Position numbers and translations under genes: made by a program
Shown here: positions 1 through 64,000 of the stretch, piece after piece
How positions within the stretch are numbered: position 1 is the stretch's first letter
Layout of the letters: each line of letters starts with the position of its first letter
Assembly (NCBI GenBank): GCA_032433765.1
Contig: JAVIAB010000024.1
Location: 9,283,821 to 9,347,820, forward strand
From: Megaustenia siamemsis
Lineage: Eukaryota; Mollusca; Gastropoda; Stylommatophora; Ariophantidae
Reading direction: 5' to 3'
Length of the DNA stretch: 64,000 bases
Notes under the pieces: model-generated
Seen by the model: the letters and a program-made list of their open reading frames with translations, nothing else
Told to the model about the DNA's origin: nothing
Databases searched by the model: none

Positions 1-84
1 AAGCCGTCGGTTGGGATCGAACCCTACCTCTTGTCCTTTGTAGTCCAGTCCACTAACCACTGAGCTATCGCGGATCCCTCTCTG
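1..84 (-). mobile_element. SINE-1 tRNA head, cut by window edge
   Basis: Reverse strand carries the A box TAGCTCAGTGG and the B box GGTTCGATCCC of a tRNA-like polymerase III promoter. The body lies outside the window. Confidence 0.8.
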
Positions 85-141
85 ATACTGAGCCGTAATA
101 ATAATACCACATATGTTAATTGTTATAGAACACTAACATAC

Positions 142-1042
142 TACCTAGGATATGCTGATGATACTCTTCCACATCAGAAAGTCATAAAGTTCTACAACAA
201 TTGCTTAATGTGATAAAAATAACAAGCAACATATATGGACTAGAATTGAATATCAAAAAGACTAAAACTATGATCATACACAAAGAAAATCCTCAAGACC
301 TACAGATAAATATCACAGTTGAAGGAATACATCTGGAGACAGTTCAGAGCTACAACTACATGGGACATACTATAAACAATGATGGAAAATGTAAAATTGA
401 AATAAACAAAAGAATAGGTATGGTAAAAAGTAATTTTAATGCCATGAAAAGTATACTAACAACCAAACAAATAACAGTAGGGCTGAAACTAAGAATAGCA
501 AAATGTTACATCTTCTCAATATTCCTGTATGGTGCAGAAATATGGACATTAGACAAGAAAACAGAACAGAAAATTGAAGCCTTTGAAATGTGGATTTACA
601 GAACAATTGGTAGAATTGGATGGAAATAAAAGAAAATAAACGATGAAGTTTTAAAACAACTAAAAATAAAAAGAGAACTATTAAATACAATTAAGACAAG
701 ACAAATGAAATTTTAGAGGCACGTTAAAAGACACAACAGCCTACTAAAAGTAATATTGGAAGGGAAAATACAAGGTTAAAGAGGCAGAGACAGACAAAGA
801 CTAACATGGACGAGTAACATCAAAAGATGGACAAGTCAATCTAAGACAACCTGCACCATCAAAGCAAGAAACAGAGTGGAATGGCGGACTATGGTAGCCA
901 ACCTTCGTTGCGGAGATGGCACTCGATGATGATGATGATGATGATGATGACGATGATGATGATGATGATGATGACGATGATGATGATGATGACGATGATG
1001 ATGATGACGATGATGATGATGATGATGACAATGATGATGAAC
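142..1042 (+). mobile_element. LINE-A fragment (RTE-like), 5' truncated
   Basis: Encodes the end of a reverse transcriptase and its C-terminal tail: YADD-like box near the start, a YNYMGHTI block, YGAEIWTLDKKTE, then FLGHVK-type and VANLRCGDGT tail motifs. It is broken by stops (for example at 627 and 714) and frame changes. The longest open part is 201-629. It ends in a GAT-rich trinucleotide run (926-1042), the type of 3' end typical of RTE-clade elements. It has no endonuclease and cannot be autonomous. Confidence 0.85.
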
Positions 1043-1195
1043 ATACTTCCGTCATTATCTGAATGTCAATAGTGAAAATAGGCAGCAGTTTTAATCAAAA
1101 ACATGAATATGAATTCCACCACCGTTTTGTCTTTAAGATAATGATACAAAACAGTGTGGTAAACTTAAGCTGAACTCTCAAGTCTTGACTTTCAG

Positions 1196-1216
1196 GCAAA
1201 GCAGTTGGCAAGCAAT
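1196..1216 (+). CDS. Micro-exon 1 (21 nt)
   Basis: Acceptor tract tcttgactttcag precedes the exon and donor gtaagtc follows. Phase-0 translation is AKQLASN. The intron start shares the 11-base word TTTCATCTAGA with the intron start after micro-exon 3, which hints at an old duplication. No function can be assigned to a peptide this short. Confidence 0.65.
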
Positions 1217-1344
1217 GTAAGTCATTTCATCTAGAAATAATGTATGGATGTGAATTGAAATGATGAAATGTATCAATGTTGTATGTAATTTGATTAAATA
1301 ATTCAAATATGTATTATATCATCTTATATATTGAACTTTATTAA

Positions 1345-1822
1345 CCTCAGAAGGAAGATGTACAACAGAAGTGAGATGCAGAATGGCTCAGGCAAAAGCT
1401 GCTTTCCAGAAAATTAGGAAGATACTATGTAATCCATTTTTGACAATAGAAGTATGAAAAAGAGTTCTTAAATGTTATGTAGAGCCAGTCTTAACATATG
1501 ATGTGAATCATGGACAATAGCACAACTGACAAGAAAATCACTGGAGTAGAAATGTGGTTTTACAGAAGAACGTAGAGAATAACATGGACACTCAATAAGA
1601 GTAATAAAAACGTTCTGAAAGAGGCCAAATGCAAAAAGAGAGCTAATTTCCAATATTATGAAGAAACAATCATCAATTTTTGGCCATGTAATGAGAAGAG
1701 AACAACTGGAATATATTGTAACAAGTGGGAAAATTGAGGGACAAAGAGATAGAGGGAAGCAAAGAGATCGAGAGTTGTGGAGAGACATGATTACCTATGC
1801 CAGCAGGCCCGGTACATGATGA
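1345..1822 (+). mobile_element. LINE-C 3' fragment
   Basis: Degraded reverse transcriptase C-terminus (TSEGRCTTEVRCRMAQAKAAF-type frame, then MWFYRR and a WRDMITYASRPGT end) followed by an ATGATGA tail. Several stops and frameshifts are present. Confidence 0.75.
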
Positions 1823-1867
1823 TTATCATTATATCAACGATATTTACAATTTATTCAATTGTATTTT

Positions 1868-1950
1868 TCATGTGTGCGTGTGTATGTGTATATATATATA
1901 TGTGTGTTTGTGTGTGTGCGTGTGTGTGTGCGTGTGTGAGTGTGTGTGAT
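1868..1950. repeat. GT-rich microsatellite
   Basis: Runs of GT with short TA interruptions. Confidence 0.9.
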
Positions 1951-2039
1951 ATTTGAAATAAACCAACGATCTCTCAGTGAACTGAACGGATCAGTTCAGT
2001 CAAAACTATGATACATTGAAAGTTGGTTACAGTGTCGTT

Positions 2040-2676
2040 GACATATATACATGCACAGATACATACATTACAATCACGCACGTATGCGCACACACGCACA
2101 CAGAACATATACACACCACACATACACATACACCACACACACACACCATACACACATCACACATACACATACACCATATACACACCAAATACATACACAC
2201 CAAACACACAACACGTACAACATACACACAGTACACATACATATACACCACACACACACCAGGCACACTACAAACCAATCAGACCACATACACATCAAAC
2301 ACACACACCATACACATCGAACACACACACCACACACATCAAACACACACACACACCACACACTCTCCACACACATAAAGCACACATCAAACACACACAC
2401 CATACATACATATACACAGCGCGCACACACACCATACACACACTACACATACATACACAACACACACACACACACACTACAAACCACACACATCATGCAC
2501 ACAAACCACACACAGACACCACACCACATACACACCAAATACACACCTCACACACACCCACGCACACCACACACATACACACGCACCATACACATACCAC
2601 ACACACACACTACACACACGCATACACTCACTACATACAGATACACTCACTACACATACATACACGCATACACCAT
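2040..2676. repeat. CA-rich low-complexity tract
   Basis: About 640 bases made of ACACACCA-like words without a fixed period. The open frames in it (Thr/His-rich on plus, Cys/Val-rich on minus) arise from composition and are not genes. Confidence 0.92.
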
Positions 2677-2679
2677 GAG

Positions 2680-3090
2680 AAGAGAGAAAGTTGGAATACA
2701 TTGTTAAAACAGTAAAATGCAGGAAACCGAGATCTCGGAGAACAAAAAGAGAAGATACTAGACAGCTTGGTGTCATGGCACAATAAACAGTCAACAACAT
2801 CTTGTGCCGAACATACTGTGTAAGCCTTAGAGGCAATGCAGCAGGAGGTCGACGTCTGGGAGTCGTGACCCAGGCGGGCCCACCTCCCCTAGAGTGTCAA
2901 GAAGCTAAACGGCCGAAACACTTGCTTGACCCGGGGACTGCTTCTGATGATCAGATTGCCTCCCACTGCGAAGCTCTGTACAAAGAGTTTCCTACTACAA
3001 CAACTGACTTTATACCCTCCACTGTGATAAAAAAAACATGGAAGGACATGATCGCCTAAGCCAACCAGTATGGGCCATGCTAAATGGTAT
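2680..3090 (+). mobile_element. LINE-B 3' fragment with internal insertion
   Basis: Bases 2680-2802 encode the LVSWHNKQSTT part of the LINE-B tail, and 3030-3090 the WKDMIA..NQYGP end. Between them lie about 225 GC-richer bases that I do not recognise (ending near TTTTDFIPSTVI), either an insertion or a divergent element segment. Confidence 0.65.
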
Positions 3091-3239
3091 ACATTGTTAA
3101 TACTTTTATGGGAAATGTTACAAATGTTGTTTTTGAGACCAAAACTAAATTGGCTGGACTTCAGCTGTGTTTTATTTGGAAGTGAAATTATATAATAATG
3201 AGAGAAACATTTGAGAATTGTATCTGTTTTCTATCCCAG

Positions 3240-3269
3240 ATTACGGTTTTGCTAGACAATTTACAAACG
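3240..3269 (+). CDS. Micro-exon 2 (30 nt)
   Basis: A clear polypyrimidine acceptor, tctgttttctatcccag, precedes the exon and the donor is gtaagaa. Phase-0 translation is ITVLLDNLQT; offset 1 meets a TAG. A TA microsatellite and a truncated LINE begin just downstream. Confidence 0.65.
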
Positions 3270-3281
3270 GTAAGAAGTAGA

Positions 3282-3283
<2 letters not shown>

Positions 3284-3316
<33 letters not shown>
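3284..3316. repeat. TA microsatellite
   Basis: TA dinucleotide run directly at the truncated 5' end of the following LINE-A copy. Confidence 0.9.
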
Positions 3317-3320
<4 letters not shown>

Positions 3321-3535
3321 TTCTCAATATTCCTGTATGGTGCAGAAACATAGACATTAGACAAGAAAACAGAACAGAGAATTGACGCCTTTGAAATGTG
3401 GATGTATAGAAGAATAGGTAGAATTGGATGGAAGGAAAAGAAAACAAACGACGAAGTCTTAAAACAACTAAAAATGAAAAGATCACTACTAAACACAATT
3501 CAAACAAGACAAATGCGATTTTTAGGTCATGTTAA

Positions 3536-4069
3536 CCCTTTCCGTACGTTTCGCAGCATAGTGCGCCATGTTCAATTTGATTAGTGTGAACGCCATCAAA
3601 CAATATTCTTTTTATATGTCTTGTATCATCTTGATATTGGTGAAATTTAATACCTTGTTCAATTATCTAAAAATTCATATATAATATGTTATATATTAGA
3701 TAAATATAAATATATAGATTCGTTCTTTCGTTCGCTTTCGTCAGCTTTGACCTCTGACGAAGTCCCACCCACTCAATTTTGTGGGACTGAATTCTGCGTG
3801 TAAAGTCTGTTTTATCCCATTACAGGATGCCCCTCGCCATGCAGGCAGATTTACTCCGACTTCAGAGGTACTAATTTTTAGGGAATTAGTAAAACCCAGG
3901 TGTCCTCGCCAGGGTACGAACCCCGGCTGCTGCCGTGGTAAGCCAACCGCCTATCGATTGCGCTAACCGGACACCCTAATAATATATAGATTGATTCTTA
4001 AAACGAGGAAAAATTTTGTCTCTGAAATCTCTTCCGTTGCGTCGATAAAAAGCTTCCGTACAAAAAGAG
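3536..4069 (+). mobile_element. piggyBac-type MITE, inserted at TTAA in LINE-A
   Basis: Flanked by TTAA at 3532-3535 and 4070-4073. It starts CCCTTTCCGTACGTTTCG; the far end, GTACAAAAAGAGT, is a diverged inverted copy. TTAA duplication and CCCTTT termini are characteristic of piggyBac-superfamily elements. Non-coding; it contains a later SINE insertion (3721-3980). Confidence 0.82.
3721..3980 (-). mobile_element. SINE-4a (tRNA-derived), inside the MITE
   Basis: Exact 12-base target duplication AATATATAGATT at 3709-3720 and 3981-3992. On the minus strand the right end has a tRNA-like head (GGTTAGCGCAATCGATAGG, then B box GGTTCGTACCC). The distal part (CTCTGACGAAGTCCC, and a segment near CAGGCAGATTTACTCC) is shared with the SINE at 58269-58624. 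Confidence 0.85.
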
Positions 4070-4371
4070 TTAAAAGACACAACAGCCTACTAAAAGTAAT
4101 CCTGGAGGGGAAAATACAAGGTAGAAGAGGCAGTCGCAGACCAAGACTAATATGGACGAGTAACATCAAAAGATGGACAAATCAGCCTATGACAACCGGC
4201 ACCATCAAAGCAAGAGACAGAGCAGAATGGTGCTTCATGGTAGCCAACCTTCGTTGCGGAGACGGCACTTGATGATAATGATGATATATATATATATTGC
4301 GTAAAATAGAGAGTTTGTACATGAACAGCATTTTATGACTTCAGCGGTTTATGGTTATGGAAGGTTCCGGT

Positions 4372-4411
4372 ATGGCGCGTCTGCGCCAACCGGTATGGCA
4401 CATGATGATGA
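4372..4411 (+). mobile_element. LINE-B 3' tip
   Basis: GCGCCAACCGGTATGGCAC followed by ATGATGATGATGA, matching the end of other LINE-B copies. Confidence 0.6.
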
Positions 4412-4479
4412 TGACTGCTTGTTGTAAATTTGTTCAGTTCTTTCTGATTCAAAATTGCAATTTATTTAGAGTTAATGTT

Positions 4480-4835
4480 TGTACATTATGGTTATGAAAA
4501 GCCCCAGAATCACCGCAAACGAATTAAAAATCCATAATTGCTCAACCGCCCGTGTCAGTGGAATCATCCGAATTACTATCTCATCTCCCAAACAAAGTAA
4601 GGTAGCTGCAGTCCCCATCATAGCAGTGTCAGCACACGCACAAAAGACATAAGGCGAAACCGCACAGAAAGTGAATATGCGATCTGTTCCCCGTCGTACG
4701 ATATCATCATTCATCGCAAGCAATCGGAATATCGAAACACGATCAAAACGGATGATAAGCACAGTTCACGGTGTGCACAGAACGCTTAACTTAGTAGCTT
4801 CAGCGGTTTTTATGCTGCAGAAGAGTCATTTCCGG
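4480..4835 (+). repeat. Dispersed repeat R4, copy a
   Basis: One of five copies or fragments (others at 26540, 27000, 44133 and 48838). Marked by ttatggttatg at one end and attgctcaaccgcccgtg inside. Class unknown: no tRNA head, no coding capacity and no clear terminal inverted repeats. Confidence 0.7.
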
Positions 4836-5227
4836 ATCATTAATACAGAACCTAAGCAATCACATATTTAAGAAGTTTCCAGCTTGTCTGCTTGCGACTT
4901 GGATCGTTAGAGCATTGATTCCTGGTCACTGTGATGATCAGATTAAAGACATCACCAGAGCTGCCACCACCAATAATGAATTCAGAAGATATGTACATTT
5001 CGTTACACTCCAAGAGACACGCCCATCAATGGATCTCCAAAAGGGGAAGATAAAGCATTCTTATAACATGGGCAAATTTGTAGAAAAATTGACGTTATAT
5101 GGAACAGTGGCATAACCCATCTTTGATAACACATGAACAGTGAGATCTGGCACCAAGCAACGTTATAACTCGATATATGTTCTGCTGTAGAATATGGGAT
5201 GTAAACATTAAACCTTTACCAGTAGAG
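4836..5227. other. Unassigned intronic sequence
   Basis: No convincing gene, repeat or splice-site pair; one short open frame (4915-5115) without recognisable features. Confidence 0.5.
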
Positions 5228-5240
5228 TACCTGTATAAAT

Positions 5241-5500
5241 GGGAGCCGCGATAGCTCAGTGGTTAGTGAACTGGACTACCACGGACAAGGGGTAGGGTTC
5301 GATCCCAACCGACGGCTTCCGGGTTTACCCAGCCTTAAATGGGTACCGGATTTTTTTCTGGGAAAGTAAAGCAGCCCGGGCGTAATACTGACCACATTAC
5401 CCCAAAAATCATGTGCTGAAAGTCTGTAAAATATAGGGTCACTAACACCATATTTCCCTATACGCCACTTAGCGTGAATGGGGTACTTTACTTTACTTTT
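5241..5500 (+). mobile_element. SINE-1b, full length
   Basis: Target duplication TACCTGTATAAAT at 5228-5240 and 5501-5513. tRNA-like head with A box TAGCTCAGTGG and B box GGTTCGATCCC, then the common SINE-1 body ending in TTTACTTTACTTTT. Pol III promoter predicted; non-coding. Confidence 0.92.
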
Positions 5501-5699
5501 TACCTGTATAAATATTCACCTCTGATGTGTCTCCGACACATAGTGGTAGAGGGACATGTGTGCCCATAACACTCACAGAATCGCTGCTGGTATCAAGGAT
5601 AACAAACGATCACCCAAAGATCGACTGGTCAAACTGCTAGGACCAGGACAAGTGAGATACAAATATGTTTAAATCGGCTGCAATTGGTTATATGACTAA

Positions 5700-6640
5700 T
5701 AGAACAGTGTAATGTGATTCTCACCATGAAGACGTCGCTCTCTAGAAAAAAAAACAATGTGATTCTCACCATGAAAACGTCACTGTCTAGAAGAAAACGA
5801 TGTGATTATCACCATGAAGATGTCACTGTCTAGAAGAAAACGATGTGATTATCACCATGAAGATGTCACTGTCTAGAAGAAAACGATGTGATTATCACCA
5901 TGAAGATGTCACTGTCTAGAAGAAAACGATGTGATTATCACCATGAAGATGTCACTGTCTAGAAGAAAACGATGTGATTATCACCATGAAGACGTCACTG
6001 TCTAGAAGAAAGCGATTTGATTCTCACTATGAAGACATCACTGTCTAGAAGAAAGCGATTTGATTCTCACCATTTAGACGTCACGGCCTACAAGAAGCAA
6101 TGTGATTCTCACAATAAAAACGTCACTGTCTAGAAGAAAGCAATGTGATTCTCATCATGAAGACATCACTGTCTAAAAGAAAGCAATGTGATTCTCACCA
6201 TAAAAACGTCACTGTCTAGAAGAAATCGATGTGATTCTCATCATGGATACGTCACTGTCTACAAGAAGCAATGTGATTCTCACCATTTAGACGTCACGTC
6301 ACTGTCTAGAAGAAATAGATGTGATTCTCATCATGGAAATTTCACTGTCTAGAAGAAATAGATGTGATTCTCATCATGGATACTTCACTGTCTAGAAGAA
6401 GCAATGTGATTCTCACCATGAAGACGTCACTGTCAAGAAGAAAGCAATGTGATTCTCACAATAAAAACGTCACTGTCTAGAAGAAATAGATGTGATTCTC
6501 ATCATGGATACGTCACTGTCTAGAAGAAATCGATGTGATTCTTATCATGGATACGTCACTGTCTACAAGAAGCAATGTGATTCTCACAATAAAACCATCA
6601 CTGTCTAGAAAATAGCTATGTGATTCTCACCATGAAGTGA
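5700..6640. repeat. 43-bp minisatellite, about 21 copies
   Basis: Units contain gatgtgattctcaccatga and cgtcactgtctagaagaaa. Copies near 5800-6000 are almost identical, while later ones are more diverged. Confidence 0.93.
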
Positions 6641-7477
6641 GAATATCTCATGGTGGATATACACAATAGTGACATGGAGATTCATGTTTCTTTTTGTTGA
6701 GGCATAACACATTCTTCCATTGCTTGCTTTCCTTCCATATTTCATTTTAAAATAATTATCGACCAACTTGTATTTATGAATTCATTTGTTAACGATTTTT
6801 TTTTCAAAAATCTATCTGCATTATCAAAGTTACTGAATGAGACGCTAAATATGTTTATACCAATACTTTTACAGCTGAAATGTAATATCTGTTCTTTAAA
6901 TCTTGTGCAAATAGTTCAGTTATTTATAAAATATATAGTATACTATATATATACATATATATATATATGTATATATATTTATATATATATATGTTTAGTA
7001 TATGCGACTACGAAATATGAAATTAATGAAAACTGTAAACATTAATTGTAAATAACAAACCTGTTATGTATAGCTATGTTGATTTATAATCTTAATGTCA
7101 AAATCGGTAGGCAAGTGATCGATCATTGCCATTTATACTGGCAGTATGTGACGAAACGCTATCGGTGTTGATGTGAGTGTGTCGCACACATATAGGTCTG
7201 TCAGTGTTTGTCACTAGTGCTTTTTATAACTTCTTTATATTCGTATCAATTTTTGATTCGCATTCTCACATTTGTCTGATTTTTAAAAAATCAATCGCTC
7301 CCATGTCTTTTATTCAAGTGATATTTATTTATTTTTTTTTTTTTTACAGAATTCTTAAATTGAAGAAACATTTGACGTTCTTCCTAAGAAAACAAATAAT
7401 TGTTTGATGTTTCTCTCTTATCATCATCATTGCGTTGCGCGGATACTTTCTGCAGCTTTCCGGTCTCCTTCTTCCCT
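6640..7477. other. Unassigned AT-rich intronic sequence
   Basis: Contains a TA/CATA microsatellite (6950-6995) and homopolymer T runs. Short open frames here have no features of genes, and no usable exon was found. Confidence 0.55.
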
Positions 7478-7488
7478 ACATAGTAATA

Positions 7489-7750
7489 AAAGTGAAAAAA
7501 GTAAACTACCCCCGTCACGCCAAGTGGCTTATAGGGAATATGGTGTTAGTGACCATAAATTTTACAGACTTTCGGCGCATAATTTTTGGGGTAATGTGGT
7601 CGGTATTACGCCCGTGCCGCTTTACTTTCACAGAAAACAATCCTGTACCCATTAAAGGTTGGGTGAACCGGAAGCCGTCGGTTGGGATCGAACCCTACCT
7701 CTTGTCCTTTGTAGTCCAGTTCACTAACCACTGAGCTATCGCGGCTCCCA
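7489..7750 (-). mobile_element. SINE-1c, full length
   Basis: Target duplication ACATAGTAATA at 7478-7488 and 7751-7761. Same head and body as SINE-1b on the opposite strand. Confidence 0.9.
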
Positions 7751-7794
7751 ACATAGTAATAGCTCTACCGATAATAAAACAAAAACAAAAAAAG

Positions 7795-8045
7795 TAAAGA
7801 GCCCCGACACACCAACTGGAGTATAGGGAATACGGTGTTAGTGACCATAATTTTTACAGACCTTCAGCACATGATATTTTGGGATAATGTGTCAGTATTA
7901 CGCCCGTGCCGTTTTACTTTCTAAGAAAAAAATCCGGGACACATTTAAGGCTGGGTGAACCCGGAAGCCGTCGATCAGGATTGAACCCGACCTCTTGTCC
8001 TTTTTTAGTCCAGTTCCCTAACCACTGAGCTATCGCGGCTCCCTC
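7795..8045 (-). mobile_element. SINE-1d, more diverged
   Basis: Second copy in the same orientation about 50 bases from SINE-1c, head at the right end near 8040. Divergence from SINE-1c shows separate insertion. Confidence 0.85.
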
Positions 8046-8228
8046 TTTAAGGATAATGTTCTTCACAGAATAACAGAAATGGTTCCCGATATGATACTAA
8101 CAAACCTAATACAACTAAACAGTCTGACATTGTGATGATTTTGCTGTATAACGGTTAATAATAATAATGAAACATTCATGTGGTTGGGGTTGTTCGTTGT
8201 TTTAAACGAAATCTATTTTACTTTATAG

Positions 8229-8258
8229 ATCATCATTAATTCTACCGGCGAACATCCG
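8229..8258 (+). CDS. Micro-exon 3 (30 nt)
   Basis: Acceptor atctattttactttatag, donor gtaagta. Phase-0 translation is IIINSTGEHP and contains one NST sequon (N-glycosylation motif). Offset 2 has a TAA. Confidence 0.65.
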
Positions 8259-8454
8259 GTAAGTAGTTTCATCTAGAGCTGGGAGTGCGAGTGTAATATG
8301 GGATCAACATTTATTTAAGAGACTGTTTAATTCGTTTTTTACTTTACCTCTACCCAATCCCTTTGTTTATTAGCTAAAGTGCTCGATCAGATGTCACGTG
8401 TGTCTTAGGTTATGAATGTGCAACCTTTAACCCGTGGGACAATTTAGAAATGGT

Positions 8455-9175
8455 GTCTGCAGACACTTGGGTCAACAGGAGAATAGACACAAAATCACTG
8501 AAGGTTGTAGACGTGTGGATTTACAGAAACAATGTTGAGAAAATCGTGGACAGCTAAGAAGAGTAATGAAACCGTTCTGAAAGAACTTCCAAGAATTGCC
8601 AAAATATTTAGAAGAAACAGTCATTTTGTGGCCATGTAAAGAAAGTACGAGACTTGAATTGACATCTTAGCACACGAGTTTTCACCCACTTGTGCTCAGT
8701 CGTCTATCCAGAAGAGTTCGAAGAACTCTTGATAGTGTCGCTTCAAACATCGAAACTCACAATGCGAGGCGGCGTTCCTCACATTCACAATTTAGTACCC
8801 TACAATTACTGATAATTGCTGGGTCGACCGCTGGGGTATATTTTTTCAACCACGTGTACATCTCACACTGTTCCCAGCGGAAATCCAACACGGGTTGTCC
8901 GAACGTCGGTAGCCCAATCGGTTGGTTCTCCCATCTAGGCTACCGAGGCCCTCTTTTAGCCATGCAATGAGAAGGGAACAGGTGAAATATGTTGTGACAA
9001 CTGGGAGAAGTGAGGGACGAAAAGACAGAGGGAAGCAAAGAGAAAAAATACCAGGCAGCTTAAGAGCATGACTTGGTTGAAAGTTAACAACAGAAATGAT
9101 AAATAACTGTCGAGATCGAGCGTTGTGGAGAGACATGATCACCAACGTCAGCTGATATGATACTTGATGATGATG
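8455..9175 (+). mobile_element. LINE-C copy split by SINE-2
   Basis: Degraded LINE-C C-terminal sequence at 8455-8639 and 8959-9175, ending in RDRALWRDMITNVS-like residues and ATGATGATG. The interruption is SINE-2a. Confidence 0.75.
8640..8958 (-). mobile_element. SINE-2a
   Basis: Nine-base target duplication GCCATGYAA (8631-8639 and 8959-8967, one mismatch). The minus strand has a tRNA-like head near its right end. It is homologous to copies at 45235 and 61349. Confidence 0.8.
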
Positions 9176-9299
9176 ATGCAATCACAGACAACGATTCAGC
9201 ATGGGTATGGGGGTAACAGGGCAGAAGGCAGGGACAGAACATTGTAGAAACTCTGTGTGTATAAACTAATATAAATCAAGTTTTCTTTCCTTCCACATT

Positions 9300-10148
9300 T
9301 TACCTTTCAGCGTCGAGGGGAGTTATAATTTACGGTCATTTGCTCTTCTGTTACTCACTGATGCTGTCATGATGCTAGTATTCCGTCAATCCATCTTTTT
9401 CATGACCGGCCCCTGGGTCTGGTGTTCTCGCAACGTTTTTTGAAGGCTCCTTGTGTTTTGATCTTTCTGCTTATCACGTGGTCAAACCATTTTATATGTT
9501 ATTTCTTTATAAACTCTATGGCGTTGTTTATTCCTGGCTTTTTCCACAGATTTTAATTTCTGATATTAACTTTCAGACGTTTTCCTGTCATTTCATTAAC
9601 ACTTTTAAACTCGGTAGAGGTTATTTTCTTATTGTTCTTGCATCTATAGCCCAGGACTGGCATTGGTAGCACAACGTTGGGATGAAGATTGTATTTTAGA
9701 GTGCCAGTTTTTGCCTCCAGAGTTATTGCCTTGTTGGACAATAGTGGTGATAGCTGACCAATGATTTAACAAGCTTTGTTACATCTTGAGTCTATCTCTA
9801 CTGCTTGTGAATTGTCGCATGTCACTAGACTTCCTATGTATTTAAATTCCTCCACAGGTCGTCTATGGTTATGTTGATGTTCTGTTTCTCTTTTGGGATA
9901 TTCATGACTTATGTTTTGTTGATGTTGATTTACATGTTGTGATATAAATAACGATATAAGCAAACTTGGAGGTGTGGGTGTAAATATGTCAACCTCATAG
10001 GCGACTGTTTTATCAAGATGAAGAATAATATTCTGTTAACTTCCCATTCTAATCCTGCGTCCACATGTAGTATCCATGTTTTGCTAGCGTATAAACACAT
10101 GGATGCTACCAGCTTGTGCAGTAGTCTCTCTTGTTCCGCTATTACCAA
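9300..10148 (-). mobile_element. LINE-F remnant
   Basis: Minus-strand frames (9766-9963, 9553-9741, then a degraded tail to 9300) resemble a reverse transcriptase C-terminus: EFKYIGSLVTCD block, SNKAITLEAKTGTLKYNL, LREMTGK-like and HIKWFDHV motifs, then a basic RPRGRS..KRWIDGI tail. At least two frameshifts and several stops. Confidence 0.7.
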
Positions 10149-10363
10149 TTAGTGAAGATTTTGTGTTTGACCGTTACCTGCCAATTTACTTTTGACAATT
10201 GTACATGGCTTAAGTAGTAGAACGAAAGAAGTAATAAGAAAACTGATTACTGTGTTTACTGCTGGATTGAGGTGACACACACCCTTTGTACGATATCTTC
10301 TTTCATCGCCGTACATACACTACCTTGAATGTTTGAAACAGTTTTCTATTTTATCCTGCCTTG
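10149..10363. other. Unassigned intronic sequence
   Basis: Nothing recognised. Confidence 0.5.
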
Positions 10364-10367
10364 TTAA

Positions 10368-10664
10368 CTCTTTCAGTACGTTTCGATTCTCCATGCGCCA
10401 TGCTGAATTCGGTCATGTACGTTTAGCCGCACAGAACGTCACTCACAATCTGATTAGTGTAAACCTTCATCACACCATATTCATTTTACATGCCCTGTAT
10501 CATCTTGTTATTGGTGAAATATAATTACATGTTTAATTATCTAAAAGTTCGTATATAATATGTTCAGTGTTAGATGAACATGTATATTAATGTTTAAAAC
10601 ACGAACCATTTTGTCTCTGAAATCTCTAGCGCTATATTGATAAAAACTGTCCGTATTGAAAGAG
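10368..10664 (+). mobile_element. piggyBac-type MITE, uninterrupted copy (297 bp)
   Basis: Left flank TTAA (10364-10367), right flank TTGA (10665-10668, presumably mutated TTAA). Termini CTCTTTCAGTACG and its inverted partner near GTATTGAAAGAG. Same family as 3536-4069 and 51995-52423. Confidence 0.85.
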
Positions 10665-11017
10665 TTGACGACCTGTAGATTCTCTTCAATTGCTGAATGT
10701 TTGGTCGTTCTACATGTTAGGTTCAGTTATACCCAGGACAGTAGATCAATGCAAGTTACCGTTGATTTCATTTTAAAATCATGTTTATTTAAAGTTGACG
10801 GTCTGTCCTAGTAGCAGAAAGTTTGTGACCTCTATTTTCGTTCGTCCACACACGATCAAGTCACTAGAAGCACACACTAGACAGAGCACCAACTTCCGAT
10901 ATCTTGATGATCCATTTGAACCAATTCAAACCAGGTCTAAAAATTATGATACACGGCGTCAATTATTTGTTTATTTTATTAAATGGATATTTTATTTAAT
11001 TTGTTTTTGTTTCTTAG

Positions 11018-11053
11018 GATATAAATGGCGTTCTGTCAAGACAAATGAATTAC
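11018..11053 (+). CDS. Micro-exon 4 (36 nt)
   Basis: Long T-rich acceptor tttgtttttgtttcttag, donor gtaagtt. Phase-0 translation is DINGVLSRQMNY, the longest exon of the series. Offset 1 meets TAA at its second codon. Confidence 0.68.
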
Positions 11054-11635
11054 GTAAGTTATGATCTTCAGCGAAACAGAAGAAATAGCGAGAAGTAAAG
11101 ACTGAAGAACTACTAAAATAATGTAGATTGATTGTCCACTGGAATGTATTCTAGAGTCGACATGACTGGTGTGGTCTTCAAATCTCGATGTGTAGTCACG
11201 TGATCACTCACAAACATAAATACTTTGACTTAACTAAAGTAATCAATAACTGAAATCATAATTGTGTTTACTTATTTCACTGGATTGTCAGTTATGGTAC
11301 TTGTGAGAATGTGCATCAGCAAGTTCAAATTCTGTACAATTTAGTTCCAGATTACACTTTTTTATTAGTTTAGATCAATGTCAAAAACTAAAAAAATATC
11401 TTTACGACTCTACTATAATTGCTGGTGTATGTCGTGGGTGGGGGGGGGGGAGAGAAACAACTATAAAATCAGAGGGTTAAAGGCCGCTTGGTCAAGTAGT
11501 CTCATTTTTATTTCACCCCCCCCCCCCCCCGATAGAAAAGATCCTTTAACTCTACCGCGAGCTTCGAACACCGTACGCCGATTTTCAGCTAGCGGGACAG
11601 TGGCTTTAGACGAACGGCCGCGCCCACTTGTCAAT
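11054..11635. other. Intronic sequence after micro-exon 4
   Basis: Mostly unremarkable apart from a G run near 11440 and a C run near 11517-11530. Opposing open frames at 11378-11661 look incidental. Confidence 0.5.
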
Positions 11636-12275
11636 GAAAGGAACAATCTTACATAACGCATACAGTTGTATATAGAACGGTGTCAGTGAGAGGAACTATC
11701 TTAAATAACGCATACAGTTATACATAGATCAATGTCAGAAAAGGAACAATCTTATATAACACATACAGTTATACATAGATCAATGTCAGTGAAAGGAACA
11801 ATCTTATATAACACATACAGTTATACATAGATCAATGTCAGAAAAGGAACAATCTTATATAACACATACAGTTAGACATAGATCAATGTCAGTGAAAGGA
11901 ACAATCTTATATAACACATACAGTTGTACATAGATCAATGTCAGTGAAAGGAACAATTTTATATAATGCATACAGTTGTTCAGAGATCAATGTCAGTGAA
12001 AGGAACATTCTTATATAACGTATACAGTTGTACATAGATCAATGTCAGTGAGAGGAACAATCTTATATAACACATACAGTTGTACATAGATCAATGTCAG
12101 TGAGAGGAACAATCTTATATAACACATACAGTTGTACATAGATCAATGTCAGTGAAAGGAACAATTTTATATAACGCATACAGTTGTATAGAGATCAATG
12201 TCAGTGAGAGGAACAATCTTATATAACACATACAGTTGTACATAGATCAATGTCAGTGAAAGGAACAATCTTATA
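11636..12275. repeat. 52-bp minisatellite, left part (about 12 copies)
   Basis: Units carry the words gtcagtgaaaggaacaatc and tatataacacatacagttg. The array is interrupted by the transposon at 12276-13685 and resumes for less than one unit after it. Confidence 0.93.
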
Positions 12276-13685
12276 CAGGGTGTTTCTAAAGTCGCAGTGC
12301 AGTGAATTTCTACTCTCGGAAGAAAAACGTCACCAGAAATGCGGTTAACTAATGCGTCACACAAATTGTAAAATAAGTGGTATTATTCAAATATACTTGA
12401 CTGCTATCGGCGAGCTTATAATGGGTAATGTTGGTATTAACACAATAAAGTTGTGTCTAAAGCATATGTTGAAAATGTCCACCACGGGCCTCAAGACATG
12501 TCGTGATTCGTCTTTCCATATTTGCGAAAACCTTCAGAATAATGTCTGGTGATATTTGTTTAATCTTGACTACTATTTCAGTCTTTAGGTCATTAATTGT
12601 CTGCGGATTATTTTCATAAACTTTCCCCTTCAATGCCCCCCACAGATAATAATCTGGAGGTGTTAGATCTGGTGAACGAGCAGGCCAGATTCCACGTGAA
12701 ATAATGCGATCTGCAAATATGCTTTCTAAATAATTGAGTGTTGTTGTGGCTGTGTGTGCTGTTGCCCCATCCTGCTGAAACCAGGATTCCATAATTTCCC
12801 GTTCTGTAAGGTGTGCTATGAACGGTTCCAGAATTAAAGTACGGTAACGTTCTGCATTTATTGTTTCATTAAAAAATATAGGTCCTATTATCCGCATACG
12901 ACTTATAGCGCACCACACTCCGACTTTTTGATCGTAAAGCGGCACTTGATGAAATTCATGGGGGTTTGCACTGCTCCACAGCCGATTGTTCTGACTGTTC
13001 ACATAACCGGATAATTGAAACCAGGCCTCATCAGTGAAAAAAGTGACGTCAAGGATGGCAGCGCCATGTTCATAAATACAATTCTGAAACCACATGCAGT
13101 AGTTTAAACGGGATTCATAATCTCTTTCTTGGAGTTGAGACACTTCAGTTAATTTGTATGGACGATAGTGTAGTTCACTTCTTAAAACCTTGTGAACAGA
13201 ACTCTTAGATATTTGCACCTGTTGAGACAAGTGGTTTAAAGATGCATTTGGACTCATTGTAATTCTGTCTTGGAGTTCCATAATTTGGTCTTGTGAAACT
13301 GAAGGTCTTCCAGATCGGTATGCATCTACCACACTACCGGTTTCACGAAACTTTTTGATCAATTTTGTAACAGAATTTCGGTGAGGGACTTGTGAGTCTG
13401 GAAATTTCCTCACGAATTGTCTAATGACCTCATCCGTATATTTACCGCCATTACGAAAGACATGCTCAACCAGAAATACCATGTTTTCAATCGTCAACAC
13501 CATTTCCTTCAAGCAATGAGACAGTGAAAGTAGCGTAGTGCCCGTCCTTTACGTAAATAAAACCTTAAAGGAAGCAGCGGTTTGTTCATAAATGTGGTTT
13601 ACAAAATTGTGGTACGTAGATCATGATTACGTCATTTACTGAATATTAGAAATATTCACTGCACTGCAACTTTAAAAACACCCTA
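12276..13685 (-). mobile_element. Apparently complete mariner-superfamily DNA transposon
   Basis: A 1.41-kb element bounded by 32-base terminal inverted repeats (12276-12307 and 13654-13685) matching at about 29 of 32 positions. Each begins YAGGGTGTTT and ends GCAGTGCAGTGAAT in the inward direction. It sits in a 52-bp minisatellite: fusing the flanks and removing one TA restores the array word cttatataacac, so the target duplication is TA, as expected for Tc1/mariner. One full-length transposase frame fills the interior on the minus strand. Confidence 0.93.
12457..13512 (-). CDS. Mariner/Tc1-superfamily transposase, full length, 351 aa
   Basis: Predicted DDE transposase that would cut out and reinsert the surrounding element. 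The N-terminal 120 residues form two helix-turn-helix-like modules, with a GRPS hinge at 69-72 as in paired-type Tc1/mariner DNA-binding domains. The catalytic domain shows FFTDEAWF (D161), WFQQDGATAH (D248) and RSPDLTPPDYYLWG (D287). The last two acidic residues are 38 apart, unlike the 34 of classical mariner (DD34D) or Tc1 (DD34E). The sequence style resembles insect transposases annotated with DUF4817 and the DD41D/Rosa group, so it probably belongs near them; that placement is from memory of motifs. No stop or frameshift interrupts it, and it starts with ATG about 170 bases inside the right TIR. It could be active or only recently silenced. Confidence 0.9.
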   Translation of the reverse strand: MKEMVLTIENMVFLVEHVFRNGGKYTDEVIRQFVRKFPDSQVPHRNSVTKLIKKFRETGSVVDAYRSGRPSVSQDQIMELQDRITMSPNASLNHLSQQVQISKSSVHKVLRSELHYRPYKLTEVSQLQERDYESRLNYCMWFQNCIYEHGAAILDVTFFTDEAWFQLSGYVNSQNNRLWSSANPHEFHQVPLYDQKVGVWCAISRMRIIGPIFFNETINAERYRTLILEPFIAHLTEREIMESWFQQDGATAHTATTTLNYLESIFADRIISRGIWPARSPDLTPPDYYLWGALKGKVYENNPQTINDLKTEIVVKIKQISPDIILKVFANMERRITTCLEARGGHFQHML

Positions 13686-13730
13686 TATAACACATACAGT
13701 TGTACAGAGATCGATGTCAGTGAAAGCTCC
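13686..13730. repeat. 52-bp minisatellite, right remnant
   Basis: Continues the array at 11636-12275 after the transposon, starting with the TA target duplicate. Confidence 0.9.
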
Positions 13731-13774
13731 GACCCATCCCCCCCCCCCACTACGCGGTGATCAAAATCATTCAC

Positions 13775-13972
13775 CGCTATCACCCCATTCACCGCTACCT
13801 CCCCACTCACCGCTACCTCCCTATTCACCGCTACCTCCCCATTCACCGCTACCTCCCCATTCACCGCTACCTCCCTATTCACTGCTACCTCCCTATTCAC
13901 CGCTACCTCCCCATTCACCGCTACCTCCCTATTCACTGCTACCTCCCTATTCACCGCTACCTACCCATCCTC
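13775..13972. repeat. 18-bp minisatellite, about 11 copies
   Basis: Unit caccgctacctccccatt. As 18 is divisible by three, all frames stay open (NREVAV-type on minus); this is not evidence for a gene. Confidence 0.93.
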
Positions 13973-13984
13973 CACTCTGACTCC

Positions 13985-14770
13985 ACTACCCGTCTACTCT
14001 TCATCGACCACCCATTATTATCCTTTAAGCGTGATCGCAGCCTCTGTGACATGCTTGTCGGGAGCCGCCTTCCTGCCTCCACGTTCTAACCCTAGTCTAT
14101 GTCAAACTTGCAACCACGTCCACCGGACGGACACAGTTCTCTTCCCTAATGGTTCTATTGAGATCAGAGAGGGGATTCACTTGTACATCGCGTTAAATTT
14201 GTATATACCATCATATGTAAGCAATGTAAGTTGACTTACATAGGCGAATCCGGTCGCCGTTTACGAACTGATGTCGGGAACATCTGTATGATATCACTCT
14301 GAATGCTAGCACCCCTGTGGCATCCCACTTCAGCTATCAATACCATCAGGTTTAGACGGATATCCCAGTTACTGGCCTGGTGTCATGTTTGTCTAACCCT
14401 GCTCTGGTTTTAGTCCCCTTCAGGCAATTTTTCGTGTCTGTACTACATATCTTGATTATCCTCTATCACGTCTCACTTATCCATGCGGGTTCTGAGGTAT
14501 GTCTCGCTGGTTCGATCGCTCTTCAATACTGCTCAATATTTATTATCAGTACACGTCCCACATAAAGCTACACCTATCACGAGAGTATCCGGGGATTGTC
14601 TGCTGAGTGCTTACTTTCGCACACTCAGAGATCCCGAGTCTTTACTTGTGTCACGCTTGACTACATCACTACGCGTCTGACATCCGGTCTACGTATATGA
14701 CTGACTGCCCAGATGGCATGTGATAACCATCTCTCAATGTATGTGGACGGAGTCCACTTAACAAATTAGT

Positions 14771-14813
<43 letters not shown>

Positions 14814-14866
14814 TTATACTTTTATATTTCCACATTTCATCTATCCTCCAACATGTAACACATCTC

Positions 14867-14900
<34 letters not shown>

Positions 14901-15300
14901 GTATCACCATTTCATTTCTTATCCTTCTGTCCATCACACTTTATCTTACCTGTCCCTATTATCCTTGATGTAGCAGTATTTATATGTGCCTCATAATTTG
15001 TTGTCATTCATCTCGTTCCTAGAAAAGGTCGCATATTAACCTAAACGTCAGCGGTTTATTGTATTCATTTTGTGTAAAGCTGTCACCATACCTTGTAGGA
15101 GTGTATGTTACACCCCACTACTGGCTCATTGCTACCAGCTTTACCGCAACAAAGCATTTGTTTACCCCTTTCCCTCATGTATACTTAGGTTGGCTTACAC
15201 ATATATATTTATATATTTCTATTCACAAGTGGCTCTATTAATTCCATACCGATTTTATTTTGGATTCCTCCCTGGGAAAGTTTAAGGTGTTGTTCATTTG
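13985..15300 (+). mobile_element. Penelope-like element 3' remnant with GIY-YIG relics
   Basis: Translated fragments resemble the C-terminus of Penelope-like retroelements: FKRDRSLCDMLVGS near 14030, a Cys/His segment (CQTCNHV), then LTYIGESGRRLRTDV at about 14230-14275, a GIY-YIG endonuclease core, and TPVASHF-like residues. Downstream, 15000-15060 holds a degraded form of the sequence found at the ends of such elements (AAGGTC..ACCTAAACGTC). It is full of frameshifts and inactive. Confidence 0.7.
14772..14812. repeat. TA microsatellite
   Basis: Pure TA run; a CT run follows at 14864-14900. Confidence 0.92.
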
Positions 15301-15765
15301 CTCATTACAAATATTGTTTGAGAGTCACCTCACGGTGCCAGTAGTTTCGTTAAGTCGACAGATCATCCTCATTGCACATCGACAGATTTCGTTATCTATG
15401 TTGATGTATTGACCATTGCTCTTTATTTGTCGTATTTCTTCCACTTTTCTTCCCAATAGCTTCAGTCATCCATTTGAGTTCAATATTTACTTTTAATTTT
15501 GAGATTCTTCACAACTTTGGGCACATCCTTCTCTACCCGCCCAGTTTTTCACATTTTTACATTTGAGAGACTCCAATATTCATTTCTTCATCAAACAAAA
15601 ATTATTTAAAATATTTGAAAATATAGTTACCGAACGTTATAAGCATTGGTTCAGATTTGAAAATAGAACTTGCAAGTTCTCCCCTCTTATTTTATCTAGT
15701 GATGAATGGATTACTACGTTGATAAGCATCTTTTCCTAACTAAAGTAACATATATTCTACTTTAG
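15300..15765. other. Repeat-poor intronic sequence before micro-exon 5
   Basis: No mobile element recognised. Confidence 0.5.
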
Positions 15766-15786
15766 ATTATCGACAAAATACAACAG
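15766..15786 (+). CDS. Micro-exon 5 (21 nt)
   Basis: Acceptor acatatattctactttag, donor gtaagta. Phase-0 translation is IIDKIQQ. It lies in a stretch of about 500 bases free of recognisable repeats. Confidence 0.65.
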
Positions 15787-16141
15787 GTAAGTATCATTTT
15801 CTAGATGTTGTGTATCTTTAGTGTTTGATTAACGTAATGTCAGTCAATTACTTTAGTTATTTGCTACAGCGTATCCGTCTGTATAATATTTTGATCGTAT
15901 TAATTTGGTCGCAAAAAAGCACACACACACAAAAATGGAATTTATAATATTTATCAACAAATTGGAGGGATCATAAGCACCTGTGGTCACAATAGCAGGG
16001 TCGGCAGACCATCAGCTGACCAAGACTCAGCAGTTCTACCTCCTGGTGGTGTCAGTCAATCTGCGTTAAAACAAGCTGGCTAGAAGAAGCTATGGTTGCT
16101 GTTCTCCCTCTACTTTTGTCTCTTCCTGATATAGAAGACCT
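15787..16141. other. Unassigned intronic sequence
   Basis: Nothing recognised between micro-exon 5 and the 66-bp array. Confidence 0.5.
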
Positions 16142-16616
16142 AGTACTGCAGTAAATCTTAGTTGGACTAGTAGTTTATCAGCAAAGCCTGGGACTAGACT
16201 ACCTCCAACTACTGCAGTAAATCTTAGTTGGACTAGTAGTTTATCAGCAAAGCCTGGGACTAGGCGACCTCCAACTACTGCAGTAAATCTTAGTTGGACT
16301 AGTAGTTTATCAGCAAAGCCTGGGACTAGGCGACCTCCAACTACTGCAGTAAATCTTAGTTGGACTAGTAGTTTATCAGCAAAGCCTGGGACTAGGCGAC
16401 CTCCAACTACTGCAGTAAATCTTAGTTGGACTAGTAGTTTATCAGCAAAGCCTGGGACTAGGCGACCTCCAACTACTGCAGTAAATCTTAGTTGGACTAG
16501 TAGTTTATCAGCAAAGCCTGGGACTAGGCGACCTCCAACTACTGCAGTAAATCTTAGTTGGACTAGTAGTTTATCAGCAAAGCCTGGGACTAGGCGACCT
16601 CCAACTACTGCAGTAA
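16142..16616. repeat. 66-bp minisatellite, about 7 near-identical copies
   Basis: Units share actgcagtaaatcttagttg and cagcaaagcctgggactagg; only the first differs noticeably (CTAGACTACC against CTAGGCGACC). Very low divergence implies recent amplification or homogenisation. A minus-strand frame (16090-16668) reads through as 22-residue repeats containing GGRLVPGFADKLLVQLR. Confidence 0.94.
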
Positions 16617-16691
16617 AAGCTGGGAATTTCAAGAAACCCATTACGACCCGCCAAATTAATGAATCCAACGAAACATTCTGCCCGCATTATC

Positions 16692-16872
16692 TCGTAAAAC
16701 AAGGGGAAAAAAGTAAAGAGCCCCGGCACGCTAAACGGCGTAATAGGCAATATGGTGTTAGTGACCATAATTTGTATAGACCTTCGGCACGTGAATTTTG
16801 GGATAATGTGGTCGGTAATTACGCCCGTGACGCTTGACTTTCGCAGAAAAAAATTCGGTACGTATTTAAAAG
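16692..16872 (-). mobile_element. SINE-1e, body only
   Basis: Body sequence from the tail to the GGTACCCATTTAA-equivalent region; the tRNA head is missing. Confidence 0.75.
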
Positions 16873-16923
16873 TAAATTGTAATTTTGAATCAGAAAGAAC
16901 TGAACACATTTACAAAAAGCAGT

Positions 16924-17073
16924 CATCATCATCATGTGCCATACTGGTTGGCGCAGGCGATCATGTCCTTTCACAAACTTATATCTACCGTGCACCGTAT
17001 CAGGTCTGTTGTTCACTGTTTTCCATGCCATGACACCAAGGTATCCAGTATTTTCTCTCTTTGTCGCCCGATA
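16924..17073 (-). mobile_element. LINE-B 3' fragment
   Basis: CATCATCATCATGTGCC start followed by the LINE-B tail (minus strand reads LVSWHGKQ.TTDLIR and WRDMIA-like residues). Confidence 0.8.
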
Positions 17074-17836
17074 TAGTATAGGTTCAGTATAGTAGTATAG
17101 GTGCAGTATAGTAGTATAGGTGCAGTATAGTAGTATAGGTGAAGTATAGTAGTATAAATGCAGTAAAGTAGTATAGGTGTGCAGTATAGTAGTATAGATG
17201 CAGTACAGTGGTATAGGTGCAGTATAGTAGTATAGGTGCAGTATAGTAGTATAGGTGCAGTATAGTAGTATAGATGCAGTATAGAAGTATAGGTGCAGTA
17301 TAGTAGTATAGGTGCAGTATTGTAGTATAGGTGCAGTATAGTAGTATAGGTGCAGTATAGTAGTATAGGTGCAGTATAGTAGTATAGGTGCAGTTGGTAG
17401 TATAGGTGCAGTATAGTAGTATAGGTGCAGCATAGAAGTATAGGTGCAGTATAGTAGTATAGATGCAGTATAGTAGTATAGGTGCAGTATAGTAGTATAG
17501 GTGCAGTTGGTTGTATAGGTGCAGTATAGTAGTATAGGTGCAGTATATTAGTATAGATGCAGTATAGAAGTATAGGTGCAGTATAGTAGTATAGGTGCAG
17601 TATAGTAGTATAGATGCAGTATAGTAGTATAGATGCAGTATAGAAGTATAGGTGCAGTATAGTAGTATAGGTGCAGTATAGTAGTATAGATGCAGTATAG
17701 TAGTATAGACGCAGTATAGTAGTGTAGGTGCAGTGGGTTGTATAGGTGCCGTATAGTAGTATAGGTGCCGTATAGTAGTATAGGTGCAGTATAGTAGTAT
17801 AGTTGCAGTATAGTAGTATAGGTGCAGTATAGGAGT
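17073..17836. repeat. 19-bp minisatellite, about 40 copies
   Basis: Unit ggtgcagtatagtagtata. The long Tyr/Leu-rich minus-strand frames are by-products of the array, not genes. Confidence 0.94.
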
Positions 17837-17839
17837 TTA

Positions 17840-18498
17840 AATGCTTGAGAATAAAGATATTCACAAGTTTTAATAAAGCTGCCAGAATAGATACATAAAG
17901 TTACAAAAAGAATTGTGACTATAAAAGAAATAGAAACACAATTAATATAGATAATAAAATGGCATTTGACGGTCTTAACGAACGGTTAGGATCAAGTAAT
18001 CATGATAACTCAGTAATTTGGTAAAAATATGAGTGTCTTATTTCTGCATGCTGCTTGCTGAACAGCTTCTCTCGTAGCTGAATTTGCCAATAATGGACAG
18101 ACAGATCCATTAGTAGAACCAACAAATTGTATTCGTGGTGCCTGGCTTCGTCTCCTTTCCTCTTCACCGTTTATCTTCTGAATTGTATATTAGCACTGCC
18201 TTGAAATTATGCCATTTTTCAATTTTTATTCTAAATGCTCCACGACCTACAGTCATATTTTCCCAGTTTCTTTCACGGATTGAGAATTCCCTCAAGGAAG
18301 CCCTTCACACATCCTTATATCTCAGCACTGGTCTGCACTTTGGTCTTGCTCTGTCCTAAGTTCGCCATACAATATTTGTTTTGGGAATACGATTGTTTGA
18401 CGTTTCTCTTATATACCCATATAATGTATATATATAGAAACTTCAAACATAAATGTTTGCCTACTTTGAGGTAACCCGTTACTATTCAAACTTCTCAG
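17840..18498. other. Intronic sequence before micro-exon 6
   Basis: Bases 18055-18110 resemble 18955-19010 and may be part of a low-copy LINE tail. Otherwise nothing recognised. Confidence 0.4.
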
Positions 18499-18528
18499 TT
18501 TTTCATTACTTTGGATTTGTCATTAGCA
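18499..18528 (+). CDS. Micro-exon 6 (30 nt), acceptor less certain
   Basis: Donor gtaagta is strong. The acceptor tattcaaacttctcag has only a short pyrimidine tract, and a second AG lies two bases before the donor. With the first AG the exon is 30 nt and reads FFITLDLSLA in phase 0, a hydrophobic peptide. Offset 1 has a TAG. Confidence 0.5.
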
Positions 18529-18724
18529 GTAAGTATAATGTCCCAGAATTGACACAATTAGATAATTTGTATTATAAAACTTAAAATTGTTTTTTTTTTA
18601 ATTTGTTAACGAATAATCTTACGGGTCTGTCATTTCTACAGCTATGTTCTTTACATGGTAATAATTAAAGTATGTAAACATATGGCCCTTTTCGTCTTGT
18701 CAGACGGTTTAGTGGAGGCTATTG

Positions 18725-18940
18725 TGTGTTAAAGGCAAGAGCAACAGGAACCAGCTCCCACAATGAGATAGAGTTGCTTGCACAGAACAGAGACACATAA
18801 CGAGATTTGATAAAAGATCTTTACAAGAATTGAAAACTGCTTGATTTACAATTTAGATAAAAGAAAGTGTATCTGAGTCTATACCCTATGGCCCGGCTAC
18901 GGCTCGAAAGGTCAATAGATAGATAGATTGTGTATTTTGA
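18725..18940 (+). mobile_element. LINE-D 3' end with GATA-type tail
   Basis: Encodes NEIELLAQNRDT-like residues, then untranslated sequence with GGCTCGAAAGGTCAATAGAT and TAGATAGAT. Matches the minus-strand copy at 56222-56800. Confidence 0.75.
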
Positions 18941-19099
18941 GGTTTCTGTTTTTGTGGAACAGCTTCCCTCGTGGCTAATTCTACCAACACTTGACAAACA
19001 CACACGGCCACAGAAGGAAGAAGTCAGGCCCACTGATCCACAGGGTTTCCTAACTTGTTTCATTTACTTTTTTCTCTTCCATGTTTTGTCATTATGCCA

Positions 19100-19720
19100 T
19101 TCCTTATCAACATCATCATCAAGTACCGGACCTACTGGCGTAGGTGATCATGTCTCTCCAAAACTTTCGATCTCGATAGTTCTTTATCATTTCTGTTGTT
19201 GACCTTCTGCCAAGCTATTCTCTTAAGCTGTCTGGTATTTTTTCTCTTTGCTTCCCTCTATCTCTTCGTCCCTCAATTTTTCCAGTTGTTACAATATATT
19301 CCAGTTGTTCTCTTCTCATTACATGACCCAAAAAATGATGATTGTTTCTTTATAATATTGGAAATTATCTATCTTTTTGCTTTGACCTCTTTCAGAACAT
19401 TTTCATTACTCTTCTTAGCTGTCCATGGTATTCTCAACATTCTTCTGTAAAACCACATTTCTACAGACTCCAGTAATTTTCTTATCTGTTGTCCTATTGT
19501 CCATAATTCACATCCATATGTTATGACCGGCTCTACATAACATATAATAACTCTTTTTCTTGTTTCTATTGTCAAAAATAGATTGCATAGTATTTTCCTC
19601 ATTTTCTGGGAAGCTGCTTTTGCCTGAGCCATTCTGCATCCCACCTCTTTTGTACATCTTCCGTCTGAGGTTAACAAAGTTCCCAAATATTTAAATTCAT
19701 TTACCTTTCTTAATATGCAT
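19100..19720 (-). mobile_element. LINE-C copy, reverse transcriptase C-terminus
   Basis: The open part 19369-19686 reads TSDGRCTKEVGCRMAQAKAA, VEPVITYGCELWT and MWFYRRMLRIPWTAKKSN. The rest of the tail reaches 19100 with stops. It ends in a CATCATCATC run on the plus strand. Confidence 0.85.
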
Positions 19721-19900
19721 TCCTACTACACCTGTGTAAATGTGAATAGTGGAAAATGGTAAGAGATAAATGAGAATCTGATGAGCCACTACACAGACAT
19801 GACTACTCACCTTGGTCTTTGATCAGAGCCGCCCCAATTGTTCTGTATTGTGGGTAGTAGTAAACAGTACAATTCCTGCACATACTGTTTGACATTCATA

Positions 19901-20163
19901 AAGTAAACAAAAAATAAAGAGCCCCCGTCACGCCAAGTGGCCTATAGGGAATATGGTGTTAGTGACCATAAATTTTACAGACCTTCGGCACATGCTTTTT
20001 GGGGTAATGTGGTCGGTATTACGCCCGTGCCGCTTTACTTTACCAGAAAAAAATCAGGTACCAATTTAAGGCTAGGTGAACCCGGAAGCCGTCGGTTAGG
20101 ATCGAACCCTACCCATTGTCATTTGTAGTCCAGTTCACTAACCACTGAGCTATCGCGGCTCCC
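19901..20163 (-). mobile_element. SINE-1f, full length
   Basis: Complete body and head. It abuts SINE-1g; possible outer duplication TTTGACATTCAT (near 19889) and TTTGCATTCAT (near 20381) around the pair. Confidence 0.85.
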
Positions 20164-20379
20164 AATATGGTGTTAGTGACCATCATTTGTACAGACCTTT
20201 GACGCATGATTTGTTAGGGTAATGTGGTCAGTATTACGTCCGTGCCGCTTAATTCCCCCCCCCCCTAAAAAAAACCGGTACCCATTTAAGGCTCGGTGAA
20301 CCTGGAAGCCGTCGATCAGGACCGAGCCTGTTGTCCATTGTAGTCCAGTTCACTAACAACTGAGCTATCGCGGCTTCCG
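20164..20379 (-). mobile_element. SINE-1g, tail-truncated
   Basis: Second, more diverged copy in tandem with SINE-1f, carrying a C homopolymer and mutated boxes. Confidence 0.8.
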
Positions 20380-21010
20380 CTTTGCATTCATGATGTACAT
20401 TAGATCACCATCATACTACAGACTTATCAGGGAATTTAACTACTGTGTCTGCCCGATCCCATTCAATGACAACACCTAGATTCAGCTTACTTTCTATGCT
20501 TCCAATGATCGCTACAAATCCTATCTCCGATATTCTTGCTTGCGTTCGCCCCATGTCTAAAGTATTCTAGAGTATTCGTAGACTGTAGAATTCCTCTTCG
20601 TCATCAGCCCTTAAAAGGACGTTAAGTGGACGTGTCTGCGTTGTTCTGTTGCTTGCAGTATAACTGTTATATTTGCGCCTTTCGGCCCAACACATCTGAC
20701 CTCAGCTCGACATTTTTGAGTACCGGGTTGTCTTCCCTCTTCGATCCCTGCTCGCTTGGCCAGACTAGACAGGTTAGTCTCTTACTGGAGACACCGCGGA
20801 GAGGTGGAGCAGGGTCTGGATGGTTTTGGTTCACCGATCCTGGCGCAAGCCATCAGCTGTGGGTCGCTGACAACTTCCAGCTCTGGTGCTGGGAGGCACG
20901 ATCTCCGATATAAACATAGCAAGATATCTAAGACAAGAGGGAGTAGTGAAAGTACACAATAGATGGGATCCACATCATGGGAAAAGCTGACAAGTCCAAT
21001 GAAGCACGTT
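20380..21010. other. Unassigned sequence with one dispersed segment
   Basis: About 70 bases near 20825-20895 recur in reverse orientation at 28945-29015 (words AGCTGTCAGCGAC and CTTGCGCCA). No coding function recognised. Confidence 0.45.
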
Positions 21011-21014
21011 CTAC

Positions 21015-21110
21015 TGTACACTCTTTTTTATATAAAGAGACGAGACAAACTACGACGTTTCGGCAAAATCATTCATCGGGTATAAAACAACATATATTAA
21101 TACACACACA
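21015..21110 (-). mobile_element. Penelope-like terminal fragment
   Basis: Minus strand contains CCGAAACGTCGTAGTTTGTC, closely similar to the sequence at 34320-34350 and found at the ends of Penelope-like elements. Confidence 0.45.
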
Positions 21111-21337
21111 AAAGGCAAGTACGTATCTATCCAAAATGGTAATGTGAAGCGGTCGACTCGTGGTAGGTCCGAAAGAACGGAAGATGAAGTTGCAAGGACC
21201 AAAGTGCCTGTTGGTCACATGATAAGTGGTCAACGGGTAAGATATGATTTAAACTTAAGGTGACCATTTTTTTAAACTCAGCAAACTTTGGAAACTACCA
21301 GGGAGTGGAAGAATTAGCTTTTATAAACAGCTTTCTG

Positions 21338-21432
21338 TCTATCTGCCTGCCTGTCTGCCTACCTGCCTGCCTGCCGTCATGCCCGCCTGCCTGCCTGCCT
21401 CACTGTCTGTCTGTCTGTCTATATATCTATCT
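21338..21432. repeat. CTGC/CTGT tetranucleotide microsatellite
   Basis: Imperfect CTGY and CTAT runs directly abutting repeat T1. Confidence 0.9.
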
Positions 21433-21690
21433 ATTGTCCTTTCGAGCCAAAGACGACATATAGGGCAGAACCACAATCTCAAAAACAGAAACCGTGCCAA
21501 AATGGCACATATTGCAGAGATCACCACTTCTAAAATATATGGCTCTGTTTCCAAAACACATAAACATAATACTTTTACAATGACAGCCTGTCAAGCCATC
21601 AATCAACCTCCTTAGTCGCCTCTTACGACATGCCTGGAAGGTCACGGTGTTTCTATTCTTTACTTCCCTCATAATGAAGCCCGGTGACAC
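21433..21690 (-). mobile_element. Dispersed repeat T, copy 1
   Basis: Minus strand carries TTCATTATGAGGGAAGTAAA and GTCGTAAGAGGCGACTAAGG and ends TTGGCTCGAAAGGACAATAG followed by TAGATA units. Probably a short retroelement with a tetranucleotide tail; other copies at 24135 and 42489. Confidence 0.7.
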
Positions 21691-21793
21691 ACGGGATAAT
21701 TATTAAATAGACATATGTTATTGAGTGGTCTATGATGAAACACAATGATGTGCGAACTATATTTTATATTGTCTAATGTCTCTTCTGCTTTAG

Positions 21794-21811
21794 ATAGGTA
21801 CTTCATCACAA
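21794..21811 (+). CDS. Micro-exon 7 (18 nt), duplicated exon, copy 1
   Basis: Acceptor aatgtctcttctgctttag, donor gtaagta. Phase-0 translation is IGTSSQ. It forms the right end of a roughly 0.4-kb segment found again at 24135-24516. The two exon copies differ at one synonymous third position (GGT against GGC). Confidence 0.65.
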
Positions 21812-21939
21812 GTAAGTAATAACATCGAGCAATGATAAGACTGTTCAAAATTGATTTAGTTGTCGTCGTCTCATAAATCTGAGACTTTTACTAGAAATGT
21901 GCGTGAGCTTTTCATTAATTTACATACATGGTCAATCAA

Positions 21940-22250
21940 TCAAACAAACAATCTATTCATTAATTAAACAGTCAAACTATTAATCAATAAAATAATCGCA
22001 TTATCAATCAATCATACAATCAGTCTTTGAATCTATCACTCCATCAATCAATCAAACAATGCATCTATGAAACAATCAAACAATCTAGCAGTCAATCAAT
22101 CAAACAATTAATCTATCAATAAATCAAATAATGAATCTAGCAATCAATAAACTAAACAAGCAATCAATAAATCAATCACACAATCAATCTCATAATTAAT
22201 CAAACAATCAATACGTGAATCAGTCACACAATATATCAATCGATACCAGA
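21940..22250. repeat. AATC-rich low-complexity tract
   Basis: Degenerate caatcaatcaaacaat words. Confidence 0.85.
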
Positions 22251-22254
22251 GAAA

Positions 22255-22620
22255 CATCTTCAGCTCTTCTATCCATCAATGAAAATCAAAACAGAGCCAT
22301 CCAAGTATTTACTAGTACAGGTATACATTTACAGAAAGAGGTATGATTGCAACACTCGGGAAAGAACAAAAAATAATCAACATCAACAAAAAAACACACA
22401 ATGAAAATAGATCGTCCGATGGATGGCTCAATAGATAGAGAGATAATATTATATAGATTGCGTTGTGTAGTAGCACTGGAAATAGTTAGCAGAGGAAATG
22501 ATGTGATGAGTTGTGGAGGAGAATTGTGGAAGGTCATATCCGGTAGCACTAACAAATATAGGGCATAGTGTGATCCCAAAGGTGTCACTTAATCTAAGCT
22601 GTGATTCTTCTAGGAAAAGA
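22255..22620. other. Unassigned intronic sequence
   Basis: No element or exon recognised. Confidence 0.45.
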
Positions 22621-22624
22621 TGAC

Positions 22625-23741
22625 ATGTATTCACTTGAAAGGTGACGAGCATTCACTGAAAAGGTGACGGCCATTAACACAAAAGGTGACGACCATTAAC
22701 ACAAAAGGTGACGGCCATTAACACAAAATGTGACGTTCATTAACACAAAAGGTGACGGTCATTAACACAAAATGTGACGTTCATTAACACAAAATGTGAC
22801 GTTCATTAACACAAAATGTGACGTTCATTAACACAAAAGGTTACGGTCATTAACACAAAATGTTACGGTCATTAACACAAAAGGTTACGGTCATTAACAC
22901 AAAAGGTTACGGTCATTAACACAAAAGGTTACGGTCATTAACACAAAAGGTTACGGTCATTAACACAAATGTGACGGCCATTAACACAAAATGTGACGGC
23001 CATTAACACAAAAGGTTACGTTCATTAACACAAAAGGTTACGTTAATTAACACAAAAGGTTACGGTCATTAACACAAAAGGTTACGGTCATTAACACAAA
23101 AGGTTACGGTCATTAACACAAAAGGTGACGGCCATTAACACAAAAGGTTACGATCATTAACACAAAAGGTTACGGTCATTAACACAAAAGGTTACGGTCA
23201 TTAACACAAAAGGTGACGGTCATTAAAACAAAAGGTTACGGCCATTAACACAAAATGTGACGTTCATTAACACAAAAGGTTACGGTCATTAACACAAAAG
23301 GTTACGGTCATTAACACAAAAGGTGACGTTCATTAACATAAACGGTGACTGTCATTAATTAAAAAGGTGACGATCATTAACACAAAAAGTGACGTTCATT
23401 AACATAAACGGTGACTGTCATTAATTCAAAAGGTGACGTTCATTAACGCAAACGGTGACGGTCATTAACACAAAAGGTTACGGTCATTAACACAAAAGGT
23501 TACGGTCATTAACACAAAAGGTTACGGTCATTATCACAAAAGGTTACGGTCATTAACACAAAAGGTTTCGGTCATTAACACAAACGGTGACGGTCATTAA
23601 CACAAAAGGTGTTGGTCACTAACACAAAAGGTTACTGTGATTACCACAAAAGGTGAGGGGCATTTATACAAAAGGTGAGGGGCATTTATACAAAAGGTGA
23701 CGGGCGTTCACACAAAAGGTGACGGGCGTTCACACTAAATA
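22625..23741. repeat. 22-bp minisatellite, about 50 copies
   Basis: Unit ttaacacaaaaggttacggtc (21-22 bp) with GTGACG/GTTACG variants mixed along the array. No long frame. Confidence 0.94.
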
Positions 23742-24105
23742 TGCCATCCATCCATCCATCCACCCACCCACCCACCCACCCACCCATCCATCCATCCATC
23801 CACCCACCCACCCACCCACCCACCCATCCATCCATCCATCCACCCATCCATCCATCCATCCATCCATCCATCCACCCATCCATCCATCCATCCATCCATC
23901 CATCCATCCACCCACCCATCCATCCACCCACCCATCCACCCACCCATCCATCCACCCACCCACCCACCCATCCATCCATCCATCCATCCACCCACCCACC
24001 CACCCACCCACCCATCCATCCATCCATCCATCCATCCATCCATCCATCCATCCACCCATCCATCCATCCATCCATCCACCCATCCATCCATCCATCCATT
24101 CATCC

Positions 24106-24136
<31 letters not shown>
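23742..24136. repeat. CATC/CACC tetranucleotide array
   Basis: About 390 bases of CCATCCAT and CCACCCAC changing to TCTATCTA at the junction with repeat T2. Frames such as IHPSIHP are artefacts. Confidence 0.95.
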
Positions 24137-24516
24137 GAGCCGAAGACGACACATAGGACAGAACCACAATCTCAAAAACAGAAACCTTGCAAAAATGGCA
24201 CATATTGCAGAGATCACCACTTCTAAAATATATGGCTCTGTTTCCAAAACACATAAACATAATACTTTTTAAAATGACAGCTTGTCAAACCATCGATCAA
24301 CCTTCTTAGTCGCCTCTTACGACAAGCCTGGAAGGTCACGGTGTTACTATTCTCTACTTCCCTCATAATGAAGCCCCGGTGACACACGGGATAATTATTA
24401 AATAGACATATGTTATTGAGTGGTCTATGATGAAACACAATGATGTGCGAACTATATTTTATATTGTCTAATGTCTCTCCTGCTTTAGATAGGCACTTCA
24501 TCACAAGTAAGTAATA
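24135..24516 (+). repeat. Segmental duplication, copy 2 (repeat T2 plus micro-exon 8)
   Basis: Repeat T copy 2 occupies about 24135-24385 on the minus strand. The remainder is intron plus exon. Identity with copy 1 stops exactly at 24516. Confidence 0.88.
24489..24506 (+). CDS. Micro-exon 8 (18 nt), duplicated exon, copy 2
   Basis: Acceptor aatgtctctcctgctttag, donor gtaagta. Phase-0 translation is IGTSSQ, identical to micro-exon 7. Sequence identity with the first copy ends ten bases into the intron (after gtaagtaata), where a LINE remnant begins. Confidence 0.63.
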
Positions 24517-26290
24517 ATGGGTTCAGTAATTGTGCGTTCTTGCGTAGTTTTTTGTTGTCTTATTGATAGTTGTTGTCATGTTTAACAGGTCTTCAAAATA
24601 TTCTTTCCATCTCTGTTGCATTTGTTGGTTATTTGACATTATGGCTGTCCGTCTTTATCATTTATGAGCTCAGTAGGATCATGGTTTTCTTTTCTCGCTC
24701 TTGTTGCTTTTACTGCTTTGTAGAAATCTCACGAGCTGTTTTGAAGTCCCTGCTTTTTTGTCCGAATTCTGTTCAATTCTTTTGCTTAGCTTCTTTGATC
24801 AAAATTTTAACTCTTTTTCGAACTAAGGCATATTTTTCTTGGTTCTTATTCTCCCTCCAATTTGTAAACAGTTTCTTCTTTTCTTTCATTACTTCTCTGA
24901 TTAGGGAGCCGCGATAGCTCAGTTGTTAGTGAACTGGACTACAAAGGACACGGGATAGGGTTCGAATTCAACCGACGGCTTCCGGGTTCACCCAGCCTTA
25001 AATGGGTACCGGATTTTTATCTGGGAATGTAAATCAGCACGGGCGTAATACCGACCATATTACCCAAAAAAAACATGTGCTGAAGGTCTGTAAAATATAG
25101 GGTCACTAACACCATATTTCCCTACACGCCACATGGCGTGACGGGGGTACTTTACTTTTTTACTTACTTCTCTGATTGTTTCGTTCCACCACGGGGTGCT
25201 CTTTTTTCCTTCTCTTGTTCTTAGCTTCGTTCCACAAACTGTTTTAGAGATGTTGGTTACTGTTTCCTTAAATTGTTTCCGCTCTAATTCGCTTACTTCG
25301 TTAGGGAGTTTCTTGAGTTCCTCTGTTAGTTTTTCTTCTAGGGTTTTCCTTGACTCTTGATATTTTAATTGTTTTACTGTTATTGTCTGTTTTTTTTTTT
25401 TTTTTTTGCTTCCTTTGTTTTCGTATCTTCTCTTTCTTTTTGGCTGTCTGGGTGTGATCATAACTATTTAGTGGTGCGTGTCATCTGTGATATTAGGGAT
25501 TGCTCTACTGTCGGTTACTCTTTTCTTGTTCTGTTTTCTTGTTAGTATAAAATCTATATGGCTCCTGCATGTTGTGTCATTCCATTTGTACCAGGTGTAT
25601 ACTTGCGACTCTCTGTGTTTGAAGAATGTGTTGGTGATAAATAAATCATTTTGATTACATAGATCCAGCAGTCTGCTTCCATTTTCTTTTATTTCAGCTG
25701 CCTTATCGCCAAAGGGTCCTAAGAAATCTCTGCTCTACTGTTACGTATCCCTAGCCTTCCATTAAAAGCTCCCATCACTTACATGTCATCGCTTTAGTCA
25801 ATCTTGTTAATACTTTCATTGAGTGGGTCATATAATTCTTCCCTGTCTTTTTCCTTGTTGTTGCAAGGTGCATAGATTTGTATGTAAGCTTGTTTTCGAT
25901 CGTCTTCTAGTAGTTTAATTGTGATAATTCTTTCTGAATGGTATTTTATTTATAGAATGTTCTTTGTGTGCTCAGGGTCAATGATAAAGCTCACTCCGTG
26001 TGCTGTCGACTTCTGAGAATATTATCGTGTAGTTCACGCGTGTTTTCTTTATCTCTTGTCCATTTATTCTGCTGTCCGCTAATCCTAGTATTTTAATTTT
26101 CCTTTTTGTCATTTCTTCTATAAGTTTAACATCTTTGTTTTTTTCTTAATCCACATATATTGATGGTTGCTACGTTATACGTATCTCCATCTTCTGTCAT
26201 AAAACATTTATCCCTTACCGACCTGCTGAGTCAGTCGTAAGTTAAGGGCTTAACCTAAAGACACACGTTTGGGGTTTAGCCCGGCTGTTT
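24517..26290 (-). mobile_element. LINE-G 5' half: endonuclease and linker region
   Basis: On the minus strand an ATG near 26205 begins MTEDGDTYNVATINICGL, an apurinic-endonuclease-type start. Later fragments read YTWYKWND..CRSHIDFILTRKQ, then the linker STPWWNETIREV (25060-25461 is the open part) and the pre-reverse-transcriptase motif RWKEYFEDLLN near 24600. Frameshifts and stops are present, and the reverse transcriptase itself is missing. Split by SINE-1h. Confidence 0.82.
24903..25165 (+). mobile_element. SINE-1h, full length, inside LINE-G
   Basis: Exact 12-base target duplication ACTTCTCTGATT at 24891-24902 and 25166-25177. Complete head and body. Confidence 0.92.
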
Positions 26291-26472
26291 CCCTCAAGTG
26301 ATTGGAACAGGACACAAGTGGTTGGAACAGGATAAAAGTGATGGAACAAGACACAAGTGGTTGGAACAGGACACAAGTGGTAGCAGTTTTACCAGTTTGT
26401 TCAAAGATGTATGATAATGACAGATTCATACATCGAGAACTGTTTTAATAGATCTCGCATCTTTCCTTTCAG

Positions 26473-26493
26473 AGAGACATATATGCAAACGAT
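26473..26493 (+). CDS. Micro-exon 9 (21 nt)
   Basis: Acceptor catctttcctttcag, donor gtaagta. Phase-0 translation is RDIYAND. A dispersed repeat of about 430 bases starts some 50 bases downstream. Confidence 0.62.
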
Positions 26494-26539
26494 GTAAGTA
26501 ACGTGTTCGATCGTCTAGTAGTACATATGTAAACAAAGT

Positions 26540-26968
26540 GATTGGAGACTTCCGGTCAATATGGCGGATAGACGACAGGGAACCGTTGAGTCACTGTCTG
26601 AAAAGTGTTCTTTCTTGCAGTTTCCTCATATTCCAAGTCCGGCTTACTACCGCAGCTACTGAGTAATGCTCTGTGCACATCGTGAGCTGTGTATTTTATC
26701 CGGATGGTGTTTCTATATTCAGATTGCTTACGATGAATGATTATATCGTATGACGAAGGACAGTTCGGGCGCCTTGCACTTTAAGTACGACTGCACCCTA
26801 TGTATTTTGACGTGTGCTGTATCTGCCCCAAAGAGGACTGCAGCTGCCTTTCTTTGTTTAGATATTTTATGAGATGATAATTCGGATGATTCCATTGGCA
26901 CGGGCGGTTGAGCAATTATGGATTTCCAATCGTTTGAAATGATACCGGGGTCTTCGAATAACCATAAC
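26540..26968 (-). repeat. Dispersed repeat R4, copy b
   Basis: Longest copy together with 48838-49262; shares gacttccggt at one end and ggcacgggcggttgagcaat inside. Confidence 0.75.
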
Positions 26969-26999
26969 CATAACAAAGTGATGAATTGTAGTTGTAATT

Positions 27000-27275
27000 A
27001 ACCGAAGCCCCAAGTATCACTTCAAACGAATTAAAATTCGTAAATTTCTGTCTCCAGCCCAATGAAATCATCCGAATTAACATCTCATCTCAATGAAGGA
27101 TCCAAGCAGAGAAAGGTAGCTGCAGTCCTCATCATAGCAGCCACAGCACACGCCAAAAGACATAAAGTGCTGTTGTACGTACTTAAAGTCAAAGGCACCC
27201 GTACTGTCCTTCGTTTTACGATATCGGATAAACACGATCCGGATGAAAAATACAGATCAATTAGGTTTGATTGAT
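27000..27275 (+). repeat. Dispersed repeat R4, copy c (partial)
   Basis: Opposite orientation to copy b and about 30 bases from it, so the pair forms a large inverted repeat. Confidence 0.7.
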
Positions 27276-27700
27276 TGTACGTTCGCTAAGGATGACAGAA
27301 GCAATATTTGTGGGGAAAATATTGTCAGGAAGAATAAAGGGCAAGAGAGGTTTGATGTAGGAATTCAGCATTAAGGAATGGACACATCTAGTTCCTTCAC
27401 CTGTTGACTTAATATAAAGAGAGAAGAGGCGGGGGAGATAGAGATGGCTCATGTAAGAAACGATAGGAGAAATGAAAAAAAAAATGTTGAAAAAAAACAA
27501 TAAAGAAAAAAATGGTAAGGTTAAAGGTGTATGTAATAAGTGGACACAGAGCTTTAAAAGCGAAGCTTTAGTCATATGGTTTTTTTTTTTGTTTTTTTTT
27601 TTTTTGTTGCTTTTTGGTTTGTTTCTCCTTATAATTAGTTGTACTGCAGCTTGACATTTTTATGTATTTGTTTTTTTTACTGAATCCTAATGTAAGAAGT
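27276..27700. other. AT-rich intronic sequence
   Basis: Poly(A) and poly(T) runs near 27476 and 27580; nothing recognised. Confidence 0.45.
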
Positions 27701-27704
27701 AATA

Positions 27705-28585
27705 GATGAATGAACGAATGAATGAATGAACAAACGAATGGATGAATGAATGTACGAATGAATGAACGAATGAATGAATGAACAAAAAAACTAAGGAATG
27801 AATTAACGAACGAATGAATGAACTAATGAACTATGAACGAACAAGTAAAGGAATAAACGAACGAATGAAAGAACGAATGAATGTACGAATGAATAAACGA
27901 ATGAACGAACGAATGAGTGAATGAACGAATGAATGAACTAATAAATGAATGAACGAATGAATGAACGAATGTACTAGTGAATTAATGAACGAACAAACAA
28001 AGGAACAAACGAACGAACGAATGAACGAACGAATCAATAAACGAATGAAAGAACGAATGAATGAATGAAAGAACAAACGAAGGAATGAACGAACGAACGA
28101 ACGAATGAATAAACGAATGAATGAATGTACGAACAAACGAAGGAATGAACGAACGAACGAACGAATGAATAAACGAATGAATGAACGAATGACTGAATGA
28201 ATGAATGAACAAACGAATGAATAAACGAACGAACGAATGAATGAACGAATGAATAAACGAATGAAAGAACGAATGAATGAATGAATGAATGAAAGAACAA
28301 ACGAAGGAACAAACGAACGAACGAATGAATGACCGAATTAATGAACGAATGAATGAATGAAAGAACAAACGAAGGAATGAACAAACGAACGAATGAATGA
28401 ACGAATGAATGAACGAATAAACGAAGGAATGAACGAACGAACGAAAAAATGAACGAATGAATGAACGAATGAATGAACGAATGAATGAACGAACGAACAA
28501 ACGAAGGAATGAACGAACGAATGAATGAATGAACGAACGAATGAATGAATGAACGAATGAATGAATAATGAATGAATCAATCAAC
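27705..28585. repeat. GAAT/GAAC tetranucleotide array
   Basis: About 880 bases of gaatgaac-type words. The Phe/Ile/His/Ser-rich minus-strand frames are artefacts. Confidence 0.95.
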
Positions 28586-28624
28586 AAAAATTAAGTGAGA
28601 GGTCAAACGAATGTTTTGAGGATA

Positions 28625-28830
28625 AGTTAGTGACTTGTCGAGTAAATCGCTGAGTGAACAAATCAACAAAAAGGAAGTTAGTGACTTGTCGAATAAATCG
28701 CTGAGTGAACAAATCAACAAAAAGGAAGTTAGTGACTTGTCGAATAAATCGCTGAGTGAACAAATCAACAAAAAGGAAGTTAGTGACTTGTCGAATAAAT
28801 CGCTGAGTGAACAAATCAACGAGAAATGAG
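28625..28830. repeat. 51-bp minisatellite, 4 copies
   Basis: Units carry gttagtgacttgtcgaataa. Nearly identical, and 51 is divisible by three (SDLSNKSLSEQINKK frame). Confidence 0.93.
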
Positions 28831-28939
28831 TTAGTAACATAATTAAGTGAGAGAATGAGTGCCATACTCCTTGTGTGAATGCCTGAGTGAATCACGCGGT
28901 GAGCGAGATAACAAATTGAATTAACATATTATGAGTGAC

Positions 28940-29400
28940 AGCAACAGATCTGGAAGCTGTCAGCGACTCATAGCTGGTGGGCTTGCGCCATGACCGGTGC
29001 CGACCCTATTCCGTATCTACGTAACTACTCTAGTAACAGACTCTTTCTTTTCTCTTACTCACTGATACCTAAAAGGTGTCATGGTTTATATCATTTGTCC
29101 TTCTTGAGCTGCTCGAACTGTCTGAATTAGTTATTTCCCTTTGTTGTTACATGTCTCTGTCACTGCATCTATCCATCTTCTTCTAGGTCTTCCTCTTGGT
29201 CTTTTCCCATGCATTCTCGAGAAGAACGCCCTTGATGGTGATTGGTGAAAATTCATTCTGACCAGGTGGCCAAACCATTTAAGTTGTTGTTGTTATATAT
29301 ATTCTTGACAGGGTTTTATTGCTACCATTTGTATTATGGTTTCATTTGGTATTCTAACTCTTCTTGTGTTGTTTGTTACTTTTCTCAAGCATCGTATCTC
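28940..29400 (-). mobile_element. LINE-F type 3' remnant
   Basis: Minus strand reads a basic tail of the RMHGKRPRGRPRRRWIDAVT kind near 29170-29220, as at the C-terminus of several non-LTR families. Frames broken. Confidence 0.55.
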
Positions 29401-32160
29401 ACATGTATTGAACCAAATAAAAAGACCGCAGAAATTGACCCATACAAGAAGACCACATAAATTGAGCCACACAACAAGATCACAGAAATTGACATACAAC
29501 AAGATCACAGAAATTGACATACAACAAGATCACAGAAATTGACATACAACAAGATCACAGAGGTTGACATACAACAAAACCGCAGAAATTGAGCCATACA
29601 ACATGACCGCAGAAATTGACCCATACAAGAAGATCACAGAAATTGACATACAACAAGATCACAGAGATTGAGCCATACAACAAGACCGCAGAGATTGAGC
29701 CATACAACAAAACCGCAGAAATTGAGCCACACAACAAGATCACAGAAATTGACATACAACAAGATCACAGAAATTGACATACAACAAGACCGCAGAGATT
29801 GACATACAACAAGATCACAGAGATTGACATACAACAAGATCACAGAGATTGACATACAACAAGATCACAGAGATTGACATACAACAAGATCACAGAGATT
29901 GACATACAACAAGATCACAGAGATTGAGCCATACAACAAGACCGCAGAGATTGACATACAACAAGATCACAGAGATTGAGCCATACAACAAGACCGCAGA
30001 GATTGAGCCATACAACATGACCGCAGAAATTGACCCATACATGAAGATCACAGAAATTGACATACAACAAGATCACAGAGATTGACATACAACAAGATCA
30101 CAGAGATTGACATACAACAAGATCACAGAGATTGACATACAACAAGATCACAGTGATTGACATACAACAAGATCACAGAGATTGACATACAACAAGATCA
30201 CAGAGATTGACATACAACAAGACCACAGAGATTGACATACAACAAGACCGCAGAGATTGGGTCATACAACAAGACAGCAGAGATTGAGCCATTCAACAAG
30301 ACAGCAGAGATTGAGCCAACCAACAAAACCACAGAGATTGGGTCATACAACAAGACAGCAGAGATTGAGCCATTCAACAAGGCAGCAGAGATTGGGCCAT
30401 TCAACAAGACAGCAGAGATTGAGCCAACCAACAAAACCACAGTTATTGGGTCATACAACAAGACAGCAGAGATTGAGCCATTCAACAAGACAGCAGAGAT
30501 TGAGCCATTCAACAAGACAGTAGAGATTGAGTCATACAACAAGATCACAGAGATTGAGCCATACAACAAGACCACAGAGATTGAGTCATTCAACAAGACC
30601 ACTGAGATTGAGTCATACAACAAGACCACTGAGATTGAGCCATTCAACAAGACCACTGAGATTGAGTCATACAACAAGACCACTGAGATTGAGTCATTCA
30701 ACAAGACCACTGAGATTTAGCCATACAACAAGATCGCTGAGATTGAGTTATACAACAAGACCACTGAGATTGAGCCATTCAACAAGACCACAGAGATTGA
30801 GCCATACAACAAGATCGCTGAGATTGAGTTATACAACAAGACCACTGAGATTGAGCCATTCAACAAGACCACTGAGATTGAGCCATACAACAAGATCGCT
30901 GAGATTGAGCCATACAACAAGATCGCTGAGATTGAGCCATACAACAAGATCGCTGAGATTGAGCCATACAACAAGATCGCTGAGATTGAGTCATTCAACA
31001 AGACCACTGAGATTGAGCCATACAACATGATCGCTGAGATTGAGTCATTCAACAAGACCACAGAGATTGAGCCATTCAACAAGACCACAGAGATTGAGTC
31101 ATACAACAAGACCACTGAGATTGAGTCATTCAACAAGACCACTGAGATTGAGCCATACAACAAGATCGCTGAGATTGAGTTATACAACAAGATCGCTGAG
31201 ATTGAGCCATACAACAATATCGCTGAGATTGAGCCATACAACAAGATCGCTGAGATTGAGTCATTCAACAAGACCACTGAGATTGAGCCATACAACAAGA
31301 TCGCTGAGATTGAGTCATTCAACAAGACCACTGAGATTGAGCCATACAACAAGATCGCTGAGATTGAGTCATTCAACAAGACCACTGAGATTGAGCCATA
31401 CAACAAGATCACTGAGATTGAGTCATTCAACAAGACAGCAGAGATTGAGCCATTCAACAAGACAGCAGAGATTGAGCCATACAACAAGATCGCTGAGATT
31501 GAGCCATTCAACAAGACCACTGAGATTGAGCCATACAACAAGATCGCTGAGATTGAGCCATACAACAAGACAGCAGAGATTGAGCCATACAACAAGACCA
31601 CAGAGATTGAGCCATACAACAAGACCACAGAGATTGAGCCATACAACAAGACCGCATAGATTGAGCCATACAACAAGGCCGCTGAGATTGAGCCATACAA
31701 CAAGGCCGCTGAGATTGAGCCATACAACAAGACCGCAGAGATTGAGCCATTCAACAAGACAGCAGAGATTGAGCCATTCAACAAGACAGCAGAGATTGAG
31801 CCATTCAACAAGACAGCAGAGATTGAGTCATACAACAAGACCACAGAGATTGAGTCATACAACAAGACCACAGAGATTGAGTCATACAACAAGACCACAG
31901 AGATTGAGTCATACAACAAGACCACAGAGATTGAGCCATTCAACAAGACCACAGAGATTGAGCCATTCAACAAGACAGCAGAGATTGAGTCATACAACAA
32001 GACCACAGAGATTGAGTCATACAACAAGACCACAGAGATTGAGTCATACAACAAGACCACAGAGATTGAGTCATACAACAAGACCACAGAGATTGAGCCA
32101 TTCAACAAGACCACAGAGATTGAGCCATACAACAAGACCACTGAGATTGAGCTATACAAG
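29400..32160. repeat. 25/27-bp minisatellite, about 105 copies (2.76 kb)
   Basis: Left third uses mainly a 25-bp unit (attgacatacaacaagatca). From about 30250 a 27-bp unit (attgagccatacaacaagac) dominates. The 27-bp part is open over long distances on both strands (minus 30717-32159, plus 31040-32245) only because the period is divisible by three. Confidence 0.95.
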
Positions 32161-32174
32161 ACGACAAAAATTGA

Positions 32175-32365
32175 GCATACATGGATTTTTTATTCGAACC
32201 GACAAGACTCCGGGGTTCACCCAGCCTCTTAAAATTGTTAACTGAGATTTTTGTAAAAAGTAAAGTCGGTCTGGCGTGATATTGACCACGTCACCCAAAA
32301 ATCAACCGCGGTCATAAAAACCAAAGATTACTAACACAATATTGCACATACACCAAGCAAGGATG
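32175..32365 (+). mobile_element. Diverged SINE-1-like body
   Basis: Recognisable GGTTCACCCAGCCTCTTAAA, ACCACGTCACCCAAAAATCA and ACTAACACAATAT segments; the tRNA head is lost. Confidence 0.6.
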
Positions 32366-32539
32366 CATTACTTATAGTGCCTTCACTATTATGTGTATCC
32401 ATCAGTGTCTTTCAAAGTGTTCTTCTATACAAAGACATACATATGGCATTTTCTCAAGTTTCATGCTCGCTTTTCCATACCTGATATGCATGAATCGTGA
32501 GTGATTCTACATTAAAATTATAATAGTTGTCTTTAAGTG

Positions 32540-32998
32540 ATATCTTTGAGCTCTGTACAATCGTGGGAATCATCAACCAATTCTGACCTATGGAAGCGAA
32601 TCATGGACAGTAGACAAACAAATAAAGAAAAACGATTAGAGGCCATAGAGATGGGATTTCTCAGAAGAATGTTCATTGATCTTTTTAAGCTGTACAGGGA
32701 CCTTCCAAGAAATTCTCAAAGTTTCCAAAACAAAAGGGAGCTCTTTAAAAACATCGGAAAGTCACAATCAACATTTTTCGGACATATCATGAGAAGAGGC
32801 AATTTAGAGTACTTGGTTACAACTGGCAAAATAAAAGGAAAGAGAGATCGCGGACGACAAAAAGAGAAAATACTGGATAGCTTGGTGTCATGGCATGGAA
32901 AACAGTCAACAACAGAACTGATACGATGCACTGTAGATAGAAAATTGTGGAAGGACATGATCGCCTACACCAACCGGTACGGCACATGATGATAGTGA
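32540..32998 (+). mobile_element. LINE-B copy, C-terminal part almost open
   Basis: The frame 32537-32989 reads PILTYGSES-like degraded start, EMGFLRRMF, IFRTYHEKR-like then RGNLEYLVTTGKIKGKRDR and LVSWHGKQSTTELIRCTVDR, ending WKDMIAYTNRYGT and an ATGATGATAG tail. No catalytic domain. Confidence 0.85.
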
Positions 32999-33114
32999 TG
33001 AGAATAATGGTAAAAGAAATGTACGTGTTTTTAACAGAGTGACGAATAACAAGGTCAAATACATGTTTTCATAATTATGTTTTCTTTGAAACACTACATT
33101 TGTATACCTCTTAG

Positions 33115-33144
33115 TTTCTAATTGTTTTATCTGGAATCCAAGTG
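33115..33144 (+). CDS. Micro-exon 10 (30 nt)
   Basis: Acceptor tttgtatacctcttag, donor gtaagta. Phase-0 translation is FLIVLSGIQV, strongly hydrophobic. Offset 1 meets a TAA. Confidence 0.62.
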
Positions 33145-33331
33145 GTAAGTAATATGACGTGGCAAAATAAATGAGGGCTTATAACATTAAAAGATATATA
33201 TTGTTATTTGTTTCATTTGTGTATGTCCCAAAGTCAATAGAATGTTCTTTGTTCCGCTGGATCACTGAAAGTTTGTGTACACAGGCTTTGTGATCTGTTT
33301 GTAGCGAAGAATATATATAAAATTACCGTAT

Positions 33332-33790
33332 TCTATTCTATTCTACTCTACTCTACTCTGCTCTGCTCTGCTCTGCTCTGCTCTGCTCTGCTCTGCTCTG
33401 CTCTGCTCTGCTCTACTCTACTCTACTCTACTCTACTCTACTCTATTCTATTCTATTCTATTCTACTCTACTCTATTCTATTCTACTCTATTCTATTCTA
33501 TTCTATGCTACTCTACTCTACTCTATTCTATTCTATTCTATTCTACTCTACTCTATTCTATTCTACTTTACTCTACTCTATTCTATTCTATTCTATTCTA
33601 TTCTATATTCTATTCTACTTTACTCTATTCTATTCTATTCTATTCTATTCTACTCTATTCTATTCTACTCTATTCTACTCTATTCTTTTCTATTCTACTC
33701 TATTATCTTCTATTCTATTCTATTCTATTCTATTCTATTCTATTCTATTCTATTCTATTCTATTCTATTCTATTCTATTCTATTCTACTC
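33332..33790. repeat. TTCTA/CTCTA/CTCTG pentanucleotide array
   Basis: About 455 bases. A central CTCTG block is flanked by CTCTA and then TTCTA variants, suggesting outward spread from one variant. Confidence 0.96.
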
Positions 33791-33861
33791 ATGGAACCAG
33801 CTTCATTGCAGTCGGATCTGTGAATTCGCTCCACCCCTAGATCGCGCCCTCCTCGAGGCTT

Positions 33862-34156
33862 GTACAAACTGACTCTTCCTGTCATGTGTTGCTTGTACAC
33901 ACTGACTCTTCCTGTCATGTGTTGCTTGTACAAACTGACTCTTCCTGTCATGTGTTGCTTGTACAAACTGACTCTTCCTGCCATGTGTTGCTTGTACAAA
34001 CTGACTGTTCCTGTCATATGTTGCTTGTACAAACTGACTGTTCCTGTCATATGTTGCTTGTACAAACTGACTCTTCCTGCCATGTGTTGCTTGTACAAAC
34101 TGACTGTTCCTGTCATGTGTTGCTTGTACAAACTGATTCTTCCTGTCATGTGTTGC
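33862..34156. repeat. 33-bp minisatellite, about 9 copies
   Basis: Unit words cttgtacaaactgactcttc and ctgtcatgtgttg. Open on both strands because of its period. Confidence 0.94.
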
Positions 34157-34294
34157 TTCTAGAGACATCTGCTTTCCCCAATAAGCTCTCCGGATCAAGA
34201 ATACCAGTCTCCACGTCTCGACTTCTAATAACTATTAATAACAATTCGACTAATAACGAAACAAATTTGTGTATGTTAGTTTTGTGTGTGATTT

Positions 34295-34380
34295 TTTGTT
34301 TGTTCCTGATGAAGGCCTATTGGGCCGAAACGTCGTTTAGTCTGTGTCGTCCACTTATCACGTAAAGCTTCTTACATTCC
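34295..34380 (+). mobile_element. Penelope-like terminal sequence with hammerhead-like core
   Basis: CTGATGA (34306-34312), a GGCC/GGCC stem (34314-34317 with 34323-34326) and GAAAC (34327-34331) match the conserved core of hammerhead ribozymes found in terminal repeats of Penelope-like elements. A local stem I is not evident, so cleavage activity is doubtful. Confidence 0.45.
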
Positions 34381-34416
34381 ATTTTTTTCTATTTTTTAAT
34401 TTTTCCTCACATTCAG

Positions 34417-34437
34417 CTTTACTGCAGCTTCGCATTT
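34417..34437 (+). CDS. Possible micro-exon 11 (21 nt), weak donor
   Basis: Good acceptor tttttcctcacattcag but donor gtatgcc is weaker than in the other exons. Phase-0 translation is LYCSFAF. It follows a Penelope-like terminal sequence (34295-34380), so it could be element-derived rather than an exon. Confidence 0.3.
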
Positions 34438-34448
34438 GTATGCCTTAA

Positions 34449-34852
34449 CCCTTTAAAGGGTGATAGACCTGCACATTTGAAACTAACCGTGGACACTTCA
34501 TAAATTGTGAGTGACCGCCCATAACTTGTGGAGAAAATACAACCTGACAGTCTTTATTACGATTCACCTTCGGTGTAACCTGTAGCAGATGACGGCGGTA
34601 GCCTTTTGGGATATATGTGAACACATTGTATACTCTAACATCTATTAACTTGACAAAGTTCACGATTCATCGTGTTATTTCTCCGGCGAGAGAGTGTTCT
34701 AAAGTGACACTTTTCGTTAAATTGTCAATGTTGATTTACATTGTGGTCAACATCAATTACTTATCGATGGAAAACAAACAAATATGGGAATCACTGAAAA
34801 TGGAGTTATCAGCCTGTGTGGCGAGGGACCCCCGTACCTAGGGTAAAAAGGT
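34449..34852. mobile_element. Possible second TTAA-flanked MITE
   Basis: TTAA near 34445-34448 is followed by CCCTTTAAAGGGT. The far end reads ACCCTA-like GGGTAAAAAGGTTTAA, an imperfect inverted partner ending in TTAA. Interior is non-coding. Confidence 0.5.
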
Positions 34853-35086
34853 TTAACACGCATAGATTCAGATCCTAGTCTCTAGGAACTTTGCCAGAGA
34901 GCTGGTCGAACTGAAAAAAAAGAAAAAAGAAAAACGAAAACCGAAAAAATAGATTCCGGTAACTTATATCACATAAACACATAAACACTATGTCATTTGG
35001 TAGTCAGGGAGTGGTGATAACATTATGTTGTACTCATTTCTCTAATACATTTCTTTTGATAAACTAAACTATATCTTTTATTTCAG

Positions 35087-35107
35087 CTTGCAAACTTTGC
35101 TTACACA
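35087..35107 (+). CDS. Micro-exon 12 (21 nt)
   Basis: Acceptor aactatatcttttatttcag, donor gtacgtc. Phase-0 translation is LANFAYT. A LINE-A fragment starts about 40 bases downstream. Confidence 0.55.
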
Positions 35108-35149
35108 GTACGTCAGATGATCTAAAAGTATAGCGAGATGATACCAATA

Positions 35150-35540
35150 TTTTGTTAAATGTGTGTGAAGAAGGAAATATAAATAGTGAAGTTTTAAAAC
35201 GGCTGAAAATGGAAAAAAAAATACTTTTAAACATAGTAAAAAAGTAAAGTACCCCAGTCACGCCAAGTGACGTATAGGGAAATATGGTGTTAGTGACCCT
35301 ATATTTTACAGACCTTCAGTACATGATTTTTGGGGTAATATGGTCGGTATTAGCCCGTGCTGCTTTACTTTCCCAGAAAAAAATCCGGTACCCATTTAAG
35401 GCTGGGTGAAACCGGAAGCCGTCGGCTAAGATCGAACCCTACCCCTTGTCCTTTGTAGTCCAGTTCACTAACCACTGAGCTATCGCGGCTACTTTTAAAC
35501 ATAATTCAAGATAAATGGCAATTTAGAGAAAGAAGGAGAA
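35150..35540 (+). mobile_element. LINE-A-like fragment split by SINE-1i
   Basis: NSEVLKRLKMEKKILLNI continues after the SINE, matching the NDEVLKQLKMKRELLNTI block of other LINE-A copies. Confidence 0.65.
35236..35490 (-). mobile_element. SINE-1i, full length
   Basis: Exact 13-base target duplication ACTTTTAAACATA at 35223-35235 and 35491-35503. Confidence 0.92.
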
Positions 35541-35764
35541 AAGTAACTTTATGAGGACCATATGTAAGAAAATATGTTTAGTTGAGTTGACATGTTATCT
35601 ATACTGATCATTGGACAAGTCATGTACATTGCGATATTTCCTAATTTAATGTAATCACAATTGTGGTATTATCTATACAGTAGAAATATGTTGTAAGCTA
35701 GGAAATGACAGACAAGACTAACGTGGATTTGGGACAAGATTACAGAGGAAAACATTCAAGTATG

Positions 35765-37232
35765 ATACAAAGTGAAATGGACGTCATAGAAGTAAGATAC
35801 AAAGTGAAATGAACTTCATAGAAGTAAGATATAAAGTGAAATGAACGTCATAGAAGTAAGATACAAAGTGAAATGAACTTCATAGAAGTAAGATACAAAG
35901 TGAAATGAACGTCATAGAAGTAAGATACAAAGTGAAATGAACGTCATAGAAGTAAGATACAAAGTGAAATGAACGTCATAGAAGTAAGATATAAAGTGAA
36001 ATGAACGTCATAGAAGTAAGATACAAAGTGAAATGAACGTCATAGAAGTAAGATACAAAGTGAAATGAACTTCATAGAAGTAAGATACAAAGTGAAATGA
36101 ACGTCATAGAAGTAAGATATAAAGTGAAATGAACGTCATAGAAGTAAGATACAAAGTGAAATGAACTTCATAGAAGTAAGATACAAAGTGAAATGAACGT
36201 CATAGAAGTAAGATACAAAGTGAAATGAACGTCATAGAAGTAAGATACAAAGTGAAATGAACGTCATAGAAGTAAGATATAAAGTGACATGGACTTCATA
36301 GAAGTAAGATACAAAGTGAAATGAACTTCATAGAAGTAAGATATAAAGTGAAATGAACGTCATAGAAGTAAGATACAAAGTGAAATGAACTTCATAGAAG
36401 TAAGATACAAAGTGAAATGAACGTCATAGAAGTAAGATACAAAGTGAAATGAACGTCATAGAAGTAAGATACAAAGTGAAATGAACGTCATAGAAGTAAG
36501 ATATAAAGTGAAATGAACGTCATAGAAGTAAGATACAAAGTGAAATGAACGTCATAGAAGTAAGATACAAAGTGAAATGAACTTCATAGAAGTAAGATAC
36601 CAAGTGAAATGAACGTCATAGAAGTAAGATACAAAGTGAAATGAACGTCATAGAAGTAAGATACAAAGTGAAATGAACGTCATAGAAGTAAGATACAAAG
36701 TGAAATGAACGTCATAGAAGTAAGATACAAAGTGAAATGAACGTCATAGAAGTAAGATATAAAGTGAAATGAACGTCATAGAAGTAAGATACAAAGTGAA
36801 ATGAACGTCATAGAAGTAAGATACAAAGTGAAATGAACGTCATAGAAGTAAGATATAAAGTGAAATGAACGTCATAGAAGTAAGATACAAAGTGAAATGA
36901 ACGTCATAGAAGTAAGATATAAAGTGAAATGAACGTCATAGAAGTAAGATATAAAGTGAAATGAACGTCATAGAAGTAAGATACAAAGTGAAATGAACGT
37001 CATAGAAGTAAGATATAAAGTGAAATGAACGTCATAGAAGTAAGATAAAAAGTGAAATTAACGTCATAGAAGTAAGATACAAAGTGAAATGAACGTCATA
37101 GAAGTAAGATATAAAGTGAAATAAACGTCATAGAAGTAAGATACAAAGTGAAATGAACGTCATAGAAGTAAGATATAAAGTGAAATGAACGTCATAGAAG
37201 CAAGATAGAAAGTGAAATGAACGGCATAGAAG
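35765..37232. repeat. 32-bp minisatellite, about 46 copies
   Basis: Unit words gaacgtcatagaagtaagat and acaaagtgaaat. Most variation is C/T at two positions. Confidence 0.95.
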
Positions 37233-37235
37233 CCA

Positions 37236-37935
37236 ACCTTCGATGTGAAGACGCACACACTTGAATGATGACACAAGTGTGCGTGTGTATGCGCGCAGCT
37301 GCTCCTCGATCAGATTTGACCGTCTTTTGTATTTTTGCTACGAACATTAACTACTAAAATATAATTCAATCTTAAATATTGACTTTGGCTACAAATGTGA
37401 CGTTTCTTGTGTGGTCTCACAAACTGGAACCACTTTCATCAAATATCAGTTTTAAGTATAGGGGGAATGTACTAGAATCGGGACTTTTCGCATGAAAAAT
37501 ATTTTAAAAATAGACAATCATTATCAATTCTACCAGTCATCGATTACATACAAGACAACGTTTAAAGTGGCTTGAACATTTAATTTGCATGAACACATCA
37601 AGCACTAGCGTCAGGAACGTATAACAAAGAAATGGAGCAACAAAGATATAGAATTAGACCAAGAAGAAGATGGACTGTGGGGATTGACGACATAATAAAA
37701 CAATGTAACATTCCTACGTACCGAGCCACGCCCTTGATCGTTGATTGACTTAAGCCTGCGACGCCTACCGGGAAAAATTAGAACAAGATAAATTAAATAA
37801 AATAGAAAAGAATCATTATCAACTGATGTCGTTATGTCGTTTCTTTGATATCGTTTGTTCATCTTTATTATATCCTTTGTATGGTCATACACATTCTTTC
37901 TAGAAACACAAACCAGTTTATCTTTAAGAACATTA

Positions 37936-37974
<39 letters not shown>

Positions 37975-38075
37975 TCTATTTATCTGTCTATCTATTTTGA
38001 AGAATCACTTAAATATAGTATACATTTGTTGAGAAAAGCGTTATGGATAATGAAAATTATTTACCTCTTTTTCAG
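37236..38075. other. Intronic sequence before micro-exon 13
   Basis: TA run at 37938-37970; a degraded retroelement frame may lie at 37550-37800. Otherwise nothing recognised. Confidence 0.45.
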
Positions 38076-38084
38076 ATTTCTCTG
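38076..38084 (+). CDS. Possible micro-exon 13 (9 nt)
   Basis: Acceptor atttacctctttttcag, donor gtatgta. The nine bases read ISL in phase 0. Both splice sites are good, but so short an exon carries little information of its own. Confidence 0.4.
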
Positions 38085-38111
38085 GTATGTAATAAGATCT
38101 AGACAATTGTG

Positions 38112-39700
38112 TACGCGCTGATGTAGTTAGGCAACATTGTAGTTGTCACACTTATGTAATTAGGCAACATTGTAATTGTCACACTTATGTAGTTAGGTAA
38201 CATTGTAATTGTCACACTTATGTAGTTAGGTAACATTGTAATTGTCACACTTATGTAGTTAGGTAACATTGTAATTGTCACACTTATGTAGTTAGGTAAC
38301 ATTGTAATTGTCACACTTATGTAGTTAGGTAACATTGTAATTGTCACACTTATGTAGTTAGGTAACATTGTAGTTGTCTCACTTATGTAGTTAGGTAACA
38401 TTGTAATTGTCACACTTATGTAGTTAGGTAACATTGTACTTGTCACACTTATGTAGTTAGGTAACATTGTACTTGTCACACTTATGTAGTTAGGTAACAT
38501 TGTACTTGTCACACTTATGTAGTTAGGTAACATTGTAATTGTCACACTTATGTAGTTAGGTAACATTGTACTTGTCACACTTATGTAGTTAGGTAACATT
38601 GTAGTTGTCACACTTATGTAGTTAGGTAACATTGTAATTGTCACACTTATGTAGTTAGGTAACATTGTAGTTGTCTCACTGATGTAGTTAGGTAACATTG
38701 TAGTTGTCACACTTATGTAGTTAGGTAACATTGTAATTGTCACACGTATGTAGTTATGTAACATTGTAGTTGTCTCACTGATGTAGTTAGGTAACATTGT
38801 AGTTGTCTCACTGATGTAGTTATGTAACATTGTAGTTGTCTCACTGATGTAGTTAGGTAACATTGTAGTTGTCTCACTGATGTAGTTAGGTAACATTGTA
38901 GTTGTCTCCCTGATGTAGTTAGGTAACATTGTAGTTGTCTCCCTGATGTAGTTAGGTAACATTGTAGTTGTCTCACTGATGTAGTTATGTAACATTGTAG
39001 TTGTCTCACTGATGTAGTTAGGTAACATTGTAGTTGTCTCACTGATGTAGTTAGGTAACATTGTAGTTGTCTCACTGATGTAGTTAGGTAACATTGTAGT
39101 TGTCTCACTGATGTAGTTAGGTAACATTGTAGTTGTCTCACTGATGTAGTTAGGTAACATTGTAGTTGTCTCACTGATGTAGTTAGGTAACATTGTAGTT
39201 GTCTCACTTATGTAGTTATGTAACATTGTAGTTGTCTCACTGATGTAGTTAGGTAACATTGTAGTTGTCTCACTGATGTAGTTAGGTAACATTGTAGTTG
39301 TCTCACTGATGTAGTTAGGTAACATTGTAGTTGTCTCACTGATGTAGTTATGTAACATTGTAGTTGTCTCACTGATGTAGTTATGTAACATTGTAGTTGT
39401 CTCACTTATGTAGTTAGGTAACATTGTAGTTGTCTCACTGATGTAGTTAGGTAACATTGTAGTTGTCTCACTGATGTAGTTAGGTAACATTGTAGTTGTC
39501 TCACTGATGTAGTTAGGTAACATTGTAGTTGTCTCACTGATGTAGTTAGGTAACATTGTAGTTGTCTCACTGATGTAGTTATGTAACATTGTAGTTGTCT
39601 CACTGATGTAGTTATGTAACATTGTAGTTGTCTCACTTATGTAGTTAGGTAACATTGTAGTTGTCTCACTGATGTAGTTAGGTAACATTGTAGTTGTCTC
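38112..39700. repeat. 33-bp minisatellite, about 48 copies
   Basis: Unit words gtagttaggtaacattgtag and ttgtctcactgat. Higher-order order is visible: TGTCACACTTAT types fill the left part and TGTCTCACTGAT types the right. A 529-codon minus-strand frame (MLPNYISETTT repeats) is open from end to end. Confidence 0.95.
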
Positions 39701-39704
39701 TCTT

Positions 39705-39905
39705 CATTTCTGTAACCTTCTATTCTCCCTTCCCTTCCTACTTTCTTCCCTTCCATCCTGCTGTCCTGCCTTCATGTCTGTCTGCCTGCCTTCCCGATTA
39801 CCTTCCAGAATGCCTTCCTGCCTGCTTTTCTTCCACCCTGCCTCCTTTCTTCCCTTCCTTCCTCACTTCTTCCCTTCCTCCCGTCCTTCATTCCTTCCTC
39901 CCTCC
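39705..39905. repeat. CTTC/CCTG pyrimidine-rich tract
   Basis: Imperfect CCTTCC and CTGCCTG words. Confidence 0.85.
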
Positions 39906-40319
39906 TTTTATTCTAAAGTGTATATTCAATGTGATTAAAATAATATAAATCTTAAAATTCAAAAGCTTTCATGGTTAATATTGACAACGCACCTCGTCAA
40001 ACCACTGGTTTACCAATAGTGTATGTGTTTGTTACATACATTAAACTACTAACATACCATTGGCACTAAACTATTTACCTGATCTAAAAAATATTACATT
40101 TAGTCTTTGATGTCACAAATTTAAACCACTCCTGTAAAGTTCGAATTTTAAGAATAAGTGCAGTGTACAAGACTCAAGGCTTCTTCATCCACAAATGAAG
40201 TAACGTTTCGAGGATTATCACTAAAATACCATTTTGAAATAAAAACAAACAACTGTGTGATATTTGTGTGATAAATGTTGATTATTGCTAAAGCTAAATT
40301 CTCTTAAATGATATTTCAG

Positions 40320-40337
40320 CAAAAGGAGCCAATCAAG
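40320..40337 (+). CDS. Micro-exon 14 (18 nt)
   Basis: Acceptor ctcttaaatgatatttcag, donor gtacgta. Phase-0 translation is QKEPIK. It lies in a repeat-poor stretch at 39950-40550. Confidence 0.55.
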
Positions 40338-40569
40338 GTACGTACCATCATCAAGAACGATAAGTGTAAACACTGAATCATAAATATAGTGTGAATGTAT
40401 GGGACATGTAGTGTTTGATCATTGATATAAAATAAGTATGTGACTGGTGTTTAGTGTTCAGTTTTTTAAGTCAATATAATTCTTGTTAGGCTCTTTTCTA
40501 GATCTTCAATGGCATGTCAGTTCTATCATTAGTGTTAGTACAAGTAACACGCTTGAGTTGAACAGTCAG

Positions 40570-40946
40570 AGAGGGTTCTATCTGTCAGTCTGTCTCTGTG
40601 TATGTCTATATAACCTACCTACCCTCTCTGCGCTATTCATCCGTCAGTCTGCCGCCTATCTCTATATCTGTCTATCTGTCCAACCGTCTATATGTCCGTC
40701 TCTTTGTATGTCTCTCTGTCTGACTGTCTCTCTCTGTCTCTATTTGTCAATCCGTCTTTCTGTCCGTCCGTCTGTCTGGCTTTCTGTCTGTCTCTCTCTC
40801 TCTCTGTATGTCTATCGATCTGTCTGTCTGACTGTCACTCTGTCTGTCTTTCTCTGTCTCTATCTATCAGTCTGTCTCTCTGTCACCCTCCTGTCCGTCT
40901 GTCTGTTTGGCTGTTTCTCTGTCTGTCTATTGGCCTGTCTGTCTAC
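40570..40946. repeat. CTGT tetranucleotide array
   Basis: Imperfect CTGTCTGT and CTCT words, ending at a fragment of repeat T (40947-40985, TTCTTTCGAGCCGCAGACC). Confidence 0.9.
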
Positions 40947-40989
40947 TGTTCTTTCGAGCCGCAGACCTCACTTAGGGCAGGTGTTTTAG

Positions 40990-41640
40990 CATCCTTATGT
41001 TGAACGATCTTTGTTATCCAGCGTCAGATCTTGCACAAGACCCACTTTCTATCTTCGCTCACGTCCCTGAGATTCATGCAAGACTTTAACAAGTTTCATA
41101 CCAACGTTTTTGTCGATAAAATCCTTGTGTTGTGTGTTCCTGTGTTGACTTCGAGAACTATATTTATCCTGCAAAGTGATCAACACTCCACATTTGGCTA
41201 CCATTTAGTTGAATGAAGGATATTATTTTGTGTATATTTGAGGAATTTGGATTATGTTGTATAATATTTCAAAACAAAAGGATAGCAACACTAATAAACT
41301 TGGAAAAGGGTAAGTGAATTACAATATTTCAAATTAAACATTACCTACCTTGAATATTTTATATTTTAAAAAATATAATTATTCCTACAAATAACCACAT
41401 ATTATAAATATATTGCTAATTTCGTTTTCTGTATCCATTTTCCTTTCCAGTGATGTATAACACATACCACATATATCTAAATTATCGTCTGAATTAGTCA
41501 CATGAAATAGGTATATTGTAAAATTTTTTTTAACAGGAAAATTAATCTAGTCCAAAACTTAAAATAACGTGTTTCCGGTTCTGGTCCTGAAAGAGTTAAT
41601 ATCGTTCAGCAGGTGTGTTCAATCAATGACGTAGAACCAG
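40990..41640. other. Intronic sequence around the doubtful exon
   Basis: AT-rich with no recognised repeat; GTTTCCGGTTCTGGTCCTGA-like words near 41570 may be an element end. Confidence 0.4.
41281..41309 (+). other. Doubtful exon, 29 nt, breaks the 3n rule
   Basis: A strong donor, gtaagtg, follows an open interval reading DSNTNKLGKG. The nearest AG has no pyrimidine tract (aaaacaaaag) and gives 29 nt. Using the AG four bases into the interval gives 24 nt but a stop in phase 0. It may be a decayed exon, a sequencing indel or chance; it is excluded from the count of 19. Confidence 0.2.
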
Positions 41641-41899
41641 AGGAAGAACGGGGTACAAGTGATGTCAGAAGGCAGTGAGTACGTTGTCGTCATCACCACA
41701 CTAGATAGATTGTGGAGACAACAAATCCCATTGGTCGTTGAGGCGGAAGTGCAGGGCTACATTTTCAAGATTACTTCTGATAGTCATTTACACAAATGGG
41801 TCTGTTATTCGGCACGTACGGCGCTCGTAGGCTCTGACGGCTCATGTTTGAGGCAGAAATGTGAAAGAAGACAGTAATGCTTTGCATTGACTACAAGAA

Positions 41900-42475
41900 G
41901 TTTAACCACGGAAATGATGGTTGTTACAAACGCATTAACCTGGATTGAGACAAAGCCTTATACACATGTTGTGTCGTCTCAGTGACTCATTGAGCATGCT
42001 CAGAAAGATCTCGACTGGCTGGGCTCCTCGGCAGTAGTTAGAGTCTCTAGTGGAGGTCTATTCTAAAAAGTGTCTGCATCATTTTCGTGCCAGGACACGC
42101 GGTTTATAAGAGGTAATGGGCGGGCTGACAGACTTGCCAGTTTTGGGTGATGTTGCGTGCGGAAGAGAAATGGACCGCTGGGACATTCTGAATGCCCTCA
42201 CTGAAGCTGGAGGATTTAAAAAAAACGACTAAAAATATAAATATAAACCTGAATCCGCAGCCATGATCAAACCTCACGATTACCATGTCAAGGTGGGAGA
42301 TGCCAGACGAGAGCGCTACGTAGGAATCCAATAAACACGTATCAACAACACAGCACCCGTGTCGTTAGTCGCTACACGTTGATGGAAATACTTCGGGAAA
42401 GATCTGAGCACTTATGGACTTGCTCGATGTGCAATAATAGATGACCTGTCACTACATTTGACTTGACTAAGCTAA
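41900..42475 (+). mobile_element. RNase H-bearing LINE remnant, copy 1
   Basis: Broken frames read HFRAR-type and GREMDRWDILNALTEAGGF, then AAMIKPHDYHVKVGDARRERYVG, in the style of RNase H ends of invertebrate retroelements. Related sequence at 54060-54380. Confidence 0.45.
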
Positions 42476-42488
42476 AGACGCCCGTGTG

Positions 42489-42755
42489 TTACCGAGGCCT
42501 CATTATGAGGGAAGTAAAGAATAGTGGCACTGTGACCTTCCAGGCATGTCGTAAGAGGCGACTAAGGAGGTTGATCGATGGCTTGACAAGCTGTCATTGT
42601 AAAAAGTATTGTTATGGAAACAGTCATAGCTTTTAAATGCAGTGATCTCTGCAATATATGCCACTTTGGCACGCACGGTTTCTGTTTTTGAGATTGTGGT
42701 TCTGCCCTATGTGCCGTCTTCGGCTCGAAAGGACAATAGATAGATAGATAGAAAC
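42489..42755 (+). mobile_element. Dispersed repeat T, copy 3
   Basis: Full plus-strand copy from CCCGTGTGTTACCGAGGCCT to a TAGATAGATAGA tail. Confidence 0.75.
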
Positions 42756-42791
42756 TAAAGGACAACTAAAATATGGAATCTTCTATTGCAG

Positions 42792-42812
42792 ATTGCTGGT
42801 TTTGCAGGAAAT
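42792..42812 (+). CDS. Micro-exon 16 (21 nt)
   Basis: Acceptor ggaatcttctattgcag, donor gtaagta. Phase-0 translation is IAGFAGN. A dispersed repeat with a TAGA-type tail ends about 40 bases upstream. Confidence 0.63.
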
Positions 42813-43139
42813 GTAAGTAGCAGTCTAAAAAAAATGTTTCAATGATTAACATTGCGCTGTGAGAATAGGGTATCATTTGAACAGCTTATGTGATAACAGT
42901 CAGATTCCATTGTTTTGTTTTAGATAAATTAACAGCTTAATGTCCAGAGAACTGGTTGATAAAGAACGTAACAACAAGTATCATACTGTGTAATATCTGC
43001 AAAAACTGAACAACGTGAATGGTATTTTGACGCAATCAAAATATCTTTTCATAAGCGTTGGTGTGTTGCAAGGTGGTTAGATGTTCAATTGTAGGGGTAC
43101 CGCCAGTGCATATATATATATATATAAATATATATGGGA
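42813..43139. other. Intronic sequence after micro-exon 16
   Basis: Short TA run at 43110-43132; nothing else recognised. Confidence 0.5.
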
Positions 43140-43356
43140 ATCTGTATAATTTCAGATGCAAATATGTCTGGCTTCAAATGCTGATCTGTCTAGTTTGAGA
43201 GGTTAATCATTCTAGTTTCAAAGGCAAATATTTATACTTTCAATTGCAAATCTATCGAGCTTCAAATTCTATTATGTATAGTTTCAAATGGTGATCTTTC
43301 TAGTTTCAAATTCTAATCTTTATACTTTCAAATTCGAATCTTTCTAGTTTCAAATT

Positions 43357-43616
43357 GGAGCCGCGATAGCTCATTGGTTAGTGAACTGGACTACAACGGA
43401 CAAGGGTTAGGGTTCGATCCCAAACGACGGCTTCCGGGTTCACCCAGCCTTAAATGGGTACCGGATTTTTTCTGGGAAAGTAAAGCTGCACGGGCGTAAT
43501 ACCGACCACATAACCCCAAAAATCATGTGCTGAAGGTCTGTAAAATATAGGGTCACTAACACCATATTTCCCTATACGCCACTTGGCGTGACGGGGGTAC
43601 TTTACTTATTACTTTA
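43357..43616 (+). mobile_element. SINE-1j, full length, inside the 22-bp array
   Basis: Flanks CTAGTTTCAAATT (43344-43356) and CTAGTTTAAAATT (43617-43629) could be a target duplication or two array units. Confidence 0.88.
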
Positions 43617-44132
43617 CTAGTTTAAAATTCTAATCTTTCTACTTTCAAATTCTAATCTTTATAGTTTCGAATGCTAATCTGTCTAGTTTCAAATTCGAAT
43701 CTGTCTAGTTTAAAATTCTAATCTGTCTAGTTTCGAATTCTAATATGTCTAGTTTCAAATTCTAATCTGTCTAATTTCTAACGCTAATCTGTCTAGTTTC
43801 GAATTCTAACCTGTCTAGTTTCAAATTCTAATCCGTATACTTTCTAATGGTATTCTGTTTAGTTTCTAATGCTAATTTGTATAGTTTCACATTCTAATCT
43901 GTCTAGTTTCAAATTCTAATCTGTCTAGTTTTAAATTCTAATCTGTCTAGTTTCAAATGATAATCTGTCTAGTTTCAAATTCTAATATGTCTAGTTTCAA
44001 ATTCTAATCTGTCTAGTTTCAAATTCTAATATGTCTAGTTTCAAATTCGAATATGTCTAGTTTCAAATTCGAATCTGTCTAGTTTCCAATTCGTCTCTGT
44101 ATACTTTCTAATGGTATTCTGTCTAGTTTTAT

Positions 44133-44192
44133 GAATTATGGATTTTAATTCGTTTGCTGTGATACCGAGGCCTTCCATAACCAATAACCAAT
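44133..44192 (-). repeat. R4 fragment (copy d) inside the 22-bp array
   Basis: Only the terminal 60 bases (ggccttccataaccaataac side). Confidence 0.65.
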
Positions 44193-44325
44193 CTGTCTAG
44201 TTTCAAATTCTAATCTGTCTAATTTCAAATTCTAATGTGTCTTGTTTCTAATGCTAATCTGTCTAGTTTCAAATTCTAATCTGTCTAGTTTCTAATACTA
44301 ATCTGTCTAGTTTCAAATTCTAATC

Positions 44326-44705
44326 GTAAATAAAAAGATGAGATGGCAATCTTAATTACAGGCAACAACTCCTGATCAATAAACGGGTTAGTGAGTCATG
44401 TACTATGTGACGTATCACGGGGCTGGAGAGTCTACAGATAAGATGTAGGTCCCATAATAAGAAGGTCTGGGTTCAATTCGACTAGTATGAATATTTGTTT
44501 CCAAAAATAACGAAAATTAAATCCGTGGTTTCTTCTTGGCTTTACCTTCTACGGGTCCCCTCCGGGTATTGAGGTTCTGTTCCTAGCCTGCTATGATTAC
44601 GGTAAAGAAGGAGGTCCCGTGTGCACTCGCGCACGTTAAAAAACGTTAGCAGTTATAAATTGAAAAGAGCGACTCAAAATTTATGCTGTCCGGGAAAAAA
44701 AATTG
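44326..44705. other. Unassigned intronic sequence
   Basis: Nothing recognised. Confidence 0.45.
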
Positions 44706-44825
44706 TTAGAAAAAATATACGTACAGTGGTATCACACTACAAAAATATACCTACAATGGTATAACACTACAAAAGTATACACACTACAAAAACTATATCC
44801 ACACTGCAACACTACTACAAGAAAT

Positions 44826-45150
44826 ATCATCATCATCAAGTTCCAAGCCTGCTGGCGAAGGCGATCATGTCTCTCCACAATTTTCGATCTCGACAGTTAT
44901 TTATCATTTCCGTTGTTGAACTTCTGCCAAGCCATTCTCTTAACTTTGCTTCCCTCTGTCTCTTCGTCCCTCAATTTTCCCAGTTGTTTAATATATGCCT
45001 GTTGTTCTCTTCTCATTACGTGGCCAAAAAACGATGATTGTTTCTTCCTAATATTGAAAAATAGCTCTCTTTTTGCTATGGCAACTTTCAGAACGTTTTC
45101 ATTGCTCTTCTTAGATATTCATGATATTCTTAACATTATTCTGTAAAACT
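44826..45150 (-). mobile_element. LINE-C 3' fragment
   Basis: CATCATCATCAAGTTCC end, then the LINE-C tail; its truncated 5' edge lies at about 45150 inside the array. Confidence 0.8.
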
Positions 45151-45234
45151 ACAAAAAATATACCCACACTACATCAAACTGCTAAAATATACCCACACTA
45201 CATCAAACTGCTAAAATATACCCACACTACAAAA

Positions 45235-45531
45235 GGTAAAGTACGAGACTTGAACCGGCGTCTTAGCACGCGAGTTTACACCCATATGTGCTCGGCCGCC
45301 TATCCAGAAATGTTCGGAGATTTCGGTATAGTGTCGCCTCAAGCATCGAAACTCAGATGCGAAGAGACATTCCTCACCTTCCCAGGGTAATACCCTGGTA
45401 CCCATTTCTGCAAACGGCTGGGTCGACCGTGGGGGTATTTTTTTTTTCCAACCACGAGTAAAATTCACACTGCTCCCAGCGGGAATCGAACACGGGTTGT
45501 CCGAACGTCGGTAGTCCAGTCGGGTGGTTTT
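45235..45531 (-). mobile_element. SINE-2b, full length
   Basis: Minus-strand tRNA-like head with B box TGTTCGATTCC near 45490. Flanks CACTACAAAA at 45225-45234 and 45532-45541 (target duplication or array units). Confidence 0.82.
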
Positions 45532-46600
45532 CACTACAAAAATATACCGACACTACATCACTGTACATAAATATACATACATTACATCATGCAACAAAAA
45601 TATACCCACACTACATGAAACTACAAAAATATACCCACACTAAAAAAATATACCCACACTACATCACACTACTAAAATATACACACACTACATGACAATA
45701 CAAATATATACACACACTACATGATACTACAAAAATATACACACACTACATGACACTACAAAAATATACACACACTACATGACACTACAAAAATATACCC
45801 ACACTACATCACACTACTAAAATATACACACACTACATGACACTACAAAAATATACCCACACTACATGACACTACAAAAATATACACACACTACATGACA
45901 CTACAAAAATATACACACACTACATGACACTACAAAAATATACACACACTACATGACACTACAAAAATATACACACACTACATCATTGTACAAAAATATA
46001 CACACACTACACCACTGTACAAAAATATACACATACTGCACCAATGTACAAAAATATACACATACTGCACCAATGTACAAAAATATACACACACTGCACC
46101 ACTGTACAAAAATATACACACACTATATCACACTACAAAAATGTGCACACACTACATTACACTTAAAAATATACACACACTACATCACACTACAAAAATG
46201 TGCACACACTACATTACACTAAAAAATATACACACACTATATCACACTACAAAAATGTGCACACACTACATTACACTAAAAAATATACACACACTACATC
46301 ACACTACAAAAATACACACACACACTACATCACACTACAAAAATATACACACACTATATCACACTACAAAAATATACACACACTATATCACACTACAAAA
46401 ATATACACACACTAAATCACACTACAAAAATATACACACACTATATCACACTACAAAAATATACACACACTACATCACACTACAAAAATATACACACACT
46501 ATATCACACTACAAAAATATACACACACTATATCACACTACAAAAATATACACACACTATATCACACTACAAAAATATACACACACTACATCACACACAG

Positions 46601-47715
46601 GGAGTAAACAGCAATAATAAAATATAACAAAAAGAACTCTACATCCATTGATATAAAAAGAGGAGTAAGACAGAGATGCATCCTATCACCAAGCTTGTTC
46701 AATCTATACACTGAGCAAATCTTTAAAAAACATCACAGAGATGCCAGGTCTAAACATTAATGGAAAGATAATCAATAACCTAAGATATGCTGATGATACT
46801 GTACTACTAGCAGAAAATCCTAAAGATATGCAACAATCATTTAATGAAACATACTTGACAAGCAAAAAATATGAATTAGGTATGAATATCAACAAGATTA
46901 AAACTATGATCATAAGCAAAGAAAATACACAAAACCTACAAGTAGTTGAAGGAATAGACCTGGAGACAGTTCAGAACTACAACTACCTAGGACATACTAT
47001 AACCAGTGATGAAAAATGTACAACTGAAATAAACAAAAGAATAGGAATGGGAAAAAGTAATTTAATGGCATGAAGAACATACTAACATCAAGACAAATAA
47101 CACCAGTGCTTAAACTAATAATAACTAATTGTTATATCTTCTCAACATTCCCGTATGGTGCAGAAACATGGACATTCATCATCATCATCATGTGCCTTAC
47201 CGGTTGGCGTAGGTGATCATGTCCCTCCACAATCTTCTATCTACAGAGCATCGTATCAGTTCTGTTGTTGACTGTTTTCCATAACATGACACCAAGCTAT
47301 CCAGTATTTTCAACATGGACATTAGACAAGAAAATAGAACACAAAATGGAAGCCTTTGGAATGTGGATTTATAAAAGAATAGGTAGAACTGGATAGAAAG
47401 AAAAGGAAACAAATGATGAACTTTAAAAAGAAACGAAAAATGAAAAGAGAACTACTAAACACAATTAGAACAAGACTCATGAAATTTTATTTTTGGGGCA
47501 TGTTAAGAGATACACATCTACTAAAAGTAACATTGAAAGTGAAAATACAGGGTAATAGAGGCAGAGACAGACCAAGACTAACATGGGCGAGTTATATCAA
47601 AAGATGGACAGGCCAGCCTATGACAACATGCATAATCAAAGCAAGAGGCAGCGGAATGGCGCTCCATGGTAGCCAACCTTCGAAGCGCAGACAGGACTCC
47701 AAGATGTCATCACAC
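46601..47715 (+). mobile_element. LINE-A copy with reverse transcriptase core, split by LINE-B
   Basis: Retains the IKRGVRQ.CILSPSLFNLYT block, NLRYADDTVLLAENPKD (YADD catalytic box, about 46780-46820) and YNYLGHTITSD, then the C-terminal tail. A frameshift lies near 46730, with others after 47070. A LINE-B piece interrupts it at 47177-47314. Confidence 0.88.
47177..47314 (-). mobile_element. LINE-B 3' fragment inside LINE-A
   Basis: Begins CATCATCATCATGTGCC. Flanks ACATGGACATT (about 47166-47176) and ACATGGACATT (about 47313-47325) are a target duplication. Confidence 0.82.
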
Positions 47716-47969
47716 TTTACAAATATAGTCACAAGACATCATAGACCGCACTACCGAGTTCATGAACGAGTCGACGATGCTCCCCGGAGATTACCGATTC
47801 TTACAGGAGATAGTTGTGGAATAGTTGGCTGCACAGTGATAATGATAACATAGAAACAAAAATAATCATTAGAGTAAGTAAATAAATTAGCAGAACAAAA
47901 CATGAAAGAAAGTGACTAAATTTGTAGAAAGAAACAAAATACTAAGTAAACAAATTAGAATAGAGAACC

Positions 47970-48605
47970 ATTCATCATCATCATGTACCAAACTGGTTGG
48001 CGTAGGCGATCATGTCCCGCCACAATCTTCTATCTACAGTGCATCGTACCAGTTCTGTTGTTGACTGTTTTCCATGCATGACACCAAGCTACCCAGTATT
48101 TTCTCTCTTTGTCGTCCGCGATCTCTCTTTCCTTTTATTTTGCCAGTTGTAACCAAGTATTCCAACTTTCCTCTTCTCATGATGTGACCGAAAAATGTTG
48201 ATTGTTTCTTTCTGATGTTTTTTAGGAGCTCCTTTTTTTGCATTGGCCTCTTTGAGAACCTCCTCATGGGTCTTTTCAGCTGTCCAGGGAACTTTCAACA
48301 TTCGTCTGAGAAATCCCATCTCTGTTGTCTTTATTCGTCGTTTCATTTGTTTGTCTACTATCCATGATCCGCTTCCATAGGTCAGAATTGGTTCTACATA
48401 ACACCGATGAACTTTCTTTCACATTTCTATTGACATAGATTTGTTGCATAAGATATTTTTCAATTTCTGAAATGCTATTTAAGCCTGAGCTATTCTGCTT
48501 TTTATTTCCGTGGTGCATCTTCCATCCGATGTTATTATTGTGCCCAAGTATTTGACGCGCTGCACTTGTTTCAAATGTGTCCTGTTTATTTGTATGCTGC
48601 ATGCT
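47970..48605 (-). mobile_element. LINE-B copy, reverse transcriptase C-terminus
   Basis: Overlapping minus frames read YLGTIITSDGRCTTEIKSRI, ILTYGSGSW, KTTEMGFLRRMLKVPWTAEK, RRGKLEYLVTTGKIKGKRDR and SCMENSQQQNWYDAL (a shifted version of the usual end). Frameshifts at several points. Confidence 0.85.
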
Positions 48606-48837
48606 GGTAAATAACTATTAAAGAAAGTTAATATATTAGAAGGAAAAAAACCAGAAGCGAACGGAGACAAAATATAATAAACAAACATAAGAGAAAGTAA
48701 ATACATTTTTAAAAAAGGATCGATAAGAAAAAGTAAATAATTTACAAGAAAAAACATAAGAGAAAGTAAATAAAATGCACAAGAACAACATCAAGCGCTC
48801 TACATTTTTTTTTTTAATATGACGATCATCATTTTCA

Positions 48838-49262
48838 AGAGGACGTGAACTTCCGGTATATTGTGGATAGGCGGTGGGTACAATGGAAGGCTATGTATGA
48901 AAAGTGTTCCTTGTTGCAGTTTCCTCATATTCTAAGTCCGGCTTGTTGCAGGAGCTACTGAGTTAAGTGCTCTGTGCACACCGTGAGCTGTGTGTCTCAT
49001 CCGTTTTGATCATGTTTCGATATTCCAATTGTTTACTATGAATGATGATATCGTATGACAGGGAACAGTTGGCTGTGTTCACTTTCTGTGCGGTTTCGCC
49101 TTATGTCTTTTGGCGTGTGCTGAGACTGCTATGATGGGGACTACAGTTACCTTTCTTTTTTTGGGACATGAGATTCGGATGATTACGCTGGCACGGGCGG
49201 TTGAGCAATTATGGATTTTAATTCGTTTGCAGTGATACCGGGGCCTTCCATAACCAAATAAC
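48838..49262 (-). repeat. Dispersed repeat R4, copy e
   Basis: Near full length, same orientation as copy b. Confidence 0.75.
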
Positions 49263-49431
49263 AAAGAGAACCAAAGTAAATAAATTGGAAAAATAAATGC
49301 AAGATAAAGTAAATAAAATAGAACAAAGAACAGCAAGAGTAGGTAAATTTAATTTTTTTTAAATGACCACAACTGTGTTTTGGTAAGAACTGTATCTTAA
49401 AATCATGGTATCGTTTGTTTTCATGATTCAG

Positions 49432-49461
49432 ATTGCCAAGATCCTCAGAGAAGAAAAGAAG
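49432..49461 (+). CDS. Micro-exon 17 (30 nt)
   Basis: Acceptor gttttcatgattcag, donor gtaagag. Phase-0 translation is IAKILREEKK, a basic and charged helix-like stretch. Confidence 0.6.
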
Positions 49462-49519
49462 GTAAGAGACGTGCTCTATATCGATTACACATGTTGAGTG
49501 AGGAACTACAGAGCCAATA

Positions 49520-51095
49520 CCTGATAGTTAGTTAATTAGTAAATTAGTTAGTTAGTTAGAAAGTAAATAGTTCATTGCTTGCTTAGGTAGTTAGCTATTT
49601 ATTTAGACAGGTAGTTACTTGTTTTTTTAGATAGTCAGTTATTTAGTATGTTAGACAGGTAGTTACTTGGTTCCTTATGTAGTTAGTTATTTAGTGTGTT
49701 AGACAGGTAGTTACTTGGTTCCTTATGTAGGTAGTTATTTAGTATGTTAGACAGGTAGTTACTTGGTTCTTTAGGTAGTTAGTTATTTTGTGTGTTAGAC
49801 GGTTAGTTATTTGCTTGGTTAGGTAATTAGTTATTTAGAGTGTTAGACAGGTAGTTATTTCGTTGGTTAGGAAGTTAGTTATTTAGTGAGTTAGACGGGT
49901 AGTTATTTGCTTGGTTAGGTAGTTAGTTATTTAGTGTGTTAGACAGGTTGTTACTTGGTTCTTTAGGTAGTTATTTATTTAGTGTGTTAGACAGGTAGTT
50001 ACTTGGTTCCTTATGTAGTTAGTTATTTAGTGAGTTAGACAGGTAGTTACTTGGTTCTTTATGTAGTTAGTTATTTAGTAAGATAGACAGGTAGTTACTT
50101 GGTTCTTAATGTAGTTAGTTATTTAGTGTGTTAGACAGGTAGTTACTTGGCTCTTTAGGTAATTAGTTATTTTGTGTGTTAGACGGTTAGTTATTTGCTT
50201 TGTTAGGTAGTTAGTTATTTAGAGTGTTAGACAGGTAGTTATTTCGTTGGTTAGGAAGTTAGTTATTTAGTGAGTTAGTTAGACGGGTAGTTATTTGCTT
50301 GGTTAGGTAGTTAGTTATTTTGTGAGTTAGACGGGTAGTTATTTCGTTGGTTAGGTAGTTAGTTATTTAATGAGTTAGACAGGTAGTTTCTTGGTTGTTT
50401 ATGTAGTTAGTTATGTAATGTATTAGACATGTAGTTTCTTGGTTGATTAGGTAGTTAGTTATTTAGTGAGTTAGACAGGTAGTTTCTTGGTTGGTTAGGT
50501 AGTTAGTTATTTAGTGAGTTAGACAGGTAGTTTCTTTGTTGTTTATGAAGTTAGTTATTTAATGCGTTAGACAGATAGTTACTTGGCTGGTTATGTAGTT
50601 AGTTATTTAGGGAGTTAGACAGGTAGTTACTTGGTTGGTTAGGTCGTTAGTTATTTAGTGAGTTAGACAGGTAGTTACTCGGTTGTTTATGTAGTTAGTT
50701 ATTTAATGAGTTAGACAGGTAGTTACTTGGTTGGTTATGTAGTTAGTTATTTAGTGAGTTAGACAGGTAGTTACTTGGTTGGTTATGTAGTTAGTTATTT
50801 AATGAGTTAGACAGGTAGTTACTTGGTTGGTTATGTAGTTAGTTATTTAGTGAGTTAGACAGGTAGCTATGCCGTTGGTTAGGTAGTTAGTGAGTTAGAC
50901 AGATAGTTATTTCGTTTGTTAGGTAGTTAGTTATTTAGTGAGTTAGACAGGTAATTTCTTGGTTGGATATGTAGTTAGTTATTTAATGAGTTAGGCAGGT
51001 AGTTACTTGGTTGGTTAGGTAGTTAGTTATTTAGTGAGTTAGACAGGTAATTTCTTGGTTGGATATGTAGTTAGTTAATTAATTATATAGTCAGT
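49520..51095. repeat. 48-bp minisatellite, about 33 copies
   Basis: Unit words gttagttatttagtgagtta and gacaggtagttacttgg. Built on a TTAG/TAGT theme and flanked on both sides by simpler GTTAGTTA sequence that may be the ancestral tetranucleotide. Confidence 0.92.
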
Positions 51096-51526
51096 TAGTT
51101 TAGTATTTAAGCAGTTAGTTGATACATTTTGTAGTCAGTTTAGTAATTAGGTAGTTAGTTAATTTGTCAGCTAGCAAATTAGGTAGTTAGGTAGTTCTTT
51201 ATTTAGTTGGTTGGACAGTTTGTTAGGTAGTTAGGTAAATAATACGGTAGTTGTATAGTTAGTTAGTTATTTAGTTAATTAGCTAGGTAGATCGTTTGGT
51301 TGATTGTTTGTACAGTTAGTTTGGTCATTCACATTTGCAAAGAGCACATAACTACAACGATATTTGTGGTATTGGCAATATGCTAACAGAAACAAATGAA
51401 CATACATTCACAAGGCTACTTTAACTTAGACAATATCATAGTCGCTACCTATATCCGTTTTAAGAAAGAAAGAGACAAAGAAAACGTGTTTGTTTTTTAA
51501 CTGAATTCTTGTGTGTTCTATTTCAG

Positions 51527-51547
51527 ATTGAAGAAATGGCAGATTAT
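51527..51547 (+). CDS. Micro-exon 18 (21 nt)
   Basis: Acceptor ttgtgtgttctatttcag, donor gtaagta. Phase-0 translation is IEEMADY. Offset 2 meets TGA at its first codon. Confidence 0.67.
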
Positions 51548-51990
51548 GTAAGTAAAATAAACAACACATAGCTGTAGTTTTGACAAAGGTTTTATTAAAT
51601 GTGTGTGCCGGAAAAAAAAAATGTGATTGATTGCTTAAATATTAAATCAAGGCTAACCATGATTGTTATGTATAAATTAATTATCAGTCCACGAAGGGGC
51701 ATGAATGTAAACACAATCATATAGAGCCGCGCAGGAAAATAACTGAAATGAGAATGTTATAATTACGGCCTGTGTTGAAGGGTAAGACGGGTTATTACTT
51801 TAAGTGAGTGGGAAACACATCGTCAGGAACAATCCCTGAAAGTAGTCAGGATCCCTCTGGGTTCGTCTCTCATTGTCTAGCCTCCGTATGGCTTCGCATA
51901 TACCGTTTAGATATGGCGGTGTCCACATTCCGCGATGACTTGCAAACCCACAAGAGCATAATTGGAGGATCTCACTGGATAATTACATCC
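51548..51990. other. Intronic sequence after micro-exon 18
   Basis: No element recognised before the MITE. Confidence 0.45.
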
Positions 51991-51994
51991 TTAA

Positions 51995-52423
51995 CTCTTT
52001 CCGCACGTTTCGACGCACCAAGCGTCACGTCGATTTCGGTTAAGTACGTTTAGCCGCACAGTGCGTCATAAACAATTTGATTAGTGTAAACTGTCATCAT
52101 ATCTTTAAAAGAAAACTGCTAGAACAAAAATTCAGATATGAGAAGGTGTATCTTGGTCTACGCCCTATGGGCCGGCAACGGCTCGAAAGGTCAATGGATA
52201 GATAGAAACTGTCATCAAACCATATTCTTTTTTATATGTTATGTATTGTATTATATTAGTATTGGTGAAATGTAATTCCTTGTTTAATTATCTTAAAAAT
52301 GTATATATAATGTGTTAAGTGTTAGATAAATAAAACCATGTAGATTAATATTTAAAAAGTTGAACAATTTTGTCTCTGAAATCATTACCGCTAAATTGAT
52401 AAAACCCTTCCGTACCGAAAGAG
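51995..52423 (+). mobile_element. piggyBac-type MITE with nested LINE-D tail
   Basis: Intact TTAA on both sides (51991-51994 and 52424-52427). Termini CTCTTTCCGCACG and the inverted GTACCGAAAGAG. About 95 bases of LINE-D 3' tail (52110-52205, ending TCGAAAGGTCAATGGATAGA) are inserted. Confidence 0.88.
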
Positions 52424-52467
52424 TTAAAGGGCAGAAAGATTTAAGGAGCTGCCGTATTGATTATCAG

Positions 52468-52925
52468 CAGGGCTGAAACTAAGAATAATGTTACATCTTC
52501 TCAATATTCCTGTATGCTGCAGAAACATGGACATTAGACAAGAAAACAGAACAGAAAATTGAAGCCTTTGAAATGTGGATTTATAGAAGAATAGGTAGAA
52601 TTGGATAGAAACAAAAGATAACAAACGATGAAGTTTTAAAACAACTGAAAATAAAAAGAGAACTATTAAATACACTTAAGACAAGGCAAATGACATTTTT
52701 GGGGCATGTTAAAAGACACAACAGCCTACTGAATGTAATATTGGAAGGAAAAATACAAGGTAAAAGAGGCAGAGACAGACCAAGACTAACATGGACAAAT
52801 AACATCAAAAGATGGACAAGTCAATCTATGACAGTCTGCACCATCAAAGCAAGAAAAAGAGTAGAATAATGATCCATGGTAGCCAACCTTCGTTGCGGAG
52901 AAGGCACACGATGATGATGATGACC
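52468..52925 (+). mobile_element. LINE-A 3' fragment
   Basis: C-terminal tail from LKLRI-type sequence to LRCGEGTR-like end and GATGATGATGA, with several stops. Confidence 0.82.
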
Positions 52926-52979
52926 GTATTGATGTGAAGTTTGGAAATCCACCAAGACTTTAGAAAGGACAAAGTATAT

Positions 52980-53410
52980 GCCTTTTGAAAACAAATTTCT
53001 GCGTAGGATCTTAAACATAAGCTGGAAAGACTATATTTAAAACGAACAGAAAAGAGACGAATCTAAACAAGAATACGAGTCGAGCTTTATAGGAAGAATG
53101 TTTTGGGAATACATCGGTCATGTCTTGAGAATGAATGAAGAAAGACTTCCTTGTCAGGCATTCATGTGGAAACCATCTGGTAAAGGAAACCAAGGTAGAC
53201 CAGGAGAATGGCTAAACAGAACAATTACTATGAAAGGCTCAACCAAGAGGACTAAGAAAGAACAATCACCTACAAGAACTAGCAGCAAATCGTCAATCAT
53301 GGAGAACTATGACTTCCACCATACATCGATCTTCTTCGGCCCGAGAGGAGAACTAATGAGTGAGAGCACGGCGTCTTTGACAGTGAATGAGCCGAATGGC
53401 TGGTGAGGGG
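52980..53410 (+). mobile_element. LINE-E C-terminal remnant
   Basis: Reads NKFLRRILNISWKDYI, then YIGHVLRMNEERLPCQAFMW and a GNQGRPGEWLNR basic tail, common at the end of CR1/L2-like reverse transcriptases. One stop near 53038. Confidence 0.65.
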
Positions 53411-53451
53411 CTTAGAAAGAAGGACGCAAGACAGAAGATAAAAGTAGTTAT

Positions 53452-53574
53452 GGTAACAGCTTTACGTGGTAATTAACAAAACAATAGTCGGCGTTTCGGC
53501 CAAGTAGGCCACAACAGCTTACATGGTCGAAACATCGACATTTGTTTTGTTAATTACCATGTAAAGCTGTTACC
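53452..53574. repeat. 123-bp imperfect palindrome of Penelope-like terminal type
   Basis: Left arm ggtaacagctttacgtggta mirrors right arm taccatgtaaagctgttacc, continuing through TTAACAAAACAA. The centre holds two outward copies of a GTTTCGGCC-type element, similar to hammerhead-like termini elsewhere in the window. Confidence 0.75.
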
Positions 53575-53619
53575 TTATTTTCCTTCTTTTATAAAATTGT
53601 CATTATCATCAGCTTTGCA

Positions 53620-54042
53620 TCTCTCTACATCTCGGTGCATCTTAGTGCATCTTGATGCATCTTAGTGCATCTTGGTGCATCTCTCTACATCTTGGTGCAT
53701 CTTGGTGCATCTCTCTGCATCTTAGTGCATATCTCTATATCTTGGTGCATCTCTCTACATCTTGGTGCATCTCTCTACATCTTGGTGCATCTCTCTACAT
53801 ATTGGAGCATCTCTCTACATCTTGGTGCATCTCTCTACATCTTGGTGCATCTCTCTACATCTTGGTGCATCTCTCTACATATTGGTGCATCTCTCTACAT
53901 CTTGGTGCATCTCTCTACATCTTGGTGCATCTCTCTACATCTTGGTGCATCTCTCTACATCTTGGTGCATCTCTCTACATCTTGGTGCATCTCTCTACAT
54001 CTTGGTGCATCTCTCTACATCTTGGTGCATCTTGGTGCATCT
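53620..54042. repeat. 21-bp minisatellite, about 20 copies
   Basis: Unit catcttggtgcatctctctac (a 21-mer, here seen as catcttggtgcatctctcta plus C). Open frames are artefacts of the period. Confidence 0.94.
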
Positions 54043-54059
54043 TCATGCCTTTACTCCAA

Positions 54060-54381
54060 AGAAGGACTTAGACATGTTTAATGAGTCATATGGAGATCAC
54101 GACAGTAATTGAAGCGATGACGTGTCTCAAAAAACAACCTTTTACTCATGTCTATTATCTGAGTGACTCAATGAGCATGATCGTGAAGATCAAAGCGGGC
54201 TGGGTTCGAAGACAGTGATTGATGTTACTAGAGAACCCAGAACTGACTGCTGCATGTTTCATTTTCGCCACCGGACACTCACGCGTGAAATGAACAAGCT
54301 CGCAGCCCGGCTGGAACGGCTACCGTGGCCGATGGACGTGCAATGGACCGTGTTGGCATTCTGATTGCCCTAAAGGAGGTA
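54060..54381 (+). mobile_element. RNase H-bearing LINE remnant, copy 2
   Basis: Shares GAGTGACTCAATGAGCATG, CATTTTCG..CCGGACAC and ATGGACCG..GGCATTCTGA with 41970-42200; too degraded to translate. Confidence 0.4.
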
Positions 54382-54640
54382 AAAAGAAAAGTAGAGAGCC
54401 CCGTCCTGCCAAATGGCGTATAGTGAATATGGTGTTAGTGACCATAAATTTTACAGATTTTCAGCACTTGATTATTGGGGTAATATGGTCGGTATTACGC
54501 CCGTGCCGCTTCACTTCCCAGAAAAAAATTCCGGTAACCATTTAAGGCTGGGTGAACCCGGAAGCCGTCGGTTGGGATCAAACCCTACCTCTTGTCCTTT
54601 GTAGCCCAGATCACTTACCACTGAACTATCGTGGCTCCCT
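54382..54640 (-). mobile_element. SINE-1k, full length
   Basis: Near-perfect target duplication CTAAAGGAGGTA (54370-54381) and CTAAAAGAGGTA (54641-54652). Confidence 0.88.
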
Positions 54641-54814
54641 CTAAAAGAGGTAGGACGAACTAATGTTTCAGTCAATGATCATGAAGCTACAACCATATCT
54701 AGAGACTGGTTTTTATAGAATAATAAAAGTATCGACAAATATAATATTAAACATCCATATAAGAAAGAAAGAGTTTCATAGCGCTGTAATCTGTTCTGTT
54801 AATGACTGCTATCA

Positions 54815-55370
54815 TCATTATCATCAAGTACCGGACCTACTGGCGTAGGTGATCATGTCTCACCACAATTTTCGATCACGACAGTTCTTTATCATTTCTG
54901 TTGTTGACCTTCTGCCAAGCTATTTTCTTAAGCTGTCTGGTATGTTTTCTCTTTGCTTCCCTCGATCTCTTCGTCCCTCAATTTCTCCAGTTGTTACAAT
55001 TTATTCCAGCTGTTCTCTTCTCATTACATGACCAAAAAATGATGATTGTTTCTTCCTAATATTGGAAATTATCTCTCTTTTTGCTTTGGCCTCTTTCAGA
55101 ACGTTTTCATTACTCTTCTTACCAGTCCATGTTATTCTCAATATTCTTCTGTAAAACCACATTTCTACAGACTCCAGTGATTTTCTTGTCTGTTGTCATA
55201 ATGTCCATGACTCACATCCATATGTTAAGACTGGCTCTACATAACATTTAAGAACTCTTTTTCTTGTTTCTATTGTCAAAAATGGATTGCCTAGTATCTT
55301 CCTCATTTTCTGGAAAGCTACTTTTGCCTGAGCCATTCTGCATCTCACCTCTTTTGTACAATGAATGCTA
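54815..55370 (-). mobile_element. LINE-C copy
   Basis: CATCATTATCATCAAGTACC end. Minus frames read EVRCRMAQAKVAFQKMRKIL and VLKCYVEPVLTYGCESWT, then a broken tail. Confidence 0.82.
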
Positions 55371-55422
55371 CAAATAGACATACACGCATTTTTTATTCAA
55401 ACGAAACTGTATGTCTTGTCAG

Positions 55423-55452
55423 GTTAAAATTGTACGAGAAGGAGTATTGCAT
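55423..55452 (+). CDS. Micro-exon 19 (30 nt)
   Basis: Acceptor actgtatgtcttgtcag, donor gtaagta. Phase-0 translation is VKIVREGVLH. Offset 2 has a TAA at once. Confidence 0.65.
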
Positions 55453-55599
55453 GTAAGTAATATTGATATAGAAATGCCAACAATATGGACAGCGAACCAG
55501 ACCATTTGTATTAGACACCGTTCATGGCATCCTAAATCCTGAATTATTCTGCAATGATTCGTTCATTCATTCGTTTGTTTATTCATTCATTAGTTACTT

Positions 55600-55712
55600 G
55601 GTTTGTTTAAGTAGTTAGTTATTTAGTTAGCTAGGTAGTTAGTTAGCATTAATTAATTAATTAATTCATTCATTCATTCATTCATTCATTCATTCATTCA
55701 TTTATTTATTCA
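55600..55712. repeat. TTAG and ATTC tetranucleotide tracts
   Basis: Short simple repeats, ATTC run at about 55662-55700. Confidence 0.88.
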
Positions 55713-55744
55713 TTTCATCTCGGATCTAATTCAGCACATAAAGC

Positions 55745-56200
55745 TTACGTCATTGATAATTTGTTGTTTGTTATTGTAATTCTAAGTTGTTTCTTAGTCC
55801 CATAGTTGAACCTTCTCTATTAATTATTCTGTGTAGAGATTCTCTCAGTCTACATTGTCTTCTTTTACCAGATGGTTTTCACATTAATGCCTGACGGGGA
55901 AGTACATGGACATCATTCATTCTCAGCACATGACCAATGTATTCCCAACCCCTTTTACTTCTAAAGCTCGACACGTATTGGTGACGATTAGTTGTGTATA
56001 AATCAAGTCTTATCCTATAACTTCTCTCATTTCTTCAGGATGACACATCAGGGTATTGTTCACGATCTTTCTCCATTCTTTCCTTGGCTGTAACAATTTC
56101 TAGATTGTCAGGATTGTTTCTCCCGTCTAGTCTTGAATATGCTCCGTTTATGTTTTTACTCTAAAGCCCATATCTCCATCTTTCACTGTTCTCTGAAATA
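55745..56200 (-). mobile_element. LINE-E remnant
   Basis: Minus strand reads YVSSFRSKRGWEYIGHVLRM and PRQAL..KPSGKRRQCR, the same module as 53086-53240. Confidence 0.6.
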
Positions 56201-56221
56201 AGGTTTCGGTCAGAGTATCTG

Positions 56222-56800
56222 TGAATCTATCTATCTATTGACCTTTCGAGCCGTAGCCAGCCCATAGGGCGTAGACCAAGATACACCTTCTCCTATCTGA
56301 ATTTTTGTTCTAGCAGTTTTCAATTCTTTTAAAGATATTTTATCAAATCTCGCCATTTGTCTCTGTTCTGTGCAAGCAGCTCTATCTCATTGGAGGAGCC
56401 GAATCCTGCTGCTCTTGCCTCTCTCATCAATGTTCTTCTCAGTGTCTTCCTGGGTCTTCCTTTTTTTCTCTTACCTGTTGTTTCCCATATGAGGGCTTGT
56501 TTTGCTATTCGGTTAATATCTCTTCTCATCACATGTCCAACGTATAACCATCGTCTTTTCTTTATTACTGAAGATATTAGTGGTTGATTGGCGATTTTCT
56601 AATTTCCTCGTTTGTTTTGAATTCGTTCCAAGCTATACCAAGTATTTTCCTTAGACATTTATTTTCGAATTCGTTCAACTTGGTTTCTATATCTCTTGTT
56701 TTTTGCATTCTGAGAATGCCATCATCAAATTACCCATGTATCTCGTACGGGAAAAGGACTGAGTGGGTTGTTTCAGATTAAAATCTGAGTAAAAGAAGTG
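56222..56800 (-). mobile_element. LINE-D copy with 3' tail
   Basis: The open part 56329-56532 reads RDINRIAKQALIWETTGKRK, KGRPRKTLRRTLMREARAAG and NEIELLAQNRDKWRDLIKYL. On the plus strand the tail begins TCTATCTATTGACC. No catalytic domain remains. Confidence 0.82.
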
Positions 56801-57021
56801 CGTGTTTTATCTCCTTTGTTATTTTGCAATTGTCTCCGATTTCTGAATTCCAAAATTCTGTACAAACTATAAATTCATTGACTGGATTCTCAGTTTGAAG
56901 ACTGAATTTACAGAAAGCAAAGCTCACATCATTATGACATAAAGATGCTGCAAATACAAAACTTCACGCTTTTCAATGACTAGAATGTTCTGACCTAAGA
57001 TCAACAAAGAGAAGACGACGC

Positions 57022-57296
57022 AAAGACAAATATTTACTATCATCATTGATTAGAAGGTTATGACCTAAGATCTACAAAGAGAAGACGACGCAAAGACAAA
57101 TATTTACTATCTTCATTGATTAGAAGGTTATGACCTAAGATCTACAAAGAGAAGACGACGCAAAGACAAATATTTACTATCTTCATTGATTAGAAGGTTA
57201 TGACCTAAGATCTACAAAGAGAAGACGACGCAAAGACAAATATTTACTATCTTCATTGATTAGAAGGTTATGACCTAAGATCTACAAAGAGAAGAC
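57022..57296. repeat. 70-bp minisatellite, about 4 copies
   Basis: Units share ggttatgacctaagatctac and gaagacgacgcaaagacaaa, almost identical. Confidence 0.94.
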
Positions 57297-57712
57297 CAGT
57301 GTAATGTCAAATCAAATATTCGTCCATAAGAAAAAAATGACATATCTGGAATGAAAATGAATGGGCGATGAATTAATATATATAGCGGAATCTAATTAGG
57401 TCAAGAAGGTGACTAAAGAAATAAACAGAATATCGAAGGCGTCATGATTTAACAAACAATAGAAACATGGAGAAAATATGGAAATCAAAACTCCAAAAGA
57501 AGCAAAAAAATAACAGGTTTATCAAATAAGTTGTATTATTCACTCTTACTAATGCATGCGAGAGCTGAAAAAAAACTATAAATTAGATACATAAGAAACC
57601 AAATTGCCTCATTAAATTAATTTATTAACAAAAAAACATGACTTTAAGACGATCATAGAAATAAGAGAAATAATCATGAAATCAGCAATATTATCTATAA
57701 ATAGGATTAGAA
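57297..57712. other. Unassigned AT-rich sequence
   Basis: Nothing recognised. Confidence 0.45.
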
Positions 57713-58005
57713 GATGAGCATATGTCGGCAGTGTAATGAGCAGAAGAAACAAGAGACCACACAGCAATCCCACACACGGGAAACAGCTGGCAAAAGAAAA
57801 ATGGTCTGCCCTAGAGAAACACTCAAAAAGACACTGATAGGAGAGGCAAAGCCAACAGCCATTAGCTACCTTACTAAGGCTAAGAGCCTCGATGAGAAGA
57901 GAGTTGTGGAAAGATCACTGCGGATGCTGTGCAAAGCTTGTTGGCGCGGGGAGGATAATATCGAAGAATAATCAGGCTCGTGAAGCTTTACATGCATGAC
58001 ACGAT
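57713..58005 (+). mobile_element. LINE-D-like degraded C-terminus
   Basis: Frame 57714-57971 shows THTRETAGKRK, PRETLKKTLIGEA and a broken ELLTKAKS-like end, parallel to 56329-56532. Confidence 0.6.
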
Positions 58006-58023
58006 ATGATAGAGTGTGTCTAC

Positions 58024-58053
58024 ATATGTGTATGTATGTATGTATATATATCA

Positions 58054-58102
<49 letters not shown>
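58024..58102. repeat. TA/CATA microsatellite
   Basis: TATG and TA run ending at the truncated LINE-C copy. Confidence 0.92.
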
Positions 58103-58104
<2 letters not shown>

Positions 58105-58855
58105 ACAGTCCTATTCGCTAACTGGGAAAATGAGTTACAAGTAATTATAGAGAATGTAGTGAAGAAAGCAAAAATAAAAATCTCAACCTTAAAGGCAATA
58201 GGAAAGAAGTAATGATAACAATAATGGAAACGATATTACCGCAATGTAAAGACAAGTGGAGCAATATTTTTTTTTTCGTTCGCCAACTTTAATCTCTGAC
58301 GAAGTCCCTAGAGACTAGGAACTGAATGTTGCATGTTAGTCCGTTTGTCCTTGGCAGCCGTGTGCATATGGCTCCCTCGCCGCACAGGCAGATAACTCCG
58401 TCTTCGGAGGTACTCATATTTTTCCGTCCATGAGTAATTGACGTTTCAAGCCGGGCCTAGCTGCTGAGACCAGGGGTGGTTGCCGCAGAGAGAAATCATA
58501 AATAAAAGCACAAACTGGTGCAGCTGGGATTTGAACCCACAACCTCTCTGTCTGGAGGCCGGCGTCTTGCCTCGAGACCAACCAGTCCCCACTCTCAATT
58601 TGATATGTGTAAATAGATAAATCAGAGCAATATTAAAACAAGTAAATAAATTCAAATATCTGGCAACAATGGTAACCTCAGATGGTGGATGTACAAAAAA
58701 GGTGAGATGCAGAACATCTCAAGCAAAAGCAGCTTTCCAAAATAAATGTGGAAGATACTGTGAAATCCATTTTTGACAAAAGAAACAAGACAAACATTTA
58801 TTAAATGTTTTGTAGAGCCAGTATTAACATATGGCTAATAATCATGGATAATGGA
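58105..58855 (+). mobile_element. LINE-C copy split by SINE-4b
   Basis: DTVLFANWENELQVIIENVV follows the YADD position (58105-58268). Sequence resumes at 58635 with KFKYLATMVTSDGGCTKKVR, then stops. Truncated near 58855 by GAAT-rich simple sequence. Confidence 0.8.
58269..58624 (-). mobile_element. SINE-4b (tRNA-derived), different head
   Basis: Target duplication GAGCAATATT at 58259-58268 and 58625-58634. The minus-strand head carries the B box GGTTCAAATCC near 58530. The distal body (CTCTGACGAAGTCCC and CAGGCAGATAACTCC) is shared with SINE-4a, whose head is a different tRNA-like sequence. Confidence 0.82.
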
Positions 58856-58857
58856 AT

Positions 58858-58972
58858 TAATAAGTTAATGAAATACGAATACACTAATGAATAGATGAAT
58901 AAATGAAAAAATAAATTAGTGAATGAATGAATACATGAATGAATAAATGAATGAATGAATGAAAGTAAAGAA
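58858..58972. repeat. GAAT/AATA low-complexity tract
   Basis: Imperfect tetranucleotide words. Confidence 0.8.
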
Positions 58973-59224
58973 AGAAAAATAAACCCTGAAAATCCGTGAG
59001 TACGAAACTTATTTAATGGCGGTCCACAGTAAATGCCAGTTAGAGAACCGCTGCTACAGATATGAATAAATATAGCATCCACTCTGTTGTATAACTTTGT
59101 TAACATCAAATGTGAATTGTCCGCATCAGGCGTGGCAGTAGTTGAAGAAACCTGAAGTGGCAGAGTGGAGACTACACCAAAAACGACACTAGTAAAATTA
59201 CTTCCATATTTCTTTGGATGCTAA

Positions 59225-59555
59225 AAATGTTCATTTTCCTGGACAGCTAAAAAGACCAATGAGGAAATTCTCAAAGAGGCCAATACAAAAAAAGGAGCTC
59301 CTAAAAAACATCAGAAGGAAACAATCAACATTTTCGAGTATATCATGAGAAGAGGAAAGTTGGAATACTTGGTTACAACAGGCAACATACAAGGAAAGAG
59401 AGATCGCGGACGAGAAAGAGAGAAAATACTGGATAGCTTGGTGTCATGGCATGGAAAACAGTCAACAACAGAACAGATACGATGCGCTGTAGATAGAAGA
59501 TTGTGGAAGGATATCCATACCGCCTACGCCAACCGTTATGGCACGTGATGATGAT
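59225..59555 (+). mobile_element. LINE-B copy, 3' part
   Basis: Reads WTAKKTNEEILKEANTKK in a broken frame, then RRGKLEYLVTTGNIQGKRDR and LVSWHGKQSTTEQIRCAVDR, ending AYANRYGT and ATGATGATGG. Confidence 0.85.
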
Positions 59556-59629
59556 GGTTTCTTTGGATAATCACAGCAGGTTACAACAGAAGAAGTTAAA
59601 CTAAAAAATTCAAAGGTTTCAAGCCTCGC

Positions 59630-59905
59630 TAGATGTATGGGGAATGGGGATGTTAATGACCATATATGTCATTACGACCATGGCACAGTTTTAGATAAGG
59701 TGGTCGGTATCACGCCAAGCCAACTTGACTTTCAAGAGAAATCTATGGTACCCAAATATAGCGGCCGGGTGATCCGTAGGCGTTGTCGGTCATATATAAA
59801 ATAAAAAAATAAATAAAAAAAAAAAATTTCGTTATTTCAAGGATTCAAATCTGGACTTTTCTAATCAGGAACCGTGCGCACTAACCACTGAGCCAGACAG
59901 ACTCC
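59630..59905 (-). mobile_element. SINE-1-related body with another tRNA head
   Basis: The body shows TTAATGACCATA, AAGGTGGTCGGTATCACGCC and GGTACCC positions of SINE-1. The minus-strand head is GGCTCAGTGGTTAGTGCGC with B box GATTTGAATCC, unlike the SINE-1 head. Confidence 0.65.
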
Positions 59906-59936
59906 ACACAATTTAGATGATCGACGTATATTTACG

Positions 59937-59988
59937 ATTAACTCTTTCAGTACGAAAGCTTTTCATCAATGTAACGGAAGAGATTGTC
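59937..59988 (-). mobile_element. MITE end fragment
   Basis: TTAACTCTTTCAGTACG at the left edge; truncated on the right by LINE-A. Confidence 0.65.
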
Positions 59989-60380
59989 ATTAGACAAGAA
60001 AACAGAACAGAGAATTGAAGCCTTTGAAATGTGGATATATAGAAGAATATGTAGAATTGGATGGAAGGAAATGACAACAAACGAGGAAGTCTTAAAACAA
60101 CTAAAAATGAAAAGAGAACTACTAAACACAATTCAAAGAAGACAAATGCGATTTTTGGGCCATTGTTAAAAGACACAGCAGCCTACTAAAAGTAATTCTG
60201 GAGGGGAAAGTACAAGGTAAAAGAGGCAGAGGTAGACCAAGATTAACAATGACGAGTAACATCACAAGATGAACAGATTAGCCTATGACAACCTGCACCA
60301 TCAATGCAAGAGACAGAGCAAAATGGCGCTCCATGGTAGCCAACCATCGTTGCGGAGACGGCACTCGATGATGATGAACG
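59989..60380 (+). mobile_element. LINE-A 3' fragment
   Basis: LDKKTEQRIEAFEMWIYRRI through MRFLGH and VANHRCGDGTR, then GATGATGAA. Frameshift near 60165. Confidence 0.85.
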
Positions 60381-60454
60381 GAAGTGAATTCAGAGACAAC
60401 ATTGTTTCATGATTTTAAGAATTAAACTACATATTTATAGTTATCTAACATATT

Positions 60455-61092
60455 ATCAGCATCATGTGCCATACTGGTTGTCGTAGGTGATCATGTCCCT
60501 CCACAATCTTATATCTACAGTGCATCGTATCTGTTCTGTTGTTGACTGTTTTCCATGCCATGACACCAAGCTATCCAGTATTTTCTCTCTTTGTCGTCCG
60601 CGATCTCTCTGTCCTTTTATTTTGCCAGTTGTAACCAAGTATTCCAACTTTCCTCTTCTCATGATGTGCCCGAAAAATGTTGATTGCTTCTTTATGATGT
60701 TTTTTTAAGAGCTCCCTTTTTGTGTTGGCCTCTTTGAGAACTTCCTCATTGGTCTTTTTAGCTGTCCAGGGAACTTTCAATATTATTCTGAGAAATCCCA
60801 TCTCTGTGGCCTCTAATCGTCTTTTCATTTGTGTGTCTACTGTCCTTGATTCGCTTCCATAGGTCAGAATTGGTTCTATATAGTACCGATGAACTCTCTT
60901 TCTCATTTTTATTGACATAGATTTCTTGTATAAGATATTTTTCATTTTCTGAGATGCTATTTTGGCCTGAGCTATTCTGCTTTTTATTTCTGTGGTGCAT
61001 CTCCCATCTGATGTAATTATTGTGCCCAAGTATTTGAAACGTTGTACTTGTTTCAGATTTGTTTCGTTTATTTTTAAGCTGCATGATGGTGA
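60455..61092 (-). mobile_element. LINE-B copy, best preserved C-terminus
   Basis: Minus frame 60571-61221 reads LKQVQRFKYLGTIITSDGRC, RVHRYYIEPILTYGSESRTV, EATEMGFLRIILKVPWTAKK and on to KRKVGILGYNWQNKR; a frameshift then leads into 60462-60662 (LVSWHGKQSTTEQIRCTVDI). Catalytic YADD region absent. Confidence 0.87.
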
Positions 61093-61109
61093 TGATTGTT
61101 TATATATAT

Positions 61110-61312
61110 ATAACATATTATATATGTTTAGATAATTGAACAAGGTATTAGATTTCACCAATATCAAGATGATACAAAACATGCAAAAAAATATGGTTTG
61201 ATGACGCTTCACACTAATCAAATTGAAAGTGACGCACTATGCGTCGAAACGCGCACGGTCGAAATCGGCATGGCACACAGTGCGTCTAAACGTACAGAAG
61301 CAGTTCAAATTG
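61110..61312 (-). mobile_element. MITE fragment
   Basis: Reverse-complement interior of the TTAA MITE family (GTTTGATGACGCTTCACACT and CGTCTAAACGTAC words); both ends lost. Confidence 0.75.
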
Positions 61313-61348
61313 GAACAATACATAATTAAGTCCAGAAACAAAATTTGT

Positions 61349-61672
61349 TGGGGGCCTCGGGTAGCCTAGTTGGGAAACCCACCCGACTGGACTACCGACA
61401 TTCGGACAATCCGTGTTCGATTCTCGCTGGGAGCAGTGTGAATTGTACCCGTTGTTGGAAAAAAAAATACCCCCACGGTCGACCCAGCCGTTGGCAAAAA
61501 TGGATACCATGGTATTACCCTGGGAAGGTGAAGAATGTCGCCTCACATCGTGGGTTTCGATGCTTGAAGCGGCACTATCCAGGAATCACCGAACATTCCT
61601 GCATAGGCGTCAGAGTACTTATTGGTGAAAACTCGCGTGCTATGACGCCGGTTCAAGTCTCGTACTTTACCA
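61349..61672 (+). mobile_element. SINE-2c, full length
   Basis: tRNA-like head with A box TAGCCTAGTTGG and B box TGTTCGATTCT, then the SINE-2 body to CAAGTCTCGTACTTTACC. Confidence 0.82.
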
Positions 61673-61866
61673 AGCGTTCGGCTTCTCGTGGCAAGCTGCA
61701 GTGCCATGGAGTACGGGTTCGATCCTGCTTCGGACCATATATTGTTCTATGTTTTTTTCTGTTGTTGTTTATTTGTCATTTTTTCCGAGTGCTAACACAT
61801 ACCCTTTCCTTTCCTTCTATTATTCCCTATTATCGCCTCGGAAGTTTCCCTATTTAATAATATTTA
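61673..61866 (+). mobile_element. SINE-3, copy 1
   Basis: Starts near AAGCGTTCGGCTTCTCGTGG, B box GGTTCGATCCT, ends TATTATTTGTCTCC. Directly abuts SINE-2c on its left and LINE-A on its right. Confidence 0.72.
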
Positions 61867-61869
61867 TTG

Positions 61870-62990
61870 ATTATTATTTGTCTCCAGTATATAACAATTG
61901 GAAGCTACTATTCGTGCAGTTTCGTCCAATAAATGTTTGTCTGCAACACAAGTATTCATCCCTACTGGGAGATACTTGCATTAATAGGAAAGTACAGAAA
62001 TACATGCAATCTATACTGGGAGCAAACAGCAATAATAAAATATAACAAAGAGTTCTCTACACCCATTGATATAAAAAGAGGAGTAAGACAAGGATGCATC
62101 CTATCACCAAGCTTGTTCAATCTATACACTGAGCAAATCTTTAAAAACATCATAGAGATGCCAGGCCTACAAATTAATGGAAAGATAATCATAACCTAAG
62201 ATATGCTGACGATACTGTACTACTAGCAGAAAATCCTAAAGACCTACAACAATTACTTAATGAAATAAACACGACAAGCAAAAAATATGGACTAGATATG
62301 AATATCAAAAAGACTAAAACTATGATCATAAACAAAGAAAATACTCAAAACCCACAAGTGGATATCAAAATTGAAGGAATAGACCTTGAGACAGTTCAGA
62401 ACTATAACTACCTTGGACATACTATAACCAGTGATGGAAAATGTACAACTGAAATAAACAAAAGAATAGGAATGGCAAAAAGTAATTTTAATGTCATGAA
62501 GGACATACTAACATCAAAACAAATAACACCAGAGCTAAAACTAAGAATAGCAAAATGTTACATCTTCTCAATATTCCTATATGGTGCTGAAACATGGACA
62601 TTAGATAAGAAAACAGAACAGAGAATTGAAGCCTTTGAAATGTGGATATATAGAAGAATAGGTAGAATTGGATGGAAGGAAAGAAAACAAATGACAAAGT
62701 CTTAAAACAACTAAAAATGAAAAGAGAACTTCTGAACACAATTAGAACAAGACAAATGCGATTCTTAGGCCATGTTAAAAGACACAACAGCCTACTGAAA
62801 GTGATCCTGGAGGGGAAAATACAAGGTAAAAGAGGCAGAGGCAGACCAAGATTAACATGGACGAATAACATCAAAAGATGGACAAACCAACCGATGACAA
62901 CCTGCACCATCAAAGCAAGAGATAGAGCAAAATGGCGCTCCATGGTAGCCAACCTTCGTTGCGGAGACGGCACTCAATGATGAATGATGA
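61870..62990 (+). mobile_element. LINE-A copy, best preserved reverse transcriptase
   Basis: In order: YWEQTAIIKY, TPIDIKRGVRQGCILSPSLF, a frameshift near 62199, YADDTVLLAENPKDLQQLLN (catalytic YADD box, about 62205), then the open part 62298-62705 with YNYLGHTITSDGKCTTEINK and YGAETWTLDKKTEQRIEAFE, a second frameshift near 62690, and 62672-62980 ending VANLRCGDGTQ. Two or more frameshifts and the absent endonuclease make it inactive. Confidence 0.9.
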
Positions 62991-63103
62991 CAGAAATACA
63001 ATTTTTTCCCGAGCTGTGATCGTAACCCTATGCTATAGTCATGGGAACGCCTTCGTGTAAGACACTGCTCACAATAGCTAATTTTTTAATTAGCTGAGTG
63101 GCT

Positions 63104-63325
63104 GTGTACCAAGCTTTCGGCTTCTCGTGGCAATGCGCAGTACCATGGAGTACGGGTTTGATGCTGCTACGGACCATATATCGTTCTTTGTTTTTTTCTG
63201 TTGTTGTTTATTTGTCATTTTTTTCCGAGTGCTAACACATACCCTTTCCTTCTATTATTCCCTATTATCGCCTCGGAAGTTTCCCTATTTAAAAATATTT
63301 ATTGATAATTATTTGTCTCCTCGTA
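63104..63325 (+). mobile_element. SINE-3, copy 2
   Basis: GTACCAAGCTTTCGGCTTCT to TAATTATTTGTCTCC, in direct orientation with copy 1, 1.4 kb apart. Micro-exon 20 follows 50 bases later. Confidence 0.72.
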
Positions 63326-63374
63326 CATTACCTTTATGTACATAATTTGTAAACTAAATCTCATATTTGTACAG

Positions 63375-63395
63375 GTATTTCAACATGCACTAAGT
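63375..63395 (+). CDS. Micro-exon 20 (21 nt)
   Basis: Acceptor aaatctcatatttgtacag, donor gtaagta. Phase-0 translation is VFQHALS. Offset 1 has a TAA. It is the last exon before the window edge, and its strong donor shows that the gene goes on. Confidence 0.65.
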
Positions 63396-63547
63396 GTAAG
63401 TAATTTGATCACTAGCTGTTAACGTGAATAAGGAATAATTCAACTTGAGTGTGCAGTCGATGAAACACAACGTTTATATGCTTGAATAAAGAATGTAAAA
63501 TAAAGAAACATGAAAAGAAACACTGAACATAGTTATATCAGTCAACA

Positions 63548-64000
63548 TCATCAAGTACCATACTTGCTGGCGTAGATGATCATGTCCCTCCACAACTTTC
63601 AATCTCGACCGTTATTTAACCTTTCTGTTGTTGACCTTCTACCAAACGATTCTCTTAAGCTGTCTGTTGTCTTTTCTCTCTGCTTCTTCTATCTCTTCGT
63701 CCCTTAACTTTCCATGTTGTTACAATAAATGTTGTTCAAATTGTTCCTTTCTCATTGCATGCTCAGAATGATGAATGTTTCTTCATAATATTGGATGTTA
63801 GGCCTTTTTATTTTGCTTTGGCCTCTTCCATAAAGTTTTCATTACTCTTCTTAGCTGTCCAAGCTCAACATTCTTCTGTAAAACCATATTTCTTCAGCCT
63901 CCAGTGATTTTCTTGTCTGATGTCCTATTGTCCACAATTCACATCATTATGTTAAGACTAGCTCTACAAGTTATATCAATAGGAAGGCAGAAGAATACAC
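63548..64000 (-). mobile_element. LINE-C copy running out of the window
   Basis: CATCATCAAGTACCATACTT end followed by the LINE-C tail; degraded, no open frame. Confidence 0.78.

Follow-up and report, generated by a model that had tools for sequence, protein, structure and literature searches.

Micro-exon genes are known from flukes, aphids and their kin, all of them host-dwelling, and such exons tend to be skipped by ordinary gene callers. In the schistosome micro-exon genes (MEGs), about 80% of the coding region lies in symmetric exons of 6-36 bp, the products are secreted or membrane-anchored, homology searches are hindered by rapid divergence, and one member, MEG-26, possesses an amphipathic helix (PMC5825161). 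The aphid megacycle gene, with more than 100 micro-exons, is described as encoding an internally repetitive protein whose repeats have introns at the same or similar positions, while the bicycle genes form a multigene family of tiny one-phase exons, whose structure is kept despite protein divergence and whose copies lie on separate chromosomes (PMC9168663). For the SSSGP genes of the Hessian fly, the coding parts are reported to be less conserved than the non-coding parts (PMC2955719).

A run of predicted micro-exons in the land semi-slug Megaustenia siamemsis, met within a window of 64,000 nucleotides (contig JAVIAB010000024.1, positions 9,283,821 to 9,347,820, forward strand), appears to share its working principle with the schistosome MEGs and the aphid megacycle, and no kinship to them was found. 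The genome is likely that of a land gastropod and matches this species; an octopus, considered as an alternative source, was rejected on COX1. Kinship to the schistosome MEGs was judged from a general protein search (E ≤10, about 5.8 billion proteins), which gave no match. Like the MEGs, the predicted snail run combines short exons, here picked as symmetric, with fast divergence, helical amphipathicity and products that are likely secreted; unlike them, it sits in a gastropod rather than a flatworm, covers hundreds of kb, is serially repeated and uses exons of 18-48 nt. A donor-side intronic motif is recorded on the snail side of the comparison. The counterpart of megacycle's internal repeats would be the snail super-repeats, in which 23 of 27 exon pairs are of equal length, provided that these lie in one protein. 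In M. sacchari, megacycle packs 118 exons into about 100 kb, as against 75 in 314 kb with neither end found in the snail; the phylum is different, and the two are likened by description, not by sequence. The tiny exons of one phase, the diverging peptides and the copies elsewhere recall the bicycle genes. Internal exons of the bicycle family (megacycle included) are, however, of phase 2 in that source, whereas the homology and helix signals of the snail lie in phase 0, and the CYC motif fits the snail peptides poorly, judged from composition (cysteine makes up 0.3% of 664 residues). A conservation contrast like that reported for SSSGP is weak here and comes from few pairs; the excess of intron over exon conservation in four chosen pairs (upstream introns 70-75%, exons 47-63%) was left unused, random gapped alignments averaging 60% and reaching 73%.

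Sixteen firm intervals of 18-36 nt each were found on the plus strand of the window. The first, AKQLASN (1196-1216, 21 nt), has acceptor TTTCAG, donor GTAAGT and a partner at 140129, and is followed by ITVLLDNLQT (3240-3269, 30 nt, donor GTAAGA, partner 144008). Surrounding DNA also aligns for IIINSTGEHP (8229-8258, 30 nt; 8088-8281 against 153644-153835, 64%), for DINGVLSRQMNY (11018-11053, 36 nt; 10664-11061 against 155827-156219, 62%) and for IIDKIQQ (15766-15786, 21 nt; 15633-15829 against 161348-161535, 64%). FFITLDLSLA (18499-18528, 30 nt, partner 164448) precedes two 18-nt copies of IGTSSQ at 21794-21811 and 24489-24506, this micro-exon having been copied along with its upstream intron (21410-21822 and 24107-24517 are 94% identical). 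Thereafter come RDIYAND (26473-26493, 21 nt), FLIVLSGIQV (33115-33144, 30 nt, partner 168878), LANFAYT (35087-35107, 21 nt, donor GTACGT, partner IIHFAHK at 170040), IAGFAGN (42792-42812, 21 nt, matched by the genome-wide pattern for the 21-nt class), IAKILREEKK (49432-49461, 30 nt, donor GTAAGA, partner INRVLEETKE at 185031), IEEMADY (51527-51547, 21 nt), VKIVREGVLH (55423-55452, 30 nt, with a partner of unequal length at 192652) and finally VFQHALS (63375-63395, 21 nt, partner IFDKAER at 197725).

An initial annotation had counted nineteen intervals; compared by ends, its list agrees with ours at both extremes (1196-1216 and 63375-63395). Ours comprises the sixteen firm intervals and three weaker candidates outside the tested exon set, namely NFGEGL (13374-13391, 18 nt), ISL (38076-38084, 9 nt, donor GTATGT) and QKEPIK (40320-40337, 18 nt), all on the plus strand. 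The assertion that the other phases hit stops breaks down at the level of single exons, phase 1 being open in 9/16 and phase 2 in 13/16. The hexamer GTAAGT occurs 17 times on the plus strand of the window against 4 on the minus (p 0.007); nearly all plus-strand copies outside arrays had been said to terminate such an interval, which is so for 13, the four others lying at 14226, 26237, 41310 and 47874. A 27-bp array at 29407-32159 was rejected as a long coding repeat, its frame being broken, and Rfam and ARAGORN searches of the window returned no match.

The excess of such intervals was gauged by scanning the window with arrays masked, taking the best acceptor per donor at lengths of 15-45 nt, against 40 Markov-1 simulations. 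At scores of 13, 14, 15 and 16, the plus strand yielded 21:0:5, 17:0:4, 15:0:2 and 14:0:0 intervals (3n and open in phase 0, 3n and closed, not 3n), and the minus strand 4:6:11, 3:3:6, 1:0:4 and 0:0:3, while simulated 3n-open intervals averaged 3.3, 2.3, 1.5 and 0.75 with maxima of 7, 6, 4 and 3. The claimed conjunction of lengths divisible by three, an open phase 0 and good splice sites was borne out in 14 of 14 plus-strand intervals at a score of at least 16, the minus strand giving 0/3 and no simulation more than 3. Across 264 kb unmasked, at a score of at least 17, 37 of 51 plus-strand intervals were 3n and 36 of these 37 open in phase 0, compared with 4/12 being 3n on the minus strand. 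With arrays unmasked the minus strand is also rich in 3n intervals at lower scores; at a score of 15 they number 70 of 115, phase 0 being open in just 13 of the 70. The working list of 73 exons was hand-picked from the scans (score at least 12.5, upstream at least 12) as 3n and open in phase 0, symmetry thus being built into the selection.

The single gene of 62 kb originally envisaged gives way to something larger, since the run extends on both sides of the window, reaching at least -42 kb in one direction and +272 kb in the other on the window scale (314 kb or more), is organised as collinear super-repeats that measure 115 and 155 kb, and has relatives elsewhere in the genome. Its 75 exons are mostly kilobases apart and, among intervals picked as symmetric and of phase 0, mostly measure 18-36 nt, with some of 42 and one of 48. 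Neighbouring size classes often alternate, and the same order returns collinearly in the repeats; the equality of length in 23/27 pairs stands beside a residue identity between repeats of only about 22%. When phase-0 chains were joined, the first and second repeats matched at 56 bits (E 1e-13) and the second and third at E 4.5e-10. For the former pair, the controls stayed lower: no more than 18.1 bits was reached in phase 1, phase 2 or antisense, while the highest scores among shuffles (200 each) were 28.1 for exon order and 24.6 for residues. The second-repeat chain comprised 36 exons including 179099, 188586 and 215559, the score being similar without these three; the first included -13750, from a relaxed look into a gap, with IGTSSQ entered once; and exon 260051 was taken as 48 nt (donor GTTAGT) here and cut at 42 nt in the helix and sequon tests. 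The peptide VYEHHLPESLE, at 260430 and -49364, was dropped as an exon and regarded as a mobile repeat, the peptide being identical and the acceptor sides near-identical.

Several results count against the main reading. The first and third repeats showed no significant match as joined chains (E 0.08); expected exons of 33 and 36 nt were not found in the first repeat, nor those of 33 and 42 nt (D) in the third; local similarity was significant in just 9/32, 5/32 and 7/32 positional pairs; and of 17 low-copy DNA matches linking the first repeat to the second, no more than 7 connect paired exons. In favour of that reading, the last 10 kb read contained four candidates, including a 36-nt and then a 21-nt exon as in the second repeat (an order not fixed beforehand); a search there for the 33-nt exon that comes before these in the second repeat gave none.

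The joined phase-0 peptides of 70 exons (24489, 215559 and 188586 left out) displayed helical amphipathicity, with a heptad-angle moment of z 8.7 against -1.4 in phase 1, -1.4 in phase 2, -0.5 for random open intervals and 2.5 for antisense. Permuting exon order hardly reduces this moment (z 1.5), so continuity of the helix across junctions is without support. The same exons hold 20 N-glycosylation sequons where 7.5 are expected, a number reached by none of 1000 shuffles, which suggests a secretory path for the predicted products. For the joined chain (including VYEHHLPESLE), Pfam offered no relative (best E 0.16) and PDB none at E 10, a 3-row profile reaching E 8 at best; the chain from 1196 to 202622, without 21794, 179099 and 188586, found no match at E ≤10 among about 5.8 billion proteins, in which gene callers may miss such exons; these negatives weigh against the main reading. 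The GAIN domain of adhesion receptors, proposed from the peptide pattern, was rejected, there being nothing of it in Pfam or PDB.

A class-specific motif lies 3' of the donors; in 69 exons (24489, 215559, 188586 and 260051 left out) its information amounts to 5.49 bits, whereas the controls do not exceed 1.65. Examples of a plus-strand donor with its downstream element are gtaagtcatttcatctagaa (1217-1236), gtaagtagtttcatctagagctg (8259-8281) and gtacgtcagatgatctaaaagtat (35108-35131). Such an intronic tag would likely guide the spliceosome to exons too tiny for ordinary exon definition, and the motif opens to test how the spliceosome locates a 21-nt exon when the next exons lie kilobases away.

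Genome-wide, a pattern for the 21-nt class found 52 matches against 1 for the control and 0 for a decoy shorter by one base, 3 of the 52 being exons that had served to build the pattern. Forty of them fall on three contigs (C24, C100 and C155) and contain no stops. C100 carries a relative, and there candidates number 7 on the minus strand and 5 on the plus, a count that tells against the main reading. Taken together with repeat homology, helix periodicity, sequons and the intronic motif, the pattern and its decoys strongly back the proposed run of symmetric phase-0 micro-exons.

We therefore consider it probable that the window lies inside a longer run of 18-48-nt phase-0 intervals between splice-like sites, extending at least from -42 to 272 kb in collinear super-repeats. 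Splicing is predicted to join these intervals into one very long protein or several, likely secreted and built from hypervariable amphipathic-helix cassettes. Nearly as easy to believe as to doubt is the proposal that, in place of a single giant transcription unit, there are several tandem paralogous genes of about 115-155 kb, every one of which would have a separate promoter, signal-peptide exon and last exon. The collinearity of the super-repeats agrees with it, as does the recurrence of pattern matches on C100 in two series, one at 310, 335 and 348 kb and one at 187, 175 and 264 kb, either of them confined to a single strand. Against it, and against the main reading as well, neither a start nor an end exon could be recognised: the search for a signal-peptide first exon, which the initial annotation had called for, produced none convincing (5/51 candidates pass on the plus strand, 4/20 on the minus), and last-exon candidates were in no excess (89 on plus, 96 on minus); moreover, from the 48-nt exon of the third repeat to the next one found is about 4 kb, leaving little intergenic room there.

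Dscam-like banks of mutually exclusive exons, within an ordinary receptor or adhesion gene that has its constant exons beyond the region read, would account for many similar exons in succession and for the lack, by eye, of any conventional exon among the 45 longest listed of 130 ORFs in 324 kb; we judge this unlikely, as alternating size classes in collinear order fit serially read modules better than equivalents. A relic, in which a once-coding array is now decaying, seems more improbable still. Residues diverge almost freely between paired exons (pS 0.585, pN 0.502; dN/dS about 0.73 on saturated data, a weak sign of constraint), start and end exons went unrecognised and some expected exons were not found; on the other side stand the open phase 0 in 36/37 intervals at a score of at least 17, the zero 3n-closed intervals at four thresholds on the masked plus strand (a scan that splice-dead copies would escape) and the 0 stops in 40 pattern matches. 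Chance compounded by selection, whereby 3n intervals between abundant splice-like sites are expected on searching an AT-rich 64 kb (0.75-3.3 per simulated window, with frame and length among the criteria for choosing exons), is scarcely credible and disfavoured as a full explanation by the 14/14 observed against a null maximum of 3 and by unselected features that concur (repeat homology, helix periodicity, sequons, intronic motif, 52 matches against 1), though individual weak exons may be due to chance.

Returning to the run of helix cassettes, each piece is symmetric in phase 0 and so likely to be skippable, duplicable and exchangeable without loss of frame. Duplication at every level, from single exons through modules to whole units, would generate protein diversity, most residues being under little constraint. 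The putative product would most likely belong to gland or epithelial secretions that face a variable counterpart, for example components of mucus, defence proteins or proteins of the reproductive tract. We lean modestly towards the broader view that a land snail lineage has evolved, separately from both flukes and aphids, a superfamily of giant genes, hundreds of kb each and composed nearly entirely of phase-0 helix cassettes that are hypervariable and 6-16 residues long, with a class-specific intronic splice code and a combinatorial secreted repertoire produced by splicing. Similar families may sit unread in other genomes, given the tendency of standard gene callers to pass over exons of this kind. 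If true, a free-living gastropod bearing the same architecture at a larger scale would show that this route to protein diversity is a general one rather than a mark of parasitism.

At a splice score of at least 16, all 14 intervals found on the plus strand of the window were a multiple of three nucleotides long (3n) and open in phase 0, against none of three on the minus strand, and the simulated maximum at this score was three such intervals over 40 first-order Markov simulations. The excess on the plus strand is far above chance level, and the proposal in the initial annotation of short in-frame intervals with good splice sites on this strand is thereby upheld. Sixteen firm intervals of 18-36 nt, all 3n and phase-0 open, each had a pyrimidine-rich acceptor on one side and a strong donor on the other, with three weaker plus-strand candidates named besides. 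The hexamer GTAAGT occurs 17 times on the plus strand and four times on the minus strand, and 13 of the 17 terminate an interval, as had been noticed by eye; the accompanying statement that both other phases hit stops fails when the exons are checked one by one. Also in the window (29407-32159), about 100 copies of a 27-bp unit form an array that in one frame encodes sequon-containing repeats resembling IEPYNKTTE; it was rejected as a long coding repeat given that this frame is interrupted several times.

Scanning beyond the window (200 kb downstream, 50 kb upstream, and then a further 10 kb downstream) revealed that the micro-exon run is not confined to the approximately 62 kb originally assigned to it, and extends on both sides, spanning about -42 kb to 272 kb or more in window coordinates. 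Across the window and its downstream flank (264 kb), at a score of at least 17, 37 of 51 plus-strand intervals were 3n, 36 of these being phase-0 open, and 4 of 12 were 3n on the minus strand. The minus-strand count is higher at lower scores because arrays were left unmasked (at score 15 over the 264 kb, 70/115 intervals 3n, 13 of the 70 phase-0 open). In the 50 kb upstream, 3n lengths were found in 10/16 plus-strand and 3/3 minus-strand intervals at score 17. Two micro-exons there, ASRLFFKMWW and GRQNGIRPCNNLTK, adjoin tandem arrays (-30450 to -29441 and -23831 to -22888) whose units seem to repeat the donor side of the exon, as though a splice site had seeded a minisatellite. No ordinary coding exon was recognised by eye among the 45 longest open reading frames listed of 130, many of the 45 resembling pieces of mobile elements on the same inspection. 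Pfam matches were obtained for two of seven window frames tested, one to a helix-turn-helix domain and the other to a reverse transcriptase; a 363-aa minus-strand frame (12460-13548) carrying the helix-turn-helix domain DUF4817 (E 8.6e-8) was judged by eye to be a mariner-like transposase.

The main exon size classes (21, 30, 33, 36, and 42 nt) recur in order along the run, in collinear super-repeats beginning near -42, 72.7, and 227 kb. Between the first and second, 17 low-copy DNA matches were detected, of which seven link paired exon positions collinearly, one links unpaired exons, and nine lie elsewhere. The joined peptides of the first (29 exons) and second (36 exons) repeats aligned with 56 bits (E 1e-13), compared with at most 18.1 bits when these exons were read in either other phase or in antisense, and at most 28.1 and 24.6 bits when the first repeat was shuffled by exon order or by residue, respectively (200 shuffles each). 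The second and third (10 exons) repeats also matched (E 4.5e-10), and the first against the third fell below significance (E 0.08). Among 27 positional pairs, assigned by hand using exon order and peptide-chain alignment, exon length was kept in 23, a number reached by none of 20,000 shuffles, with 46/213 residues identical in the equal-length pairs. The last 10 kb downstream yielded four plus-strand candidates (36, 9, 18, and 21 nt), of which ASGDPEGQVLQV (36 nt) and IENLSQE (21 nt) match the second-repeat order ASLASTEGRRTE, IENLNSA; the expected preceding 33-nt exon was not found there, nor were some further expected exons of the first and third repeats.

Over 29 positional pairs, which are not independent because three-way sets occur among them, 65 of 271 residues were identical, and pS (0.585) and pN (0.502) gave a corrected ratio of about 0.73, which is saturated. 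Taken singly, pairs surpassed control pairs at 0.05 in 9/32 cases for the upstream flank, 5/32 for the downstream flank, and 7/32 for the exon; with a minority of single pairs significant, homology therefore rests on order and joined chains rather than on every pair. A direct duplication is present in the window (21410-21822 and 24107-24517, 94% identical), both copies containing an 18-nt exon, IGTSSQ, that differs at one synonymous base.

Helicity and glycosylation offer criteria independent of exon selection. For 70 joined peptides (664 residues), the hydrophobic moment at the heptad angle reached a z of 8.7 against within-exon shuffles (3.6 for the 15 window exons and 8.4 for the 55 outside), with control values of -1.4 in both phase 1 and phase 2, 2.5 in antisense, -0.5 for random open intervals, and 1.3 for 12 minus-strand decoys. 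Speaking against a helix that runs on across exon junctions, permutation of the exon order brought the moment down by little (z 1.5, the observed value being attained in about 67 of 1000 permutations). The 21-nt class (n=24) has the consensus I-x-x-F-A-x-x (I 13/24, F 11/24, A 13/24), and positions 1, 2, 4, 5, 8, and 9 are mostly hydrophobic in the 30-nt class (n=29). N-glycosylation sequons numbered 20 in the 70 peptides against 7.5 expected, with 0/1000 shuffles reaching 20 (two against 0.8 in the 15 window exons), and cysteine content was 0.3%. The predicted product would likely be secreted as a long, helical, glycosylated protein.

Flanking introns carry a class-specific element. For 53 exons of the 21- and 30-nt classes, the downstream interval +7 to +36 held 5.49 bits of anchored information (28 shifted controls: mean 1.21, maximum 1.65) around a consensus of about GTAAGTAAtATGATcTAgAAaTga, and positions -60 to -26 upstream held 4.04 bits against a control maximum of 1.63; the other 16 exons displayed a different downstream consensus, about GTAAGTTATGTcAAccAgcA. 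In an unanchored motif search the likelihood score was 90, whereas four shuffles reached 53-68 and four shifted controls 40-45. The downstream element is proposed to aid the finding of micro-exons, shared descent of the exons being the plain alternative.

A 91-base query around the exon starting at 72683 matched, besides itself, contig C100 (76%, E 2.7e-6), where the matching candidate, ISKEMRERNE, has a near-identical intronic tag and a different peptide. The surrounding 10 kb contains five plus-strand candidates (36, 21, 30, 27, and 30 nt) and seven on the minus strand, so the count there proves nothing by itself. Genome-wide, the exact 21-nt-class pattern gave 52 matches (including three exons used to derive it) against one for the reversed pattern; a decoy shortened by one base gave none, and its control three. 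Eight of the 52 lie in a single apparent 42-base tandem array (C51:122486934-122487596), which is either a micro-exon-like unit caught with its splice sites in a minisatellite or chance. The other 44 fall on C100 (27), C24, the contig of the window (10), C155 (3), and C1, C50, C51, and C101 (one each), and the 40 on C24, C100, and C155 encode 31 distinct peptides with no stops. Similar C100 matches recur at spacings of 310, 335, and 348 kb in one series and of 187, 175, and 264 kb in another, which speaks for tandem units of such size. One C24 match precedes the window by 210 kb in the same orientation. About 0.9 to 1.3 Mb beyond the window's downstream end, matching hits at 10180538 and 10205371 (plus) and at 10538846 and 10565627 (minus), reversed in order and strand, point to a likely inverted duplication of micro-exon units. 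On sequence grounds, these putative relatives form a dispersed superfamily in the genome. Separately, a large contig contains a COX1-like stretch (C151:10323780-10324580), still open under the invertebrate mitochondrial code and 98% identical to Megaustenia imperator over 91% of the query (next named, Deroceras, 89%), that probably represents mitochondrial DNA copied into the nucleus.

No gastropod micro-exon gene was found among the titles and abstract openings of the open-access papers listed, the top-ranked ones in wider searches. Symmetric exons of 6-36 bp are reported to make up about 80% of the coding region of schistosome micro-exon genes, with an amphipathic helix in MEG-26 (PMC5825161), and the aphid megacycle gene to combine more than 100 micro-exons with internal repeats whose introns match, aphid bicycle exons being phase 2 (PMC9168663). 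The snail run resembles both systems in its way of working, membership of either not being claimed. Exon duplication, directly visible in the IGTSSQ pair, would be part of the scheme, the intronic tag would likely flag micro-exons for splicing, and, with symmetric phase-0 pieces, splicing could include, omit, or exchange 6-16 residues with the frame preserved.
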